From the NCBI GenBank assembly GCA_001636495.1, contig KV440964.1, positions 140,666-204,665 of the forward strand: 64,000 nt of DNA, read 5' to 3'. Source of the DNA: Sutcliffiella horikoshii. Lineage in GTDB: Bacteria > Bacillota > Bacilli > Bacillales > Bacillaceae_I. The position numbers and the translations under genes are program-made. Under the pieces are notes generated by a model that was not told the origin of the DNA, did no database searches, and saw only the letters and a program-made list of their open reading frames with translations. Below, piece after piece: positions 1 through 64,000 of the stretch. Numbering within the stretch: the stretch's first letter is position 1; every line of letters starts with the position of its first letter.

Positions 1-121
1 CTAGTGTGCCGCCGTGTGGTTTTGGTAGGGTCATATTTGGTTACCTCGCTTTTATGTGGATTTTGGTTTGTTTTTTGTAGAATTCAGTTAGGAATCTTGT
101 GTTTTTTGCCTGTTTAAAATC

Positions 122-342
122 GTTCGGACAATTATTGTGCTTGTTCGGACAATCTTGCCACTGTTTCATATGGCGTTCGGACAATTACCTGAGTGGTTCG
201 GTCAAGTTTACCTGGGGTTTGGTCATTTGAAAAATTGGTTCGGACATTTTGGCGAAATCTTCAGACACTTCCACTCAAACTTCGGACAACTTTAGAAAAT
301 CTTCGGACAAGTTCGCCAAAACTTCGGACATTTGCAGTCTTC
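122..342. repeat. Phased 21-nt tandem array A (core KTTCGGACAA)
   Basis: Ten degenerate units begin with GTTCGGACA or CTTCGGACA at 122, 143, 175, 196, 217, 238, 259, 280, 301 and 322. The last eight are spaced exactly 21 nt; the 143 to 175 step is 32 nt, so one unit is broken. The array lies downstream of the cysP stop codon. Because 21 is a multiple of three, a plus-strand frame shows a 7-residue periodicity, but that frame runs antisense through cysP and is not a gene. I see nothing recognisable in 1-121 and no intrinsic terminator for cysP. Confidence 0.85.
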
Positions 343-391
343 GTCCCTCTCAAAGCACCGCCACCGAGCCATAAAGCGCCCCGCACACTGC

Positions 392-1465
392 TCAATCCTT
401 ACTCCCTGTCGACACTACCGCCGTCCCCGATCCTGAACCAGTTCGCTGCATCAAAAACTTCACTCCGAACACCGATACCAACACCCCAAGCATCGCAATT
501 ACCGGATACATATTCTGCTCAATCAATAGTTGGATCAGCGTGTAGGAAAGCACCATCGATAGCACCGGCGACACCACCCAGACAACGAGCAGTTGCACGA
601 CGATGTCTTTTTTTAATACGGAACGCCCTTGCTTCACAAAGCCGATTCCAATGATTGAAGACGTCGTGATCTGGGTCAGTGGCACCGGAATGCCGAACAC
701 CGAAGCCACCGTGACAATGCCGGCTCCCGTTCCGGAAATGACACAGCCTTCCTCCAAACGCAACTTGGTAATTTTCTTCCCGTTCGTTTCCATCACACGC
801 TGGCCGAGCAACAGCGCTCCGAGTGCTACGAACAATCCTCCCCAGAGAATCCCCTGTCCGGTGCTCATGATGCCCGCCCCGACAAGTGGCCCAACCGCAT
901 TGGCGACATTGTTCATGCCGGCTGAAAATGCCTCGAACACCCCCATCACCACCACCAGCACTGACAATATTGGAACGGCCCGGGATGATTTTACCCAGCG
1001 ATCTATCATTCTATGTTTCAGCACCCAGGTGGCACCGATTGCGAGCAGAAATGCGATAACCGGGGTCAGCAGCCAGAACGAAACGATCCAAGCAAGCTTT
1101 CCGACAAACACTGATTGATAAACAATCCCGGCACCAACGACTGCACCGACCGTCACTTCGCTGGTGGAGAGCGGGATGCCAAACACATTTGCTAAAAATA
1201 AAGACAGGGCCGCGGACGCAATCACGATTAGGGCAATCGCAACGGTAAACGTACTTTGCGGGACAATCCCACTTCCCATCGTCTTGACGACTTCTCCCCC
1301 GCCAAGCCATGCCCCAAAGAACACCGCAATGCCGCATAGCACCAAGGCCAGTTTCCTTTTGACCACTCCTGATCCATAGGCAATCCCCATGGATGCCGCC
1401 GCACCGCTTGCCCCGATGTTCATGGCGAAAAATAGACCAACGATGACGGCAATTGTAACTAACAT
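392..1465 (-). CDS. cysP: Sulfate permease CysP (PiT family)
   Basis: A 357-residue integral membrane protein of the inorganic phosphate transporter (PiT) family. The two inverted family signatures are visible near the N-terminus (MNIGASGAAASMG, about residue 15) and mid-protein (MNNVANAVGPLVGAG, about 190), embedded in roughly ten hydrophobic segments. The start at 1465 is chosen over an in-frame codon at 1489 because GGAGG lies just upstream of it. It follows cysH by about 30 bp on the same strand. In B. subtilis the PiT protein next to cysH (formerly YlnA) is a sulfate permease, and this context makes sulfate, not phosphate, the likely substrate. Phosphate transport cannot be excluded from sequence alone. 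No downstream sat or cysC is visible before the window ends. Confidence 0.8.
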   Translation of the reverse strand: MLVTIAVIVGLFFAMNIGASGAAASMGIAYGSGVVKRKLALVLCGIAVFFGAWLGGGEVVKTMGSGIVPQSTFTVAIALIVIASAALSLFLANVFGIPLSTSEVTVGAVVGAGIVYQSVFVGKLAWIVSFWLLTPVIAFLLAIGATWVLKHRMIDRWVKSSRAVPILSVLVVVMGVFEAFSAGMNNVANAVGPLVGAGIMSTGQGILWGGLFVALGALLLGQRVMETNGKKITKLRLEEGCVISGTGAGIVTVASVFGIPVPLTQITTSSIIGIGFVKQGRSVLKKDIVVQLLVVWVVSPVLSMVLSYTLIQLLIEQNMYPVIAMLGVLVSVFGVKFLMQRTGSGSGTAVVSTGSKD

Positions 1466-1495
1466 GCTTTTTCCTCCTTCACTTCCCAAACAACC

Positions 1496-2212
1496 TTAGT
1501 TTGTATGCAGCCCGCATTCTGTCTTGCCGCTCCCTGCCCAACGTCCAGCGCGGGAATCCCCTACCGTGCCGACTGCCTGCGTACAGGGAAAACAGCCAAT
1601 GCTCGGATAACCTTGATCATGAAGCTCATTGTAAGGAAGTCCCTGGGTCCGGATATGGTCCCAAACATCCTCCCATGTCCAATGAATGAGCGGACAGATT
1701 TTAATGTTTTGGAATTTGTCATCGCGGTTCAGAAAATTCGTGTTGGCCCGCGTTGGTGACTGCTCCCTCCTGAGCCCGGAAATCCAGGTCTTTTTTGGCG
1801 TGAGCGCTTCTCGTAAAGGTTCCACCTTCCGTATTTGGCAACAGAGCCCTGGATCTCTTTTCCAAAGGGCGGTGCCATGGGCCGCGGCTTGCTCATCCAA
1901 CGTTAGCACCGGCTTCCTTTTCTCAATCTGCAACTTCGGGTATCTGTTTTCAATTTGTTTGATGACCTGATAGGTTTCGGGAAAATGCAAATCTGTATCT
2001 AAAAATACAATTTGCGCATCTGGTTTTACCTCTTGAATCAGGTCAATTAGCACCACAGCCTCTGCCCCAAAACTTGATGCATAAATGATTTCGTCAGCTG
2101 AATAATTCCGGTACGCCCATTCAAGAACTGCATTGGCCCCTTTGGACTGATCATCCATTGAGAAGGTTGATGAGATCTCCCTCCAGTTTTCGTATGTTAT
2201 TTTCTGATCCAT
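1496..2212 (-). CDS. cysH: Phosphoadenylyl-/adenylyl-sulfate reductase
   Basis: A 238-residue thioredoxin-dependent reductase that makes sulfite from APS or PAPS in cytoplasmic sulfate assimilation. Visible features are the PP-loop SSFG (residues about 46-49), SGLRREQSPTR (145-155), the catalytic C-terminal ECGLH (Cys233), and two cysteine pairs, Cys124-Cys125 and Cys207-x2-Cys210. The paired cysteines are typical of the [4Fe-4S] cluster of APS-type reductases; the B. subtilis homologue is reported to accept both substrates. The start at 2212 has AAAGGAG nearby; an upstream in-frame ATG at 2293 lacks homology. It is the middle gene of the yezD-like/cysH/cysP operon and should be controlled by the SAM riboswitch at 2712-2822, so it is expected to be repressed when SAM is plentiful. 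Confidence 0.95.
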   Translation of the reverse strand: MDQKITYENWREISSTFSMDDQSKGANAVLEWAYRNYSADEIIYASSFGAEAVVLIDLIQEVKPDAQIVFLDTDLHFPETYQVIKQIENRYPKLQIEKRKPVLTLDEQAAAHGTALWKRDPGLCCQIRKVEPLREALTPKKTWISGLRREQSPTRANTNFLNRDDKFQNIKICPLIHWTWEDVWDHIRTQGLPYNELHDQGYPSIGCFPCTQAVGTVGDSRAGRWAGSGKTECGLHTN

Positions 2213-2328
2213 GCTGTTATTGCTCCTTTCTTTCCAAAGAAAAAAGGCAGCCCATTTACACGTGCAGGCCCGTTGTTCCAAGCCAAGCATCATGTAAAAA
2301 GACCGCCTCCAGTTTGTCTGGTCAGCGC

Positions 2329-2505
2329 TTATTTATTTTTCTGAAGGCGAACCTTCTCATTTTTTTCTATTTGAATGACTTTTCCATCCTGTACGACTAG
2401 GGTGATAGATCCAAATTTAATTGACTGCAGCATTCTTTCCAAGTGTGTTACAACCTCTTCCCATTCCGACTGTGCCAGTTGATTCGCCTCCATTTCGACT
2501 TGCAT
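2329..2505 (-). CDS. yezD: YezD-like small protein (DUF2292)
   Basis: A 58-residue ORF just upstream of cysH on the same strand. It contains the segment IKFGSITLVVQDGKVIQIE followed by KNEKVRL, which fits the DUF2292/YezD family (YGS..L.VHDG.VVQIE..EK.R). Family members are small, of unknown biochemical role, and often sit beside sulfur assimilation genes, as here. The start is uncertain. ATG at 2505 and ATG at 2493 are both in frame and neither has a good SD, because the hairpin repeat at 2529-2656 ends only 23 bp upstream. It is the first gene after the SAM riboswitch, so it shares sulfur control with cysH and cysP. Confidence 0.75.
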   Translation of the reverse strand: MQVEMEANQLAQSEWEEVVTHLERMLQSIKFGSITLVVQDGKVIQIEKNEKVRLQKNK

Positions 2506-2528
2506 TAAACTAAATTGATTACGTTACC

Positions 2529-2656
2529 CCTATAGATTGGAGTACAGGGTGTGAGACTCCGGCGGGAGGTAGCGGTAGCTTGAGACCCCGCAACGCAGTG
2601 AGGAGGCTCAAGCATCGCCCCGCGGAAAGCGAACACCCGGAACGGAAATCTATAGG
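2529..2656. repeat. GC-rich hairpin element, copy R1
   Basis: A 128-bp element bounded by a perfect 10-bp terminal inverted repeat (CCTATAGATT at 2529-2538, AATCTATAGG at 2647-2656). Inner arms GGGTGT/ACACCC and GCTTGAG/CTCAAGC can also pair, so the whole unit can fold into one long hairpin. Its core (TTGAGACCCCGCA, GAGGAGGCTCAA, CGCGGAAAGCG) recurs at 23108, 38748, 38934, 42033, 42181 and 60146. It lies in the sulfur operon leader, 13 bp past the T-run of the SAM riboswitch terminator and before the first gene. Confidence 0.9.
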
Positions 2657-2669
2657 AGTTCAACAGATT

Positions 2670-2703
2670 AAAAAAACGCCTCTCCCATTATGGAAAGGCG
2701 CCT
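2670..2703 (-). terminator. Intrinsic terminator of the SAM riboswitch
   Basis: On the minus strand the arms CGCCTTTCC and GGGAGAGGCG pair around a short loop and are followed by seven T residues (2670-2676). It is directly downstream of the S-box aptamer and is the expected expression platform for transcription attenuation. Confidence 0.9.
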
Positions 2704-2711
2704 GTATGTAA

Positions 2712-2822
2712 GTGCACCTTATCTTCCAAAATGGGTATCCATTTTGCTGGAATTGGCACCTTGCTGTTCGCAGGTTGCCGGGCTTCAACGGGCCAGTCCC
2801 TCAGCCGCTCTAGATAAGCGTC
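2712..2822 (-). promoter_or_regulatory. SAM riboswitch (S-box)
   Basis: Read on the minus strand, the leader has the S-box landmarks in order: P1 5' strand CTTATCTA with AGAGCGG, CTGAGGGACTGGCCC, the GAAGCCCGGCAACC block, AAGGTGCCAATTCC, and P1 3' strand AGATAAGG. P1 pairs 2811-2818 with 2717-2724. The terminator at 2670-2703 follows. S-box aptamers bind S-adenosylmethionine and cause premature termination when it is abundant; here they control the yezD-like/cysH/cysP operon. The 2823-3137 stretch upstream must hold the promoter, but I could not place it with confidence (GCAACA-N18-TATAAA is the best match). Confidence 0.95.
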
Positions 2823-2966
2823 AATTAAGTTGTGTTTTTATAAGCTGTTTTCGTAAACTTTGTTGCCTTTTCGTATTTTTAGGCAAGCCGACATATTCAT
2901 TGTTGTCGTGCTCTTTTCCTGGTTCTACAAAATGGCTTCTTGCCAATTGGTAAGTAAATAAACTAT

Positions 2967-2990
2967 AAAAAGTCCTATTGCCGACTTTTT
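2967..2990. terminator. Candidate bidirectional terminator hairpin
   Basis: AAAAAGTC at 2967-2974 pairs with GACTTTTT at 2983-2990 around an 8-nt loop. The T-rich arm could serve as a U-tract in either direction. It lies between the lipoprotein gene ending at 3138 and the SAM riboswitch leader, where a terminator is expected. Confidence 0.5.
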
Positions 2991-3137
2991 ATTGGCATAT
3001 AGCCACATACTTTTAGAAAAGAGCTTTGTTAAATGTTAAAATTAATCCTACCATACGTATATGAATTGTCAACAATGAAATTGACTGTTTTTTAAGATTT
3101 TTTTATTTTTGGGAAGTTGGTCCTAGCCAACTAACGA

Positions 3138-3599
3138 TTAGTCCCCAAACTTTTTGAGCCTGGTTTCGCCGTTCACTAATACTGCCTGATACATCTTTCC
3201 TGCCTTTGTTTCAAACACGACCCCTTGGATGGTTTCCTCCAGTTTTTCAAAAGTGATGATATCTCGTTTCGTCAGGCCATTAGAATCAAATGTCACTTTT
3301 CCTTCTAGCTTAAGTTGGCCATCACCGATCTCATCTGCCAACTCGATTTCATGGTCAAGTACACGCTCTTCGATCCAACCGGCAAGTAAAGGCTCCAACG
3401 TTTTTTCATTTATTTTTAAATTATCACTATATGTAAGAATCATCGAGTAGCGGACATATTGAACCGTCCCATACTCATTTTCCCCCATCCCAAGCGAGAG
3501 GGAAGAGATATCCATTATAGGGTCTGCTTCCTTTTGTGCTTCTGCACTGCACGCGCTCAACAGGAATACCAGACAGATTAAAGCCACCGTTTTCTTCAA
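3138..3599 (-). CDS. Putative lipoprotein of unknown function
   Basis: A 153-residue protein with a typical lipoprotein signal: MKKT, a hydrophobic core, and lipobox LSAC with the modified cysteine at residue 17. The mature part is acidic and mixed alpha/beta in appearance (for example YVRYSMILTYSDNLKINEKTL), with no motif I recognise. It probably faces outward, anchored in the cytoplasmic membrane. The start codon is TTG at 3599, supported by AAGGGGG a few bases upstream. It stands alone, with dgkB ending about 150 bp upstream behind its own terminator, so it is probably a single-gene unit. I cannot assign a function. Confidence 0.7.
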   Translation of the reverse strand: MKKTVALICLVFLLSACSAEAQKEADPIMDISSLSLGMGENEYGTVQYVRYSMILTYSDNLKINEKTLEPLLAGWIEERVLDHEIELADEIGDGQLKLEGKVTFDSNGLTKRDIITFEKLEETIQGVVFETKAGKMYQAVLVNGETRLKKFGD

Positions 3600-3696
3600 G
3601 CTGCTTCCCCCTTATTATAAAAAAATCCAGCAAACAAACAATACTGTCTCCTTAAACCTTAACATATTTTTCCTTGTCTCCGTTACTGAAAAATGA

Positions 3697-3738
3697 AAAA
3701 TGGTACCAGAATCCCATGTTTGGGGTCTGGCACCATTT
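3697..3738 (-). terminator. Terminator downstream of dgkB
   Basis: Arms AAAATGGTACCAGA (3697-3710) and TCTGGCACCATTTT (3725-3738) form a stable stem with one mismatch, and the flanks supply T-runs in both directions. It lies 11 bp past the dgkB stop codon. Confidence 0.8.
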
Positions 3739-3749
3739 TAAATATATTC

Positions 3750-4670
3750 TTATTGGCATTTAGCCATTTCTACTTCTTTGCGTTTTTCAGAAACAAGTAC
3801 ATCCAAATGACGGTAAAGGTTGACGAATTCGCCCGGAAGCAGTCCGCCGTATTCGCCGTCCAAGTTCAGCTGCATTTTTTCTTGTGTGTTCACTTTTACC
3901 CTGTTGGCTTTGGTGTAGATGACAAGCGGGTCTTTGACATGCTCGCCACGAAGTGCCAATGATGCGATACGGATAAAGTCGGCGATGTTTGCCTTTTTGA
4001 GAATGATCATGTCAAACATGCCATCATTCATGCAGGAGTCTGGCGCCAGTTTCTCGAATCCTCCGACCGAATTGGAAAGTGAGACTAAGAAAAGCATGAT
4101 TTCCCCTTCAAAAACTTTTCCATCGTATTCAATCGTTACATTGGTGGGACGGATGGAAGGAAGCATCTCGATCCCTTTCAGATAGTAGGCAAGCTGTCCA
4201 AGCATGGTCTTCATCTTGATCGGTACTTCATAGGATAGCTCGGTCATTTTTCCGCCACCGGCAATATTCATGAAGTATTGATCATTTGCTTTTCCAATAT
4301 CGACAGACATTGGGACACCTGTTGCAATGACATCCACACAGCCTAAAATGTCATCACGCGGAAGGTCCAATGCTCTAGCGAAGTCGTTTGTCGTTCCCAC
4401 TGGAATGATGCCAAGCTGTGGACGGTAGTCCTGCTCCGCCAGTCCGTTGACAACTTCATTGATTGTTCCATCTCCACCAGCTGCCACCACAAGTTCAAAC
4501 CTGCGCTCGACAGCCAACTTTGCCGCTTCGGTTGCATCTCCATGTCCTGTTGTAGCATGGCATGATGTTTCATAACCGGCTTTTTCTAATCTGGCCAACA
4601 CTTCCGGCAGATGCTTTTTAAACAGCTCACGACCAGATGTCGGATTGTATATTACCCTAGCTCGTTTCAT
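3750..4670 (-). CDS. dgkB: Diacylglycerol kinase DgkB
   Basis: A 306-residue soluble lipid kinase that phosphorylates diacylglycerol to phosphatidic acid, returning diacylglycerol released by lipoteichoic acid synthesis to the phospholipid pool. The DAGK catalytic fold is marked by the nucleotide-binding GGDGT (residues 65-69) with VVAA before it, PVGTTNDFAR (90-99), and the C-terminal LNLDGEYGG segment. Length matches B. subtilis DgkB (YerQ). In B. subtilis it follows gatB. Here a flotillin operon and a peptidase gene lie between gatB and dgkB. The start at 4670 has an AGGA-type SD nine bases upstream. A strong terminator follows the gene. Confidence 0.93.
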   Translation of the reverse strand: MKRARVIYNPTSGRELFKKHLPEVLARLEKAGYETSCHATTGHGDATEAAKLAVERRFELVVAAGGDGTINEVVNGLAEQDYRPQLGIIPVGTTNDFARALDLPRDDILGCVDVIATGVPMSVDIGKANDQYFMNIAGGGKMTELSYEVPIKMKTMLGQLAYYLKGIEMLPSIRPTNVTIEYDGKVFEGEIMLFLVSLSNSVGGFEKLAPDSCMNDGMFDMIILKKANIADFIRIASLALRGEHVKDPLVIYTKANRVKVNTQEKMQLNLDGEYGGLLPGEFVNLYRHLDVLVSEKRKEVEMAKCQ

Positions 4671-4885
4671 TTCCCATCATCCTAAACGTATATTTAACTA
4701 AGCCCTCTTTTATATCTATGTGTTGTATTGCTCTATATGTTGTTTGATAAGATAGTTATATTAACCAATACCACTAAGTAGTGAACCTATAACCCACTAC
4801 TGATAACATATTAGCCTATTCGACGTGTAATATGCAATTAAAATGAAAATTTTGAGAAAAGGTGATTGTTTACTCCATCAACACG

Positions 4886-4942
4886 AAAGGCCCCAACTGC
4901 ACCACTGCTACTCAGACAAGTAGCAGTAACAGCTGGGGCCAT
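4886..4942 (-). terminator. Terminator downstream of floT
   Basis: GGCCCCA pairs with TGGGGCC, and the inner arms CTGCTACT and AGTAGCAG extend the stem. It lies 9 bp beyond the floT stop. The T-run on the minus strand is short (TTTCGT), and the opposite side is more T-rich, so it may work in both directions. Confidence 0.75.
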
Positions 4943-4950
4943 TTTATTTA

Positions 4951-6486
4951 TTACTCTTCTGTCTTCTTTTCTTCGCTCTTTTTGCCCGTTGCGATTTCGC
5001 TAGTCAGGCTGTCGATGCTGTGACGCACGTTTGCTTTGCCTGAGAAGTTTTCGATAAGCTCTTTTACATCAATTCCGGATGATGCTTTTAAGGACTCTTG
5101 AAGAGTGGACATCAGGTTGGTGGCGTAGCCGGTAACCTTGTTGGCGCCGCTGTTTTCGCCGCTTCCCCCTGTGTCTACTACTGTGATCTTATCGATGTTG
5201 CCAAGTGGAGCTGCAACTTGCTTCGCGTATTCAGGAAGCATTTTGAGGATCATGTCTAGGATAGCCGCTTGACCGAACTGCTCGAATGCTTCTGCAATCT
5301 TTTCTTTCGCTTCCGCTTCTGCAAGACCTTTCAGGCGGATAACTTCTGCTTCAGATTCCCCTTGCGCTCTTTGTGCATCGGCAATCGCAATACCGTCGAT
5401 ACGTACTTTTTCCGCTTCCGCTTTGGCCATTGCTTCAATGCGGTATTTGTTAGCATCCGCTTCTGCCATTTGCTTCATTTTATCGGCAGATGCTGCTTGC
5501 TCAACAGCGTAACGATCTGCATCGGCCTTTTTCTTGACCTCGGAGTCATATTGACGCTCACGACGCAGGATCTCTTTTTCTTCAAGCTCGATTTGCTTTT
5601 GACGCTCGATGATTTGGATCTGCATTTGTTGCTCAGTTACTTCCTGCTTCGCACGCGCTTCCTCTAAGTGGTACGCTTGGTCGGCACGGGCTTTCGCGAT
5701 GTCTTGCTCGCGGCGGTACTCGGCAACCTTCATTTGATTCTCTTTTTCCGCTTCCGCGATTTCAGTCGCACGCTCAATCTCGGCGCGTTGTGCGTCTTTT
5801 GCCGCTTCCGCACGCTTAATACGCGTTTCTTTATCTGCTTCCGCTGTTGCAATGTCTGCGTCACGCTTTACTTGTGCGATACGTGGCTTACCTAGGGACT
5901 CTAAGTATCCGTTGCTGTCACGGATGTCACGGATCGTGAAGGATACGATGATCAGTCCCATTTTCGCTAAATCCTGGGATGCAACACGTTGTACTTCTTG
6001 AGAGAATTTTTCACGATTTTTATAGATTTCTTCTACTGTCATGGAACCTAGGATGGAACGAAGGTGACCTTCAAGAACTTCACGTGCTTCGTTTTCCAGA
6101 TCCTCTTTGCTTTTTCCTAAAAATTGCTCAGCAGCTGTTGCGATATCGCCGATGGAGTTCCCGATCTTGATGATCGCTGTACCATCCGCCATAACAGGTA
6201 CACCCTGCTCTGTGTAAACTTCTGGAGTTCTAACATCTAGTTTGATAGATAGCAAGCTTAATGGTTCAGATTGTTGGAATACCGGCACGATGAACGCACC
6301 GCCACCTCGTACAATCTTGATTTTATTGCCTGATTCGTCTGTATGAACATTTTTCCCACCTAGATAACTACCTGTGATAATTAACGCTTCGTCTGGACCG
6401 ACTGTTTTGTAGCGCGCTACGAAAACAACGATCAGGACGAAAATTAGTGCAACGACGGCACCAATGATAATAAACATTTCACCCAT
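4951..6486 (-). CDS. floT: Flotillin-like protein FloT
   Basis: A 511-residue scaffold protein of functional membrane microdomains. A hydrophobic N-terminal segment (about residues 4-24) anchors it, an SPFH/prohibitin domain follows (to about 200), and then a long Ala/Glu-rich coiled coil with repeated EAE and KAEA motifs (about 210-400), and a flexible acidic tail. Length is close to B. subtilis FloT (YuaG). It is 12 bp downstream of the nfeD-type gene, matching the yuaF-floT pair. Both genes are expected to answer to the SigW-type promoter at 7125-7151 during envelope stress. The start at 6486 has GGGGGAAG upstream. Family role: raft assembly, fluidity control and signalling complexes. Confidence 0.95.
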   Translation of the reverse strand: MGEMFIIIGAVVALIFVLIVVFVARYKTVGPDEALIITGSYLGGKNVHTDESGNKIKIVRGGGAFIVPVFQQSEPLSLLSIKLDVRTPEVYTEQGVPVMADGTAIIKIGNSIGDIATAAEQFLGKSKEDLENEAREVLEGHLRSILGSMTVEEIYKNREKFSQEVQRVASQDLAKMGLIIVSFTIRDIRDSNGYLESLGKPRIAQVKRDADIATAEADKETRIKRAEAAKDAQRAEIERATEIAEAEKENQMKVAEYRREQDIAKARADQAYHLEEARAKQEVTEQQMQIQIIERQKQIELEEKEILRRERQYDSEVKKKADADRYAVEQAASADKMKQMAEADANKYRIEAMAKAEAEKVRIDGIAIADAQRAQGESEAEVIRLKGLAEAEAKEKIAEAFEQFGQAAILDMILKMLPEYAKQVAAPLGNIDKITVVDTGGSGENSGANKVTGYATNLMSTLQESLKASSGIDVKELIENFSGKANVRHSIDSLTSEIATGKKSEEKKTEE

Positions 6487-6498
6487 TTACTCTTCCCC

Positions 6499-7038
6499 CT
6501 ATTTATTATAGTTTTCTAATACCTTTTCGTATGGAGTGACAGAGACCACTCCTGTTTGGACATCGATGATCAGGACTTCTGTATCGTAGGGAATTTCCTC
6601 GTTTTCGAAGCTCTGTGCAGAACGTGAAACGGTGCTTCCTCCGATGCTAAGTACCACTTCCCCAAACCCATCTTTCGGTACGGAGATGATAACTCGCGCA
6701 AGCTTTCCTTTTAAGTCATCGTCCGTATAGCCGAGTGAAGAATCGGCGGATTTAATTGGTACAAAAACAAAGATATGAAGCAGAATGACCAATAGAAGTG
6801 CAAGGATGGTGGCAATAGCCAATACCAGTAATCCGGAGAGTGGTGAGTACTTTTCAACCAGATAGCCTGTTGCTCCAAACACTGTAAAAAATGAAAAGAT
6901 AAGAGCTGGATCAATTGGAATCACGTCAAATATCCCATCCACCACATCCGATAATAAAACATAGATCAGCGTCAAGCCGCCAAAAATGATGAGGCACCAA
7001 AAATAGAGTGTCATCATGTCCAATCCAAACATCGTCAT
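6499..7038 (-). CDS. yuaF: NfeD-like membrane protein YuaF
   Basis: A 179-residue membrane protein with three to four hydrophobic segments in the first ~100 residues and a soluble C-terminal domain (about 115-175) that fits the OB-fold of NfeD proteins (KGKLARVIISV, GEVVLSIGGS, IDVQTGVVSVTP). NfeD proteins are encoded beside flotillins and support their assembly or stability; the floT gene follows after 12 bp. The start at 7038 is preferred over an in-frame codon at 7074 because AAAGGA lies 11 bases upstream and the N-terminus then opens directly into a membrane segment. ATG at 7032 is a possible alternative. Confidence 0.88.
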   Translation of the reverse strand: MTMFGLDMMTLYFWCLIIFGGLTLIYVLLSDVVDGIFDVIPIDPALIFSFFTVFGATGYLVEKYSPLSGLLVLAIATILALLLVILLHIFVFVPIKSADSSLGYTDDDLKGKLARVIISVPKDGFGEVVLSIGGSTVSRSAQSFENEEIPYDTEVLIIDVQTGVVSVTPYEKVLENYNK

Positions 7039-7124
7039 ATGCCATCGTTTCCTTTCCTGTTGTATTGAGGGCAATCCTCCCTTTGAATCCTGATCTCCCT
7101 TCCAAAATTCCTTCCGCTATTATA

Positions 7125-7151
7125 TACGGGTCCATTCTCCTAAAGGTTTCA
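7125..7151 (-). promoter_or_regulatory. SigW-type promoter of yuaF-floT
   Basis: On the minus strand TGAAAC (7146-7151) is separated by 17 bases from CGTA (7125-7128). This fits the ECF SigW consensus (TGAAAC, CGTA). The yuaF-floT operon is a known SigW target in B. subtilis, so induction by cell-envelope stress is expected. Confidence 0.85.
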
Positions 7152-7213
7152 AAAACTTTTCTATTTTTCTACCTTTTTCTAGGTCGATGATAGGTGTAAA
7201 ATAATAGTAGGAA

Positions 7214-7242
7214 TTTACAAATATATACCTATTTCATCATAA
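7214..7242 (+). promoter_or_regulatory. Candidate SigA promoter of the VanY-type gene
   Basis: TTTACA (7214-7219) and TCATAA (7237-7242) are spaced by 17 bases, ending about 30 bp before the start of the downstream peptidase gene. The -10 box is a weak match, so this is only a candidate. Confidence 0.35.
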
Positions 7243-7271
7243 ACCAAACAAAAGGGGAAAACTATAAGCTT

Positions 7272-8177
7272 ATGATAAAAAAAGGAATAATTTGCAGCGT
7301 GAGTTTAAGCCTGTTGGCGGGATGCACGAGCTTTGATAGTTTATTAGAAGGTAAGGAAGTGTTGGTCGGTACACAGCACGCTGCTAAAACGGCGGTACCA
7401 CAAATGGTGGATTATGATATGGATTGGAATGAATTTTTCAAAAAAGATCCGGACGATGGCGAGGAGGATCTGGCCTCGGTGGAAGACGATACGCAAGGGG
7501 CTGCGAACGAAGAGCAACCTGAGGAACCGGCAGACGAGGAGAAGCCGGAAGCGCCGGCAGAAACTTCAGAGCCTGATGCGATTCCTGTGGTCGCCAACCC
7601 TGGTGCTATGAATGTCATGGTCAATAAATTCTGGTCGCTTCCGGAAGGCTACCGGCCTGGTGACTTGATCAAGCCAAATGTGCCGTTTTCTTTTGGAGAT
7701 GAAAACAGCGACCGTGCGAAACTACGTGCAGAGGCAGCTGAGTCACTTGAGGTTATGTTCCAGGTCGCTAAGGGCGAGGGCATCGAGCTTTATGCGCGGT
7801 CCGGCTTCCGTTCTTACGAAACTCAGGATGCTATTTTTAAAAATGAGGTAGCTACATTCGGATATGAGCAGGCCGTTCTTTATGTGGCGCTGCCCGGAAC
7901 GAGCGAGCACCAGACGGGTCTTGCCATGGACATCACCGCTAAAAGTGTGGGGCTTGAGCTTGTAGAGAAGTTTGAGGGGACGGCGGAAGGCAAGTGGTTG
8001 GCGGATAACGCCCATCATTACGGTTTCATCCTGCGGTATCCGAAAGGGAAGACCAATATTACGGGATATGCGTTCGAGCCATGGCATTTTAGGTATGTTG
8101 GAGTGGACATTGCTGGAGAGATTTATGCGAAAGGGATTACGCTTGAGGAGTATTTGGGGGATGTGAGGGAGTTTTAG
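7272..8177 (+). CDS. Lipoprotein D-Ala-D-Ala carboxypeptidase (VanY, M15B)
   Basis: A 301-residue extracellular lipoprotein. The signal peptide ends in lipobox LAGC (Cys18). Residues about 58-105 are a low-complexity acidic, Pro/Glu-rich linker that would hold the enzyme away from the membrane. The C-terminal part is an M15B peptidase: SEHQTGLAMD supplies His213 and Asp220, and EPWH supplies Glu269 and His272 for the zinc site. Such enzymes trim the terminal D-alanine from peptidoglycan stem peptides. AAAGGGG lies about 14 bases before the ATG, a long spacing. It is the only plus-strand gene in the first 13 kb and has its own terminator. Choice between D,D- and L,D-carboxypeptidase activity cannot be made here. 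Confidence 0.88.
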   Translation: MIKKGIICSVSLSLLAGCTSFDSLLEGKEVLVGTQHAAKTAVPQMVDYDMDWNEFFKKDPDDGEEDLASVEDDTQGAANEEQPEEPADEEKPEAPAETSEPDAIPVVANPGAMNVMVNKFWSLPEGYRPGDLIKPNVPFSFGDENSDRAKLRAEAAESLEVMFQVAKGEGIELYARSGFRSYETQDAIFKNEVATFGYEQAVLYVALPGTSEHQTGLAMDITAKSVGLELVEKFEGTAEGKWLADNAHHYGFILRYPKGKTNITGYAFEPWHFRYVGVDIAGEIYAKGITLEEYLGDVREF

Positions 8178-8193
8178 GTTTAAAGTTAGGAGG

Positions 8194-8219
8194 AGGGCGC
8201 TGTATTGGTGCTCTTTTTT
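8194..8219 (+). terminator. Terminator downstream of the VanY-type gene
   Basis: AGGGCGC (8194-8200) pairs with GTGCTCT (8208-8214), including two G-T pairs, and is followed by six T residues. Confidence 0.7.
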
Positions 8220-8253
8220 GTGTTTGGGGATACCTGGTGGTAGCGCGATGTGG

Positions 8254-8376
8254 ATTTATAAGCCAAGTTTTTGTTTTATGAGCCAACTTTTGAATTTATA
8301 GTCCAAGTTTTAAATTTATGAGCCAACTTTTCATTTTATAAGCCAAGTTAGGCAATATAAATGCCATTCGACACAC
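8254..8376. repeat. Phased 20-nt tandem array B with conserved tail
   Basis: Five units start at 8254, 8274, 8294, 8314 and 8334, exactly 20 nt apart, with framework WTTTATnnnCCAAsTTTT. The array ends in a tail (8350-8376) with CAATATAA and CATTCGACACA, which is nearly repeated after array E at 51337-51363. The tail holds TTCGACA, the reverse complement of a Spo0A box. It lies between the convergent VanY-type gene and gatB. No reading frame crosses it in phase, since 20 is not a multiple of three. Confidence 0.85.
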
Positions 8377-8413
8377 TTCGGCAAAAATCCTCCCGCTCAG
8401 CATGCAACTAAAA

Positions 8414-8448
8414 AACAGAACCCCAACATCCGTAGTTGGGGTTCTGCC
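8414..8448 (-). terminator. Terminator downstream of gatB
   Basis: A perfect 12-bp stem, CAGAACCCCAAC (8416-8427) with GTTGGGGTTCTG (8435-8446), around a 7-base loop, with an A-run on the plus strand that gives the minus-strand transcript its U-run. Confidence 0.88.
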
Positions 8449-8462
8449 AGTACCTATATCCA

Positions 8463-9893
8463 TTAGCGCTTCTTAATTTCCTCAATTAAAATCTTGTTCA
8501 CCATTTGCGGGTTGGCCTGGCCTTTGGAGGCTTTCATGATTTGGCCGACAAGGAAGCCGATGGCGCGTTCTGTTCCTTCTTTGTAGTCCTGGACGGATTT
8601 CGGATTTGCATCCAATGTTTCACCGACCATTTTACGTAGGGTGCCTTCGTCCGAAATTTGGACAAGGCCTTTTTCTTTAACGATTTTCTCTGCGTCGCCG
8701 CCGTTTTCAATCAGTTCCTTGAAGACTTTCTTGGCGATTTTGGATGAAATCGTGCCGTCTTTAAGAAGCTTGATCATGCCTGCGAGTCCTTCTGGAGTCA
8801 ACGCGGTATCATCGAGTTCTTTGTTTTCAGCGTTCAGGTAAGCGGAAACCTCACCCATCAGCCAGTTGGAAGCAAGCTTCGCGTCAGCTCCTGCCTCCAC
8901 CGTCCCATCAAAGAAATCGGACATTTCTTTTGTGATGGTAAGGACTTGCGCATCGTATGCCGGCAATCCTAGTTCTTCCACGTAGCGCTTTTTGCGCTCA
9001 TCCGGAAGTGTCGGGATGTCTGTACGCACGCGCTCTTTCCAGTCTTCATCGATATGGATTTCCACAAGATCCGGTTCCGGGAAGTAACGATAATCGTCGG
9101 ATCCCTCTTTTACACGCATCAGGACGGTCTCTTTTGTCGACTCGTCATAACGGCGGGTTTCCTGCTCGATGACTCCTCCAGATGAAAGAACCTGCTCTTG
9201 GCGAATCACTTCATACTCCAAGCCTTTTTGGACAAAGTTGAAGCTGTTCAGGTTTTTCAATTCTGTTTTCGTCCCGAACTTTTCCTGGCCGACTGGACGC
9301 AGGGAGATGTTCGCATCACATCGCAGGGAGCCCTCTTCCATTTTACAATCGGAAACGCCCGTGTATTGGATGATGGATTTCAACTTTTCCAGATAGGCAT
9401 ACGCCTCTTCCGGTGTGCGGATATCTGGCTCCGAGACGATTTCCACAAGCGGTGTCCCCTGGCGGTTATAGTCGACAAGGGAATAGCCGTCGCCTGTATG
9501 CATCAATTTCCCTGCATCTTCTTCTAGGTGAAGGCGGGTGATGCCGATACGTTTCTTCTCACCGTTCACTTCGATATCGATCCAGCCGTTTTCACCGATT
9601 GGTTTGTCGTGCTGGGAGATCTGGTATGCCTTTGGGTTGTCCGGGTAGAAATAGTTTTTGCGGTCAAATTTCGTGTCAGTTGCAACTTCACAGTTAAGGG
9701 CCATCGCAGCCTTCATCGCATATTCAACCGCCTGTTTGTTCAGCACTGGCAGGGTTCCAGGGTAGCCGAGTTCCACGGCGCTTGTGTTGGAGTTCGGTTC
9801 TGCTCCGAATTTGTTCGGGCTAGCCGAGAATATTTTTGATTTTGTTTTTAACTCTACGTGTACCTCGAGTCCAATAATCGTTTCATAGTTCAT
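8463..9893 (-). CDS. gatB: Asp/Glu-tRNA amidotransferase subunit B
   Basis: A 476-residue cytoplasmic subunit of the GatCAB complex, which converts Glu-tRNA(Gln) to Gln-tRNA(Gln) (and Asp-tRNA(Asn) to Asn-tRNA(Asn)) using ammonia delivered from GatA. The N-terminal catalytic cradle is recognised by [26 protein letters not shown] (about residue 84) and [13 protein letters not shown]. The C-terminal part (about 330-476) is the YqeY-like tail that contacts the tRNA. The length is normal. It is the last gene of gatC-gatA-gatB, 16 bp after gatA, with SD GGGGTGAG and a strong terminator downstream. The gene set implies that this organism lacks a glutaminyl-tRNA synthetase, as is usual in Bacillaceae. 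Confidence 0.98.
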
Positions 9894-9909
9894 GTCTTGT
9901 TCTCACCCC

Positions 9910-11367
9910 TTACAATTGTGGTTTTTGTTTATGATGGTCGGTTGCCTGCTCGAACGCATGGGCAACTCGGTAAATAGTGCTTTCGTCAAAATGGTTCCCG
10001 ATGATCTGCAATCCAACTGGTAATCCTTCCACAAAGCCTGCTGGTACGGAGATTCCCGGTACGCCTGCAAGGTTGACAGGAATAGTCAGGATGTCGTTTG
10101 CATACATCGTTAACGGATCCTTCGTGTTCTCGCCTACTTTAAAGGCCGGCGTCGGCGTAGTTGGTCCGATGATGACATCATATTTTTCAAATACATTTTC
10201 AAAATCCTGCTTGATGAGTGTGCGCACTTTTTGTGCTTTCACATAATAAGCATCATAGTGGCCTGCGCTCAGTGCATACGTTCCAAGCATAATACGGCGC
10301 TTTACCTCAGGACCGAAGCCTTCGCTGCGTGTCTGCTTGTACATCTCAAGAAGGTTCTTCGCATTGTCCGTACGGTAGCCGTAACGAACACCGTCAAAAC
10401 GGGCAAGGTTCGCCGATGCTTCTGATGAAGACAATAGATAGTAGGTTGCCAACGCATATTGGGAGTGCGGCAGGGAAACTTCTTCCCATGTTGCGCCAAG
10501 TCCTTCCAATACTTTGAGTGCGTCCATGACAGATTGGCGAACCTCTTCGCTCACGCCTTCTGCCAGATATTCTTTTGGCACACCGATTTTGAGTCCCTTA
10601 ATGTCGCCAGTCAGGCTGGATAAGAAGTCGGGTACATCGGCGTTTGCAGATGTGGAATCCATTGGGTCGATTCCAGAAATCGCTTGTAAAAGATAAGCAT
10701 TGTCTTCTACCGTGCGCGTAATTGGACCGATCTGATCAAGGGATGATGCAAAGGCAATCAATCCGTTTCGGGATACACGGCCATATGTAGGTTTCAATCC
10801 GACGACACCACAGAATGCTGCAGGCTGTCGGATGGAACCACCAGTATCAGAACCTAGGGAGAAAAATACTTCCCCTGCCGCTACTGCTGCTGCAGAGCCA
10901 CCGCTGGATCCACCTGGTACACGGTCTAGATCCCATGGATTTCTCGTTGCCTCGAATGCAGAATTTTCGTTGGAGGAGCCCATCGCGAACTCGTCCATGT
11001 TTATTTTTCCGATTGTAACGGTTTCCGCCTGGTTCAACTTTTCCACAACTGTTGCGTTGTAGATCGGGTTAAAATCACCAAGGATTTTACTCGCCGCAGT
11101 TGTGCGGATTCCTTTTGTTACAATGTTGTCTTTGATTCCGATCGGAAGGCCGAACAATAAGCCGTGATCTTTCTCAAGTCCTAACGCTTCGTCGAGCACT
11201 TTTGCATATTTACGAGCATTCTCTTCATCAAGTGTTAGGAATGCTTGTACTTTGTCATCTACTTCGGTGATCCTTTTGTAGGATGTATCAACGAGGTCCG
11301 TTACGCTGATTTCTTTTTTATGTAAAAGGCTATGTAATTCCGATAGCTTTTTATCAAATAATGACAT
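9910..11367 (-). CDS. gatA: Asp/Glu-tRNA amidotransferase subunit A
   Basis: A 485-residue amidase-signature enzyme that releases ammonia from glutamine for the GatCAB reaction. The Ser-cisSer-Lys centre is visible: the lysine in [10 protein letters not shown] (about residue 79), the loop [14 protein letters not shown] (about 153) and the nucleophile segment [15 protein letters not shown] (about 178). The start at 11367 is preferred over an in-frame codon at 11391 because AAGGAGG precedes it at good spacing and the protein then begins [12 protein letters not shown] as in relatives. It lies 29 bp after gatC and 16 bp before gatB. Confidence 0.97.
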
Positions 11368-11396
11368 GGGGGTTCCCTCCTTACTCTTCAATCTTC

Positions 11397-11687
11397 CTAT
11401 TCAATAATGCTTGGTACGCGAATCTGGCCGTTCTTGTGGTCAGGGGCATTCTTCAATACCTCATCCACTGGCAAACCATCTTTCGCAACATCCTCCCTCA
11501 TGACATTCTTCATATGTAGAACGTGAGAAGTCGGTTGAACATCTTCTGTATCCAATTCATTCAGCTTCTCAGCGAATGAAATAATGGCATCTAATTGACT
11601 TGTGAACATAACCACCTCGTCCTCGCTGATCGCAAGACGGGCCAAATGCGCCACATGCTTCACTTGATCCTCCGAAATACGTGACAT
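11397..11687 (-). CDS. gatC: Asp/Glu-tRNA amidotransferase subunit C
   Basis: A 96-residue subunit that stabilises the GatA-GatB interface. The family pattern is clear: [21 protein letters not shown] at the N-terminus, [20 protein letters not shown] in the middle and [19 protein letters not shown] at the end. GGAGGTGAAAG precedes the ATG. It is the first gene of the operon; a candidate promoter lies at 11731-11760, and the operon probably starts there, because the region beyond holds the 35-bp repeats. Confidence 0.97.
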
Positions 11688-11730
11688 CCTCTTTCACCTC
11701 CGCAAAATATCGAACTTGCACAATACACCT

Positions 11731-11760
11731 ATCATACTAAACTTTAACCCCCACAAGCAA
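11731..11760 (-). promoter_or_regulatory. Candidate SigA promoter of gatCAB
   Basis: On the minus strand TTGCTT (11755-11760) is 18 bases from TATGAT (11731-11736). The -10 is good and the -35 partial. It ends about 45 bp before the gatC start. Confidence 0.45.
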
Positions 11761-11800
11761 TCATCAGCCCAGGATTGGTGGAAATTTCTTTAGTTGGGTA

Positions 11801-11890
11801 AAGAGGGGTCTGACCCTCAGTGCGTTAGAGTGATGAAGAGGGGTCTGTCCCTCAATGCGTTAGAGAGGTAAAGAGGGGTCTGACCCCTCA
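11801..11890. repeat. 35-bp direct repeats carrying the GGGTCAGACCC palindrome
   Basis: AAGAGGGGTCTG starts at 11801, 11836 and 11871, an exact 35-bp period, each followed by a CCCTCA arm; the first two continue with TGCGTTAGAG. The same unit with very similar flanks occurs once at 45187-45215 in reverse orientation, and the core palindrome recurs at 28218 and 47226. The last copy contains the stop codon of the aminotransferase gene (11888-11890). There is no U-run, so it is not a standard intrinsic terminator. Confidence 0.85.
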
Positions 11891-12802
11891 GTTGTAAACA
11901 GGTGTAAGGAACCCCATGTATTTCACATTCTCCCCCCTCACAATCTCCAGGTAGGAGCGTTGGAGTTGCGAGGTGATGGGGCCAATTTCTCCGGTGCCTA
12001 TGGTTCTTTTGTCTACATTGATGACAGGCAGGACTTCTACAGCTGTTCCGGTCAGGAAGATTTCTTCGGCAAAGTACAGCTCTGACCTCGGGATGCTCAT
12101 TTCCTTGACTTGCAAAGAGTAATCCTTTTCCGCAATTGTCATGATTGTATTCCTTGTGATGCCCTCTAAGATATTATCGGCCAAGGGTGGCGTGTACAAC
12201 TCCCCGTTTTTCAACATGAACAGATTGTTTGTGCTCGCTTCACTTATATTTCCTTCTCTTGTCACAAAAATCGCTTCATCCGATCCTTCGGCGATTGCTT
12301 GTGAATATGCTAAAGCTGAATTAAGATAACCGCCAATACTTTTGACTGTCGGTGGGATTGTGCTGTTTTCGATTCGTAGCCAAGACGATATCATCGCATT
12401 CACAGCGGGCTTTACGACATATGTCGCTTCTTCGATGAAAATGGTCAATCCATATTCCGTTTCAAAAAGGTCCGGTCGTAAAGAAGGAAGATTAATAAAG
12501 GCAATGGGGCGAATATAGATGTCCCTTTTCACCTTGTTTATTTTCATCAGCTCGACTGTAATTTCACAAAGTTCCTTCACCGTGTATGGGATAGCGATAA
12601 ACAGTACCTTACATGAATTAAGAAGTCGTCTGTAATGATCCTCCAAACGGAACAAAAAGAGTTCCTGCTTCTTCACGTTCCAATAACCACGGATGCCTTC
12701 AATTGCACCCAATCCGTAATTGAACGTTTTATTTTTCACACTGATTTTGGCTTCCGCTTCTAGTATGAAACGACCATTAAAATAGATATTTTCCAACATC
12801 AT
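11888..12802 (-). CDS. ilvE: Branched-chain amino acid aminotransferase (class IV)
   Basis: A PLP enzyme of fold type IV, about 304 residues, that interconverts leucine, isoleucine and valine with their keto acids. Evidence: YGLGAIEGIRGYW near the N-terminus, the Schiff-base lysine in VKSIGGYLNSALA (Lys154), the ISEASTNNLF phosphate-binding loop and EIFLTGTAVEVLPV. D-amino acid transaminase or aminodeoxychorismate lyase would be alternatives but fit less well. The start is unclear: ATG at 12802 or 12799, or TTG at 12796, directly follows a GGGGGG run, while ATG at 12838 lacks an SD. A SigA-type promoter and a CodY-like box lie upstream, fitting branched-chain control. The stop codon lies inside the GGGTCAGACCC repeat. 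Confidence 0.85.
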   Translation of the reverse strand: MMLENIYFNGRFILEAEAKISVKNKTFNYGLGAIEGIRGYWNVKKQELFLFRLEDHYRRLLNSCKVLFIAIPYTVKELCEITVELMKINKVKRDIYIRPIAFINLPSLRPDLFETEYGLTIFIEEATYVVKPAVNAMISSWLRIENSTIPPTVKSIGGYLNSALAYSQAIAEGSDEAIFVTREGNISEASTNNLFMLKNGELYTPPLADNILEGITRNTIMTIAEKDYSLQVKEMSIPRSELYFAEEIFLTGTAVEVLPVINVDKRTIGTGEIGPITSQLQRSYLEIVRGENVKYMGFLTPVYN

Positions 12803-12908
12803 CCCCCCAAAAGGAATTTCAAAATATATTTCGTTCATATTGGATAAAATATCTTCACGCGCAAGGAAAAATTGATCTAAAAAATATCAGCCCTATTACA
12901 AGGATATT

Positions 12909-12953
12909 ACACATCTGAAAATTATGAATAGTTTTACTTTAATTAATTGTCAA
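12909..12953 (-). promoter_or_regulatory. Promoter of ilvE with CodY-like box
   Basis: On the minus strand TTGACA (12948-12953) and TATTCA (12925-12930) are 17 bases apart. Just downstream, 12909-12923 reads AATTTTCAGATGTGT, which matches the CodY consensus AATTTTCWGAAAATT at 11 of 15 positions and would overlap the start site. Control of an aminotransferase by CodY is plausible but not shown. Apart from this, I see nothing in 12839-13149 except the leader of putP. Confidence 0.55.
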
Positions 12954-13149
12954 GTGGGAAGTATGCCCATTGTATCAAGGGATAGCGTGATTTTCTTCCT
13001 ATTAAAAAAGGTTTCAGTCGCTTGAATTAAGGGAAATACTTTGATAGCTTAAATATTCGTAACCGTTATGAGAGCAATTTGGGGCGCCGAAATTGCTGAT
13101 GTACAGTTGATGTACCAAGAACAATAAAGACAATTCAGGAGTTGATATT

Positions 13150-14655
13150 GTGGAAACAGGAGTATTTATTTCCCTAGCGCTATATTTTATCGTCATGCTA
13201 GGAATAGGCTTATATGCCTATAAAACATCTACCGACGATATTTCAGGCTATATGCTTGGTGGTCGTAAATTAGGACCTGGAGTAACTGCACTATCTGCGG
13301 GGGCATCTGATATGAGTGGTTGGATGCTAATGGGTCTGCCTGGTGCCATGTATGCTAGTGGTGTATCCAGCATGTGGATCGCAATCGGTCTTACTATCGG
13401 AGCATATGTGAACTATTTAGTCGTTGCACCTCGCTTAAGGATTTATACGGAAACTGCGAATGACTCCATTACAATCCCAGATTTCTTTGAAAACCGTTTT
13501 TATGATGGAACTCGTATTTTACGCTTTGTATCAGCAATCGTTATCATTATATTCTTCACTCTCTATACATCCTCTGGTTTAGTTTCTGGTGGTACACTAT
13601 TTGATAGCGCATTTGGATTAGACTACAAAACTGGCCTGTTTGTAACGGCTGGTGTGGTAGTAGCTTATACATTGTTTGGAGGATTCTTGGCAGTTAGTTT
13701 AACTGACTTTGTACAAGGTGTCATCATGCTTCTTGCCTTAGTACTAGTGCCCATTGTTGCTTTTACTGATCTAGGCGGTGTTGGAGTAACACTTGATGAA
13801 GTACGTTCCATAGATCCAACTTACCTTGATTTCTTTAGAGGGACAACCGTACTTGGAATCATTTCCTTGCTTGCATGGGGACTTGGTTATTTTGGACAGC
13901 CTCATATCATTGTTCGATTTATGGCAATTAAATCCATCCGTGACTTTAAAGCCGCCCGTCGTATCGGAATGAGCTGGATGGTCGTTTCTATCATCGGTGC
14001 GATGGCTACAGGACTTGTAGGTATCGCCTATGTGAACCGTACAGGAATGGAATTGGCCGATTCAGAAACAATCTTTATTGTTTTCTCTCAATTCTTGTTC
14101 CATCCACTAATTAGTGGGTTCTTACTTGCAGCAATTCTAGCTGCTATCATGAGTACCATTTCTTCTCAGCTACTTGTTACATCTAGTGCGCTGACAGAAG
14201 ACTTTTATAAAACATTCTTACGCCGTGAAGCATCGGATAAAGAGCTTGTGTTAATTGGACGTATCTCCGTTCTTATCGTTGCTCTTGTAGCCATTTCACT
14301 ATCATTGACACCAAACGATACCATCCTTAACCTTGTAGGTAATGCATGGGCAGGATTTGGTGCAGCATTTGGTCCAGTGGTAATCCTAAGTCTTTACTGG
14401 AAACGCATGAACCGTTGGGGTGCACTGGCAGGTATGCTGGTGGGTACATTCACGGTACTATTATGGATCTATGGTCCATTCACCATCAACGGCGAACCAT
14501 TAACTGATTTCTTATATGAGATCATTCCAGGATTCATCCTAAGTACTATTGCAGTCATCGTTGTAAGTTATATTACAAACTTCCCACGTAAAAAAGTACG
14601 TGAAGGCTTTACGGAAATGGAAGAAACAATGGAAACAGAACAGAATAAAGAATAA
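13150..14655 (+). CDS. putP: Sodium/proline symporter (PutP/OpuE type)
   Basis: A 501-residue member of the sodium:solute symporter family with about 13 membrane helices. Family marks include [29 protein letters not shown] (about residues 30-58, given here only as a position guide by its ends GYML and SGW), [12 protein letters not shown] (about 240) and [19 protein letters not shown] (about 325). It imports proline with sodium, for nutrition or osmoprotection. In B. subtilis the neighbour of gatC is opuE, the osmotically induced paralogue, so this may be its counterpart. The start is GTG at 13150, with AGGAG eight bases upstream. A strong terminator follows. Confidence 0.92.
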
Positions 14656-14669
14656 GCGTGATTTATCCA

Positions 14670-14706
14670 AAAGAGAACCCGCAGGAATATGCGGGTTCTC
14701 TTTTTT
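14670..14706 (+). terminator. Terminator downstream of putP
   Basis: AGAGAACCCGCA pairs with TGCGGGTTCTCT around a short loop and is followed by TTTTTT. Confidence 0.93.
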
Positions 14707-14788
14707 GTTTTATCTATATAGTTTTTTGAAAAGTTAATTCTGTTTTTTTGCTTGAATCCCTTGGGACGCAATGGATTTTAAAACTTTT

Positions 14789-14808
14789 ATTCAAACGTTT
14801 GTTTGAAA
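14789..14808. other. Inverted repeat near the DUF4397 gene
   Basis: TTCAAAC and GTTTGAA form an almost perfect palindrome (centre CGTTTG) in the short gap between the putP terminator and the 3' end of the DUF4397 gene. It resembles the operator shape used by TetR-type repressors, but no regulator gene or promoter is visible nearby. Confidence 0.4.
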
Positions 14809-14832
14809 TTTGCTATGGTAAAAACATGTTCC

Positions 14833-15495
14833 TTATTTCTTGCTATCCACCAACACCAACACTTCAAGTTTATCCGCAGTATTTACCGCGAAAACACTGT
14901 ACACGGTATCCGCTTCAAGCTTTGTTCCGGAAAGATCCAGAACCTGCTTTCCGTCTGGCAGTCTGATCTCCAGATTGTACGTTCCAGGCTCCAGCTCCTG
15001 ATAGACGGAAATGTCTTTAAAGGAGAGCTCGCTGAATACTGTATCGCCTTTTATGACTCCCACATCCACTTGAGGAGCATCAGGGGAAAGGTGACCAACG
15101 CGAGTGAATGCTTTTCCTTTTGGTGCTTTTCTTGTATCCTCTACTGCAATCATTTCAAGGTTGGCAAGCTTATTAACCGCTGCCACGGTATATGACTTGC
15201 CACCTTCTACATCAAGCTGTTGAGCAATAACTGGTTGGTCTTTTTTCCCTGCAGGAAAGATCTCCACTTTGTGAGGGCCCGCCGGAAGCATTAAGTAATC
15301 TGTAGCATCTTTAAACTTTGCACCTTCTACCGCCACATTCCCATCTACATAGACATCAACAGCCGGAGCGTCCGGGGATGCGTGCAGGATACGTACCTGC
15401 GCGTCTTGCTTGTCTCCTGTATTAGCCGCAGCCAAATTGCTTACGCCACCTAAAACAAACAGCAACACCGTTAAAATACTAAGGAATTTCTTCAT
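14833..15495 (-). CDS. Secreted DUF4397 domain protein
   Basis: A 220-residue exported protein. The signal peptide is MKKFLSILTVLLFVLGG followed by an ANA-type cleavage region near residue 25. The mature part carries two DUF4397 repeats: VRILHASPDAPAVDVYVDG (about 34) and VGHLSPDAPQVDVGV (about 130). The function of this family is unknown; members are secreted or wall-associated beta-rich proteins. The start at 15495 has AAAGGAG at ideal spacing. The open frame extends further upstream, but that part has no signal peptide or homology. No linked gene suggests a partner. Confidence 0.88.
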   Translation of the reverse strand: MKKFLSILTVLLFVLGGVSNLAAANTGDKQDAQVRILHASPDAPAVDVYVDGNVAVEGAKFKDATDYLMLPAGPHKVEIFPAGKKDQPVIAQQLDVEGGKSYTVAAVNKLANLEMIAVEDTRKAPKGKAFTRVGHLSPDAPQVDVGVIKGDTVFSELSFKDISVYQELEPGTYNLEIRLPDGKQVLDLSGTKLEADTVYSVFAVNTADKLEVLVLVDSKK

Positions 15496-15585
15496 TTTAC
15501 GTCTCCTTTGTTTACTAAATTTGAACACATTCGTTAGTATGAAAGGTTCGCGGGGAAAATATGTAAAAAAGTAGCAATTAGTCAC

Positions 15586-15622
15586 AAAAAAAGCTGACAC
15601 CCATGTAGGTATCAGCTTCCCT
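15586..15622 (-). terminator. Terminator downstream of rocA
   Basis: On the minus strand AAGCTGATACC pairs with GGTGTCAGCTT and is followed by a T-run. It lies just beyond the rocA stop codon. Confidence 0.88.
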
Positions 15623-15631
15623 CTATAAAAA

Positions 15632-17176
15632 TTATAAAGTTTCTGAAGTTGTTTTTGCTTGCAAGTGAAGCAATAGGTAGTCAGGACCGCCCGCTTTGGA
15701 GTCTGTTCCGGACATGTTGAATCCGCCGAATGGTTGGTATCCAACGATCGCACCTGTGCATCCACGGTTGAAGTAAAGGTTACCAACGTGGAAGTCTTCA
15801 CGAGCCTGCTCGATTTTGTCGCGGTTGTTCGTGATAACCGCACCAGTCAAGCCGTATTCTGTGTTGTTCGCAATTTCAAGCGCATGATTGTAGTCTTTTG
15901 CTTTTGCGAATGCTACAACTGGTCCGAAGATCTCCTCTTTCATCAGGCGAGCTTCTGGATCCACGTCAGCGACGATTGTCGGCTGAACGAAGAATCCTTT
16001 GGAGTTGTCTCCTTCTCCACCTGCAAGAATGCGTCCTTCTTCTTTTCCAATTCCAACATATTTCATTACTTTATCAAAAGCAGCTTGGTCGATAACAGGT
16101 CCCATGTAGTGGTTCTCTGTTGGGTCGCCAACTGTCAATTCTTTTGTTAATTCTACTGCACGGTTCAATACTTGATCATATACATCTTCCACGATTACCG
16201 CACGGGAGCACGCAGAACATTTTTGACCGGAGAAACCGAATGCAGATTTTACGATGGATTGTGCTGCCAACTCAAGGTCGCCCTCGCTGTCTACCACAAT
16301 CGTATCTTTACCGCCCATTTCCGCGATTACACGCTTCAGCCAGATTTGGCCAGGGTTCACTTTAGAAGCACGCTCATAGATGCGTAGACCAACGTCACGA
16401 GATCCTGTGAACGAGATGAAACGAGTGCGTGGGTGGTCTACTAGGTAGTCCCCAACTTCAGCGCCGCTACCTGGTACGAAGTTAAGTACGCCAGCAGGCA
16501 GGCCAGCCTCTTCCATTACTTCTACAAATTTAGCTGCAACAACCGGAGTTGTGGATGCAGGCTTCAATAGCACTGTGTTACCCGTTACAATCGCCGCTAC
16601 TGCAGTACCAGCCATGATTGCAAATGGGAAGTTCCAAGGGGAGATGATCACACCTACACCTAGTGGAATATAGTTATAACGGTTGTATTCGCCCACACGA
16701 CTTTCTAAAGGCATACCGTCTTTCAATTTAAGCATTTGACGCGCATAGTACTCAAGGAAATCAATTGCTTCTGCTGTATCTGCATCTGCTTCATTCCAAG
16801 GCTTACCTGCTTCTTTTGTTAAAAGTGCAGAGAATTCGTGCTTACGACGGCGAATGATTGCTGCCGCACGGAACAAGATGTCTGCTCTTACTTCAGGCTT
16901 CACTTTACGCCACGTTTTGAACGTTTCGTCGGCAACTTGCATTGCTTTCTCTGCCAAGTCACGATCCGCCTTTGACACACGACCAACAACCTCTTCTTTA
17001 TTTGCAGGGTTCACGGATACGATTTTATCTTCTGTCGTAACACGCTCTCCACCAATAATTAAGTCGTAATCTTGTCCTAAATAAGAGTCCACCAATTTCA
17101 AGCCTTCTAGATAAGCTTGTTTGTTGTCCTCGTTAGTGAAATCAGTAAATGGTTCATGTTTGTAAGGTAATACCAT
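15632..17176 (-). CDS. rocA: L-glutamate gamma-semialdehyde dehydrogenase RocA
   Basis: A 514-residue NAD-dependent aldehyde dehydrogenase that oxidises 1-pyrroline-5-carboxylate/glutamate semialdehyde to glutamate in proline and arginine breakdown. The catalytic residues are in place: Glu286 in AEMGGKD and Cys320 in [12 protein letters not shown]; the Rossmann segment [10 protein letters not shown] is near residue 170. Length is normal for the Bacillus enzyme. The start at 17176 follows AAAGGAGG; an in-frame ATG at 17224 lies in the leader. It stands alone, not in a roc operon. The promoter looks SigA-type with a cre-like site, unlike the SigL-dependent roc genes of B. subtilis. The nearby proline symporter could supply its substrate. 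Confidence 0.95.
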
Positions 17177-17198
17177 TACATTCGCCCTCCTTTGCATT

Positions 17199-17251
17199 CT
17201 TAAGCGCTTGCATACAACTCTCATTCTACCTTATCATTACTAGTCTTTCAA
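17199..17251 (-). promoter_or_regulatory. SigA promoter of rocA with cre-like site
   Basis: On the minus strand TTGAAA (17246-17251) and TAGAAT (17223-17228) are spaced by 17 bases. Immediately downstream, 17199-17213 reads ATGCAAGCGCTTAAG, matching the CcpA cre consensus WTGNAANCGNWNNCW except at the C near the end. Position at or just past the start site suggests catabolite repression. Confidence 0.65.
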
Positions 17252-17343
17252 ATATTGTTTATATTCTAATAGGAAGAAAAATATGGAGGCATTGGAATGG
17301 TGCGTCAGATGTCGGGCGGGGTAAGTCTTTGACTGATTTTTTT

Positions 17344-17440
17344 AAAAGTTACAATGACGGTGGAAAAAGTTACAATGACGGCCGAAAAAGTTATAATAAC
17401 CTCTGAAAAAGTCACAATAACAACAAAAATAGTTACAATC
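17344..17440. repeat. Phased 21-nt tandem array C (core GTTACAATGACGG)
   Basis: Five units, GTTACAAT or variants, begin at 17348, 17369, 17390, 17411 and 17432, exactly 21 nt apart, each preceded by a run of A. It is the reverse complement of the array at 33314-33418, which also has five units. It lies between rocA and camS, both transcribed leftward. Confidence 0.85.
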
Positions 17441-17467
17441 TCCCCTCCGTTCCCCCCTCGCAACAAA

Positions 17468-17500
17468 GAAAAACCCACTATCCCAACGAATAGTAGGTTC
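17468..17500 (-). terminator. Terminator downstream of camS
   Basis: On the minus strand AACCTACTAT and ATAGTGGGTT pair around a short loop, with TTTTTC following. It lies 9 bp beyond the camS stop. Confidence 0.8.
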
Positions 17501-17508
17501 CAAAAATA

Positions 17509-18654
17509 TTAATAAATATGAACAAACGGCTTTTCAGCACCAGCATCCCTAACAATTAACGCTTCTTGTCCACTGATGGAAGAAATGGATACTTGTAGAT
17601 TCATATAGCTCGGGAAGCGTTCCACAACGAGCCCTGTTACATATTGTGTGAAACCGATTAGCTCGGCTTTTCCGTTGAACTCCATGTTCACTTCAATGGA
17701 AAGCTGCTGAAGTTCGCCATCACGGTAATAACCTTTTCCGATAACACCTGTATGGTTTGGAAAATAGTCGTCAATATCCTGCTTGAAATACTCAAATCGA
17801 ACTGCGTCATCGCGATATAGTTCGGTAGTATCACTATTTGGGAAAAGGTGATATTCTTCGTTCACTGCCTCCCATTTACTGATGGAGTTGCTACCTGTTG
17901 CTACATTGGCTTTTGCAATAAAGCTTCCAGGGACAACGGAATTGGCAGGGCTTTGTTTATACAACCCGATGATAATCGGCACATTCTCAAGCCCTTCCAT
18001 TCCGCGGACTCTGTTGATAACTTCTTCCGCAATTCGCTTTCCTTCCGCTTCGAGGTCTTCGTCCGGGATATTATATTGACGCGGATATCCGCCATCCTTG
18101 TCCGCCAGGTTATAGTAATGGACGGAGTTAAGTGCAATACCGATGGAAACACCACCGAGCTCCACTTGGTCCTCTCCTTTACGAACCAGGTAGTTCTGTT
18201 CCTGGATATGTGCCAGGTAGATTGGACTTTCTTCGTTGTTTTTTTCCGTGTCCGGCCCACTGACCACTGGGGGGTTCAACCCAAGATTGTTCTCGTCACT
18301 CTTTCTTCTCAGCCACTCACTTACGGTTCCCCGCTTTATATATTGGCCCTCCTGATACAAATAGCTGTCAGAAGGGAAGACCTCCTGCGCCATTCTCATC
18401 AATCCGGTCTCCAGTTCCTCCACATCGACCCGGCTGTTCAGGCGCGGGGCGATTTGGCCGCGGGTTTCCCCCGGCTTGTAAGGAAGGATTGTTTGATAAT
18501 AGTCATCTGATATTTTATATCTAGGAACAATAGCTTGTTCCGTGTTTTCCTGCTGCGCTGGATCTTGTACCACTTCTTCCTGCTTCTCGAAGCCAGGCAC
18601 ACATCCGGTGGCAAAAAGAGAAACAACAAGGAGCAACGACAAAAACCTTTTCAC
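17509..18654 (-). CDS. camS: CamS family sex pheromone lipoprotein (YerH)
   Basis: A 381-residue lipoprotein with signal MKRFLSLLLVVSLFATGC (lipid-bearing Cys18), followed by an acidic linker and a conserved globular domain. In enterococci and staphylococci the CamS signal peptide is processed to a sex-pheromone peptide; in Bacillus its role is unknown. Gene order pcrB-pcrA-ligA-camS is the classical context for this family. GTG at 18654 is chosen because AGAGGTG precedes it at good spacing and gives a canonical lipoprotein N-terminus; GTG at 18663 is an alternative. It starts within 15 bp of the ligA stop, so it belongs to the same operon. Confidence 0.93.
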   Translation of the reverse strand: MKRFLSLLLVVSLFATGCVPGFEKQEEVVQDPAQQENTEQAIVPRYKISDDYYQTILPYKPGETRGQIAPRLNSRVDVEELETGLMRMAQEVFPSDSYLYQEGQYIKRGTVSEWLRRKSDENNLGLNPPVVSGPDTEKNNEESPIYLAHIQEQNYLVRKGEDQVELGGVSIGIALNSVHYYNLADKDGGYPRQYNIPDEDLEAEGKRIAEEVINRVRGMEGLENVPIIIGLYKQSPANSVVPGSFIAKANVATGSNSISKWEAVNEEYHLFPNSDTTELYRDDAVRFEYFKQDIDDYFPNHTGVIGKGYYRDGELQQLSIEVNMEFNGKAELIGFTQYVTGLVVERFPSYMNLQVSISSISGQEALIVRDAGAEKPFVHIY

Positions 18655-18666
18655 TTCCAACACCTC

Positions 18667-20703
<2,037 letters not shown>

Positions 20704-20707
20704 TCAT

Positions 20708-23011
20708 CTATTGTTGAACCTTCGTCACAGGTGCAAATTTCGCTAGAAGACGCTTGATTCCAGTTGGGCTTGGGAACGCGATGTCCAGTTCCTTACTGTC
20801 GCCGTCGCCTTTAACGCTGACAACGGTACCCACTCCCCATTTCTTATGCTCTGCCTTATCGCCTACCATCCAGTCCATGCTTTCTCCGCCAGTTGCGGTC
20901 AGGCCGCGGGATGGCGCGGTGGTACGGCGTGCGGTTTGGGAAGCTGGACTTGCCGCTCTTGCCCTTCCTGTTGCGGATCCTCCAAACGGAGAAGCAGTTC
21001 CGCCACCAAAACTTGATCCACGGCCTCCAAATGGCGTTGGTCGGGACGCAGCTTCCTTAGGCTCCGGACTTTCCAGCAAGTCTTCCGGTATTTCTTTTAT
21101 AAAACGGGATGGAGGGTTAATGTTCGTACGGCCAAACAGGGTACGCATCTGGGCATTCGTGATGAATAGCTGTTCTTCTGCACGTGTGATCCCTACATAG
21201 GCAAGGCGGCGCTCCTCTTCCATCTCTGCTTCTTCAAACAGTGAACGGCTATGAGGGAATACCCCTTCCTCCATACCGATCAGGAATACAACCGGGAACT
21301 CCAGTCCTTTTGCAGCATGCAGGGTCATTAAAATAACCCCCTCCTGCTGAGCTGGATCCTCGTCATCCAATTTATCAATATCAGCAACAAGCGCAAGGTC
21401 TGTCAGGAATGCAACCAGGCTCTTATCATCGTACTTCTCTTCAAAGTTTTTCGTAACAGACAGGAACTCGTCGATGTTTTCGAGTCTGCTCTGGGATTCA
21501 ATCGTTTTGTCCGCTTTTAGCATTTCGCGATAGCCGGACTTCTCTAAAATTTCCTCCACAAGTTCTGTAACGGAAATGTACTCCTGCATCTGCACATAGC
21601 CCTCAATAAGCGCGCGGAACTCCTTCAGTTGTGAAGTAGCACGGCCGCTGACGCCAATCAGGTCCACCTCTGCTAGTGCTGTATAGATGGAAATATCGTG
21701 CTGCGTAGCATAGTTTGCTATTTTATCGACGGTTGTTGCCCCAATTCCACGTTTTGGCACGTTAACGATTCGCTGTAAGCTTATGTCATCGTCAGGATTG
21801 GCAATCAAGCGCAGATACGCAAGGATATCTTTGATCTCTTTACGGTCGTAGAACTTGGTCCCGCCGACAATTGTGTAGTTGATATTGGACATGAGGAGCA
21901 TTTCCTCCATCACACGGGACTGGGCGTTCGTACGGTATAGGATGGCAAAGTCGCCAAGCGTACGTTTTGGGTCCTTTTGCATAAGTTCACGCATTTTCCC
22001 GACCACAAACTGTGCTTCCGTTTTTTCAGAATCAGCCTGATAATGGATGATTTTTTGTCCTTCGTCGTTTTCTGTCCAAAGGTTTTTCTTTTTACGGCCG
22101 ATGTTGTTGTCAATTACTCGGTTTGCCGCTTCTAAAATACGTTTTGTGGAACGGTAGTTTTGCTCGAGGAGAACGACTTCCGCATTTGGATAGTCTTTTT
22201 CAAAAGAAAGGATATTTGCGATATCCGCCCCGCGCCAGCGATAGATAGACTGATCAGAATCCCCCACCACACAAAGGTTTTTCAAGCGATCTGCCAAAAG
22301 ATTAACCAAAGTATATTGCGCTCTGTTCGTATCCTGATACTCGTCTACATGGATGTATTGAAACTTACGCTGATAGTATTCGAGTACTTCCGGCACACGT
22401 TTGAAGAGGTGAATGGTTGTCATGATCAGGTCATCAAAATCAAGCGCCTGGTTCTTTTTCAGCCTCTTTTGGTAGTCTGTATAAATTTCTGCAACCTGCT
22501 GCTCGTATGGTCCAAGCGGCTGTTTCGCATACTGTTCCGGATTCATCAGTTCATTCTTTGCGGAGCTGATGGTTCCTAGAATGGTTCTTGGTTCAAATTT
22601 TTTCGGATCGATATTGCGGTCTTTTAAAATATTCTTGATGACAGACAGCTGGTCGGTCGTATCGAGAATGGTAAAATTGCGGTTTATTCCAACGCGGTCA
22701 ATGTCGCGGCGCAGGATTCGCACACACATGGAGTGGAAGGTAGAGATCCAGATGTCTTCCGCTGCCGGTCCGAGTAGCTTTTCCACACGCTCTTTCATTT
22801 CACGGGCAGCTTTATTGGTGAAAGTAATTGCAAGGATATTCCATGGCGCTACCTGTTTTTCGGTCATTAGATAGGCGATTCGATGCGTGAGCACCTTTGT
22901 TTTTCCACTTCCCGCTCCGGCCATGATGAGTAGGGGTCCGTCCGTTTTTTTTACTGCTTCTTGTTGCATTGGGTTCAATCCGTCAAGAAGTCTTTGACTT
23001 AAATATTGCAT
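20708..23011 (-). CDS. pcrA: ATP-dependent DNA helicase PcrA
   Basis: A 767-residue UvrD-like superfamily 1 helicase (3' to 5') for repair, replication restart and displacement of RNA polymerase. Motifs: Q-motif LNPMQQEAV, Walker A AGAGSGKT (31-38), motif II DEYQD (about 225), motif [17 protein letters not shown], motif IV QNYRS, motif [13 protein letters not shown] (about 565), motif VI YVGITRA. The C-terminus (about 650-767) is a Gly/Ser/Pro-rich linker followed by the RNA-polymerase-binding Tudor-like domain ([18 protein letters not shown]). It is somewhat longer than the B. subtilis protein owing to that linker. The gap to pcrB is 298 bp because of hairpin element R2. Confidence 0.98.
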
Positions 23012-23107
23012 ATTTTTTCACCGTCCTAACAAACATATGTTCTTATTTTCTATCATACTAAATTGTGTAGTGAATTACTATTTATTTTAGAGTCTTTATG
23101 AACCACC

Positions 23108-23291
23108 GCTGTTGATTTCCGCACCGGGCTTCGCTTTCCTAGGGGCGGTGCTTGAGCCTCCTCACTCCGTTGCGGGGTCTCAACCTACCGCTATCTCCCT
23201 CAGGACAAGGAAGGCTTCGACAGCGATACATCGCACGAAGAAAATGCATAGCATTTTCGAGGAGTCTCCGCCCTGCGCTCCAATCAACAGC
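23108..23291. repeat. GC-rich hairpin element, copy R2, with internal insertion
   Basis: Bounded by the 10-bp inverted repeat GCTGTTGATT (23108-23117) and AATCAACAGC (23282-23291). It is longer than the other copies because about 58 bp (about 23205-23262) interrupt the conserved CTCAGGAGTCTC segment. The extra piece carries its own small hairpin (AAAATGC, GCATTTT). It lies between pcrB and pcrA, inside an operon. Confidence 0.88.
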
Positions 23292-23309
23292 TATAATATC
23301 TGGCCACCA

Positions 23310-23999
23310 TTAATTTTTCACAGCATCCACGGTCTTCAGTGCTTCTTTTAGATTATCGTAGACTGCGTTTCCGACTACTACGGTGTCGGCGTGGGCGGCC
23401 ATTTCTTTGGCACGTTCGGCTGTGGAGATGCCGCCGCCGTAGAACAGCTGGGTTTTCTCGAGTGTTTGTTTGGCCGCCTGGACCATTTCCACGTCTCCGT
23501 ACGTACCACTATATTCTAAGTAAAAGATCGGTAGATTAAACATTTTCTCCGCTAGTCTTGCGTAGGCGATGACATCTTCGGTTGTAAGATCGGTCTTTGC
23601 TTCGGTCAGTTGTGCTGCCTTGCAATCAGCGTTCAGGATGCAATATCCCTCTGCAACGATCTCCTCCCAGTTCATGATGTCGCCAAATTCTTTTAACGCT
23701 TCTATGTGAAGGCCTGTAACCCATTCTGTTTTTCTACTGTTCAACACACTTGGGATAAAATAAAAATCGAATCCCGGTGTGACCGATTCAATGGTGGAAA
23801 CCTCCAATGCACATGGCAACGAATATCTTCTCACCCTGCTCATCAGGCTCAGCACATTATCAAGTGTGACCCCATCCGTACCACCAACAAGAATGGCATC
23901 TGTTCCGGATTCGCACACAAGCTCTAAATCTTCGTCCGATATCTCTTTGTTTGGATCCAATTTAAAAACGTGCTTCCACTCACGTATTTCCATTAACAC
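23310..23999 (-). CDS. pcrB: Heptaprenylglyceryl phosphate synthase PcrB
   Basis: A 229-residue TIM-barrel prenyltransferase that joins heptaprenyl diphosphate to sn-glycerol-1-phosphate, giving an archaeal-type ether lipid precursor. Visible features: [18 protein letters not shown] at the start, [12 protein letters not shown] (about 34), [11 protein letters not shown] (about 158) and the phosphate-binding [12 protein letters not shown] (about 186). The start is GTG at 23999 with GGGGGAC nine bases upstream; the ATG two codons later is possible. It heads the pcrB-pcrA-ligA-camS unit, with an extended -10 promoter at 24035-24044. Confidence 0.95.
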
Positions 24000-24034
24000 T
24001 GCAAACGTCCCCCATTCTAATTTTTCATTCCCTT

Positions 24035-24044
24035 ATTATATCAA
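24035..24044 (-). promoter_or_regulatory. Extended -10 promoter of pcrB operon
   Basis: On the minus strand TTTTGATATAAT supplies TGnTATAAT with the perfect -10 at 24035-24040. No good -35 is visible, as is usual for extended -10 promoters. It is about 36 bp upstream of the pcrB start. Confidence 0.6.
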
Positions 24045-24271
24045 AATCCAAGGCAATACGAAAAAGAGAAAGGAAGATTGTCGACTGGAAGTTACGACCT
24101 TTTCCCGGTAGACCAAAAGTTATATTTTGCGGCGGCCCTGTTATTCCTTTTGTATAGCGGGTAAATAGAAAAATAACACCTTAAGAAGTACTTAGGAAAA
24201 TAGTCGCCTTTTAATAGATAGATGCATATTGCCATTACACCAAAATATGATGTGATAAGGAGGTGTCCAAC

Positions 24272-24433
24272 ATGCCGTTGTGGCTCTGGTTCGTCATTGG
24301 CCTCGCTATTCTCTTGGCTTTCGGTGCTATCGTAGACTACTTTGGGAAAAGAAGAAGAAGTTCTGCTGACCCTGCAGCAACGAAGAAAACAGTCGACCAA
24401 GTAAAATCAAACCAGGAGACGTTTTACCGCTGA
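24272..24433 (+). CDS. Small single-pass membrane protein
   Basis: A 53-residue ORF with a near-perfect SD (AAGGAGGTG) seven bases before ATG. One hydrophobic helix (WLWFVIGLAILLAFGAIV) is followed by a basic patch (GKRRRSS) and a polar tail (TKKTVDQVKSNQETFYR), so the C-terminus should be cytoplasmic. It is divergent from pcrB and convergent with yerC. TGCATA and TATGAT, 17 bases apart just upstream, could be a promoter. I do not recognise the family. Confidence 0.75.
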   Translation: MPLWLWFVIGLAILLAFGAIVDYFGKRRRSSADPAATKKTVDQVKSNQETFYR

Positions 24434-24485
24434 CGCATTTAGATTTTTCACATGGAGATTGGACGTTGAAATGGCATCATCATGA

Positions 24486-24524
24486 AAAAGGTGGCCCACT
24501 GCATTTCCAGCGGGCCACCTTTTC
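24486..24524. terminator. Bidirectional terminator between small gene and yerC
   Basis: AAAAGGTGGCCC and GGGCCACCTTTT form a strong stem with T-runs on both strands. It serves yerC on the minus strand (3 bp after its stop) and probably the small plus-strand gene ending at 24433. Confidence 0.9.
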
Positions 24525-24526
24525 AC

Positions 24527-24838
24527 TTATACCTCTTCGGTTTTCTGTTCTTTTGCAATACGCTCAAGCGCCATCTCATAAGCATCGTTTCCGTAGTTCA
24601 AGCAGCGCTTCACACGGGAAATCGTCGCAGTACTTGCACCGGTTTCCGTTTCGATTTTATGATACGTAAAACCTTCTCTCAGCATTCTCGCCACTTCAAG
24701 GCGTTGTGCCAAAGATTGAATTTCATTGATAGTACAGAGGTCATCGAAAAATCGATAGCATTCTTCCAAGTCCTTCAAGGAAAGAATCGACTCAAAAAGT
24801 TGATCCAGTTCTTTTCCACGTAGTTTATTGATTTGCAT
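24527..24838 (-). CDS. yerC: TrpR-like regulator YerC/YecD
   Basis: A 103-residue helical DNA-binding protein of the TrpR superfamily (YerC/YecD family). The N-terminal helices (ESILSLKDLEECYRFFDDLCTINEIQSLAQRLEVARML) are followed by a helix-turn-helix, TYHKIETETGASTATISRVKRCL (about 60-82). The repressor's targets are not known to me; no tryptophan-binding inference should be made. It is 27 bp downstream of yerB on the same strand, as in B. subtilis, where it precedes the pcrB region. Confidence 0.93.
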   Translation of the reverse strand: MQINKLRGKELDQLFESILSLKDLEECYRFFDDLCTINEIQSLAQRLEVARMLREGFTYHKIETETGASTATISRVKRCLNYGNDAYEMALERIAKEQKTEEV

Positions 24839-24865
24839 AATTAATTTCTCCTTTGCTTATTAAGA

Positions 24866-25915
24866 CTAGTATGAGACTTTTTCTAGATTAGGGACGATCT
24901 GAATCCACGTTTTTCCCGGAGCGAGCGGAACTTGTTCGCCATTGGCGTATGGAAGAATTTTTCCTTCTACCGATTTCCACTCCACATCAAAACGTTCTCC
25001 ATTTTGCAATAGCACTGCATTTCCACCGGATGTGATATCAATGTCTTTTCTTCCCTGGTCATCTATCACGGTATGTGCCGTTTCGACTATGAAAACGTTA
25101 TGGGCGATGATCTCTTCCATCGTTTCCAGATCGGTATGCTTTTCGCCTGCACTATAACGGAGGTAGGCATTTTTTGTTGTGTCATATTTATAATCAACAT
25201 GTGTTGTTTGTCTTGATGAGTACTCTATTTTCACCTGTTCAGTAGCCGTTCCATCAAGCTCATTGGTCTGACCTTCCTTTAGGAATGTAAAGGAGGGTAC
25301 GTCTGCTTGTAAAGGATAATTCAACTGTTCGGCGCCTTTTTTAATATTTTCAGAGGTGATATAGGAATTATGCGGTGCCTTACGGAAGCTCGCACGTTTA
25401 AAGAGCGATCCATCATAGGCGAGTCCATTTATGCCATCCACTTCTTTATTTTCTATCTTCGTTTTCGCTGCGGGACTCCATCCGTGGAAGACGTAAAGGG
25501 CATCATAACCTTTTGTCAGTTCCACAAAATAAACCCTTGCACTTCTTACAGGACCTACCGTATCCGGCATTTCACTATGAAAAATGGCAAGGAACCTTGT
25601 GATATCCCCTTCAGCAAGCACCTCATACACTATATCGGCTTTGTGAAGCCCTGATTGCGGACGTGCTTTTCCATCGTTATTGACCATGACAGCAACAGGT
25701 CGCGCCTCTATTTTCTCTTCTACTTCTTCTCCTGTCAGAGGTGCTGGTTCAAGTGGTTCGGAAACCTCTGTCGCAACTTTTTCTTCCTCTTGTACCACTT
25801 GCGTGTTATCTTCCTGCGGCTCTTTCGCTGTATCAACATCGGAATTACCTGATTGACAGCCTGCTAAAAGAAGCATGAAAACTGTCCCGATCAGGGCTAA
25901 CTTGTTCCTACTCAT
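24866..25915 (-). CDS. yerB: DUF3048 lipoprotein YerB
   Basis: A 349-residue lipoprotein with lipobox LAGC (Cys20), an acidic linker (about 25-65) and the DUF3048 domain, recognisable by ARPVAVMVNNDGKARPQSGL, ADIVYEVLAEGDITRFLAIF and GPVRSARVYFVEL. The family is extracytoplasmic and of unknown biochemical role. It lies between yerA and yerC on the same strand. The start is uncertain: GGAAAG abuts the ATG at 25915 without the usual spacer, yet the signal peptide fits this start. Confidence 0.9.
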   Translation of the reverse strand: MSRNKLALIGTVFMLLLAGCQSGNSDVDTAKEPQEDNTQVVQEEEKVATEVSEPLEPAPLTGEEVEEKIEARPVAVMVNNDGKARPQSGLHKADIVYEVLAEGDITRFLAIFHSEMPDTVGPVRSARVYFVELTKGYDALYVFHGWSPAAKTKIENKEVDGINGLAYDGSLFKRASFRKAPHNSYITSENIKKGAEQLNYPLQADVPSFTFLKEGQTNELDGTATEQVKIEYSSRQTTHVDYKYDTTKNAYLRYSAGEKHTDLETMEEIIAHNVFIVETAHTVIDDQGRKDIDITSGGNAVLLQNGERFDVEWKSVEGKILPYANGEQVPLAPGKTWIQIVPNLEKVSY

Positions 25916-25962
25916 CTTTCCAAAAACACAACCTTTGATATATTTTCATTTACTTTTACATT

Positions 25963-27708
25963 TTAACGCATTATTGACGGAAAGAGTACCGTTTTATTCA
26001 TCACATCGTATATTCCTCTAGGTGTTATTCTAATATAAGGAAGATGTGTGGAGGATAAAAACAGCAAGGTGTAAATCGGATCATTGAAGCTGTACCCTCT
26101 CGCAAACAGCTGATTTCGCAATTCTGTTTCCTGCTTCATCAGCTCCTCCATGTCACAGCTGGACATGCCTCCAGCGAGCGGAAGCGGAATATCACAAATG
26201 ACTTCCCCGTCCTCCACAAGCACCATTCCTCCGCCAAGTTCCTTCATCTGTTGGAAGGCCTTCATCATCGCTTCCTTGTCTTTTCCAATTAGGACGATGT
26301 CGCCTGTGTTCGAATAGGAGCTTGCAAAACCTTGAACATGTGTACCGAAGCCCTTTATGATCGTATTCACCCGCCACTTTCCTGCACGGTCGATGAGCAT
26401 GAGGAACGACTCGTCATGCCTTGTTGACAAACTGTCTCCGGAAACATCCACCGAGATAGTATATGGTTTGATGATCACTTCGTTGACCATTTCCATCCCC
26501 AATGCCATGGAAAATTGCAGGTCATCGATGGAAAGGTCCCAATCTAGCTTAAGTGGCTCAAGCCCGAGTGATGTCCAGTCCTGTTCGGGGAATGCCGCCG
26601 GATTTACCGTATTCTCCTTTGTCACCCATTTCCCTTTTGATAGGACAGACACCGGCGTCGGCTCCTCTTTTGCCTTCAGGAAGTTGATGTTGGCAATACG
26701 GCCTGGCGCAATGCTTCCGTGAAGGGAATCAATCGAGAAGTGTCTTGCCGCATTATAGGATGCCATCCGGTACGCCTCAATGGCAGGTACTCCTTTATCA
26801 AGAGCGATCGCGATGGTTCGGTCTATGACACCGCTTTCATAAAAGCTTGGCGTCGAACCGTCCGTATTGAAAAAGGTCTGATCATAATAATGGACACCCG
26901 ATGCCTCCAGTTCCTCTAGGATCAATGGAAGGTCCGGCCGGATGGACGAATAGCGAAGGGAAGCATGATAGCCTTGCGAGATCCGTTTGATGACATCCGC
27001 ACCATTCATCGCTTCATGGTCGCTGTGGATGCCAAGCAGCTGCATTTTTGTCAGCGTTTTTTTGGATGCGCCGGGAAAATGGCCTTCCACCGGCTTTCTT
27101 CGCGCTTTTGCCTCCTGAATCCATTGCAGGATCATGTCGTCCCCTGCCATCAGCTTAGGCCAGCTTGTCAGTTCGCCGCCCTGCATCACCAAAGGATGAT
27201 CCAACCAGCTCTTCATATTGGGATTAGAGAAGATTTGCTCCTCATTCTTGATTTCGGTCTGGGCATCAAATCTGCACCACCAGTACATGGTCGCGGCTGA
27301 CTTATTCATCTTCTCTATAAAAGAAAACGCTTTCTTTTTTGTCATCTGCAAAGTAAGCATTAAATTGTCATTGACGAATGTTGTAGTCCCCAACTTCGAT
27401 GCATATTGCGCAAAGGAAAGGGGATTATAAAGTTGAAACGGATGTACATGAGGCTCTATATACCCTGGCACCAGGTAGAACGACTCACAATTGACCACTT
27501 CTGTGTTTTTCGTGTTAGCAGGAAGCTCGTCGCCTACATAGACGATTCGGTCTTCATGGATCCAGATGTTCGCTGTCATCCAGGTTTTCAATTGTACATT
27601 TAAATATGTGGCATTCGTAAGGAGGATGGTCGGTGCTTTTTTTCCGTCTATCACCGAAACCTGTTCCCGTATTTTTTTGCTTTTCCATCTATATGCTTGT
27701 TCATGCAT
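25963..27708 (-). CDS. yerA: Adenine deaminase-related amidohydrolase YerA
   Basis: A 581-residue protein of the adenine deaminase type: a metal-dependent amidohydrolase domain (VPGYIEPHVHPFQ, about residue 85, provides the metal-binding His-x-His) followed by the adenine deaminase C-terminal domain (FSMALGMEMVNEVIIKPY and GGGMVLVEDGEVICDIPLPLAGGMSS). Whether it truly deaminates adenine is unproven; the B. subtilis paralogue AdeC is the main enzyme. The start at 27708 follows GGGTGA; an in-frame ATG at 27816 is upstream of any homology. It is 47 bp before yerB, so yerA, yerB and yerC may be co-transcribed. Confidence 0.88.
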   Translation of the reverse strand: MHEQAYRWKSKKIREQVSVIDGKKAPTILLTNATYLNVQLKTWMTANIWIHEDRIVYVGDELPANTKNTEVVNCESFYLVPGYIEPHVHPFQLYNPLSFAQYASKLGTTTFVNDNLMLTLQMTKKKAFSFIEKMNKSAATMYWWCRFDAQTEIKNEEQIFSNPNMKSWLDHPLVMQGGELTSWPKLMAGDDMILQWIQEAKARRKPVEGHFPGASKKTLTKMQLLGIHSDHEAMNGADVIKRISQGYHASLRYSSIRPDLPLILEELEASGVHYYDQTFFNTDGSTPSFYESGVIDRTIAIALDKGVPAIEAYRMASYNAARHFSIDSLHGSIAPGRIANINFLKAKEEPTPVSVLSKGKWVTKENTVNPAAFPEQDWTSLGLEPLKLDWDLSIDDLQFSMALGMEMVNEVIIKPYTISVDVSGDSLSTRHDESFLMLIDRAGKWRVNTIIKGFGTHVQGFASSYSNTGDIVLIGKDKEAMMKAFQQMKELGGGMVLVEDGEVICDIPLPLAGGMSSCDMEELMKQETELRNQLFARGYSFNDPIYTLLFLSSTHLPYIRITPRGIYDVMNKTVLFPSIMR

Positions 27709-27892
27709 GCTTATCACCCACTCTTTGTGAGATTGTATCAGTTTAGGTATTCTCGTTAAAATTATTGTGATATAACCTCTTTTTACCATGTTACCATAAC
27801 AAAGTTTAGCGTGCATTATTGTTCTTGATAATTATGTGAATATTTTTTCAACTTCAAGGAAAATTCAGAAAATATTAATGGAGGGATTTATT

Positions 27893-28210
27893 ATGAAGGT
27901 AAAACCGAATATCAGCATCATCAATGCCATGATCCGTATGTCAGCAGGCTTTGCAACGTTAGCTTGGATTACAAGCAAAATGGTTCGACGTCCACACCGC
28001 GATTCCTACAAGCTTGTTGCCCTGCTCGCAGGAATGAAAATCGCCGAGGGCATCCTGCGCTACTGCCCGATGACAGCAGGCTTCGAACGCTTCCAAGAAT
28101 ACCGCAACGACCACAACAGCGAAAACAACCACTACAACTTCGACTTCGACGACTTTGAAGCCAAAGCCGGTGGTGCAGAAAGCGGAGACGATTCTTATAA
28201 CCCGTCTTAA
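27893..28210 (+). CDS. DUF2892 (YgaP-like) membrane protein
   Basis: A 105-residue protein with two short hydrophobic helices (about 13-30 and 43-60), ending in RYCPMTAGF, the CP..xG signature of the DUF2892/YgaP transmembrane domain. The C-terminal 40 residues are a charged, Asn/Asp-rich tail. TGGAGG precedes the ATG at 27893; an in-frame ATG at 27836 is unlikely. It is divergent from yerA. Its stop codon is followed after seven bases by a perfect palindrome that probably terminates it. Function unknown. Confidence 0.85.
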   Translation: MKVKPNISIINAMIRMSAGFATLAWITSKMVRRPHRDSYKLVALLAGMKIAEGILRYCPMTAGFERFQEYRNDHNSENNHYNFDFDDFEAKAGGAESGDDSYNPS

Positions 28211-28217
28211 AAAAACA

Positions 28218-28242
28218 CCTTTGGGGGTCAGACCCCCAAAGG
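28218..28242. terminator. Perfect palindrome with GGGTCAGACCC core
   Basis: Twelve-base arms (CCTTTGGGGGTC and GACCCCCAAAGG) flank a single A. A T-run follows on the minus strand and TTTTG on the plus strand, so it can end the DUF2892 gene and also catch read-through from purD. The core is shared with repeats at 11801, 45197 and 47226. Confidence 0.75.
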
Positions 28243-28284
28243 GTTTTGTTCACTCACGTCGAATTATCTAAGGAGGTATGAAAA

Positions 28285-29940
<1,656 letters not shown>

Positions 29941-30003
29941 CACTAGGAGAAGGACTAAAATACCGCATAGCCCCCATCGCTCCACATGCCTCTTCTTTAT
30001 ACA

Positions 30004-31533
30004 TTAATGCTTAAAATGTCTCATCCCTGTAAATACCATCGCAATGCCGTATTCGTCGGCTTTTTTGATGGAGTCTTCGTCTTTGATGGATCCGCCGGGT
30101 TGGATGATGGCGGTGACGCCTGCTTTTGCAGCTGCTTCGACTGTGTCGTTCATTGGGAAGAATGCGTCCGATCCCAGTGCGGAACCTACCGCTTTTTCGC
30201 CAGCCTGCTCGATGGCAATTTTCGCCGCTCCGACACGGTTCATCTGTCCTGCGCCAACGCCGACCGTCTGACTGTCCTTTGCAAGGACGATGGCATTGGA
30301 TTTCACATGCTTCACGACTTTCCATGCAAGCTTCAAGTCTGCCCACTCTTGCTCTGTCGGCTCGCGTTTTGTTGGAACAGTAATGGTTGCCTCATCAAAT
30401 CCTGCCTGGTCCTCATCCTGCACCAAAAGGCCTCCGCGGACTGAAACCATGCGGGATTGCATGACATCTTCCCCGTTCATATCAACCAACAACAGACGGA
30501 GATTTTTCTTCTGCTTCAGCACAGTCAATGCATCCTCACTAAAGGACGGCGCAATGACAATCTCCAAAAATAGTTCGTGTAATAGCTCTGCCGTTTCCTT
30601 ATCCACTTCCGTATTGAAGGCGATGATGCCACCGAAAATGGATACCGGATCCGCTTCATACGCACGGCGGTATGCTTCAATCGTCGTGGCACCTGTTCCC
30701 ACTCCACATGGATTCATATGTTTCACGGCCACTACTGCCGGGTCTTTGAATTCTTTTACAATTTGCAGTGCCGTGTCTGCATCATTGATGTTGTTGTAGG
30801 ATAATTCTTTTCCATGCAGCTGTCGGGCAGAAGCAATTGAAAATTCTGATGCTAATGGCGCCTCGTAAAAAGCTGCCTGTTGATGCGGATTTTCTCCGTA
30901 GCGAAGGCCTTGCTTTTTCTCAAACGTTACAGTCAGTGATTCAGGGTGCTTCTCTTCCACCGCTTCTGTTAAGTAGTTGGAGATCATCGCATCGTATGCT
31001 GCTGTATGGCGGAACACTTTTGCAGCTAAACGGCGGCGCGTTGAAACCTCCACTTGCCCGCTTTCTTTTAGCTCAGTAATTACTCCCTCGTAGTCAGCAG
31101 GGTCTACTAAAACCGCAACGTCCTTATGGTTTTTGGCCGCTGAACGAAGCATCGTCGGGCCGCCGATATCGATGTTTTCAATCGCATCTTCAAATGTGGA
31201 GTCCGCTTTTGAAATCGTTTCTTTGAATGGATACAGATTCACCACAACTAGATCGATTGGGGTAATTCCGTGCTCTGCCAGCTGCGCCTGGTGACTCTCG
31301 CTGTCACGCATCGCCAATAATCCACCATGGATCATCGGGTGCAATGTTTTTACACGACCATCCAAGATTTCCGGAAAGCCTGTCACTTCAGAAATGCCGA
31401 TTACCTTCACACCGTTTTCTTGCAAAACTTTTTTGGTGCCGCCGGTGGAGATGACCTCCACACCTAGGCCCACTAATTGTTGTACAAATGGGACGATGCC
31501 CTCTTTATTGGAAACACTCACTAATGCTCTCAT
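30004..31533 (-). CDS. purH: Bifunctional AICAR formyltransferase/IMP cyclohydrolase
   Basis: A 509-residue bifunctional enzyme for the last two steps of IMP synthesis. The N-terminal domain (about 1-190, [39 protein letters not shown]) is the cyclohydrolase; the remainder is the formyltransferase ([18 protein letters not shown] about 265 with the conserved KHxNPCG, and [15 protein letters not shown] near the end). Its ATG overlaps the purN stop (ATGA). It is followed by array D and then purD. Confidence 0.98.
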
Positions 31534-32126
31534 CGTATCGCTGCCTCTCCTTTGACTGAAAAAAGTTGTTGTAGGGTTTTTGGATAAAATAGATGTTCTA
31601 CTTCATGGATTTTCTTTTCTAACGTTTCTCGGGTGTCGAAAGCTCCGACCTCAATCGCCTTTTGAGCAATAATTGGGCCGGTATCCATGCCTTCATCGAC
31701 AAAATGAATGGTCACTCCTGTAAGCTTCACACCATATTCCAATGCTTGACCAACGGCATCAAGGCCAGGAAATGCCGGCAAAAGAGATGGATGGATGTTG
31801 ACGATTCGCCCCTTAAAAGCACTCAACAATGTCGGACCTATCAAACGCATATAGCCTGCTAGCACGATAAAATCAACTTCATATCGTGTTAGTTCCTGGA
31901 TGATGTGTGTTTCAAATTCTTCTTTATTATGATAGCTTTTGGGAGAAAACGCGAAATAGGGAATATCCGCTGCCGTCGCGCGTTCCACTACATATGCACC
32001 AGGCCTGTCACAGACAAGTAATGCCGGCGTGGCATCCAGTTCTCCAGCGCGACAAGCATCTGCTATCGCCTGGAAATTGGAACCGCTCCCTGATGCAAAA
32101 ATGGCGATCCTTGTTCTGGTTGTCAT
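31530..32126 (-). CDS. purN: Phosphoribosylglycinamide formyltransferase
   Basis: A 198-residue folate-dependent GAR transformylase (step 3). Motifs: [15 protein letters not shown] (phosphoribosyl loop, 7-21), the catalytic Asn-His-Asp region with [16 protein letters not shown] (about 110) and [15 protein letters not shown] (about 140). ATGA overlaps link it to purM before it and purH after it, suggesting translational coupling. Confidence 0.97.
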
Positions 32127-33163
32127 CGAATTTCTCCTCCACCGAACGTGATGCCCTCGCCCTCTTTTACACGACCGATTAAGTAGGCCTTCTCTCCATT
32201 TGACTCGAGAATGCGAACCACTTCCGGTAAAATCTCTTCGTTAATTGCAAGCACCATCCCGATTCCCATATTGAAAATATTGAACATCTCCTTGCGGTTC
32301 AGTTCGCCAACCTCTTGCAAAAGATCAAAAATCGGCGGGATCGGCCATGTGCCATAATCCACTTCGGCTTGCAGGCCTTCCGGAAGCATGCGCGGGATGT
32401 TTTCGATAAATCCGCCGCCTGTTATATGAGCCATTCCATTAATATCGTACTTTTTCAAGACTTCAAGAATTGGTTTCACATAAATTTTCGTAGGAGTGAG
32501 GAGCTCTTCACCAAGCGTCCCGGCAAAGCCTTCGTAGTTTGCATCAAGGTCCAGCTTGCCTTTTTCAAAAACAATCTTGCGGACCAACGAGTAGCCATTG
32601 CTATGAATCCCGCTTGAGCTAAGTCCAATCAACACGTTGCCAGACTCTATGTTGGAGCCGTTGATCAAACGCTCTTTCTCCACCACGCCAACTGTAAATC
32701 CAGCCAGATCATACTCGGAGTCATCATACATTCCTGGCATTTCCGCTGTTTCTCCGCCAACCAAAGCACAGCCCGCTTGCTCACAACCGTCTGCGATTCC
32801 TTTTACGATTGCCTCAATTCGTTCCGGCACCGCTTTTCCGCATGCAATGTAATCTAGAAAATAAAGCGGCTCCGCTCCTTGCACGACAACATCGTTCACA
32901 CACATCGCAACTGCATCCACCCCGATGGTGTCATGTTTGTCGAGTTGGAAAGCGAGCATTAACTTGGTTCCGACCCCATCCGTACCGGAAACGAGAACCG
33001 GGTTCTTCACATTCACTGCTGATAGGTCGAACAGGCCTCCAAATCCGCCAAGGCCTCCCATCACCTCAGGTCTCATCGTTCTAGCCACGTGCTTTTTCAT
33101 ACGAGTTACCGCTTCATAGCCCGCTTCTATATCTACACCCGCTTGCTTGTATGCATTTGCCAT
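32123..33163 (-). CDS. purM: Phosphoribosylformylglycinamidine cyclo-ligase
   Basis: A 346-residue AIR synthetase (step 5). Typical segments are [11 protein letters not shown] (about 38), [11 protein letters not shown] (about 58), [18 protein letters not shown] (about 88) and [17 protein letters not shown] (about 243). AGGGAG lies about 12 bases before the ATG, a slightly long spacing. It overlaps purN by four bases. The 279-bp gap to purF holds array C', where other Bacillus have a short spacer. Confidence 0.98.
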
Positions 33164-33313
33164 ATGTGTTGTGTCTCCCTTCCAATGGAAAAGCGACGAA
33201 TCTTTGGAATCCCGCCGCTTTTTTTAGGCTCTTTTTCAAAAAAGGTAATTGTGTTTGGTTTTTCAATGTTTTTAGGGGGACTGTATCATGGTGTCCCCCT
33301 CACTTTACAGAGG

Positions 33314-33418
33314 ATTGTAACTATTTTTGGTGTCATTGCAACTTTTCCAGCGCTGATTGTGACTTTTTCCGGCGTCATTGCAACTTTTCCACCCGTCATT
33401 GTAACTTTTGCCGAAAAT
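33314..33418. repeat. Phased 21-nt tandem array C' (core ATTGTAACTTTTCC)
   Basis: Five units (ATTGTAAC, ATTGCAAC, ATTGTGAC and so on) start at 33314, 33335, 33356, 33377 and 33398, exactly 21 nt apart. It is the reverse complement of array C at 17344-17440, down to the CGTC end of each unit. It lies between purF and purM inside the purine operon. Confidence 0.85.
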
Positions 33419-33442
33419 CAGCAGCTTAACAAGTCCCCCAAC

Positions 33443-34858
33443 CTAGCACTTCTCATGCGGAAGCACCGTGTCCGGGAAAATCTCCGTCGGATACTTGCCG
33501 GTAAAACACGCCATGCACTGACCGCGAGTTTCCCCGTCAAACGGGCGATCAATCGCTTCGACCATCCCACCAGGACTCAAGAATGCCAGGGAGTCCGCAC
33601 CGATGATCTCGCGCATCTCCTCCACAGAATGCGAAGAAGCAATCAACTCCTCGTGCGTGGACGTGTCGATGCCGTAAAAACAAGGATTCTTGATCGGCGG
33701 CGAACTGATGCGCACATGCACCTCTGTTGCCCCTGCATCGCGAAGCATCTTCACAATCCTTCTGCTTGTCGTCCCGCGTACGATGGAATCATCGACCATC
33801 ACCACGCGCTTGCCTTCCACGACCCCGCGGACAGGAGAAAGCTTCATCTTCACACCCTGCTCACGTAATGCTTGGGAAGGCTGGATGAACGTCCGGCCAA
33901 CATATCTATTTTTGATCAATCCAAGCTCATAAGGAATCCCCGAAAGCTCCGCGTACCCGATCGCCGCAGAAATACTGGAATCTGGTACCCCAGTCACCAC
34001 ATCTGCCTCTACACCCGACTCCATCGCCAGCTGCTTGCCAAGACTTTTTCTAGCTGTATGCACATTGATGCCGTCAATATTGCTGTCAGGTCTGGAAAAA
34101 TAAATATACTCCATGCTGCACATCGCGCGCTGCGTATGCAGTGTAAAACGTTCGGAATGCAAGCCGCCATTGTCGATGATCAGAAGCTCCCCAGGCTCGA
34201 TGTCACGGATGAATTCGGCACCCACCACATCAAACGCACAAGTTTCCGACGCCACCACATAGGCATCATTCAACTTACCCAACGACAGTGGACGCAAGCC
34301 GTTTGGATCGAGCGCTACCATCATTTCCGTCTCTGTCATGATTAAAAACGCATACGCACCCTTTAGCATCGACAACGCATTTTTCACACGATCCTTCAAA
34401 AGTGTATATCCACTTCTTTTAATCAGATGTGCCAAAACTTCCGTATCAGACGTCGTCTGTAAAATACTCCCCATCGTTTCCAGCTGATGCTTCAAAGCAT
34501 TCGCATTGACAAGATTCCCGTTATGGGCAAGTGCAAGACTGCCAGATTGCGAGTGGAACAATAAAGGCTGGACATTCTCATAACCGCCGCCCCCTGCCGT
34601 TGCATAGCGGACATGGCCGATGGCAGCTTTCCCTTCCCCCAACTCTTGCAATCTACCATTACCGAACACTTCGTTCACAAGGCCTTCCCCTTTTACCGCA
34701 AGAAGCTTCTCCCCATCTGTCGAAACAATCCCAGTGCCTTCCTGACCACGGTGTTGCAGGCTGTGCAACCCGTAATAGGTAATCTGGGACGCTTCGGGAT
34801 GTCCCCAGATCCCGAACACCCCACATTCCTCATTTAACCCCTTCAGTTCAGCAAGCAT
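33443..34858 (-). CDS. purF: Amidophosphoribosyltransferase
   Basis: A 471-residue enzyme for the committed step of purine synthesis, making phosphoribosylamine from PRPP and glutamine. The 11-residue propeptide [11 protein letters not shown] precedes the catalytic Cys12 (CGVFGIWG), which becomes N-terminal after processing. The PRPP loop [13 protein letters not shown] is near residue 345, and C-terminal cysteines such as CMAC fit the [4Fe-4S] cluster of the Bacillus type. The start at 34858 has AAAGGAG and overlaps the purL end by 16 bases. The stop is followed by array C'. Confidence 0.98.
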
Positions 34859-37065
34859 GGAATAGCTCCTTTCCAAGCATCGCGAAGGTCGTCCACAGCC
34901 ATATGGACTGCGACTTCACGAGATGCCGATTCGATATGAAGATTTCCTGTTCTTGTCACAGTTCCTATTAAATTAGCATCCGCAACCGCAGCCTCAAATG
35001 CTACCTGGTTTACCGGACGAACAGAGACAACAAAACGAGATTGCGTTTCACTGAAAAGTGCAGACGTCATATCGCCGGTAAGCGTAACAGATGCTCCCAA
35101 ACCACAAGCGCCCATCGCACTCTCCGCCAAAGCCACGCCTACGCCACCTTCAGATACATCATGGGCAGATGCCACAAGTCCCACGCGGATCGCCGTCAAC
35201 AACTCATCCTGACGTCGAGCTTCCACATCCAAATCAATCGCAGGCGCCTTCCCGAAAATCTTGCCGTACGTAAGCTTTTGCAGCTCACTTCCGCCAAACT
35301 CAGAAGCCGTTTCCCCAATTACATAAATTAGGTCGCCTTCGTTTTTAAATTCCTGAGTCGTCACATGCTTCAAGTCATCGATCAACCCGACCATGCCGAC
35401 TACAGGTGTCGGGTAAACCGCCACGCCGTTTGTTTCGTTATATAACGATACGTTCCCGCCAATAACTGGGGATTCCAACTTGCGGCAAGCTTCACTCATG
35501 CCGTCTGTTGCTTTTTCAATCTGCCAGAAGATCTCCGGCTTTTCTGGATTACCAAAATTCAAGCAGTCCGTGATTGCCAATGGCTTCGCACCGGAACACA
35601 CGATGTTACGTGCTGCTTCTGCCACCGCGATCATGCCGCCCACTTCCGGATCCAAATACAGATAACGGGAATTACAGTCGGTTGTCATTGCCAATGCCTT
35701 TTCCGTACCACGAATCCTCACAACTGCCGCGTCAGAACCTGGCACTACTACCGTATTCGTACGTACTTGATAGTCATACTGGTCATAGACCCACTCTTTG
35801 CTTGCGATTGTCGGTTGCTTCAACAAAGCCACTAACGTTTCCTCGTAGTCCGTAACTTCCGGTACCGCTACCTCCATCTCCTGGAACTCGCGATAATACG
35901 CAGGCTCCGTAGAAGGCTTATGGTATACAGGTGCTTCTTCAGCAAGAGCATCGACCGGTACATCTGCAATTACCTCACCTTTGTGAACTAGGCGCAGCTT
36001 TTTATCATCTGTCACTTTTCCAATCGATACAGCCTCAAGACCATATTTAGAAACGATCTCATGCGCTTCATGCTCACGGCCCGCTTCCACGACAATCAAC
36101 ATGCGCTCTTGGGATTCAGAAAGCATCATTTCATAACCAGTCATCCCTGTTTCACGCTGTGGCACAAGATCAAGGTTCATCTCGATTCCGGAACCAGCCT
36201 TGGATGCCATTTCTGCAGACGAACTCGTAAGACCAGCTGCTCCCATATCCTGAATGCCGATTAATCCATCCCATTTCACGATTTCCAAGCAAGCCTCAAG
36301 CAATAATTTTTCCATAAAAGGATCGCCGACTTGAACGGCCGGACGTTTTTCTTCGGAAGCTTCAGAAAGTTCTTCGGATGCAAAAGTTGCCCCGTGAATC
36401 CCGTCGCGTCCCGTTTTTGCCCCAACGTACATGACAGTATTGCCAACACCTTTTGCTTGCCCTTTTTTGATATCTTCATGATTAATCAGACCCACACACA
36501 TTGCGTTCACGAGCGGGTTGCCATCGTAGGCCGGGTCGAACTGGATCTCGCCACCAACTGTCGGGATCCCCACACAGTTACCATAGCCTGCGATACCTGC
36601 CACCACTTCTTCAAACAAATATTTCACGCGCGGAGTTGTCAGTTCTCCAAAGCGCAGAGAATTTAATAGCGCAATCGGACGTGCGCCCATCGAAAAGACA
36701 TCACGGATGATTCCGCCAACACCAGTTGCGGCACCTTGGTAAGGCTCGATTGCAGACGGGTGATTATGACTCTCGATTTTGAACACAACTGCCTGATTGT
36801 CGCCAATGTCCACGATTCCGGCACCTTCCCCAGGACCTTGCAACACTTTTGGTCCATCAATTGGGAACTTTCGCAATACAGGCTTGGAATTCTTGTAGCT
36901 GCAATGCTCGGACCACATTACCGAAAATAGCCCGGTTTCTGTGTAGTTCGGCAAACGCCCAAGAATTTTTTCTACCATTAGGAACTCTTCATCGCTTAGT
37001 CCCATTTCACGGTAAATGCCTTCCGCTTTGATCATCTCTGGATTTGGTTCAAGAAGTAACGACAT
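34843..37065 (-). CDS. purL: Phosphoribosylformylglycinamidine synthase subunit PurL
   Basis: A 740-residue small-type PurL, the synthetase subunit of FGAM synthase (step 4), which needs PurS and PurQ for glutamine use. Motifs: [13 protein letters not shown] (about 50), [28 protein letters not shown] (near 95-122, cited by its ends FKIES and GGIIRD), and GGEIQFD. The length fits B. subtilis PurL. The start at 37065 has TTGGAGG; upstream in-frame ATG at 37119 lies within purQ. It overlaps purQ by 17 bases. Confidence 0.98.
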
Positions 37066-37735
37066 GTGATTCCCTCCAATTACGAACGATAGATTGAAAG
37101 AGTTTGAGGCCATCTGCACTGCCTAACAGCTCAGAAACCGCTCTTTCCGGGTGTGGCATCATACCTAGTACATTTCCTTTTTCATTTACAATCCCGGCAA
37201 TATCATGTAGACTACCATTTGGATTGTCACCATTATAGGAAAAAGCAATTTGCCCATTGCTTACTAATTCCCCTAAGGTTTTCTCATCACAATAGTAATT
37301 TCCTTCCCCATGTGCAATGGGGATGGTGACGATCTCATCTTTTTCATACCCCGATGTGAACATCGTCTCATTGTTCACCACTTTTAACTCCACCGGACGG
37401 CACATGAACTTTAAGTCCTTGTTTCTTCTCATTGCCCCTGGAAGAAGACCTGACTCCAGCAAAATTTGAAACCCGTTGCATACACCCAAGATTGGCTTAC
37501 CGGCTTCAGCAGCCTTTTGCACCTCAAGCATGACATTGGAAAAACGTGCAATCGCACCAGATCTTAAGTAATCTCCATAAGAAAATCCACCTGGAAGTAA
37601 GATCCCGTCATATTCCTCCAAGTTTGTTGCATCATGCCACACATAATCGACTTCTTCCCCAAGCTCGTCTTTGATCGCATGGTACATATCTACATCACAG
37701 TTGGAGCCTGGAAACACGATGACTGCAAATTTCAC
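37049..37735 (-). CDS. purQ: Phosphoribosylformylglycinamidine synthase subunit PurQ
   Basis: A 228-residue class I glutamine amidotransferase that feeds ammonia to PurL. It begins [14 protein letters not shown], the nucleophile lies in [11 protein letters not shown] (Cys about 86) and the His-Glu pair in MMPHPERA near the end. The start is GTG at 37735, overlapping the purS stop (GTGA), so translation is probably coupled. Confidence 0.97.
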
Positions 37736-37986
37736 GATCCAACAACCTCCTCCACCTCATAACGGAAGTCTTCAATCACTGTATTTGCCAATAAACGTTC
37801 GCACATCTCTTTTACTAGCACATCTAAGTCACGGTCTGATTTGGCAATCGTCAATTCTAAAAATTTTCCGATACGAACTTCCTCAACCTCTTTGTAAGAA
37901 AGACTATGAAGCGAATTTTTCACTGCTGTTCCTTGTGGATCCAAAACACTCTCTCTTAACGTTACGAATACCTTCACTTTATACAT
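37732..37986 (-). CDS. purS: Phosphoribosylformylglycinamidine synthase subunit PurS
   Basis: An 84-residue subunit that bridges PurL and PurQ. The family pattern [29 protein letters not shown] and the later [11 protein letters not shown] are clear. The start at 37986 follows GGAGGAG; a longer in-frame ATG at 38028 would run deep into purC. It overlaps the purC end by 8 bases. Confidence 0.97.
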
Positions 37987-38704
37987 GTTGCTCTCCTCCA
38001 ATACGTGCCAGTATTTTTTCGTATGCATCTGTCAGGCTTCCAAGGTTTCTGCGGAAGACATCTTTATCTAACTTTTCATTCGTATCCTTATCCCACAGGC
38101 GGCATGTATCCGGTGACACCTCATCAGCCAAAATGATTCTGCCGTTCTCGGTTTTCCCAAATTCAAGCTTGAAATCTACTAATTTCAAATTCTTCTTTTC
38201 GAAAAATTCCGATAATACAACGTTCACTTTACGCGCTACATGCTTCAAAATATCCACTTCTGCAGGTGTTGCAAGCTTCAACAGTTGAACATGATCTTCT
38301 GTGATGAGCGGATCACCAAGCGAGTCATCTTTATAGTAAAACTCAACAATAGGCTGCTCGAGCTTGAGGCCCTCTTCGATTCCAAGGCGTTTGGCCATGC
38401 TGCCGGCGGTGATGTTGCGAACTACGACTTCGAGTGGAATGATGTCTACCTTCTTCACGAGCTGTTCTGTTTCGGACTTGCGCTCGATGAAGTGGTTTTC
38501 GATTCCTGCCTCTGTGAGCATGGAAAATAGTAAGCTAGTAATCTCGTTATTCAGTCGGCCTTTGCCTGTGATGTCGGCTTTTTTTTCGCCGTTAAAGGCG
38601 GTGGCGGAGTTTTTATATTGGATCCAGACGGTGTTTTCGTCTGTGGTTGAGTAGACCAGCTTTGCTTTGCCTTCGTATAGTAGTGCTTGCTTTTGCAAGG
38701 TCAT
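37979..38704 (-). CDS. purC: SAICAR synthase
   Basis: A 241-residue phosphoribosylaminoimidazole-succinocarboxamide synthase, joining aspartate to CAIR. Motifs: LLYEGKAKLVYSTTDE at the start, SDKxR-type loops, EVVVRNITAGSMAKRLG (about 92) and DFKLEFGKTENGRIILADEVSPD (about 175, ends DFKLE and EVSPD). AGGAGG precedes the ATG. Two hairpin elements (R3, R4) occupy the 367-bp gap to purB, although purB and purC are normally adjacent in Bacillus. Confidence 0.97.
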   Translation of the reverse strand: MTLQKQALLYEGKAKLVYSTTDENTVWIQYKNSATAFNGEKKADITGKGRLNNEITSLLFSMLTEAGIENHFIERKSETEQLVKKVDIIPLEVVVRNITAGSMAKRLGIEEGLKLEQPIVEFYYKDDSLGDPLITEDHVQLLKLATPAEVDILKHVARKVNVVLSEFFEKKNLKLVDFKLEFGKTENGRIILADEVSPDTCRLWDKDTNEKLDKDVFRRNLGSLTDAYEKILARIGGEQHV

Positions 38705-38747
38705 GGGATTGCCTCCTGTAAAAAAGAGATGGGTATTTGATATAACT

Positions 38748-38878
38748 CCCTGTTCATTTCCGTTCCAGTTGTTCGCTTTCCGCGGGGCGATGCTTGAGCC
38801 TCCTCACAACGCTTCAGGGGTCTCAACCTATCGCTACCTCCCGCAGGAGTCTCGTGCCTTCCACTCCAATGAACAGGG
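38748..38878. repeat. GC-rich hairpin element, copy R3
   Basis: Bounded by a perfect 11-bp inverted repeat, CCCTGTTCATT (38748-38758) and AATGAACAGGG (38868-38878). The terminal sequence differs from copies R1 and R7, yet both ends changed together. It is followed after 55 bp by R4 in opposite orientation, inside the purB-purC gap. Confidence 0.9.
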
Positions 38879-38933
38879 GAAAACATCTTGCTCAAATGGT
38901 ACTGCTGATAGTACGACAACTTAGCTGGTGATT

Positions 38934-39050
38934 GGAGCAAAAGGCGTAGACTCCTGCGGGGGAGTAGCGACAATCTTGAGACCCCGCAGTGAAACGAGGA
39001 GGCTCAAGGTCGCCCCGCGGAAAGCGCAGCCTTTTGCGGAAATCAACAGC
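38934..39050. repeat. GC-rich hairpin element, copy R4
   Basis: A 117-bp copy in opposite orientation to R3. Ends GCTGGTGATT and AATCAACAGC pair with one G-U, and inner arms AAAAGGC/GCCTTTT and CTTGAG/CTCAAG are perfect. It stops 22 bp before the purB stop codon. Confidence 0.9.
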
Positions 39051-39071
39051 GGTGCTTCACCTATTTATATT

Positions 39072-40364
39072 TTATAATCCTAGTCGGTCAAAAATTGTAT
39101 CAACATGCTGCAGGTGGTAATTGTAGTCGAAGCAGTCCTCAATCTGTTCCGGAGTTAAGCGAGAAGTGATTTTCTCTTCACCTTCTACTAACTCGCGGAA
39201 ATGCACTTGCTTTTCCCAAGCTTCCATCGCTTTTGGCTGAACCGTATCATATGCTTCCTCACGAGACATGCCAGCGTCGATCAACGCAAGCAGCACGCGT
39301 TGGGAATAGATAAGCCCCAATGTGCGGTCCATGTTGCGCTTCATGTTTTCCGGGAACACCGTCAAGTTTTTAATGATGTTGCCAAAACGATTCAACATGT
39401 AGTTCAATGCGATGGTGCTGTCTGGTAAAATGATGCGCTCTGCAGATGAATGCGAGATATCGCGCTCATGCCATAGTGGCACATTCTCGTAAGCTGTCAT
39501 CATGTAACCGCGGATCACACGTGCAAGGCCAGTCATGTTTTCCGACCCAATTGGGTTACGTTTATGCGGCATTGCGGAAGATCCTTTTTGACCTTTTGCA
39601 AAAAACTCTTCCACTTCACGCGTTTCACTCTTCTGTAATCCACGTACTTCCACTGCAAACTTCTCGATGGAAGTTGCAATCAAGGCTAGTGTGCTCATGT
39701 AGTGGGCGTGACGGTCACGCTGCAAAGTTTGTGTAGAAATTGGCGCACGTTGCAGGCCTAACTTTTCGCATACGTACTCTTCTACAAATGGATTGATGTT
39801 GGCGTAAGTTCCAACCGCGCCGGAGATTTTTCCGAACTCGATGCCTTCTGCCGCTTGTTTGAAACGCTCCAAGTTACGTTTCATTTCTTCGTACCATAGA
39901 GCAAGCTTTAATCCGAATGTTGTCGGCTCTGCATGTACACCATGCGTTCGTCCCATCATGACTGTGTATTTATGGTCTTGCGCTTTTTCTTTTAAAATAG
40001 TGACAAAGCGTTCAATGTCAGCAAGTAAGATTTCGTTAGCCTGCTTCAACTGGTAGGACAATGCTGTGTCTACTACGTCCGTTGACGTTAGTCCGTAATG
40101 CACCCATTTTTTCTCGTCGCCCAGTGTTTCGGATACCGCTCTTGTAAAAGCAACCACGTCGTGGCGAGTTTCTGCTTCGATCTCTTTGATGCGCTCGATA
40201 TCGAAGGATGCCTTTTCGCGAAGCACCTTTACGTCTTCTTTCGGGATGTCCCCAAGTTCTGCCCATGCTTCACAAGCTAAAATCTCCACTTCAAGCCAAG
40301 CCTGGAACCTGTTCTCTTCTGTCCAAATCGCGCCCATCTCGGGTCTTGTATAACGTTCAATCAT
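39072..40364 (-). CDS. purB: Adenylosuccinate lyase
   Basis: A 430-residue lyase acting twice in the pathway: it releases fumarate from SAICAR and from adenylosuccinate. The fumarase/aspartase signature [16 protein letters not shown] (about 262) is intact, with [11 protein letters not shown] (about 85) and [15 protein letters not shown] (about 139) supplying other active-site parts. GGAGG precedes the ATG, which overlaps the purK stop by four bases. Confidence 0.98.
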
Positions 40365-41515
40365 GTTAAAATCCTCCGTTCAACTGTGTTCCATATCTGC
40401 CAGGAAGCCTCTTGCTCCAAAGCCTGTTCTATTGTATCAGCTAAAATATTGATATGTCCCATTTTTCGTTTCACTTTTTTCTCAGCCTTGCCGTATAAAT
40501 GAAGCTTTGCATTTTCATAATGCGGAATATGTGAGATTGCCCCGTCCACATGCTCCCCTAATAGATTAACCATAACCGCAGGCTTCCATAAGGTTGTTTT
40601 TCCAAGTGGCATGCCCGTTACCGCTCTGATGTGTTGCTCGAACTGTGACGTCTCACAGGCATCCATCGTATAGTGTCCAGAGTTGTGAGGCCTTGGTGCC
40701 AGTTCGTTTATATAAAATGTCCCGTCTTCAAGGACGAACATTTCGACTGCCAGTGTGCCTATCAGTTGGAAGTGCTTTGCCAATGTCATCGCGCTTTGAA
40801 TCGCGTTCATCTCCAAGATCTGATCGACCCTTGCTGGTGCAATTGTTTTGTATAAAATATTTTCCCGATGTTCGTTTTCTCCAACTGGGAAGGCCTTGAT
40901 TTCACCTGTTGTACTACGTGCAACCACAACGGATATTTCTTTTACGAAAGGAATCCATTTTTCCAGGACGCACTCGCCATGTTCTAGGAGTTTTGCAGCC
41001 TGTTCGAGAGCTGTGCTGTCTTTCAATACTACCTGGCCTTTGCCGTCATAACCGAATCGGCACGTTTTCAGTACGCTTGGGTAGCCGATTTTTTGGATAG
41101 CTTCATCAAGCTCTTCCATCGTCGTGACTTCCATAAAAGGTGCCACCTGAAGGCCTGCTGCTTCAATCGCCATTTTTTCCGTCCCGCGGTGCTGGGTAAC
41201 TTTTAATACCTCGCTGCCCTGTGGCAAGTAGGCGTTCTCCTCAAGCCAAGTCAGCGCTTCGTAATCGATGTTTTCAAACTCATAGGTGACGACATCTGAT
41301 AATGATGCAAGCTTTTTGATGGCTTCCATGTCGTTAAATGCCGCGGTGATTTCGATGTCTGCGACCTGTCCGCAAGGGGAATCAGGTGTTGGGTCAAGCA
41401 CAGCGATTTTAAATCCCATTGCTTTTGCTGATAGGGCCATCATCCGGCCAAGCTGTCCGCCGCCAATGATCCCGATGGTTGCTGGTGGTACGATATGTTT
41501 AAACAAGCTGATCAC
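40361..41515 (-). CDS. purK: N5-carboxyaminoimidazole ribonucleotide synthase
   Basis: A 384-residue ATP-grasp enzyme that carboxylates AIR with bicarbonate to N5-CAIR. It starts [22 protein letters not shown] (about 14, ends TIGII and KAMG), has [14 protein letters not shown] (about 147) and [13 protein letters not shown] (about 268). The start is unsettled: GTG at 41515, overlapping purE by 17 bases, or TTG at 41506; the SD for either is weak. It is coupled by a four-base overlap to purB. Confidence 0.96.
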
Positions 41516-41987
41516 TACTTTCTATCACTTGTTGTTCTGTTGCGTCTCGTCGTGCTTGCAGGCGTTCTGCCGTGTTGCTGTCATAGGCGCCAATCATTTG
41601 TGCTGCAAGGAGGCCTGCGTTTGTCGCTCCAGCTTTTCCGATGGCGACGGTTGCCACTGGTACGCCGCCTGGCATCTGGACGATGGAGAGCAGGGAGTCA
41701 AGGCCATTCAGTGCTTTGGATTGGACTGGCACGCCGATTACCGGTAGCGTTGTTTTTGCTGCTACCATTCCAGGTAGGTGGGCTGCCCCTCCCGCTCCTG
41801 CGATGATGACTTTAAGGCCTCGTTCTCTTGCCTGTTCTGCGTAGGTGAACATGAGGTCTGGTGTGCGGTGGGCAGAAACCACCTTTTTTTCGTACGGTAT
41901 ATGTAGTTCATCAAGCATGTCGCATGCGTGTTTCATTGTTTCCCAATCGGAAGTACTTCCCATGATCACTCCAACTAAAGCGTTCAT
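41499..41987 (-). CDS. purE: N5-carboxyaminoimidazole ribonucleotide mutase
   Basis: A 162-residue class I PurE that converts N5-CAIR to CAIR. Evidence: [20 protein letters not shown] (7-26), [14 protein letters not shown] (about 42), [17 protein letters not shown] (about 68) and PVIGVPV. It is the first gene of the pur operon, 350 bp downstream of the guanine riboswitch terminator. GGGAGG precedes the ATG. Hairpin elements R5 and R6 fill the leader between the terminator and this gene. Confidence 0.98.
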
Positions 41988-42032
41988 CTTATTGCCTCCC
42001 TTTTAATGATTTAAGTGGTATCGCGGTTAACT

Positions 42033-42162
42033 CCCTGTTTCCTTTCGTTCCAGGTGTTCGCTTTCCTAGGGGCGGTGCTTGAGCCTCCTCACTCCGTTGC
42101 GGGGTCTCAAGCTACCGCTATCTCCCTCAGGAGTCTCACACCTTGCACTTCAGTCAACAGGG
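42033..42162. repeat. GC-rich hairpin element, copy R5
   Basis: Ends CCCTGTT (42033-42039) and AACAGGG (42156-42162) pair, and inner arms AGGTGT and ACACCT pair. It has the same orientation as R3 and forms an inverted pair with R6, 18 bp away. It lies in the purE leader, 46 bp before the purE start. Confidence 0.88.
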
Positions 42163-42180
42163 TAGATTGAAAAGTATCTA

Positions 42181-42309
42181 GCTGTTGGTTGGAGCAAAAG
42201 GCGAAGACTCCAGCGGGGGAGTAGCGACAATCTTGAGACCCCGCAGTGAAACGAGGAGACTCAAGGTCGCCCTCTGGATAAGCGAAGCCATTTTGCGGAA
42301 AGCAACAGC
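42181..42309. repeat. GC-rich hairpin element, copy R6
   Basis: A copy very close to R4 over its first half (AAAAGGCG, GGGGGAGTAGCGACAATC), with somewhat eroded second-half arms (GCCATTTT in place of GCCTTTT). Ends GCTGTTG and CAACAGC pair. It lies about 26 bp past the purine riboswitch terminator. Confidence 0.88.
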
Positions 42310-42335
42310 GGCGTCCAACAGGGATTAGAAAACAG

Positions 42336-42392
42336 AAAAGCCCAGAATGGACTGGTCCCTGTTTTAGAGGGAAAGCAGTCCATCTGGGCTTT
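42336..42392 (-). terminator. Intrinsic terminator of the purE guanine riboswitch
   Basis: AAAGCCCAGATGGACTG and CAGTCCATTCTGGGCTTT pair with one bulge, followed by TTCTGTTTTCT on the minus strand. It lies about 60 bp downstream of the aptamer, as in the purE leaders of other Bacillus. Confidence 0.88.
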
Positions 42393-42449
42393 CATCGCAT
42401 AGGAAAACAAACTTAATCGCCATGAAAAACATAGAGGATGTTAACTTCC

Positions 42450-42519
42450 CCTCATAGTCCGACCAATTTACGGCGGTCGGGTAGAGACTTATGGGCCATA
42501 TTCCCAAAATTATATGAGG
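42450..42519 (-). promoter_or_regulatory. Guanine riboswitch of the pur operon
   Basis: Read on the minus strand: P1 CCTCATATAAT, L2 side TTGGGAATATGGCCCA, J2/3 AAGTCTCTACC, P3 CGACC with loop GCCGTAAA, and GGTCGGACTATGAGG closing P1. The C in GGACTATG is the Watson-Crick partner that specifies guanine or hypoxanthine, not adenine. Ligand binding should favour the terminator at 42336-42392 and shut off purine synthesis. Confidence 0.96.
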
Positions 42520-42558
42520 TTCATTATTTTGTTTTATAGTTCGTGTTCATCTACGTTT

Positions 42559-42637
42559 ATCTTACCGTCAATCAACGTGGATGTCAACGAAAATCATGAA
42601 CGATATGTTTGTTTTTGTCGATTATTGTTCGTATTTT
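42559..42637 (-). promoter_or_regulatory. pur operon promoter with PurBox-like pair
   Basis: TTGACA (42582-42587) and TAAGAT (42559-42564) are 17 bases apart on the minus strand. Upstream, 42623-42637 reads AAAATACGAACAATA, a good PurBox for the PRPP-sensing repressor PurR, and 42591-42606 carries an inverted, weaker partner (ATATCGTTCATGATTTT). The spacing to the promoter nearly equals that at pbuG. Confidence 0.8.
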
Positions 42638-42641
42638 GGTG

Positions 42642-42848
42642 TTATTTTTCTATTAGCTTGCCTTCAAATACTATTTTTCTGCCAATTGGATGTACTTCCT
42701 TGTGGCCGTTTTTTATGGTTTCTTGAAAAATCGGCTCTTCCATCCGGCGGGAGGGCATATAGCCTTCCTTTGCCATTCGGTCTAGGCAATCACTAATCGA
42801 TTCGTTTTCCATTACTTCGAATTTTCGTTTTCGCGGCGTCTTATCCAT
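42642..42848 (-). CDS. yebG: NETI motif protein YebG
   Basis: A 68-residue protein with the pattern [33 protein letters not shown] (about 9-41), matching the small NETI-motif family, of unknown function. Here the name-giving NETI reads NESI. It overlaps the end of yebE by 37 bases and precedes the pur promoter region, as in B. subtilis, where yebE-yebG lie just before purE. The SD is weak (AAGGAAAA). Confidence 0.88.
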
Positions 42849-43387
42849 TCTTTAATTTTCCTTTCCTTTACTGCTTTTACCCAGAATCCGCCATGAATGG
42901 TTTTTGGTTCGTAGGCGATGATGAATGCCTTGGGATCATGCTCTTTAATGGCATGATACAGGCTAACTTCGTATTTTCTTGGCGTTAAAATTTGCATCGC
43001 CATTCGGTCGCCTTCCAGCCCGTTTGCCTGCCAGTTGGTCACACCGTAGCCTTTTTCACGTAATAGCTTTGGCAAATCCTTGTCGTACTCTTTTGTGATT
43101 ACGTTGACCGTGGTATAACCGAGTGCGAGCTTTTCCTCTATTTTCATACCGACGATTACACCGATTCCATATCCAAGTGCGTATGCGGCAAGATTTTGGA
43201 TTTGATTGAGGTTATCCAGCACCAGCCCAAGCCCGACCACATAGATCACGACTTCGACCATACTGATTCCCGCGGCCAGATAACGCTGGCCTTTCAAAGT
43301 CAAAATCATTCGTATAGTGAAAAATGAAACATAAACAATATTGATAATGATGATAATTGCTACCATAGCTAAACTGTTTTCAAGCAA
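42812..43387 (-). CDS. yebE: DUF2179 membrane protein YebE
   Basis: A 191-residue protein: three hydrophobic segments in the first ~75 residues followed by a soluble DUF2179-type domain ([28 protein letters not shown] and [19 protein letters not shown]). DUF2179 domains are found at the C-terminus of YitT-like membrane proteins; ligand and role are unknown. The start is TTG at 43387 with AGGAGG eight bases upstream. It is followed by yebG, with which it overlaps. Confidence 0.9.
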
Positions 43388-43469
43388 GATACATGCCTCC
43401 TAGATGCCAAATCTAGTAACTAATTCTAATGGAACCTGCTATCCCCTGTAAATACTTAAGGTAAATTAA

Positions 43470-43498
43470 TTGGTCTAAAGTCCCAGAAGTGTTAGGAT
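43470..43498 (+). promoter_or_regulatory. Candidate SigA promoter of the BCCT gene
   Basis: TTGGTC (43470-43475) and TAGGAT (43493-43498) are spaced by 17 bases, about 80 bp before the start codon. Both boxes match the consensus in four of six positions. Confidence 0.45.
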
Positions 43499-43576
43499 AG
43501 TATAGCTGCCGTTTTTGAAACAAATACTTAACTTATGAAAGAAGTGATGAGAAATTATTAAAGGAGTGAAAACAAC

Positions 43577-45115
43577 ATGAAGAAAACAACCCCTGTATTT
43601 ATTGTTTCTATTATAGTTGCTGTCTTATTCATTATCTGGGGCGTAATTCCCGCGAGCATGTTGGGAGACGCTGCCCTTAAGCCTGTGACAGAAGCCGTTC
43701 AAGGTTTTATTGTCGATAAATTTGGCTGGTTCTATCTATTGACCGCTACAGGCTTTCTGTTATTTAGTGTTATTCTTATATTCACTAAATTCGGCCGTAT
43801 CAAACTCGGAAAAGACACGGACGAGCCGGAATACAATTACATAACATGGTTTGCGATGTTATTTAGTGCCGGTATGGGTATCGGATTAGTATTTTGGGGT
43901 GCTTCAGAGCCGATGTATCATTTTTTCGCCCCACCTACAGGAGAAGGGGAAACGGCTGAAGCGGCCAGGGTAGCAATGCGCTATTCATTTTTCCATTGGG
44001 GACTGCACCCTTGGGCCATCTATTCTGTCATCGCGCTGGCATTGGCGTATTTCCAGTTTAGAAAAGGCTCACCAGGAGTGATCAGCTCCATCTTACGACC
44101 AATTTTTGGTGACCGGGTTGATGGCCATCTTGGTACGTTCATCAACTTTATTGCGGTTTTCGCTACGATATTTGGTGTTGCTACCTCCCTCGGTTTAGGA
44201 GCCATCCAGATCAGCGGTGGACTTTCTAGCCTCACACCGGCTATCACGAACAATACCACCACTCAGTTGATTGTTATCTTAGTGGTAACCGTGTTATTTA
44301 TGTTATCCGCACAAACAGGATTGAACAAAGGGATTAAATACCTGAGTAACTTGAATGTAGTGCTGGCCATTTCCTTGATGGTTTTCTTGTTATTTGCCGG
44401 ACCGACCAATTTCATCATGGATCTGTTCACTACAACGGTTGGGAGCTATATTCAAAACCTGCCAACCATGAGCTTCCGTTTGTTCCCGTTTGACGCAGAT
44501 AATACATGGGTTAAGGATTGGACGATATTCTACTGGGCATGGTGGATAGCCTGGGCACCATTCGTCGGGACATTCATCGCCCGCATTTCAAAAGGACGGA
44601 CGATCCGTGAGTTCCTACTTGGAGTATTATTGGTTCCGACTGTCTTCGGAGGATTATGGTTCTCCGTATTCGGTGGATCTGCGATATTCCTTGAGTACTT
44701 TGAAGGAATTCCTGTTTATAGCGTCATTGAAGAATCCGGAACGGAAGTGGCACTGTTCTCTGTACTGCAGAACTACCCACTTGGCATGATCATGTCCGGA
44801 CTAGCCATTTTCCTGATTTGCACCTTCTTCATCACTTCAGCAGATTCAGCAACCTTTGTGCTAGGCATGCAAACAACAAATGGCAGCCTGCATCCACCAA
44901 ACTCCATTAAGTTTGTGTGGGGAGTTATCCAATCGGCAGCAGCAGCGATCCTGCTTTGGACAGGCGGACTAGAAGCCCTACAAACGGCTTCCATCATCGC
45001 AGCCTTCCCATTCGCCATCATCATGATTCTCATGGTGTTCTCGCTCATCAAGTCCTTTAAGAGCGAAAAGTTCGTCAACGTCACCAAGCCGGTGCATCCG
45101 GATAAGAAGGACTAA
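43577..45115 (+). CDS. opuD: Glycine betaine transporter (BCCT family)
   Basis: A 512-residue secondary transporter with 12 predicted helices. The BCCT signature is clear: MGIGLVFWGASEPMYHF (about 98), FFHWGLHPWAIYS (about 138) and FYWAWWIAWAPFVGTFIARISKGRT (around residue 318-342). The charged C-terminal tail (KSEKFVNVTKPVHPDKKD) is short compared with osmosensing BetP. By family and length it resembles OpuD, importing glycine betaine for osmoprotection, but choline or another trimethylammonium compound is possible. AAAGGAG precedes the ATG. It is a single gene with its own terminator and is convergent with the MFS gene. Confidence 0.88.
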   Translation: MKKTTPVFIVSIIVAVLFIIWGVIPASMLGDAALKPVTEAVQGFIVDKFGWFYLLTATGFLLFSVILIFTKFGRIKLGKDTDEPEYNYITWFAMLFSAGMGIGLVFWGASEPMYHFFAPPTGEGETAEAARVAMRYSFFHWGLHPWAIYSVIALALAYFQFRKGSPGVISSILRPIFGDRVDGHLGTFINFIAVFATIFGVATSLGLGAIQISGGLSSLTPAITNNTTTQLIVILVVTVLFMLSAQTGLNKGIKYLSNLNVVLAISLMVFLLFAGPTNFIMDLFTTTVGSYIQNLPTMSFRLFPFDADNTWVKDWTIFYWAWWIAWAPFVGTFIARISKGRTIREFLLGVLLVPTVFGGLWFSVFGGSAIFLEYFEGIPVYSVIEESGTEVALFSVLQNYPLGMIMSGLAIFLICTFFITSADSATFVLGMQTTNGSLHPPNSIKFVWGVIQSAAAAILLWTGGLEALQTASIIAAFPFAIIMILMVFSLIKSFKSEKFVNVTKPVHPDKKD

Positions 45116-45149
45116 GCGACAAAAAAGACTGAACAACATAAGCAACTTG

Positions 45150-45185
45150 AAAACCCCCGCCTTCTTGAGGCGGGGGTTTTAGCGC
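45150..45185 (+). terminator. Terminator downstream of the BCCT gene
   Basis: A perfect 12-bp stem, AAAACCCCCGCC (45150-45161) with GGCGGGGGTTTT (45169-45180). The final T-run and the opposite A-run allow action in both directions. Confidence 0.92.
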
Positions 45186-45195
45186 TTTAACGGAG

Positions 45196-45249
45196 TGAGG
45201 GTCAGACCCCTCTTTATCTCTTTATCTCTTTATCTCTTTACCTCTTCAT
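45196..45249. repeat. GGGTCAGACCC palindrome joined to an 8-bp satellite
   Basis: TGAGGGTCAGACCCCTCTT (45196-45214) runs into five 8-bp units at 45210, 45218, 45226, 45234 and 45242 (three CTCTTTAT, then CTCTTTAC and CTCTTCAT). The right end covers the last four codons and stop of the MFS gene. On the minus strand the palindrome and flanks (TAAAGAGGGGTCTGACCCTCA and then CCGTTA) match the 35-bp repeats at 11801. Confidence 0.85.
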
Positions 45250-46485
45250 CACTCTACCATACAAAATAACAGCGGGTATTAACAGAATAGCGCTAAGTAC
45301 GAGCGCAGTTCTGATGTAGTATCTGGTGGCGATGACGCCTACAAATGGGCCTCCTAGTCCTTGCCCGACTGCGTTGCCTTGGCCCATGATGGAAAGGACG
45401 GTGGCACGTGACTTACTTTCAAGCTGTTGATTCAGCCATGCCTGGTACATCGGCGCAGTGATGGAGCCAACGATGCCGAGCATCCAGAAACAGAGGATGG
45501 CCAAATAGAAATATGGTGTTACCGCAAAGAAAATCATGAAAACAATTTGTGCCATTGTGAAATAAAACAGGCTATACCTGATCACCTTGGGCTGATTCAC
45601 ATCAAATTTTCTTTGATACCATTCCATCGCACCGATACTGATTAGCGTACCGACGAAATGAATGATACCAAACCAGACGACCGCATCCAGCTGCCCGATG
45701 CTCGGAAAAGTGAACGCCTCCAGCAAATGTGCCTCCCAAAGACGGTCGATGCCTTCTGAAGTGGCTCCCATAAAGACCGTTACCACTAACAGCATCATGA
45801 GGATTGGCTTTTTTTTGATAAAGGCAACTCCTGAAAGAAAGGTCGATGACATCGCTTTCCAAGGCTTTTCGGTAGCAGCTTCCACCTTCTCGAAATTCTT
45901 CTCTTTCATGAATACCAATAGGAATATCCCGAGCAAGATGTAAAGAACCCCACCCGCAATATAAGGAAGATTCAATGCAATACTTGCAAGAGCAACACTG
46001 ATGATGATCCCGGCAAGGCTTGCAATGAGCCTAAGCTGATTGGCGCGGACAAATATCTTCGCAACCGCCCCTTCCCCTACTTCATCTGTCAGCCACGCCT
46101 GATCTGCACCGCTGAGGAACGTTTCCCCGATTCCGCGGATAAACTCACCGATGAGTAATAGGACAAATGCAGACAACACTCCTGCAACTACTGTACTTCC
46201 GCTCAAGTAAGGAATACTCCCCTCAAAAATAAAGGCAGCCCCCAAGATGAATGTCGCAATGATGATCGACAATCTCCTGCTATAGGTGTCAGCCACCACT
46301 CCCGCTACACTTTCAAATATAATGACGGTCAATTCAATGGCCGTTCCAATCAAAATTAACTGAAGGGGATTGAGCCCCAACTCTTCAATATAATAGATCG
46401 CATACGTCGTAAACATGATCGAGCTCGCAAGCGAAATGATAATATGCATGATGTAATACACATGCTGGGTTTCAAGTTTATACAT
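45238..46485 (-). CDS. MFS transporter
   Basis: A 415-residue major facilitator protein with 12 hydrophobic segments. The motif-A-like loop between helices 2 and 3 reads VAGVVADTYSRRLSII (about 60-75), and EFIRGIGETFLSGADQAWLTDE (about 113) is typical of a drug/metabolite-exporter-like subgroup. Substrate unknown; antibiotic or metabolite efflux is a guess. GTAGG lies six bases before the ATG. A 20-codon ORF with its own good SD and promoter precedes it by 48 bp, hinting at leader-peptide control. The stop codon lies within the 8-bp satellite. Confidence 0.88.
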   Translation of the reverse strand: MYKLETQHVYYIMHIIISLASSIMFTTYAIYYIEELGLNPLQLILIGTAIELTVIIFESVAGVVADTYSRRLSIIIATFILGAAFIFEGSIPYLSGSTVVAGVLSAFVLLLIGEFIRGIGETFLSGADQAWLTDEVGEGAVAKIFVRANQLRLIASLAGIIISVALASIALNLPYIAGGVLYILLGIFLLVFMKEKNFEKVEAATEKPWKAMSSTFLSGVAFIKKKPILMMLLVVTVFMGATSEGIDRLWEAHLLEAFTFPSIGQLDAVVWFGIIHFVGTLISIGAMEWYQRKFDVNQPKVIRYSLFYFTMAQIVFMIFFAVTPYFYLAILCFWMLGIVGSITAPMYQAWLNQQLESKSRATVLSIMGQGNAVGQGLGGPFVGVIATRYYIRTALVLSAILLIPAVILYGRVMKR

Positions 46486-46533
46486 TGTTACCTACTTTCC
46501 AGCAAGCAACAAAACGGTTTTAAACGCCAGTCG

Positions 46534-46596
46534 TCACTTGCTAATGATTGTTCCCTTTGTGTTTTCGTTTAAAATCCATGTATAGTTTTTTGACAT
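46534..46596 (-). CDS. Candidate leader peptide upstream of the MFS gene
   Basis: A 20-codon ORF (MSKNYTWILNENTKGTIISK) with GGAGGTG seven bases before the ATG, starting about 15 nt after a predicted transcription start. It ends 48 nt before the MFS start. TTAGCAAG at its 3' end can pair with CTTGCTGG just before the MFS SD, so translation of the peptide could change access to that SD. This resembles translational attenuation leaders of efflux genes such as tetL, but no sequence relation is claimed. Confidence 0.6.
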   Translation of the reverse strand: MSKNYTWILNENTKGTIISK

Positions 46597-46617
46597 GATT
46601 AAACACCTCCGCTTTAA

Positions 46618-46626
46618 AATATACCA
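46618..46626 (-). promoter_or_regulatory. Extended -10 promoter of the leader-MFS unit
   Basis: On the minus strand ATGGTATATT supplies TG-N-TATATT (-10 at 46618-46623). No convincing -35. Predicted start near 46611, giving a very short 5' end before the leader ORF. Confidence 0.5.
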
Positions 46627-46775
46627 TGATTTCCCTTTCATTTGTTTAAGTGATTTTCGACATAGAGTCGGAATGCGAATCTACTTGGCCAGGTCATTCC
46701 TAGGCACTTACCCACCCACTCGTGCATATTCTAATGGCAAAGAGAATGCAAACAGGAAAGGAAGCGTGACTGCCG

Positions 46776-47270
46776 ATGATGCCCTTTAATCAATTTAAAA
46801 ATATGGGAGACTGGCGCAAACAATGGGATCAGTTCTTCGGGGATGAATTTTGGAACGGCTTTGAGCCATACTTCGAAAACATGCAGACCCAGACCAATCT
46901 ATACAAAAAAGAAAATGAATTGCTCTGTGTCATGTGCCTGCCAGGACTGGTGAATCCGGAACAGGTCCAATTGTTTGTTCGCCCGCAGCAGCTCGAAGTG
47001 AAAGGTCAAATCAACCTCAACATCCATGGCTACGAGCTCATCGAAGAAGGAATCGCCCAAGGCGACTTCCAACGCACCTTCGAACTCCCATTCCCAGTCC
47101 GCGACGACAAAGTAGACGCCACCTACGAAAACGGCCTCCTCCTCATCCAACTCCACCGCCACATCACCAGCGACACCAAGCGGCAGATTTATGTGAAGGG
47201 TGGAAAAAATAACGAAAGAGTAAATAAAGGGTCAGACCCCTCTAGGAATTTTAACATCGACGTCGAATAA
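46776..47270 (+). CDS. Hsp20/alpha-crystallin family protein
   Basis: A 164-residue small heat shock protein. The alpha-crystallin domain spans about residues 40-145, with NELLCVMCLPGLVNPEQVQLFV, QGDFQRTFELPFPV and the C-terminal strand VDATYENGLLLIQLHRH. Such proteins are ATP-independent holdases; in Bacillus some (CotP) are spore coat proteins. AAAGGAAG lies about 11 bases before the ATG at 46776. The last ~14 residues (KGSDPSRNFNIDVE) are encoded by the GGGTCAGACCC repeat and the following bases, so the natural end may have been altered by that element. A terminator follows. Confidence 0.85.
   Translation: MMPFNQFKNMGDWRKQWDQFFGDEFWNGFEPYFENMQTQTNLYKKENELLCVMCLPGLVNPEQVQLFVRPQQLEVKGQINLNIHGYELIEEGIAQGDFQRTFELPFPVRDDKVDATYENGLLLIQLHRHITSDTKRQIYVKGGKNNERVNKGSDPSRNFNIDVE
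47226..47243. repeat. GGGTCAGACCC palindrome inside the Hsp20 gene end
   Basis: AAAGGGTCAGACCCCTCT lies in frame and encodes part of the C-terminus of the Hsp20 protein. The core recurs at 11801, 28218 and 45197. About 20 bases later ACGTCGAATAAT resembles ACGTCGAATTAT after the 28218 copy. Confidence 0.75.
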
Positions 47271-47300
47271 TATATAAGTTAGAGTAATCTCGTGTATCAA

Positions 47301-47326
47301 GCCCCTAATTCATAGGGGTTTTTTCT
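47301..47326 (+). terminator. Terminator downstream of the Hsp20 gene
   Basis: CCCCTA and TAGGGG pair around ATTCA and are followed by TTTTTTC. Confidence 0.85.
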
Positions 47327-47336
47327 TTTGTTTATA

Positions 47337-47386
47337 GGAAGATTATGAACAAGGATTTCTTGGAAGATTATGAACAAGGATTTCTC
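47337..47386 (+). repeat. 25-bp tandem duplication upstream of the sigY promoter
   Basis: Two adjacent 25-base copies (GGAAGATTATGAACAAGGAT followed by TTCTT or TTCTC) at 47337-47361 and 47362-47386 differ at one base. Each contains ATGAACA, close to the TGAACG -35 of the sigY promoter 23 bp downstream. Confidence 0.9.
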
Positions 47387-47408
47387 AAAAAAAGTTTTAT
47401 AAATAAAA

Positions 47409-47434
47409 TGAACGCTTTATAAACTCACAGCGTC
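47409..47434 (+). promoter_or_regulatory. ECF-type autoregulatory promoter of sigY
   Basis: TGAACG (47409-47414) and CGTC (47431-47434) are 16 bases apart, matching the promoter form reported for SigY of B. subtilis, which transcribes its own operon. It ends 53 bp before the sigY start. Confidence 0.82.
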
Positions 47435-47487
47435 TTATGGTTGAACACAAGGAAATGCTTAGAAACACAAAGAAAGGAGGCATCGAT

Positions 47488-48027
47488 TTGGAGCAGGAAG
47501 AAGACATTTATCTGATACAAGAGGCAATAACAGGCGACGACGATGCCTTCACGCAGCTATTTCAGAAGCACTATTCTTTTCTGTATAAATACTTACTCAA
47601 ACTAACACTCAATGAAGAAACGAGCAGCGACCTGGCACAGGAAACGATGATGAAATGCTACACCAACCTCGCCTCCTTTAAAGGAGAGGGGAAATTCTCC
47701 ACCTGGATGATCTCGATTGCCTCTAGGCTCTACATCGACTCCATCCGAAAAAAAGAGCGCGAAAAGAAAAAAGCCAACCGTCTCTTTCATGTTCTGTCCA
47801 GACAGCTTACCTTCCGCTCTACATCAAACGGCATGGAGTGGAGCGATACGTTCTCAGACTTCAACCAGCTGTCAGCAGAAACAAGAACACCTATCTTACT
47901 AAGGCACTATTACGGCTACACCTATGAAGAAATCGGCTCGATGCTTGGCATCAGAACAGGAACGGTTAAATCCAGAGTCCACAATGGAATCAAAACGCTA
48001 AGAAAGGAGTGGGACCACGATGAGTAA
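47488..48027 (+). CDS. sigY: ECF RNA polymerase sigma factor SigY
   Basis: A 179-residue ECF sigma factor. Region 2 (AFTQLFQKHYSFLYKYLLKLT through FSTWMISIASRLYIDSIRKK, about 22-92) binds core enzyme and the -10 box; region 4 (ILLRHYYGYTYEEIGSMLGIRTGTVKSRVHNG, about 137-168) is the helix-turn-helix for the -35 box. The start is TTG at 47488 with AAAGGAGG seven bases upstream; in-frame ATG codons from 47437 fall too close to the promoter. Six genes follow in the order of the B. subtilis sigY operon. The operon is positively autoregulated and restrained by membrane proteins encoded downstream, with YxlC as the main anti-sigma factor. Confidence 0.93.
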   Translation: MEQEEDIYLIQEAITGDDDAFTQLFQKHYSFLYKYLLKLTLNEETSSDLAQETMMKCYTNLASFKGEGKFSTWMISIASRLYIDSIRKKEREKKKANRLFHVLSRQLTFRSTSNGMEWSDTFSDFNQLSAETRTPILLRHYYGYTYEEIGSMLGIRTGTVKSRVHNGIKTLRKEWDHDE

Positions 48028-48355
48028 ACAAGACAATAAAGACAAAGGCCTTTTAACTAAACTTCAAAAAGACTGGAAGCAACTAGATGAGCTAGGGTCA
48101 CCTCCTATCCCAACAGCTCACCAGATGCAAGAACAACTTCATATGGCCAAATCAGCAAAGCGCAAAGCGTTCCAAAAAGAGCTCGGAATGTTTGTCATCA
48201 CCGCGCTCATCCTTTTAGCAGCGTTTACCACCGTCATGTTCCAGGCACCAATTGTGTTTTTCGTCATTCAAGTGTCCGCACTCGTCCTAGCTCCGATCAT
48301 CTTTTACTTCTTGCAAAAAAGCAAAGCTAAACAGGAAGGAAGCATCCTATCATGA
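48020..48355 (+). CDS. yxlC: Anti-sigma factor YxlC
   Basis: A 111-residue protein with a soluble N-terminal part (KLQKDWKQLDELGSPPIPTAHQM) and two hydrophobic helices (about 56-73 and 77-97). It fits the YxlC family. In B. subtilis YxlC, with YxlD, inhibits SigY at the membrane. It overlaps sigY by eight bases and yxlD by four. Confidence 0.9.
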   Translation: MSKQDNKDKGLLTKLQKDWKQLDELGSPPIPTAHQMQEQLHMAKSAKRKAFQKELGMFVITALILLAAFTTVMFQAPIVFFVIQVSALVLAPIIFYFLQKSKAKQEGSILS

Positions 48356-48573
48356 CACCGGAAAAACTGGAGCAACTATATACCATTCTTCCATGGCTCA
48401 TTCCTGTCCTGTTGACACAAAGCATCCTGTTGTTCATTGACGCCAAGAAAAAAGGCAGTTACGCCTGGTTCTGGGGAATCTGGGGTTTGATACAATTCCC
48501 ACTACCCACCCTGTTCTATCTGATATTCGTGTACTACCCACATCATAAAAGGCAAAAAAGGAGAGGACATTAA
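48352..48573 (+). CDS. yxlD: SigY regulatory membrane protein YxlD
   Basis: A 73-residue two-helix membrane protein of the phospholipase-D-nuclease N-terminal type (WLIPVLLTQSILLFIDAKKKGSYAWFWGIWGLIQFPLPTLFYLIF, cited by its two helices near 12-30 and 38-60). Its partner role in SigY inhibition is known from B. subtilis. It overlaps both neighbours by a few bases, indicating coupled translation. Confidence 0.88.
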   Translation: MTPEKLEQLYTILPWLIPVLLTQSILLFIDAKKKGSYAWFWGIWGLIQFPLPTLFYLIFVYYPHHKRQKRRGH

Positions 48574-48764
48574 TGGAAAACATCAACTGGTCACTTGCAA
48601 CACCACTAATCGTCTTACAATTAATATTAGTGGTCACGGCCCTCATCAGCCTCGCCCGTCAGGAAAATACGAACGGACCGAAATGGATCTGGGCTCTCAT
48701 CATTCTTTTCATCACCACCATCGGCCCGATCCTCTATTTCATCATCGGCCGAAAAAATGATTAA
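48573..48764 (+). CDS. yxlE: Small membrane protein YxlE
   Basis: A 63-residue protein with the PLD-nuclease N-terminal pattern: helix LIVLQLILVVTALISLA, loop RQENTNGPKWIWAL, helix LFITTIGPILYFIIGRK. The role is unproven; it is the fourth gene of the sigY operon. The ATG shares a base with the yxlD stop. Confidence 0.87.
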   Translation: MENINWSLATPLIVLQLILVVTALISLARQENTNGPKWIWALIILFITTIGPILYFIIGRKND

Positions 48765-48777
48765 GGAGCCGACAGAC

Positions 48778-49674
48778 ATGCTACTCGAAATTAGCCAACT
48801 AACCAAAACCTATAAACAGCACCAAGCCGTAAAAGACATATCTTTTACGATAGAAAAAGGATCCTGCGTCGCGCTTCTCGGTCCAAATGGAGCTGGGAAA
48901 ACGACCTCCTTGCAGATGCTTGCCGGACTTCTTACACCGACATCCGGCACCATCCGATTTGCAAGTAGCGACGGAAAGGACTACCGCCACCGTATTGGCT
49001 TCCTGCCCCAGCACCCAGCCTTTTTTTCCTGGATGACACCGAAGGAATATTTACAGTTCGCAGGCAAGCTTTCACATCTCCCGAAAGCACAGCTAAAAGC
49101 CAAGATAGAGGAGACACTGGAATTCGTCAGCCTTACTGATGTGAAAAACAAACGGATTGGCGGCTTCTCCGGCGGAATGAAACAGCGCCTCGGCCTGGCA
49201 CAAGCACTTTTGCATGATCCTGAGCTTTTGATACTTGATGAGCCAGTCTCTGCACTCGATCCAGACGGCAGACGCGATGTCTTGAAAATTCTTACCCAGC
49301 TAAAAAACCGAATGACGATACTATTCTCCACCCATGTCCTTCACGATGCAGAACAAGTTTGCGATACCGTGATTATGCTAAAAAATGGTCAAATCAAATG
49401 GGACGGCAGTCTGGACTCACTTAGGTCCGAGCATACAACCTCTTCAGTAAAAATAAAAACGGAAGAGTCACTCACCGGCCTATTAGATGGCATCCCAAAC
49501 ATCGAATCCATCGACTATATAGACGATCAGACAGCCACCATTTTTGTCAATGAAGCTACCTTCCAAAGTAACACATTAGTTACTAGATTATTAGAAAAGC
49601 AACTCACTCTATCACACTATGAAAAAGTGGAAGATTCACTTGAAGACGCATATATGAAGGTGATGAACAGATGA
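48778..49674 (+). CDS. yxlF: ABC transporter ATP-binding protein YxlF
   Basis: A 298-residue ABC ATPase: Walker A GPNGAGKT (35-42), Q-loop in GFLPQHPAF, signature FSGGMKQRLGLA (about 129), Walker B ELLILDEPVSALDP (about 150) and H-loop FSTHVLHDAEQVC (about 182). The C-terminal ~90 residues form the extra domain common in multidrug or export ATPases. AAGGAG precedes ATG 48778; the in-frame ATG at 48757 overlaps yxlE. It pairs with YxlG. Confidence 0.93.
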   Translation: MLLEISQLTKTYKQHQAVKDISFTIEKGSCVALLGPNGAGKTTSLQMLAGLLTPTSGTIRFASSDGKDYRHRIGFLPQHPAFFSWMTPKEYLQFAGKLSHLPKAQLKAKIEETLEFVSLTDVKNKRIGGFSGGMKQRLGLAQALLHDPELLILDEPVSALDPDGRRDVLKILTQLKNRMTILFSTHVLHDAEQVCDTVIMLKNGQIKWDGSLDSLRSEHTTSSVKIKTEESLTGLLDGIPNIESIDYIDDQTATIFVNEATFQSNTLVTRLLEKQLTLSHYEKVEDSLEDAYMKVMNR

Positions 49675-50447
49675 AGAACTTTATAACGCTTTTCACAAAA
49701 GAAATGCAAGAAAGCATGCGAAATGGAAAATGGATCTGGCTGCCCATCGTCATCATAATCATCGGAATTACCCAGCCGGTCACCAGCTACTATATGCCAC
49801 AGATCATCGAATCGGCCGGAAACCTACCGGAAGGAACAGTCATAGAGATACCTATCCCCTCCGGAGAAGAGGTCCTTGCCGGAACACTGGGCCAGTACGG
49901 TACGCTCGCCACGCTACTTTTTGTGCTAGCTTCGATGAGTGCCATCTCAAACGAACGCCAAAACGGCACGCTCACACTCGTCATGGCCCGTCCAGTCATG
50001 GCAGTCCAGTACATCTTAAGTAAATGGGCTGCACAGCTTGTCATTGCACTAGTTTCCCTCATACTAAGCTTCGTTCTGACCTGGTACTATACAAATCTAC
50101 TATTCAACACAGTGGACTGGAGTATCATGCTGGCAAGCCTCGGTGTCTACAGCTTATGGATTATATTGATTATCTCAGTTACCATCTTTACCGGGACATT
50201 GCTCCGAACATCTGGCGGAATCGCCGGGGTCAGCATATCTTTTCTAGCACTCCTGACCGTATCAACAGGACTCTTCACCAAATTCATGGAATGGAGCCCA
50301 GCAAAGCTTCGTGAACACGCCACCTCCATCCTTATGCAAGGGGAGCTTCTAGAGAACGGACTGCTCGTCATATCTGCAACACTCTGCCTTTCTCTATTGC
50401 TTGTACTATTGGCTACCTTCAACTTTAAAAGATTTGAACAATTTTAA
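49671..50447 (+). CDS. yxlG: ABC transporter permease YxlG
   Basis: A 258-residue ABC-2-type permease with six hydrophobic segments, beginning FITLFTKEMQESMRNGKWIWLP, with FVLASMSAISNERQNGTLTLVMARPV (about 82-107) marking the family. With YxlF it should form an exporter under SigY control; the substrate is unknown. A four-base overlap (ATGA) links it to yxlF. A terminator follows. Confidence 0.9.
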   Translation: MKNFITLFTKEMQESMRNGKWIWLPIVIIIIGITQPVTSYYMPQIIESAGNLPEGTVIEIPIPSGEEVLAGTLGQYGTLATLLFVLASMSAISNERQNGTLTLVMARPVMAVQYILSKWAAQLVIALVSLILSFVLTWYYTNLLFNTVDWSIMLASLGVYSLWIILIISVTIFTGTLLRTSGGIAGVSISFLALLTVSTGLFTKFMEWSPAKLREHATSILMQGELLENGLLVISATLCLSLLLVLLATFNFKRFEQF

Positions 50448-50456
50448 CCTCTAAAA

Positions 50457-50503
50457 AAAAGAGTAGCAATCGGTCCTTCATTTAAGAAGCCGTGCTACTC
50501 TTT
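50457..50503. terminator. Bidirectional terminator between yxlG and the kinase gene
   Basis: AAAGAGTAGCA and TGCTACTCTTT pair. The right arm overlaps the last codons of the convergent minus-strand kinase gene, so one hairpin serves both. Confidence 0.8.
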
Positions 50504-51018
50504 GATCTTTCTATCTCTTGTAAAAAATATTCAATGGCAGCTTTCCCCTTTAATCTCACCACCAGCTTGTCTTTTTGATAAAAATCCAGCCGCGCCTTCA
50601 TCGCTTTCTTCCTTGGACGATAGGTGGAAATGATAAACTTGATGAATGCCCACTCCATCCTCTCCGTACACTCTCCTCCAAGATCAGGACGCCTTTTCCC
50701 AAGGTTAGTTAGCCACCTCTTTATCACACGATACAAACAAACGCGTAACGGAAGGTCTAAGTAGATGATTGTATCCGCCTTTTCTGCCCGGATGTCAAAA
50801 GTGGCGGTGTAGTTTCCTTCTACGATCCAAGAGGTGCGGTTCTTAATCATTTCTTGCTGTGCTTGTGTGAATTCCTCTATGCTTGCCTCCACCCAGCCTG
50901 GTTTCCAAAAGAATGCATCTAAGTGAAATACATCCATCTCTAATGCTTTTCCAAGTCTGGCGGCAAACGTGGATTTACCAGCTCCTGCTGACACTCCAAT
51001 CACCATAATACGTTGCAT
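50482..51018 (-). CDS. P-loop kinase, DNA topology modulation (FlaR-like) type
   Basis: A 178-residue AAA/adenylate-kinase-like protein. Walker A is GVSAGAGKST (8-17); the family segment DVFHLDAFFWKPGWVEAS (about 30) and WIVEGNYTATFDIR (about 64) match the group annotated as topology modulation proteins (FlaR). The LID-like arginines occur in GKRRPD and STYRPRKK. The true substrate is unknown; the name comes from an indirect supercoiling phenotype. The ATG at 51018 has a GGGAGG-type SD. It is a single gene convergent with yxlG. Confidence 0.82.
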   Translation of the reverse strand: MQRIMVIGVSAGAGKSTFAARLGKALEMDVFHLDAFFWKPGWVEASIEEFTQAQQEMIKNRTSWIVEGNYTATFDIRAEKADTIIYLDLPLRVCLYRVIKRWLTNLGKRRPDLGGECTERMEWAFIKFIISTYRPRKKAMKARLDFYQKDKLVVRLKGKAAIEYFLQEIERSKSSTAS

Positions 51019-51220
51019 GTTTGATTTCCCTCCCCTTTTATGTACGCTCTATGTTCAGGATATTTAGTATAGAGGAAATGAGTTGGAAAATCTAGGGGAG
51101 AGTGACTTTTTAGATCTCATGAAGGCTTGGTGTACCAAAAAGTGAATTTAATAGAGTTATTAACCCCACTTTTAATCTCAAAATGGAGCTATCATTTTCA
51201 GTAGTTAGTCCACCTTTCTG

Positions 51221-51363
51221 TTTTAACCGCGGACTTTTCATTTTATCCGCGATGTCTTCGATTTATCCACGAACTTTTCGTTTTATCCGCGAATTTTCTG
51301 TTTTATCCGCGAACTTTTCGTTTTATCCGCGAAGTCGGACAATATAACCGTCATTCGACACAA
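51221..51363. repeat. Phased 20-nt tandem array E with conserved tail
   Basis: Six units start at 51221, 51241, 51261, 51281, 51301 and 51321, exactly 20 nt apart, consensus GTTTTATCCGCGAACTTTTC. The framework is that of array B with a different five-base core. The tail at 51337-51363 (GACAATATAACCGTCATTCG then ACACA) matches the array B tail. It lies between the kinase gene and the rRNA operon terminator; 51019-51220 holds nothing else I can name. Confidence 0.88.
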
Positions 51364-51418
51364 ACATACAAAAATAGCACCACCACCCATCACCAAAACC
51401 CAAAACAACACAAAAAAA

Positions 51419-51450
51419 CCAGCGCCTAAATTAATAAGCACTGGTTTCCC
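51419..51450 (-). terminator. Terminator of the rRNA operon
   Basis: On the minus strand AACCAGTGCTT and AGGCGCTGGTT pair and are followed by seven T residues, just past the 5S gene. Confidence 0.85.
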
Positions 51451-51458
51451 TTAAATTT

Positions 51459-51575
51459 GCCTGGCAACGTCCTACTCTCACAGGGGGAGATCCCCCAACT
51501 ACCATCGGCGCTGAAGAGCTTAACTTCCGTGTTCGGTATGGGAACGGGTGTGGCCTCTTCGCCATCACTACCAGA
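51459..51575 (-). rRNA. rrf: 5S ribosomal RNA
   Basis: A 117-nt gene; the minus-strand start TCTGGTAGTGATGGCGAAGA and conserved CCCATACCGAACACGGAAGT are those of Bacillus 5S rRNA. It lies 88 bp after the 23S gene and before a strong terminator. Confidence 0.97.
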
Positions 51576-51663
51576 CATATTCAATTGAAGGTTGATCCTT
51601 CAAAACTAGATAATGTGTTCATATCAAGAATTCATATCGTTCACTTATTTCGATACTTATTTG

Positions 51664-54593
<2,930 letters not shown>

Positions 54594-54784
54594 GTTGACC
54601 AAAAGGTCATGTGTCGATATCAGCGATGATATCTATAAAGAAAATTACTAAGATGAACGATATTCTGTGAATATCTTGATATTAGTTACATTATCTAGTT
54701 TTCAAGGAACAACTAAGACAAATCGTCAGATTTGTCATGAGAGAATGCTCTCTCAAAACTAAACAAAACAACAAGCGTACATTT

Positions 54785-56341
<1,557 letters not shown>

Positions 56342-56481
56342 AAGAGTCTGAGCTTTTGCTCAAAATTTGCTAGCTTGTATTACTTAAATCATTTTGCCGA
56401 TTCCATAGAACCGACGTTATGACGCTGTTGTTTTGTTTAGTTTTCAAAGATCATTTTCCGTCGCTCCGTGGCGACTTAATT

Positions 56482-56510
56482 ACTATACCATGTTGTGTGT
56501 TTTTCGTCAA
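56482..56510 (-). promoter_or_regulatory. rRNA promoter P2
   Basis: TTGACG (56505-56510) and TATAGT (56482-56487) are 17 bases apart on the minus strand, about 140 bp before 16S. Confidence 0.85.
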
Positions 56511-56581
56511 CATGTTTTTTAAAGTTTTTGTTACGAGCATTACAGCGAGTTAACAAATCGTGTTTTGCAGCAACGAATAAT

Positions 56582-56611
56582 AATATACCATGATGAGCAT
56601 AAAACGGTCAA
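56582..56611 (-). promoter_or_regulatory. rRNA promoter P1
   Basis: TTGACC (56606-56611) and TATATT (56582-56587) are 18 bases apart, about 100 bp upstream of P2. Tandem promoters of this kind are usual for Bacillus rrn operons. The rest of 56342-56782 holds only the rRNA leader and the pbuG terminator. Confidence 0.75.
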
Positions 56612-56734
56612 CTACTTTTTTAATATAATTTTAAATTACTATTTTAAGAGGACTTTCTTCTATATAGAAGATATAAGAGCGACCTCTTATATATACGGTA
56701 CCACCTCTACATTACCTCAAACCTTATTAACAGA

Positions 56735-56772
56735 AAAACCCCTACCAGTTTATGGCAGGGGTTTTAGCATCT
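56735..56772 (-). terminator. Terminator downstream of pbuG
   Basis: AAAACCCCTGCC and GGTAGGGGTTTTT pair around a short loop on the minus strand, 11 bp past the pbuG stop. Confidence 0.9.
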
Positions 56773-56782
56773 TTTATAATAC

Positions 56783-58108
56783 CTATTCAATCAAGAAAAC
56801 AAAGTACAGAATGAAGATTACAAACAAAGCATACATGATCGGGTGAATTTCTTTCCCTCTACCTTTCATGATCATCGTAATCGGGTAGAAGATGAATCCA
56901 ACTGCGATACCTGTTGCGATGCTGTAAGTCAGTGGCATTGCAATGACCGTTAAGAATGCAGGTACTGCAATTTCGAATTTGGTCCAGTCAATTTTCCCGA
57001 GTGCCGATACCATTAGCACACCTACAATGATTAGGGCTGGTGCGGTAACCGGTTCTGTGATGACAGATAGTAATGGGAAGAATACTAGTGATATTAGGAA
57101 TAATCCAGCCGTTACTACAGATGCAAATCCAGTTCTTCCTCCAGCAGCTACACCGGCAGATGATTCAATGTAAGAAGTCGTAGTGGAAGTTCCTAGTGTT
57201 GCTCCCGCCACTGTTGCCGCAGAGTCTGCGAACAGTGCTTTGTTTGCTCGCGGAAGTTTGTTGTCTTTCATAAAGCCTGCTTGGTTAGCAACAGCAACAA
57301 GCGTTCCTGCTGTGTCGAAGAAGTCTACGAACAAGAATGTAAGGATTACGACTAGCATTTGAATTGTGAAGATATCTCCTAGACTAGCAAATGCCGCTCC
57401 GAAAGTTGGTTCTAGACTTGGTACAGCGCCGACTACTTTGGAAGGTGTATCGATAAGGCCGAACAGCATCCCAACAACTGCTGTTATGACAATACCGAAA
57501 AAGATACCGCCTTTTAAGCCTCTTACCATAAGGATAACTGTGATTACTAGACCGAAGATTGCAAGTAACGTATTTCCGTTCGTTAAATCACCTAGTGCTA
57601 CAAGAACCACTTCGTCCCCAACGATGACGCCGGCATTTTGGAAGCCGATGAATGTGATGAAAAGTCCGATACCTGCTCCAACTGCATATTTCAGTTCTGC
57701 AGGGATGGCGTTGATGATTTTTTCGCGTATACCGAATAATGTTAAGAAGATAAAGATAATACCGGAAACTAATACTCCTGCCAGTGCTGTTTGCCAAGGG
57801 ATGCCCATGCCAAGCACAACGGAGTAGGCGAAGAATGCGTTAAGACCCATACCCGGTGCAAGTGCAATTGGGTATTTTGCATAGAGGCCCATGATCAAAC
57901 AACCGATTGCAGCAGATAGTGCTGTTGCTGTGAAGATCGCACCTTGGTCCATGCGAAGCGTATCTGGATAGTCGCCTACACTTGCCAAGGAAAGCATAAG
58001 CGGATTTACCACCAATATATAGGCCATTGCAAGGAATGTCGTTAGTCCTGCTATGGATTCTGTTTTGTAGCTTGTACCATGTTTCTGAAACTCAAAATAA
58101 TTCTTCAT
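56783..58108 (-). CDS. pbuG: Guanine/hypoxanthine permease PbuG
   Basis: A 441-residue purine base transporter of the AzgA/NCS2-like type with about 12-14 helices. Marks: GLTTFLAMAYILVVNPLML (about 20), GMGLNAFFAYSVVLGMGIPWQTALAGV (about 88, ends GMGLN and ALAGV), FLFVDFFDTAGTLVAVANQAG (near 260) and GTSTTTSYIESSAGVAAGGRTG (near 300). Start at 58108 with GAGGAGG; in-frame ATG at 58177 lies in the riboswitch leader. It is controlled by PurBox-like sites and a guanine riboswitch, so uptake stops when guanine is ample. Confidence 0.95.
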   Translation of the reverse strand: MKNYFEFQKHGTSYKTESIAGLTTFLAMAYILVVNPLMLSLASVGDYPDTLRMDQGAIFTATALSAAIGCLIMGLYAKYPIALAPGMGLNAFFAYSVVLGMGIPWQTALAGVLVSGIIFIFLTLFGIREKIINAIPAELKYAVGAGIGLFITFIGFQNAGVIVGDEVVLVALGDLTNGNTLLAIFGLVITVILMVRGLKGGIFFGIVITAVVGMLFGLIDTPSKVVGAVPSLEPTFGAAFASLGDIFTIQMLVVILTFLFVDFFDTAGTLVAVANQAGFMKDNKLPRANKALFADSAATVAGATLGTSTTTSYIESSAGVAAGGRTGFASVVTAGLFLISLVFFPLLSVITEPVTAPALIIVGVLMVSALGKIDWTKFEIAVPAFLTVIAMPLTYSIATGIAVGFIFYPITMIMKGRGKEIHPIMYALFVIFILYFVFLIE

Positions 58109-58135
58109 GCCAAAATCCTCCTCAAGGTAATTCGT

Positions 58136-58178
58136 ACAAAAAAGTAAACGCCCCTGGCATAAACCAGGAGCGTTCACA
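58136..58178 (-). terminator. Intrinsic terminator of the pbuG riboswitch
   Basis: AACGCTCCTGG and CCAGGGGCGTT pair around TTTATG on the minus strand, followed by TACTTTTTT. It lies between the aptamer and the pbuG SD. No hairpin element follows here, unlike the purE and guaA leaders. Confidence 0.88.
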
Positions 58179-58253
58179 GTTAACTGACGAGGATAGGAAA
58201 ATGAGAGCTAACCTATCTGAAATAAGATAGATGTCCTACACAAAATCCTGATA

Positions 58254-58321
58254 CCTCGTAGTCAAGCCGTTTACGGTAGCCTGGTAGAAACTTTTGGGCC
58301 ATATTCCCAAATTTATACGAG
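58254..58321 (-). promoter_or_regulatory. Guanine riboswitch of pbuG
   Basis: On the minus strand CTCGTATAAATTTGGGAATA, TGGCCCAAAAGTTTCTACC, loop CTACCGTAAA and GCTTGACTACGAGG give the three-stem purine aptamer. The C in TTGACTACG specifies guanine or hypoxanthine. Confidence 0.95.
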
Positions 58322-58356
58322 ATTAGAACTATAAATGTATGATAATTTCTGTTTTT

Positions 58357-58434
58357 ATATTACCAAGCTCACAAAGATTCGTCAACACAAAAAGCGAACA
58401 TTCGACAATTATTTTTTACCATTGTTCGTTTTTA
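58357..58434 (-). promoter_or_regulatory. pbuG promoter with inverted PurBoxes
   Basis: TTGACG (58380-58385) and TAATAT (58357-58362) are 17 bases apart. Upstream are AAAAACGAACAATGG (58419-58434) and, inverted, AAAAAGCGAACATTC (58388-58403), each with the CGAAC core of PurBoxes. Dual control by PurR and guanine is therefore likely. Confidence 0.85.
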
Positions 58435-58446
58435 CAACTAAAATAA

Positions 58447-58480
58447 AAAGCCGACCAGTGGTCCCGGTCGGCTTTTACGT
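58447..58480 (-). terminator. Terminator downstream of guaA
   Basis: AAAAGCCGACC and GGTCGGCTTTT pair around a short loop, with T-rich flank on the minus strand, 4 bp after the guaA stop. Confidence 0.92.
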
Positions 58481-58483
58481 TTA

Positions 58484-60022
58484 TTATTCCCACTCAATCG
58501 TTGCAGGTGGCTTAGAAGTAATGTCATACACTACGCGGTTGATGTGATCCACTTCGTTAACGATACGTGTGGAAATCACTTCAAGCACATCCCAAGGGAT
58601 ACGTGCCCAGTCAGAAGTCATTCCATCGATGGATGTTACTGCACGGATTCCGATTGTGTAATCGTATGTGCGTTGGTCTCCCATTACCCCTACACTGCGG
58701 ATGTCAGGAAGAACCGTGAAGTATTGCCAGATATCGCGGTCAAGTCCCGCTTTTTTGATTTCTTCACGAAGAATATGATCAGATTCGCGGACAATCTCTA
58801 GTTTCTCATCAGAGATTTCACCAAGTACACGAATTCCAAGACCTGGTCCTGGGAACGGCTGACGCCAAACGATTTCGTCCGGAATGCCTAGTTCTGTTCC
58901 TAATGCACGAACCTCGTCTTTGAACAATGTGTTCAACGGCTCGATCAGTTGGAACTGCATGTCCTCTGGAAGTCCGCCCACATTGTGGTGGGATTTAATC
59001 GTTTGTGCAGTTGCAGTACCACTCTCGATGATATCTGTGTAAAGAGTACCTTGTGCAAGATAGTCGATGCCTTCTAATTTAGAAGCCTCATCATCAAACA
59101 CATAGATGAATTCGTTTCCGATGATCTTACGTTTAAGCTCAGGATCGGATACACCTTTTAGCTTGTTAAGGAAACGGTCTTTCGCATCTACTTTAATGAC
59201 ATTCATGTTGAAGCCTTCAGTGAAAGTCTTCATTACAGCATCCGCTTCATTTTTACGAAGCAAGCCGTGATCTACGAAAATACAAGTCAGCTGGTCGCCG
59301 ATTGCTTTGTGAATCAGAACCGCTACAACAGAAGAGTCCACTCCGCCACTTAGTGCGCAAAGTACTTTTTTGTCGCCGACAATGTCACGGATCTTTTGCA
59401 TTTCGATTTCAAGGAAGTTCTCGATCGTCCAGCTGTCTGTACAACCACAAACGTTATAGACGAAGTTTCTTAATAGGTCGTTACCATATACAGAGTGACG
59501 TACCTCTGGATGGAATTGAACGCCGTACATTTTCTTTTCTTCATTACTGATTCCAGCGATTGGACATGCTGGGCTAGTAAGGTCGACCGCGAAATCAGAA
59601 GGTTCTTTAACAACAAGGTCACCATGGCTCATCCATACGACTTGTTGCTCAGGGATATCTTGGTACACAGCGGACTTGTTGGATACTGTCGCAAGCGCTT
59701 TTCCGTATTCACGGTGAGATGCTTTTTCCACGACTCCACCAAAGTGCATTGTCATTAGTTGCATACCGTAGCAAATACCTAGGACAGGGATGCCAAGTTC
59801 AAAGATTTCCTCATCACAACGGAATGAATTTTCGCCGTAAACACTGTTTGGTCCGCCGGAAAGAATGATTCCTTTTGGATTCATTTTTTTGATTTCTTCT
59901 GCTGTAATCGTATGTGGATGAAGTTCACTGTAAACACCGAACTCACGGATACGACGAGTAATTAGTTGGTTATATTGACTGCCGAAGTCTAGGACTACGA
60001 CCATTTGTTGGATACCTTCCAC
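58484..60022 (-). CDS. guaA: GMP synthase (glutamine-hydrolysing)
   Basis: A 512-residue two-domain enzyme that aminates XMP to GMP. The N-terminal class I amidotransferase has [20 protein letters not shown] and nucleophile GICYGMQ (Cys84) with FHPEVRHS (about 170). The synthetase has the PP-loop [15 protein letters not shown] (about 222) and the C-terminal dimerisation domain ending [11 protein letters not shown]. Start is GTG at 60022 with GAGGTGA upstream. It is expressed alone from a leader with a guanine riboswitch, its terminator and hairpin element R7, an economical feedback by the pathway end product. Confidence 0.97.
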
Positions 60023-60145
60023 CCGAATTCACCTCATAGATATAATTTATTTTCGGAGCATATCGTTCCGTTTATTTTGACCTATAAAAGGAAAGATATG
60101 CCTTTGAATGCTATGTGTTTTAAAAAGTAGAGTCCGTTATGCACC

Positions 60146-60273
60146 GCTGTTGATTTCCGCACTAGGCTTCGCTTTCCGCGGGGCGCTCGGTGAGCCTCCT
60201 CAGCTTCGCCTGCGGGGTCTCACCTAAGCGCTACCTCCCGCTGGAGTCTTCGCCTTGTGCTCCAATCAACAGC
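60146..60273. repeat. GC-rich hairpin element, copy R7
   Basis: Bounded by perfect GCTGTTGATT (60146-60155) and AATCAACAGC (60264-60273). The inner arms GGTGAG/CTCACC replace the CTTGAG/CTCAAG of other copies with matching changes on both sides. It lies between the riboswitch terminator and guaA. Confidence 0.9.
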
Positions 60274-60314
60274 TAGGAACATAATACCAACTAAAATACC
60301 CTTAAAACACAAAA

Positions 60315-60363
60315 AAACTAGAATCTTCTCCTCATATATACATAAGAAGGCAGAATTCTAGTT
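60315..60363 (-). terminator. Intrinsic terminator of the guaA riboswitch
   Basis: AAACTAGAAT and ATTCTAGTTT form the base, with CTGCCTTCTT and GAGGAGAAG able to extend it; TTTTTTGTG follows on the minus strand. A second small hairpin, GGGCGC/GCGCCC (about 60371-60396), lies between it and the aptamer. Confidence 0.82.
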
Positions 60364-60416
60364 TACTAGAGGGCGCTTGAAGGATTGATGGCGCCCTACC
60401 ATGTAAAAAGAACTGC

Positions 60417-60485
60417 CTTCATAGTCGGGTAGTTAACGGCAACCCGGTAGAGACTCTCGAACCTTATTATCGAGGATATATGAAG
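60417..60485 (-). promoter_or_regulatory. Guanine riboswitch of guaA
   Basis: On the minus strand CTTCATATATCCTCGATAAT, AAGGTTCGAGAGTCTCTACC, loop GTTGCCGTTAAC and CCCGACTATGAAG form the purine aptamer; C in CGACTATG indicates guanine class. The P2 loop is less typical (CGATAATAAGGTTCG), but the core is conserved. Confidence 0.92.
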
Positions 60486-60491
60486 CCAATA

Positions 60492-60497
60492 ATTATA
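60492..60497 (-). promoter_or_regulatory. Candidate -10 box of guaA promoter
   Basis: A perfect TATAAT lies seven bases upstream of the aptamer on the minus strand, but no -35 at the right distance is convincing, and no PurBox is seen in the 60 bp before yebA. Confidence 0.4.
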
Positions 60498-60543
60498 TTG
60501 ATTGATTTAATTGACCTTATTCTATCAACCAAGTTAAGGGAGG

Positions 60544-62757
60544 TCAAGATGATGTCCTTTTAATTAAATTTTCCCATAATTCCACCGATTTCTCCCATTC
60601 GCGTTCTGAGGAATCGCCGCGGTAGAGGACTCGCTCGTAATTGGCGGTGAGAACTCCCATGTCATTTGTACTGTAATAATCGTCAATATACTTGGCATAC
60701 TCTCTTAATGTTTGTCCGTCTTTTCTGGTATGACCGATTGCATGCAGCTGTCTTAGCAAGGCTGGATAGGCTCTGTTGAAGGTGCCTTCCTCCCGTTTGC
60801 CTTTGTAGCGCAAGATATATACGTATGGAATCCACTTGTTACGGCCGAAGAACAATACCAGACCAGCCGTTAATAGTGTAGCAACAAACAAAAGTGCAGG
60901 TTTCCAGGACAGCGTGAAATTTAACGGTCCGCCACCATCTGATCCGGAAGCACCAGCTGTTTCCTCGTCTTGCCCCGGATCAAGCTCTGGTCTATCCGTC
61001 TCTTCGGTTTCTGGTCTTTCCGGTTGGTCCATGTTCTCGTCTTCTCCATTTGCTCCCGTATTCTCTTCTGCGGATTGGTACACAAAACGGTACGGATTGG
61101 AGAAGCCGCTTGTTGGTTCATATGTCACCCAGCCAACTTCCGGGTAGTACACTTCCACCCAAGAATGGGCGTTATTGTTGGTCACTTCGAAAAGCCTCGT
61201 TGACTGATCCGTCAGGTCCACAAACTCCCCTTGCGTATAGCCTTTCACCCATCTTGCCGGGATATCCACCGCACGCAGCAGGGCTACCATGGAGGTGGAA
61301 AAGTTGTCGCAATACCCTTGCATCGTCTCAAACAGGAACTGATCTACATAATCCTCATTTCCGGTCGGAACGGCCACATCCGTTGTTTCATATACAAAAT
61401 CGTTGTTACGGAAGTATCTTTCCACCGCATTGACTTTGTCAAAACGGCTTGGGAAGGATGCGGTGATTTCTTCTGCCAGTTCTACCACTCTATCTGGCAA
61501 GGAATCGGGCAATTGTGTGTAACGCTCGATAAACTCCTCATCACTTTCCTCGCCTGTCCCAGGCTCCGCGCCTTTCAATGCTTCTATATAATATCTCGGA
61601 AACTCATAGTTCACCTGATATTCTTCCAGTTCAACAGGATTTCCATCGCCGTCCACTGTTGTAATCTTCTCTGTACTATCATTAAGCCTGTAGAAGGCAT
61701 CTTCCGCTTGTATTTCCGTTAAGCCTAGCGGGTAATTGATATGCGGGTAGGGTTTTTCCATCGTCAGGGTTGCGGACAATGCGTCCGTTTCCACGGCATC
61801 GCTCATCCAGGAAACTTGGTTATTCACTCCTTCACCAAGCTCCACCCGTTCTCCATCGGTCGAATCCCACCCTTTTCCCGTATAGATATCCTTCGTTTCC
61901 ACACGCCAATAGTGGGTACGTGTCAGCTCTGCCTGGAATACGACACTGTCATCCGGGACGAACGGTCCACCAAGGCGGGAATCATTTTCCCCATACCCGA
62001 TCTTGCGCACACCATTGCCGCCCCCGACGCCATCTCCGTTTCCTATACTTGTCAGGAATGGCACTGGATCAGGCCAGATCGGTGCCGCTTTTGGTGATAG
62101 ATAACCCACTGTCGCAGATAACAGGATAAATAGGATCAATGGGACTCCCCACCCAAACAGGAGCTTCCTGTTTCGATAGATGCCTTCTCGTTCCTTCAAT
62201 CGTTCCAGATGAACAAATCCAACAATGCTAAGTCCGACTATGATCAATCGGATGATTGCCCCATCTCCTTGGTAAGGAGTGAAGGTATCTAGGATGGCAA
62301 CGTATGTAATGGTAAAAATGACAAACAGAAGCATCTGTTTGCGGTACAGGATCCAGTAGATGACTAGATAACTCACAAGCCACAACAGAATAAATAACAG
62401 GATACTCCTGAACATGCCTGTCATCCCTACCCAATCCGCCGCCCAAATGAGCGTGGCGTTATACTTCAAGTCATTCCAGAGGTAAACAAACCAGCTTTTG
62501 CTTAAAAATCTGCCATCCATATAGATGATATGAATAAAGTAGAACAGGAACCCTAGATGAACGAAAAAGCTCAATAAAGGGAGGATCTGCAAAAAAGATA
62601 AGGCAAAGGATAGGAGCAAGAACACAATAAATATATACAGATTGGCAGTATCAGTGACGTCCTTTAAAGGAAGAATCCACTCCAGAAGTAGAACAAAACC
62701 GAATACATGCATAAGGAAAGCATACCCATTACGCTGATAAGGATTGGACTTTGCCAT
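60544..62757 (-). CDS. yebA: Transglutaminase-like membrane protein YebA
   Basis: A 737-residue protein: about six N-terminal membrane helices (to residue ~185) and another at ~204-220, an extracellular region with a transglutaminase/protease-like domain (about 420-550), an acidic Pro/Glu/Asp linker, a further membrane helix (about 625-645) and a cytoplasmic DUF4129-like tail. The presumed catalytic set is Cys483 (GYCDNF), His531 (NAHSWVEV) and Glu547 (YEPT), where many relatives have Asp. Substrate unknown; proteolytic or crosslinking activity outside the cell is possible. It follows yeaD by 2 bp, the yeaC-yeaD-yebA cassette, and precedes guaA as in B. subtilis. Confidence 0.9.
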   Translation of the reverse strand: MAKSNPYQRNGYAFLMHVFGFVLLLEWILPLKDVTDTANLYIFIVFLLLSFALSFLQILPLLSFFVHLGFLFYFIHIIYMDGRFLSKSWFVYLWNDLKYNATLIWAADWVGMTGMFRSILLFILLWLVSYLVIYWILYRKQMLLFVIFTITYVAILDTFTPYQGDGAIIRLIIVGLSIVGFVHLERLKEREGIYRNRKLLFGWGVPLILFILLSATVGYLSPKAAPIWPDPVPFLTSIGNGDGVGGGNGVRKIGYGENDSRLGGPFVPDDSVVFQAELTRTHYWRVETKDIYTGKGWDSTDGERVELGEGVNNQVSWMSDAVETDALSATLTMEKPYPHINYPLGLTEIQAEDAFYRLNDSTEKITTVDGDGNPVELEEYQVNYEFPRYYIEALKGAEPGTGEESDEEFIERYTQLPDSLPDRVVELAEEITASFPSRFDKVNAVERYFRNNDFVYETTDVAVPTGNEDYVDQFLFETMQGYCDNFSTSMVALLRAVDIPARWVKGYTQGEFVDLTDQSTRLFEVTNNNAHSWVEVYYPEVGWVTYEPTSGFSNPYRFVYQSAEENTGANGEDENMDQPERPETEETDRPELDPGQDEETAGASGSDGGGPLNFTLSWKPALLFVATLLTAGLVLFFGRNKWIPYVYILRYKGKREEGTFNRAYPALLRQLHAIGHTRKDGQTLREYAKYIDDYYSTNDMGVLTANYERVLYRGDSSEREWEKSVELWENLIKRTSS

Positions 62758-62759
62758 AG

Positions 62760-63974
62760 CTAGCTCACCTCACTTATGACATCAGTCGCAGGTTTAGTTG
62801 GATAAACCGTCTTCACAAAAATAGTACGGCGCTTTAATAGGTCCATATAGGCCAGCTCTTCTTTCGTCACGCGAACTCCTTCATCCTTCGTAAGGTGCAC
62901 TTCCAAGTGAAGATGGCGGGAAGAGAGTTTTTCGAGACTTTGAACGGTATTTTTCGTAAGCTTTCCGGTAAGGAAAAGGAAGGTCACCGTTGGCTGGAAC
63001 TTCCCTATCTCCATCTCTATCACTTTGGAAAAATCCTTCTTGCTATTCGGCTGGATTTTTGCCAGGTGATAATAGATTTCCGCAAATTGCTCCTCGCCGC
63101 TCCGCAAGGAAAAGATGGACCTGTCCTCCCCAACGGACACAAGGCCGACCTGTGAACCATATTTTAGGATTGCCTTCGTTAATGCAGCACTGTAGCTGAC
63201 CGCACTTTCAAACGAGGAAGATTGGGAACGATCGAGAAACAGCATGACATCATGCGATTGCTGCTGTTCAAATTCTTTTGTCATAATATCGTTACGGCGC
63301 GCGGTCGCCTTCCAATCGATCCAGGAAAAGCGGTCTCCCGGCTGATACTCCCTGACCCCTACTGTCATCGACGTATCGCGCACCATTTTCATTCTAGAAG
63401 AGGTGGAACCTTGATCGAACTTACTTTCATGTTGCCTGTAAGTCATCTCCACATAGTTTGGATAGACCAGAAAGTGGCGGTCCAGTTCTATCACTCTCTC
63501 TTTTTCTACAAGCCCAAGAAAGTCACCCGTCACCATGCGGATCCCAGTCAACGCATGCTCCCCGCGCGGAAGGCGATCAAGCGCATATTGAATGGTGACG
63601 GTACTTTTAAACCACGGAAACAGGATGCGTTTCGCCTGCTTGGTCTGCTGGCAGAATAATAGATTGTTCGGAAGCACTTCCTCCACCAGAAGATAGGCAA
63701 GCGGAACCGGCGCCGTCCGTGTCAGTGTAATCGTACCGACAAGCCTATCACCTGCCCGGTACTTCTCCTGATTGATTGACCTTGACACTTCAAAATCCTT
63801 TAGCGGGTAAATCATTATCATAAACGCATATAACGCGAAGGGCAGGAAACTGATAAACAAGAACCAGCTGACAAAGCCCCCTTGAAACATGGCATACACA
63901 AAGGTGATCACCACAAGCAGCAGAAAGGATACCAACTTCCAGACTTTTTTCGCTTTCTGAAAAAATAGCTTCAT
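62760..63974 (-). CDS. yeaD: DUF58 domain protein YeaD
   Basis: A 404-residue protein with two N-terminal membrane helices (about 13-55) and a C-terminal DUF58/von Willebrand A-like domain. The family signature is VREYQPGDRFSWIDWKATARRNDIMTKEFEQQ (about 202-233), followed by DVMLFLDRSQSS, a MIDAS-like DxSxS-type loop. Such proteins act with MoxR-type AAA ATPases (the upstream yeaC) and transglutaminase-like partners (yebA), perhaps as a chaperone-like complex at the membrane. The ATG overlaps the upstream stop (TAATG). Confidence 0.92.
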   Translation of the reverse strand: MKLFFQKAKKVWKLVSFLLLVVITFVYAMFQGGFVSWFLFISFLPFALYAFMIMIYPLKDFEVSRSINQEKYRAGDRLVGTITLTRTAPVPLAYLLVEEVLPNNLLFCQQTKQAKRILFPWFKSTVTIQYALDRLPRGEHALTGIRMVTGDFLGLVEKERVIELDRHFLVYPNYVEMTYRQHESKFDQGSTSSRMKMVRDTSMTVGVREYQPGDRFSWIDWKATARRNDIMTKEFEQQQSHDVMLFLDRSQSSSFESAVSYSAALTKAILKYGSQVGLVSVGEDRSIFSLRSGEEQFAEIYYHLAKIQPNSKKDFSKVIEMEIGKFQPTVTFLFLTGKLTKNTVQSLEKLSSRHLHLEVHLTKDEGVRVTKEELAYMDLLKRRTIFVKTVYPTKPATDVISEVS

Positions 63975-64000
63975 TATCTGCTCATCGACCTTTGTACAGG
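63974..64000 (-). CDS. yeaC: Partial 3' end of MoxR-type ATPase gene (yeaC)
   Basis: Only the last eight codons (PVQRSMSR) and TAA are inside the window. The identification rests on position: the stop overlaps the yeaD start, and MoxR-type yeaC precedes yeaD in B. subtilis. No domain can be seen. Confidence 0.5.
   Translation of the reverse strand, partial: PVQRSMSR

Follow-up and report, generated by a model that had tools for sequence, protein, structure and literature searches.

Short intergenic arrays of units spaced at exactly 20 or 21 nt occur across the chromosome of Sutcliffiella horikoshii, and the reading that best fits them, to which we give roughly even odds (probability about 0.5), is that sequence-specific factors acting in trans would bind them as rows of sites aligned on one face of the helix, with words that differ between lineages. 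Six of them lie in the window analysed here, a stretch of 64,000 nt (assembly GCA_001636495.1, contig KV440964.1, positions 140,666 to 204,665 of the forward strand; Table 1). The best lags of arrays 1 to 6 are 21, 20, 21, 21, 21 and 20, with scores of 40, 44, 49, 39, 41 and 50 of 60; when order-1 shuffles of each array (1,000 apiece) were scored at all lags between 15 and 30, none reached that array's score, which confirms the six exactly phased arrays of 5 to 10 units reported in the preliminary description. Unit spacing is exact in all six save for one break each in arrays 1 and 4. The claim that every array has a core word of its own does not hold: arrays 3 and 5 carry one word in opposite orientation (AAAAGTTACAAT and ATTGTAACTTTT), and arrays 2 and 6 have the skeleton TTTAT-NNN-C in common. 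A search of the window against Rfam returned seven matches, none at an array.

Table 1. Arrays and associated features in the window (positions count from its first nucleotide).
Feature	Position	Strand	Word or sequence	Period (nt)	Units	Surroundings and remarks
Array 1	123..343		word C (TTCGGACA)	21	10	adjoins 3' end of sulfate permease gene; one 32-nt break
Array 2	8253..8352	-	word A (minus strand GG-NNN-ATAAA)	20	5	between convergent carboxypeptidase-like gene and gatB
Leader of array 2	8357..8375	-	TGTGTCGAATGGCATTTAT (minus strand)			
Array 3	17343..17447	+	word B (AAAAGTTACAAT); last unit a variant, AAATAGTTACAATC	21	5	flanked by two minus-strand genes
Array 4	29730..29938	-	word D (minus strand TTATGACGGGATTA)	21	8	purH / purD spacer; one 62-nt step
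Array 5	33314..33418	-	word B (minus strand)	21	5	purF / purM spacer, within pur gene cluster
Array 6	51220..51339	-	word A (CGCGGATAAAACGAAAAGTT on minus strand)	20	6	downstream of 5S rRNA gene
Leader of array 6	51345..51362	-	TGTGTCGAATGACGGTTA (minus strand)			
Probable rRNA operon terminator hairpin	51412..51449	-				interval between 5S rRNA and array 6 leader; judged by eye

The arrays are a genome-wide feature and not peculiar to the window. A 20% sample of the S. horikoshii genome contains 28 non-coding arrays, which extrapolates to about 140 on the chromosome; five of the six window arrays are among the 28, array 1 being entered as 'edge', and array 4 is missing, having probably been classed as 'coding' on the strength of a short ORF call with a low score (29809-29985). 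Lag spectra of the genome peak almost only at 20, 21, their multiples and 52, with no such peaks in shuffles; the autocorrelation check proposed earlier thus finds periods that are not scattered around 20-21, and the arrays are not identical recent duplications of arbitrary length. About ten word families recur, each with one period, and words A, B, C, D and G hold the same period in congeners. The whole unit measures 20-21 nt and its core word 8-12 nt, unlike the near-identical repeats of 20 or more nt with spacers of similar length that characterize CRISPR arrays. Some arrays also contain super-units of 40/42 bp, and runs of identical units were seen in one congener (G013).

Within the units, constraint is concentrated on the core. 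Core, linker and flank divergences in three orthologous arrays are 0.032/0.219/0.178, 0.125/0.353/0.231 and 0.014/0.206/0.204, the core diverging 3-15 times less than linkers that change at or above the flank rate, in a comparison where core columns were picked by motif and species as alignable, so that low core divergence is favoured. Six of the eight gap entries within aligned arrays, which stem from few events, are 21 or 42 (whole units), and the other two are 19 and 2. The suggestion that spacing is what matters is thus borne out insofar as spacing is kept while linkers drift, but the word is conserved too, and spacing does not act alone. Side-by-side binding on one face, also proposed earlier, would account for the kept core and spacing, the drifting linkers and the single period of each word, and at the level of sequence these features support it.

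Words are partly coherent within species. In the congener G009, the free triplet is CAG in 13/13 pattern matches at seven loci, and C occupies base 6 in 34/34 units of the same loci when that base is left free; linker identity between these loci is 0.18-0.44, rising to 0.62 next to the core. Sharing of one word by unlinked loci whose linkers are unrelated implies that the word was held long enough for the linkers to drift that far apart. We dropped the further reading that these linkers rule out any copying of arrays after S. horikoshii and G009 split, because matches between the two genomes have 70-79% identity and are mostly coding, and neutral DNA may be near saturation; old copying followed by long constraint would then also yield species-wide words. 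Within-species agreement at the sixth base is 0.79 over 75 loci; 20,000 shuffles of the labels, a null that ignores shared descent, never gave more than 0.46. The sixth base is T, A or C depending on the species, and no word-A patterns were found in G004, G005 or G014. Two unlinked orthologous A arrays, in the gatB spacer and a spacer at 1.07 Mb, differ between S. horikoshii and G007 in the same base, and they are the only instances of re-wording at the same locus. Coherence is not universal: letters are mixed within four congeners (G010, G006, G012 and G013), B words are only partly species-coherent, and G009 has two B sub-words as well as another A-like word in its gatB spacer.

Occupancy varies likewise: in related species a given spacer may hold a different word or a different element, or no array at all, and orthologous sites lack an array in some species with no visible consequence. 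For four of the seven G009 sites the S. horikoshii counterpart was placed: it is a 52-bp array for L254, an array of word E for L257, a GC-rich element for L259 and a 6.7-kb difference for L260. One gene (L025:4813-5367) matched only the S. horikoshii genome among 16 genomes.

Most arrays lie beyond the terminator of the upstream gene, in a preferred orientation. A terminator precedes 12/15 codirectional 20/21 arrays versus 62/128 array-free spacers, in a count that leaves out rRNA neighbours and used unequal search lengths for arrays and background. Divergent spacers hold only 3/47 arrays of both classes, compared with 86/356 of spacers overall. Codirectional arrays of S. horikoshii run 14 in the canonical direction and 3 against it, in a hand tally with word alignment chosen by the analyst and the ambiguous K class left out. 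Word A arrays have a leader, TGTCGAAT; among 39 non-coding occurrences of its TGTCGAA motif, an array follows directly in seven and precedes directly in none, and the leader is limited to A arrays and one H array. Family matches for 18 of the 20 flanking or nearby proteins scanned indicate ordinary neighbours.

Under the preferred reading, factors would dock side by side, with one every two turns of the helix (20 or 21 bp, as set by the word), and constraint would be confined to the spacing and to a word of 8-12 bp; the words in use would differ by lineage as arrays are gained, lost or re-worded. Each word would be read by one factor, presumably a protein. The post-terminator site and preferred orientation suggest that the most likely job would be that of a polar barrier or boundary halting read-through transcription between transcription units; an array inside the pur gene cluster, where such a barrier would be harmful, argues against a strict barrier. 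A broader version is possible, although we propose it tentatively: about a dozen words of 8-12 bp, in two-turn arrays behind terminators, might each be read by its own member of a fast-evolving and so far undescribed family of DNA-binding factors stacked along one helix face, a shift in specificity re-wording arrays genome-wide in parallel with the re-wording of PRDM9 motifs in mammals. The 52-bp arrays, which occupy spacers of the same kind, might belong to this boundary system as its second form.

Searches for candidate factors gave no expanded family. LytTR genes number 1-5 per Sutcliffiella genome, and RHH_1, the ribbon-helix-helix domain looked for as a sign of a ParR-like binding protein, which is short and easily missed, had no match at E<=0.001 in 16 Sutcliffiella genomes. 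LytTR proteins bind direct repeats of about 9 bp placed about 21 bp apart, two per promoter; the repeat distance is similar here, but the arrays have four or more repeats in post-terminator spacers. A LytTR reader gained no support, the genes not being expanded and arrays being rare in divergent spacers. Plasmid iterons, direct repeats with a spacing of about 20 bp bound by an initiator on one face, are likewise comparable in spacing and facing, but form a single origin per plasmid beside rep, as opposed to the 28 arrays that a 20% sample shows on the chromosome. BIME/REP elements, associated with RAYT transposases, resemble the arrays in being intergenic, located at 3' ends and species-specific in sequence, with hundreds of copies per genome, and a Y1_Tnp gene is present here in one or two copies (with a match in 16/16 genomes, a fragment in G005); REPs, however, are hairpins, and the 20/21 arrays fold no more than their shuffles do. 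Judged by eye at the S. horikoshii gene and 12 congener loci, the Y1_Tnp flanks carry palindromes GGGGTCAGACCCC or GGGACAGGTCCC or neither, and no array word, so that a RAYT/REP origin was rejected. pSK41 parC consists of 20-bp direct repeats bound cooperatively by the small protein ParR, whose specificity varies by family (PMC9426499); these direct repeats are like the arrays, but parC is a single plasmid site that lies upstream of parM, in contrast to some 140 chromosomal arrays. Neither ParM nor ParR was found among the 20 flanking or nearby proteins scanned, and array 6 (word A), the one array searched, matched no plasmid or phage record, which lends no support to such a source for that word. 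The TAACTGA repeats of Beggiatoaceae, for which a mobile binding protein is offered as one option, are genome-wide intergenic direct repeats of a single word, but they are heptamers mostly just before start codons, and the available passages describe neither variable linkers of fixed spacing nor changing words (PMC4679880). A literature search limited to open-licence papers found no described family of such elements, in agreement with the preliminary description.

The arrays might instead be selfish or neutral minisatellites, short tandem duplications that persist only in spacers behind terminators, where they are safe, are homogenised by slippage and serve no host function. We consider this unlikely, although whole-unit gains and losses, super-units and identical-unit runs, presence or absence between species beside ordinary neighbour genes, and the GC-rich element or 52-bp array occupying the same spacer elsewhere all speak for it: minisatellite (VNTR) units are equally free at all positions and slippage by itself would carry linkers along with cores, whereas the motif-picked cores of orthologues change about 3-15 times less than linkers, each word has a fixed period, unlinked loci share a word while their linkers are unrelated, and orientation bias and a leader are found. 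Selfish arrays produced by a trans-acting writer, a mobile-element enzyme that, on recognising the word, starts new arrays or lengthens existing ones in two-turn steps, would explain the species-wide words with unrelated linkers, the defined ends and polarity, and the species-to-species differences in what occupies a given post-terminator spacer. Such a writer would not obviously hold old cores constant, however, Y1_Tnp (the only single-domain transposase family searched) is flanked by other palindromes, and we know of no enzyme of this kind; we judge it improbable.

Two explanations that dispense with a DNA-binding factor fare worse. One is that the arrays act as 3' elements at the RNA level, an RNA-binding protein recognising their unstructured repeats in transcripts that read through. 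This would fit the hand-tallied bias in orientation with respect to the upstream gene and the lack of hairpin excess in 20/21 arrays (mean z -0.2, with 0/28 below -3 relative to shuffles), but it is very improbable, given that most arrays lie beyond an intrinsic terminator, that word B faces either way with respect to its genes (compare arrays 3 and 5) and that RNA gives no reason for a helical period of 20/21. Phased bending, put forward earlier as plausible, is not general: predicted curvature (from wedge parameters) exceeds that of shuffles at z>2 in 6/28 arrays versus 8/231 ordinary spacers, the other 22 arrays do not exceed z 2 and, with five of the six curved arrays of period 21, only 1/15 period-20 arrays does. 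That intrinsically curved DNA acts without a specific protein is hardly credible, bending needing no conserved words.

If the binding-site reading is true, the arrays would add to bacterial chromosomes a layer of punctuation that spans the genome and is easily overlooked, since its words vary by species and locus and similarity searches and repeat finders therefore see little of it. The combination of constant spacing, constrained core, free linkers and lineage-specific words would offer a testable case of co-evolution between bacterial sites and their trans-acting reader, and the arrays themselves supply bait DNA with which that reader may be caught.

The period of an array is a property of its word, the repeated core of the unit, wherever this could be tested. 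Each word was searched for alone, spacing being left unassumed, and the distance between neighbouring occurrences was read off: words A (GG-NNN-ATAAA and CGCGGATAAA), E (AATGGATAT), H (TTGATATAT) and J (TCGCCCG) of the S. horikoshii genome recur at 20 or 40 nt, E additionally at 21, 41 and 61 nt; words B (AAAAGTYACAAT), C (TGTCCGAA), D (GACGGGATT), F (GGTAGAAG) and G (TTCGTGCC) recur at 21, 42 or 63 nt. Stray distances are few (a single one for most words, three for F, and, both in congeners, four at 40-41 nt for B and ten pairs at 44 nt for A). The same search finds the period of A, B, C, D and G again in congeners and zero such neighbouring pairs there for E, F, H and J; the periods of F, H and J come from just 2-4 pairs in our sample of the genome. 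The vocabulary also holds a CCCCCC-type word K and some single words beyond A-K, all written on one strand.

An autocorrelation scan of the kind proposed in the preliminary description was run on non-coding spacers 100 bp or longer. Best lags, taken at a score of at least 37/60, concentrate on 20, 21, their multiples and 52. The 390 spacers of our sample (40 stretches of 20 kb; 864 kb including the window, itself part of a 4.26-Mb genome) gave lags of 20 (n = 9), 21 (12), 40 (5), 42 (2) and 52 (19), with 25, 35, 41, 43, 60, 62 and 73 found once or twice each; the 342 congener spacers, some counted twice since the purF and gatB stretches overlap, gave 20 (7), 21 (27), 40 (4), 42 (22), 52 (19) and nine others once or twice each. 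Shuffled spacers of either set yielded zero lag calls at this threshold. A gene-context scan of the sample recognized 28 non-coding 20/21 arrays, six further lag-21 matches classed as coding being kept out, and 21 period-52 arrays, corresponding by extrapolation to roughly 140 and 100 in a whole genome. Exactly 20 nt separates units in 67 of 73 spacings of period-20 arrays and exactly 21 nt in 51 of 62 of period-21 arrays (four of the other 11 are two, three or six times 21), K-type arrays being the most irregular; these arrays were picked by lag, so the word-only search is the fairer test of spacing.

All six window arrays that had been described were recovered in place, beside a sulfate permease gene, gatB, a P5C dehydrogenase gene, purH/purD, purF/purM and 5S rRNA, and none matched an Rfam family. 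For each, 0 of 1000 order-1 shuffles scored as high as the real sequence at any lag of 15-30, and at lags adjoining the best the real score is about the shuffled mean, array 2 having a shoulder at 19 and 21. The claim that every array has its own word holds only in part: the word of array 3 recurs, oppositely oriented, in array 5, and a common skeleton underlies arrays 2 and 6.

Within several species, words are also held across loci. The pattern TTTATNNNCC-N10-TTTATNNNCC is present in 13 of the 16 genomes compared (this one, G000, and congeners G001-G015) and its reversed control in 0 of 16. With loci typed from TTTATNNNCC matches and one-locus G015 left out, the sixth base is A in G002 (7/7 loci), G001 (2/2) and G000 (8/9); T at every locus of G007 (7), G011 (8), G008 (7) and G003 (6); C at 7/7 loci of G009; and mixed in G010, G006, G012 and G013. 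Within-species agreement is 0.79 versus a maximum of 0.46 in 20,000 shuffles, a statistic that ignores shared descent. All 13 matches in G009 read CAG at the free triplet, and with base 6 alone free C occurs in 34 of 34 units at seven loci; linker identity between these loci is 0.18-0.44, rising to 0.62 at the base adjoining the core. Around these sites S. horikoshii and G009 match at 70-79%, mostly in coding DNA. The same word thus stands among unrelated linkers at unlinked loci, which indicates that it has been held for as long as linkers need to become unrelated. The exceptions in G009 are a different A-like word at gatB and two B sub-words. Matches to the B pattern number 28 in S. horikoshii and 29 in G007, with a small but non-zero control (2 and 6, respectively). 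Old copying followed by constraint may be the origin of species-wide words; copied or not, one core must be favoured, or written, by something that acts on every locus.

Orthologous arrays diverge unevenly. Differences in core, linker and flank are 29/900, 118/540 and 447/2516 for the purF-purM array (six species, without G011, which has one unit fewer); 136/1092, 200/567 and 970/4201 for array-3 orthologues (seven species, G012 being lost); and 3/210, 55/267 and 270/1321 for the gatB array (four species). Species were picked from the 16 for the same word and alignability, and a column was counted as core when half or more of the rows had a motif match there, a choice that biases divergence in the core low; that linkers diverge at the flank rate or faster with spacing intact is independent of this choice. 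Of the eight gap entries within the three arrays, six span 42 nt (four) or 21 nt (two) and the other two 19 and 2 nt, representing few independent events, and flank gaps in the same alignments have many lengths.

The arrays have a characteristic position and polarity. Among arrays of either class for which both neighbours were called (n = 47), 3 lie in divergent, 12 in convergent and 32 in codirectional spacers; spacers of 120 bp or more as a whole number 86, 47 and 223, respectively. With six rows adjoining rRNA operons excluded, a terminator hairpin separates the upstream stop codon from the array in 12/15 codirectional 20/21 arrays and 9/11 period-52 arrays, and occurs on 8/12 convergent sides in each class; in array-free spacers, the first 140 nt of which were searched, it occurs in 62/128. 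A one-sided leader, TGTCGAAT, accompanies 6 of 7 A arrays of the sample and one H array; a lag-20 array directly follows 7 of 39 non-coding TGTCGAA and directly precedes 0, and TGTCG is kept in the G009 leaders inspected. GC skew places the origin at 0.53-0.56 Mb and the terminus at 2.73-2.86 Mb, with one stretch of opposite sign at 0.81 Mb. TTTAT..C words are on the lagging strand at 9/12 A loci and ATTGTRAC at 9/10 B loci, one more locus of each being too close to origin or terminus for assignment; gene direction may be the true cause, because genes too follow the leading strand.

Further features and arrays, by position (L numbers are sampled stretches)
Feature	Position	Remark
SAM riboswitch	window 2716-2820	minus strand; Rfam
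Purine riboswitches	window 42435-42537, 58239-58340, 60402-60503	minus strand; Rfam
35-bp tandem repeat	window 11799-11892	contains GGGGTCTGACCC; resembles palindrome near Y1 (RAYT-like) transposase gene
purF-purM hairpin	window 33164-33442 and congeners	arrays of differing words on either side by species; read by eye
Short-unit run	window 45210-45250	five CTCTTTAT-type units
25-bp tandem duplication	window 47337-47385	perfect
Y1 (RAYT-like) transposase gene	C1:823775 (L030:13592-14338)	same neighbour here and at 8/12 congener loci inspected
HTH_26 protein gene	L025:6102-6323	73 aa; adjoins word-F arrays L025:3533-3658 and 5872-5997; a nearby gene matched this genome alone among 16
Period-52 arrays (examples)	L017:8534-8759, L020:3881-4234, L014:9355-9885	in the sample of this genome; also in congeners L201-L243, and in L285 and L294
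GC-rich element	L297:13931-14190	this genome; also L212 and, between purH and purD, nine congeners (L201-L208, L210)
Oceanobacillus bengalensis array	L053:6123-7036	period 20; about 40 or more units, TTCTCGGGATTTATCCTCTC type

The occupancy of a given spacer differs between species. Between purF and purM, 11 of 16 genomes carry word B (S. horikoshii, G013, G001, G007, G011, G008, G003 and, in partly GTGAGT-shifted forms, G006, G012, G015 and G002), G009 carries ATTGCRACACTT, G014, G005 and G004 carry three unrelated words, and G010 has no array. Between purH and purD, S. horikoshii and G002 have word D and G005 has word C; nine genomes have a GC-rich element there, and the remaining four 19-96 nt with neither array nor element. 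This element (CGCTTTCCGCGGGGCGG..GGGGTCTC, about 170 nt) stands in spacers where other species have arrays. At gatB, word A varies in its middle letters among several species, G004 has a 52-bp array and six genomes have nothing array-like. S. horikoshii and G007 have another orthologous A array at 1.07 Mb (82% over 4.1 kb), which reads GGCTTATAAA in the former versus GGACAATAAA/GGCTAATAAA in the latter. Arrays of the second class, mostly behind terminators and sometimes adjoining or replacing 20/21 arrays, have a period of 52 (53 in one distant relative) and often palindromic units (ATGAAGACCTCT..AGAGGTCTTCAT and other words), with a mean fold z of -2.1 and 4 of 21 below -3. True GGATAAA-word arrays occur in at least eight further named genomes, among the matches listed those of Cytobacillus gottheilii, Bacillus massilionigeriensis, B. 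canaveralius, Indiicoccus explosivorum, Amphibacillus marinus, Oceanobacillus bengalensis, Planococcus salinarum and Lysinibacillus telephonicus. Twenty genomes at a greater distance, 2 belonging to the same family and 18 to the same order, were sampled by their first stretch (299 kb in total, some contigs very short): these gave zero lag-20 or lag-21 matches and a lag-41 match inside an open frame, and two of the genomes had 52- or 53-bp arrays.

The main rival, a selfish repeat, would account for the location and turnover of the arrays, although it leaves a constrained core with free linkers unexplained. The Y1 transposase repeats of the genome differ from the array words, and the one array searched had no plasmid or phage match. 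RNA hairpins gained no support, the 20/21 arrays showing no excess of folding, and phased bending, which the preliminary description had considered plausible, was not borne out as a general property, predicted curvature not being general among arrays. A reader of the array words was not found among LytTR (no expansion in Sutcliffiella genomes), RHH_1 (none detected in them) or ten array-neighbour proteins, which have ordinary functions (transport, chemotaxis, GltX, 2-hydroxyacid dehydrogenase, AroA, YchF, a CBS/DRTGG protein, GcvP, one HTH_26 protein and one unmatched); the HTH_26 protein is a weak lead. A protein stacking head to tail on one helix face would hold the spacing at two turns and constrain an asymmetric core while leaving linkers free. 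Because the period is fixed per word, the data suggest a separate geometry, and hence perhaps a separate protein, for each word. We infer that the acting factor would be a protein, that there would be several such factors, and that the outcome would be a polar boundary behind terminators.
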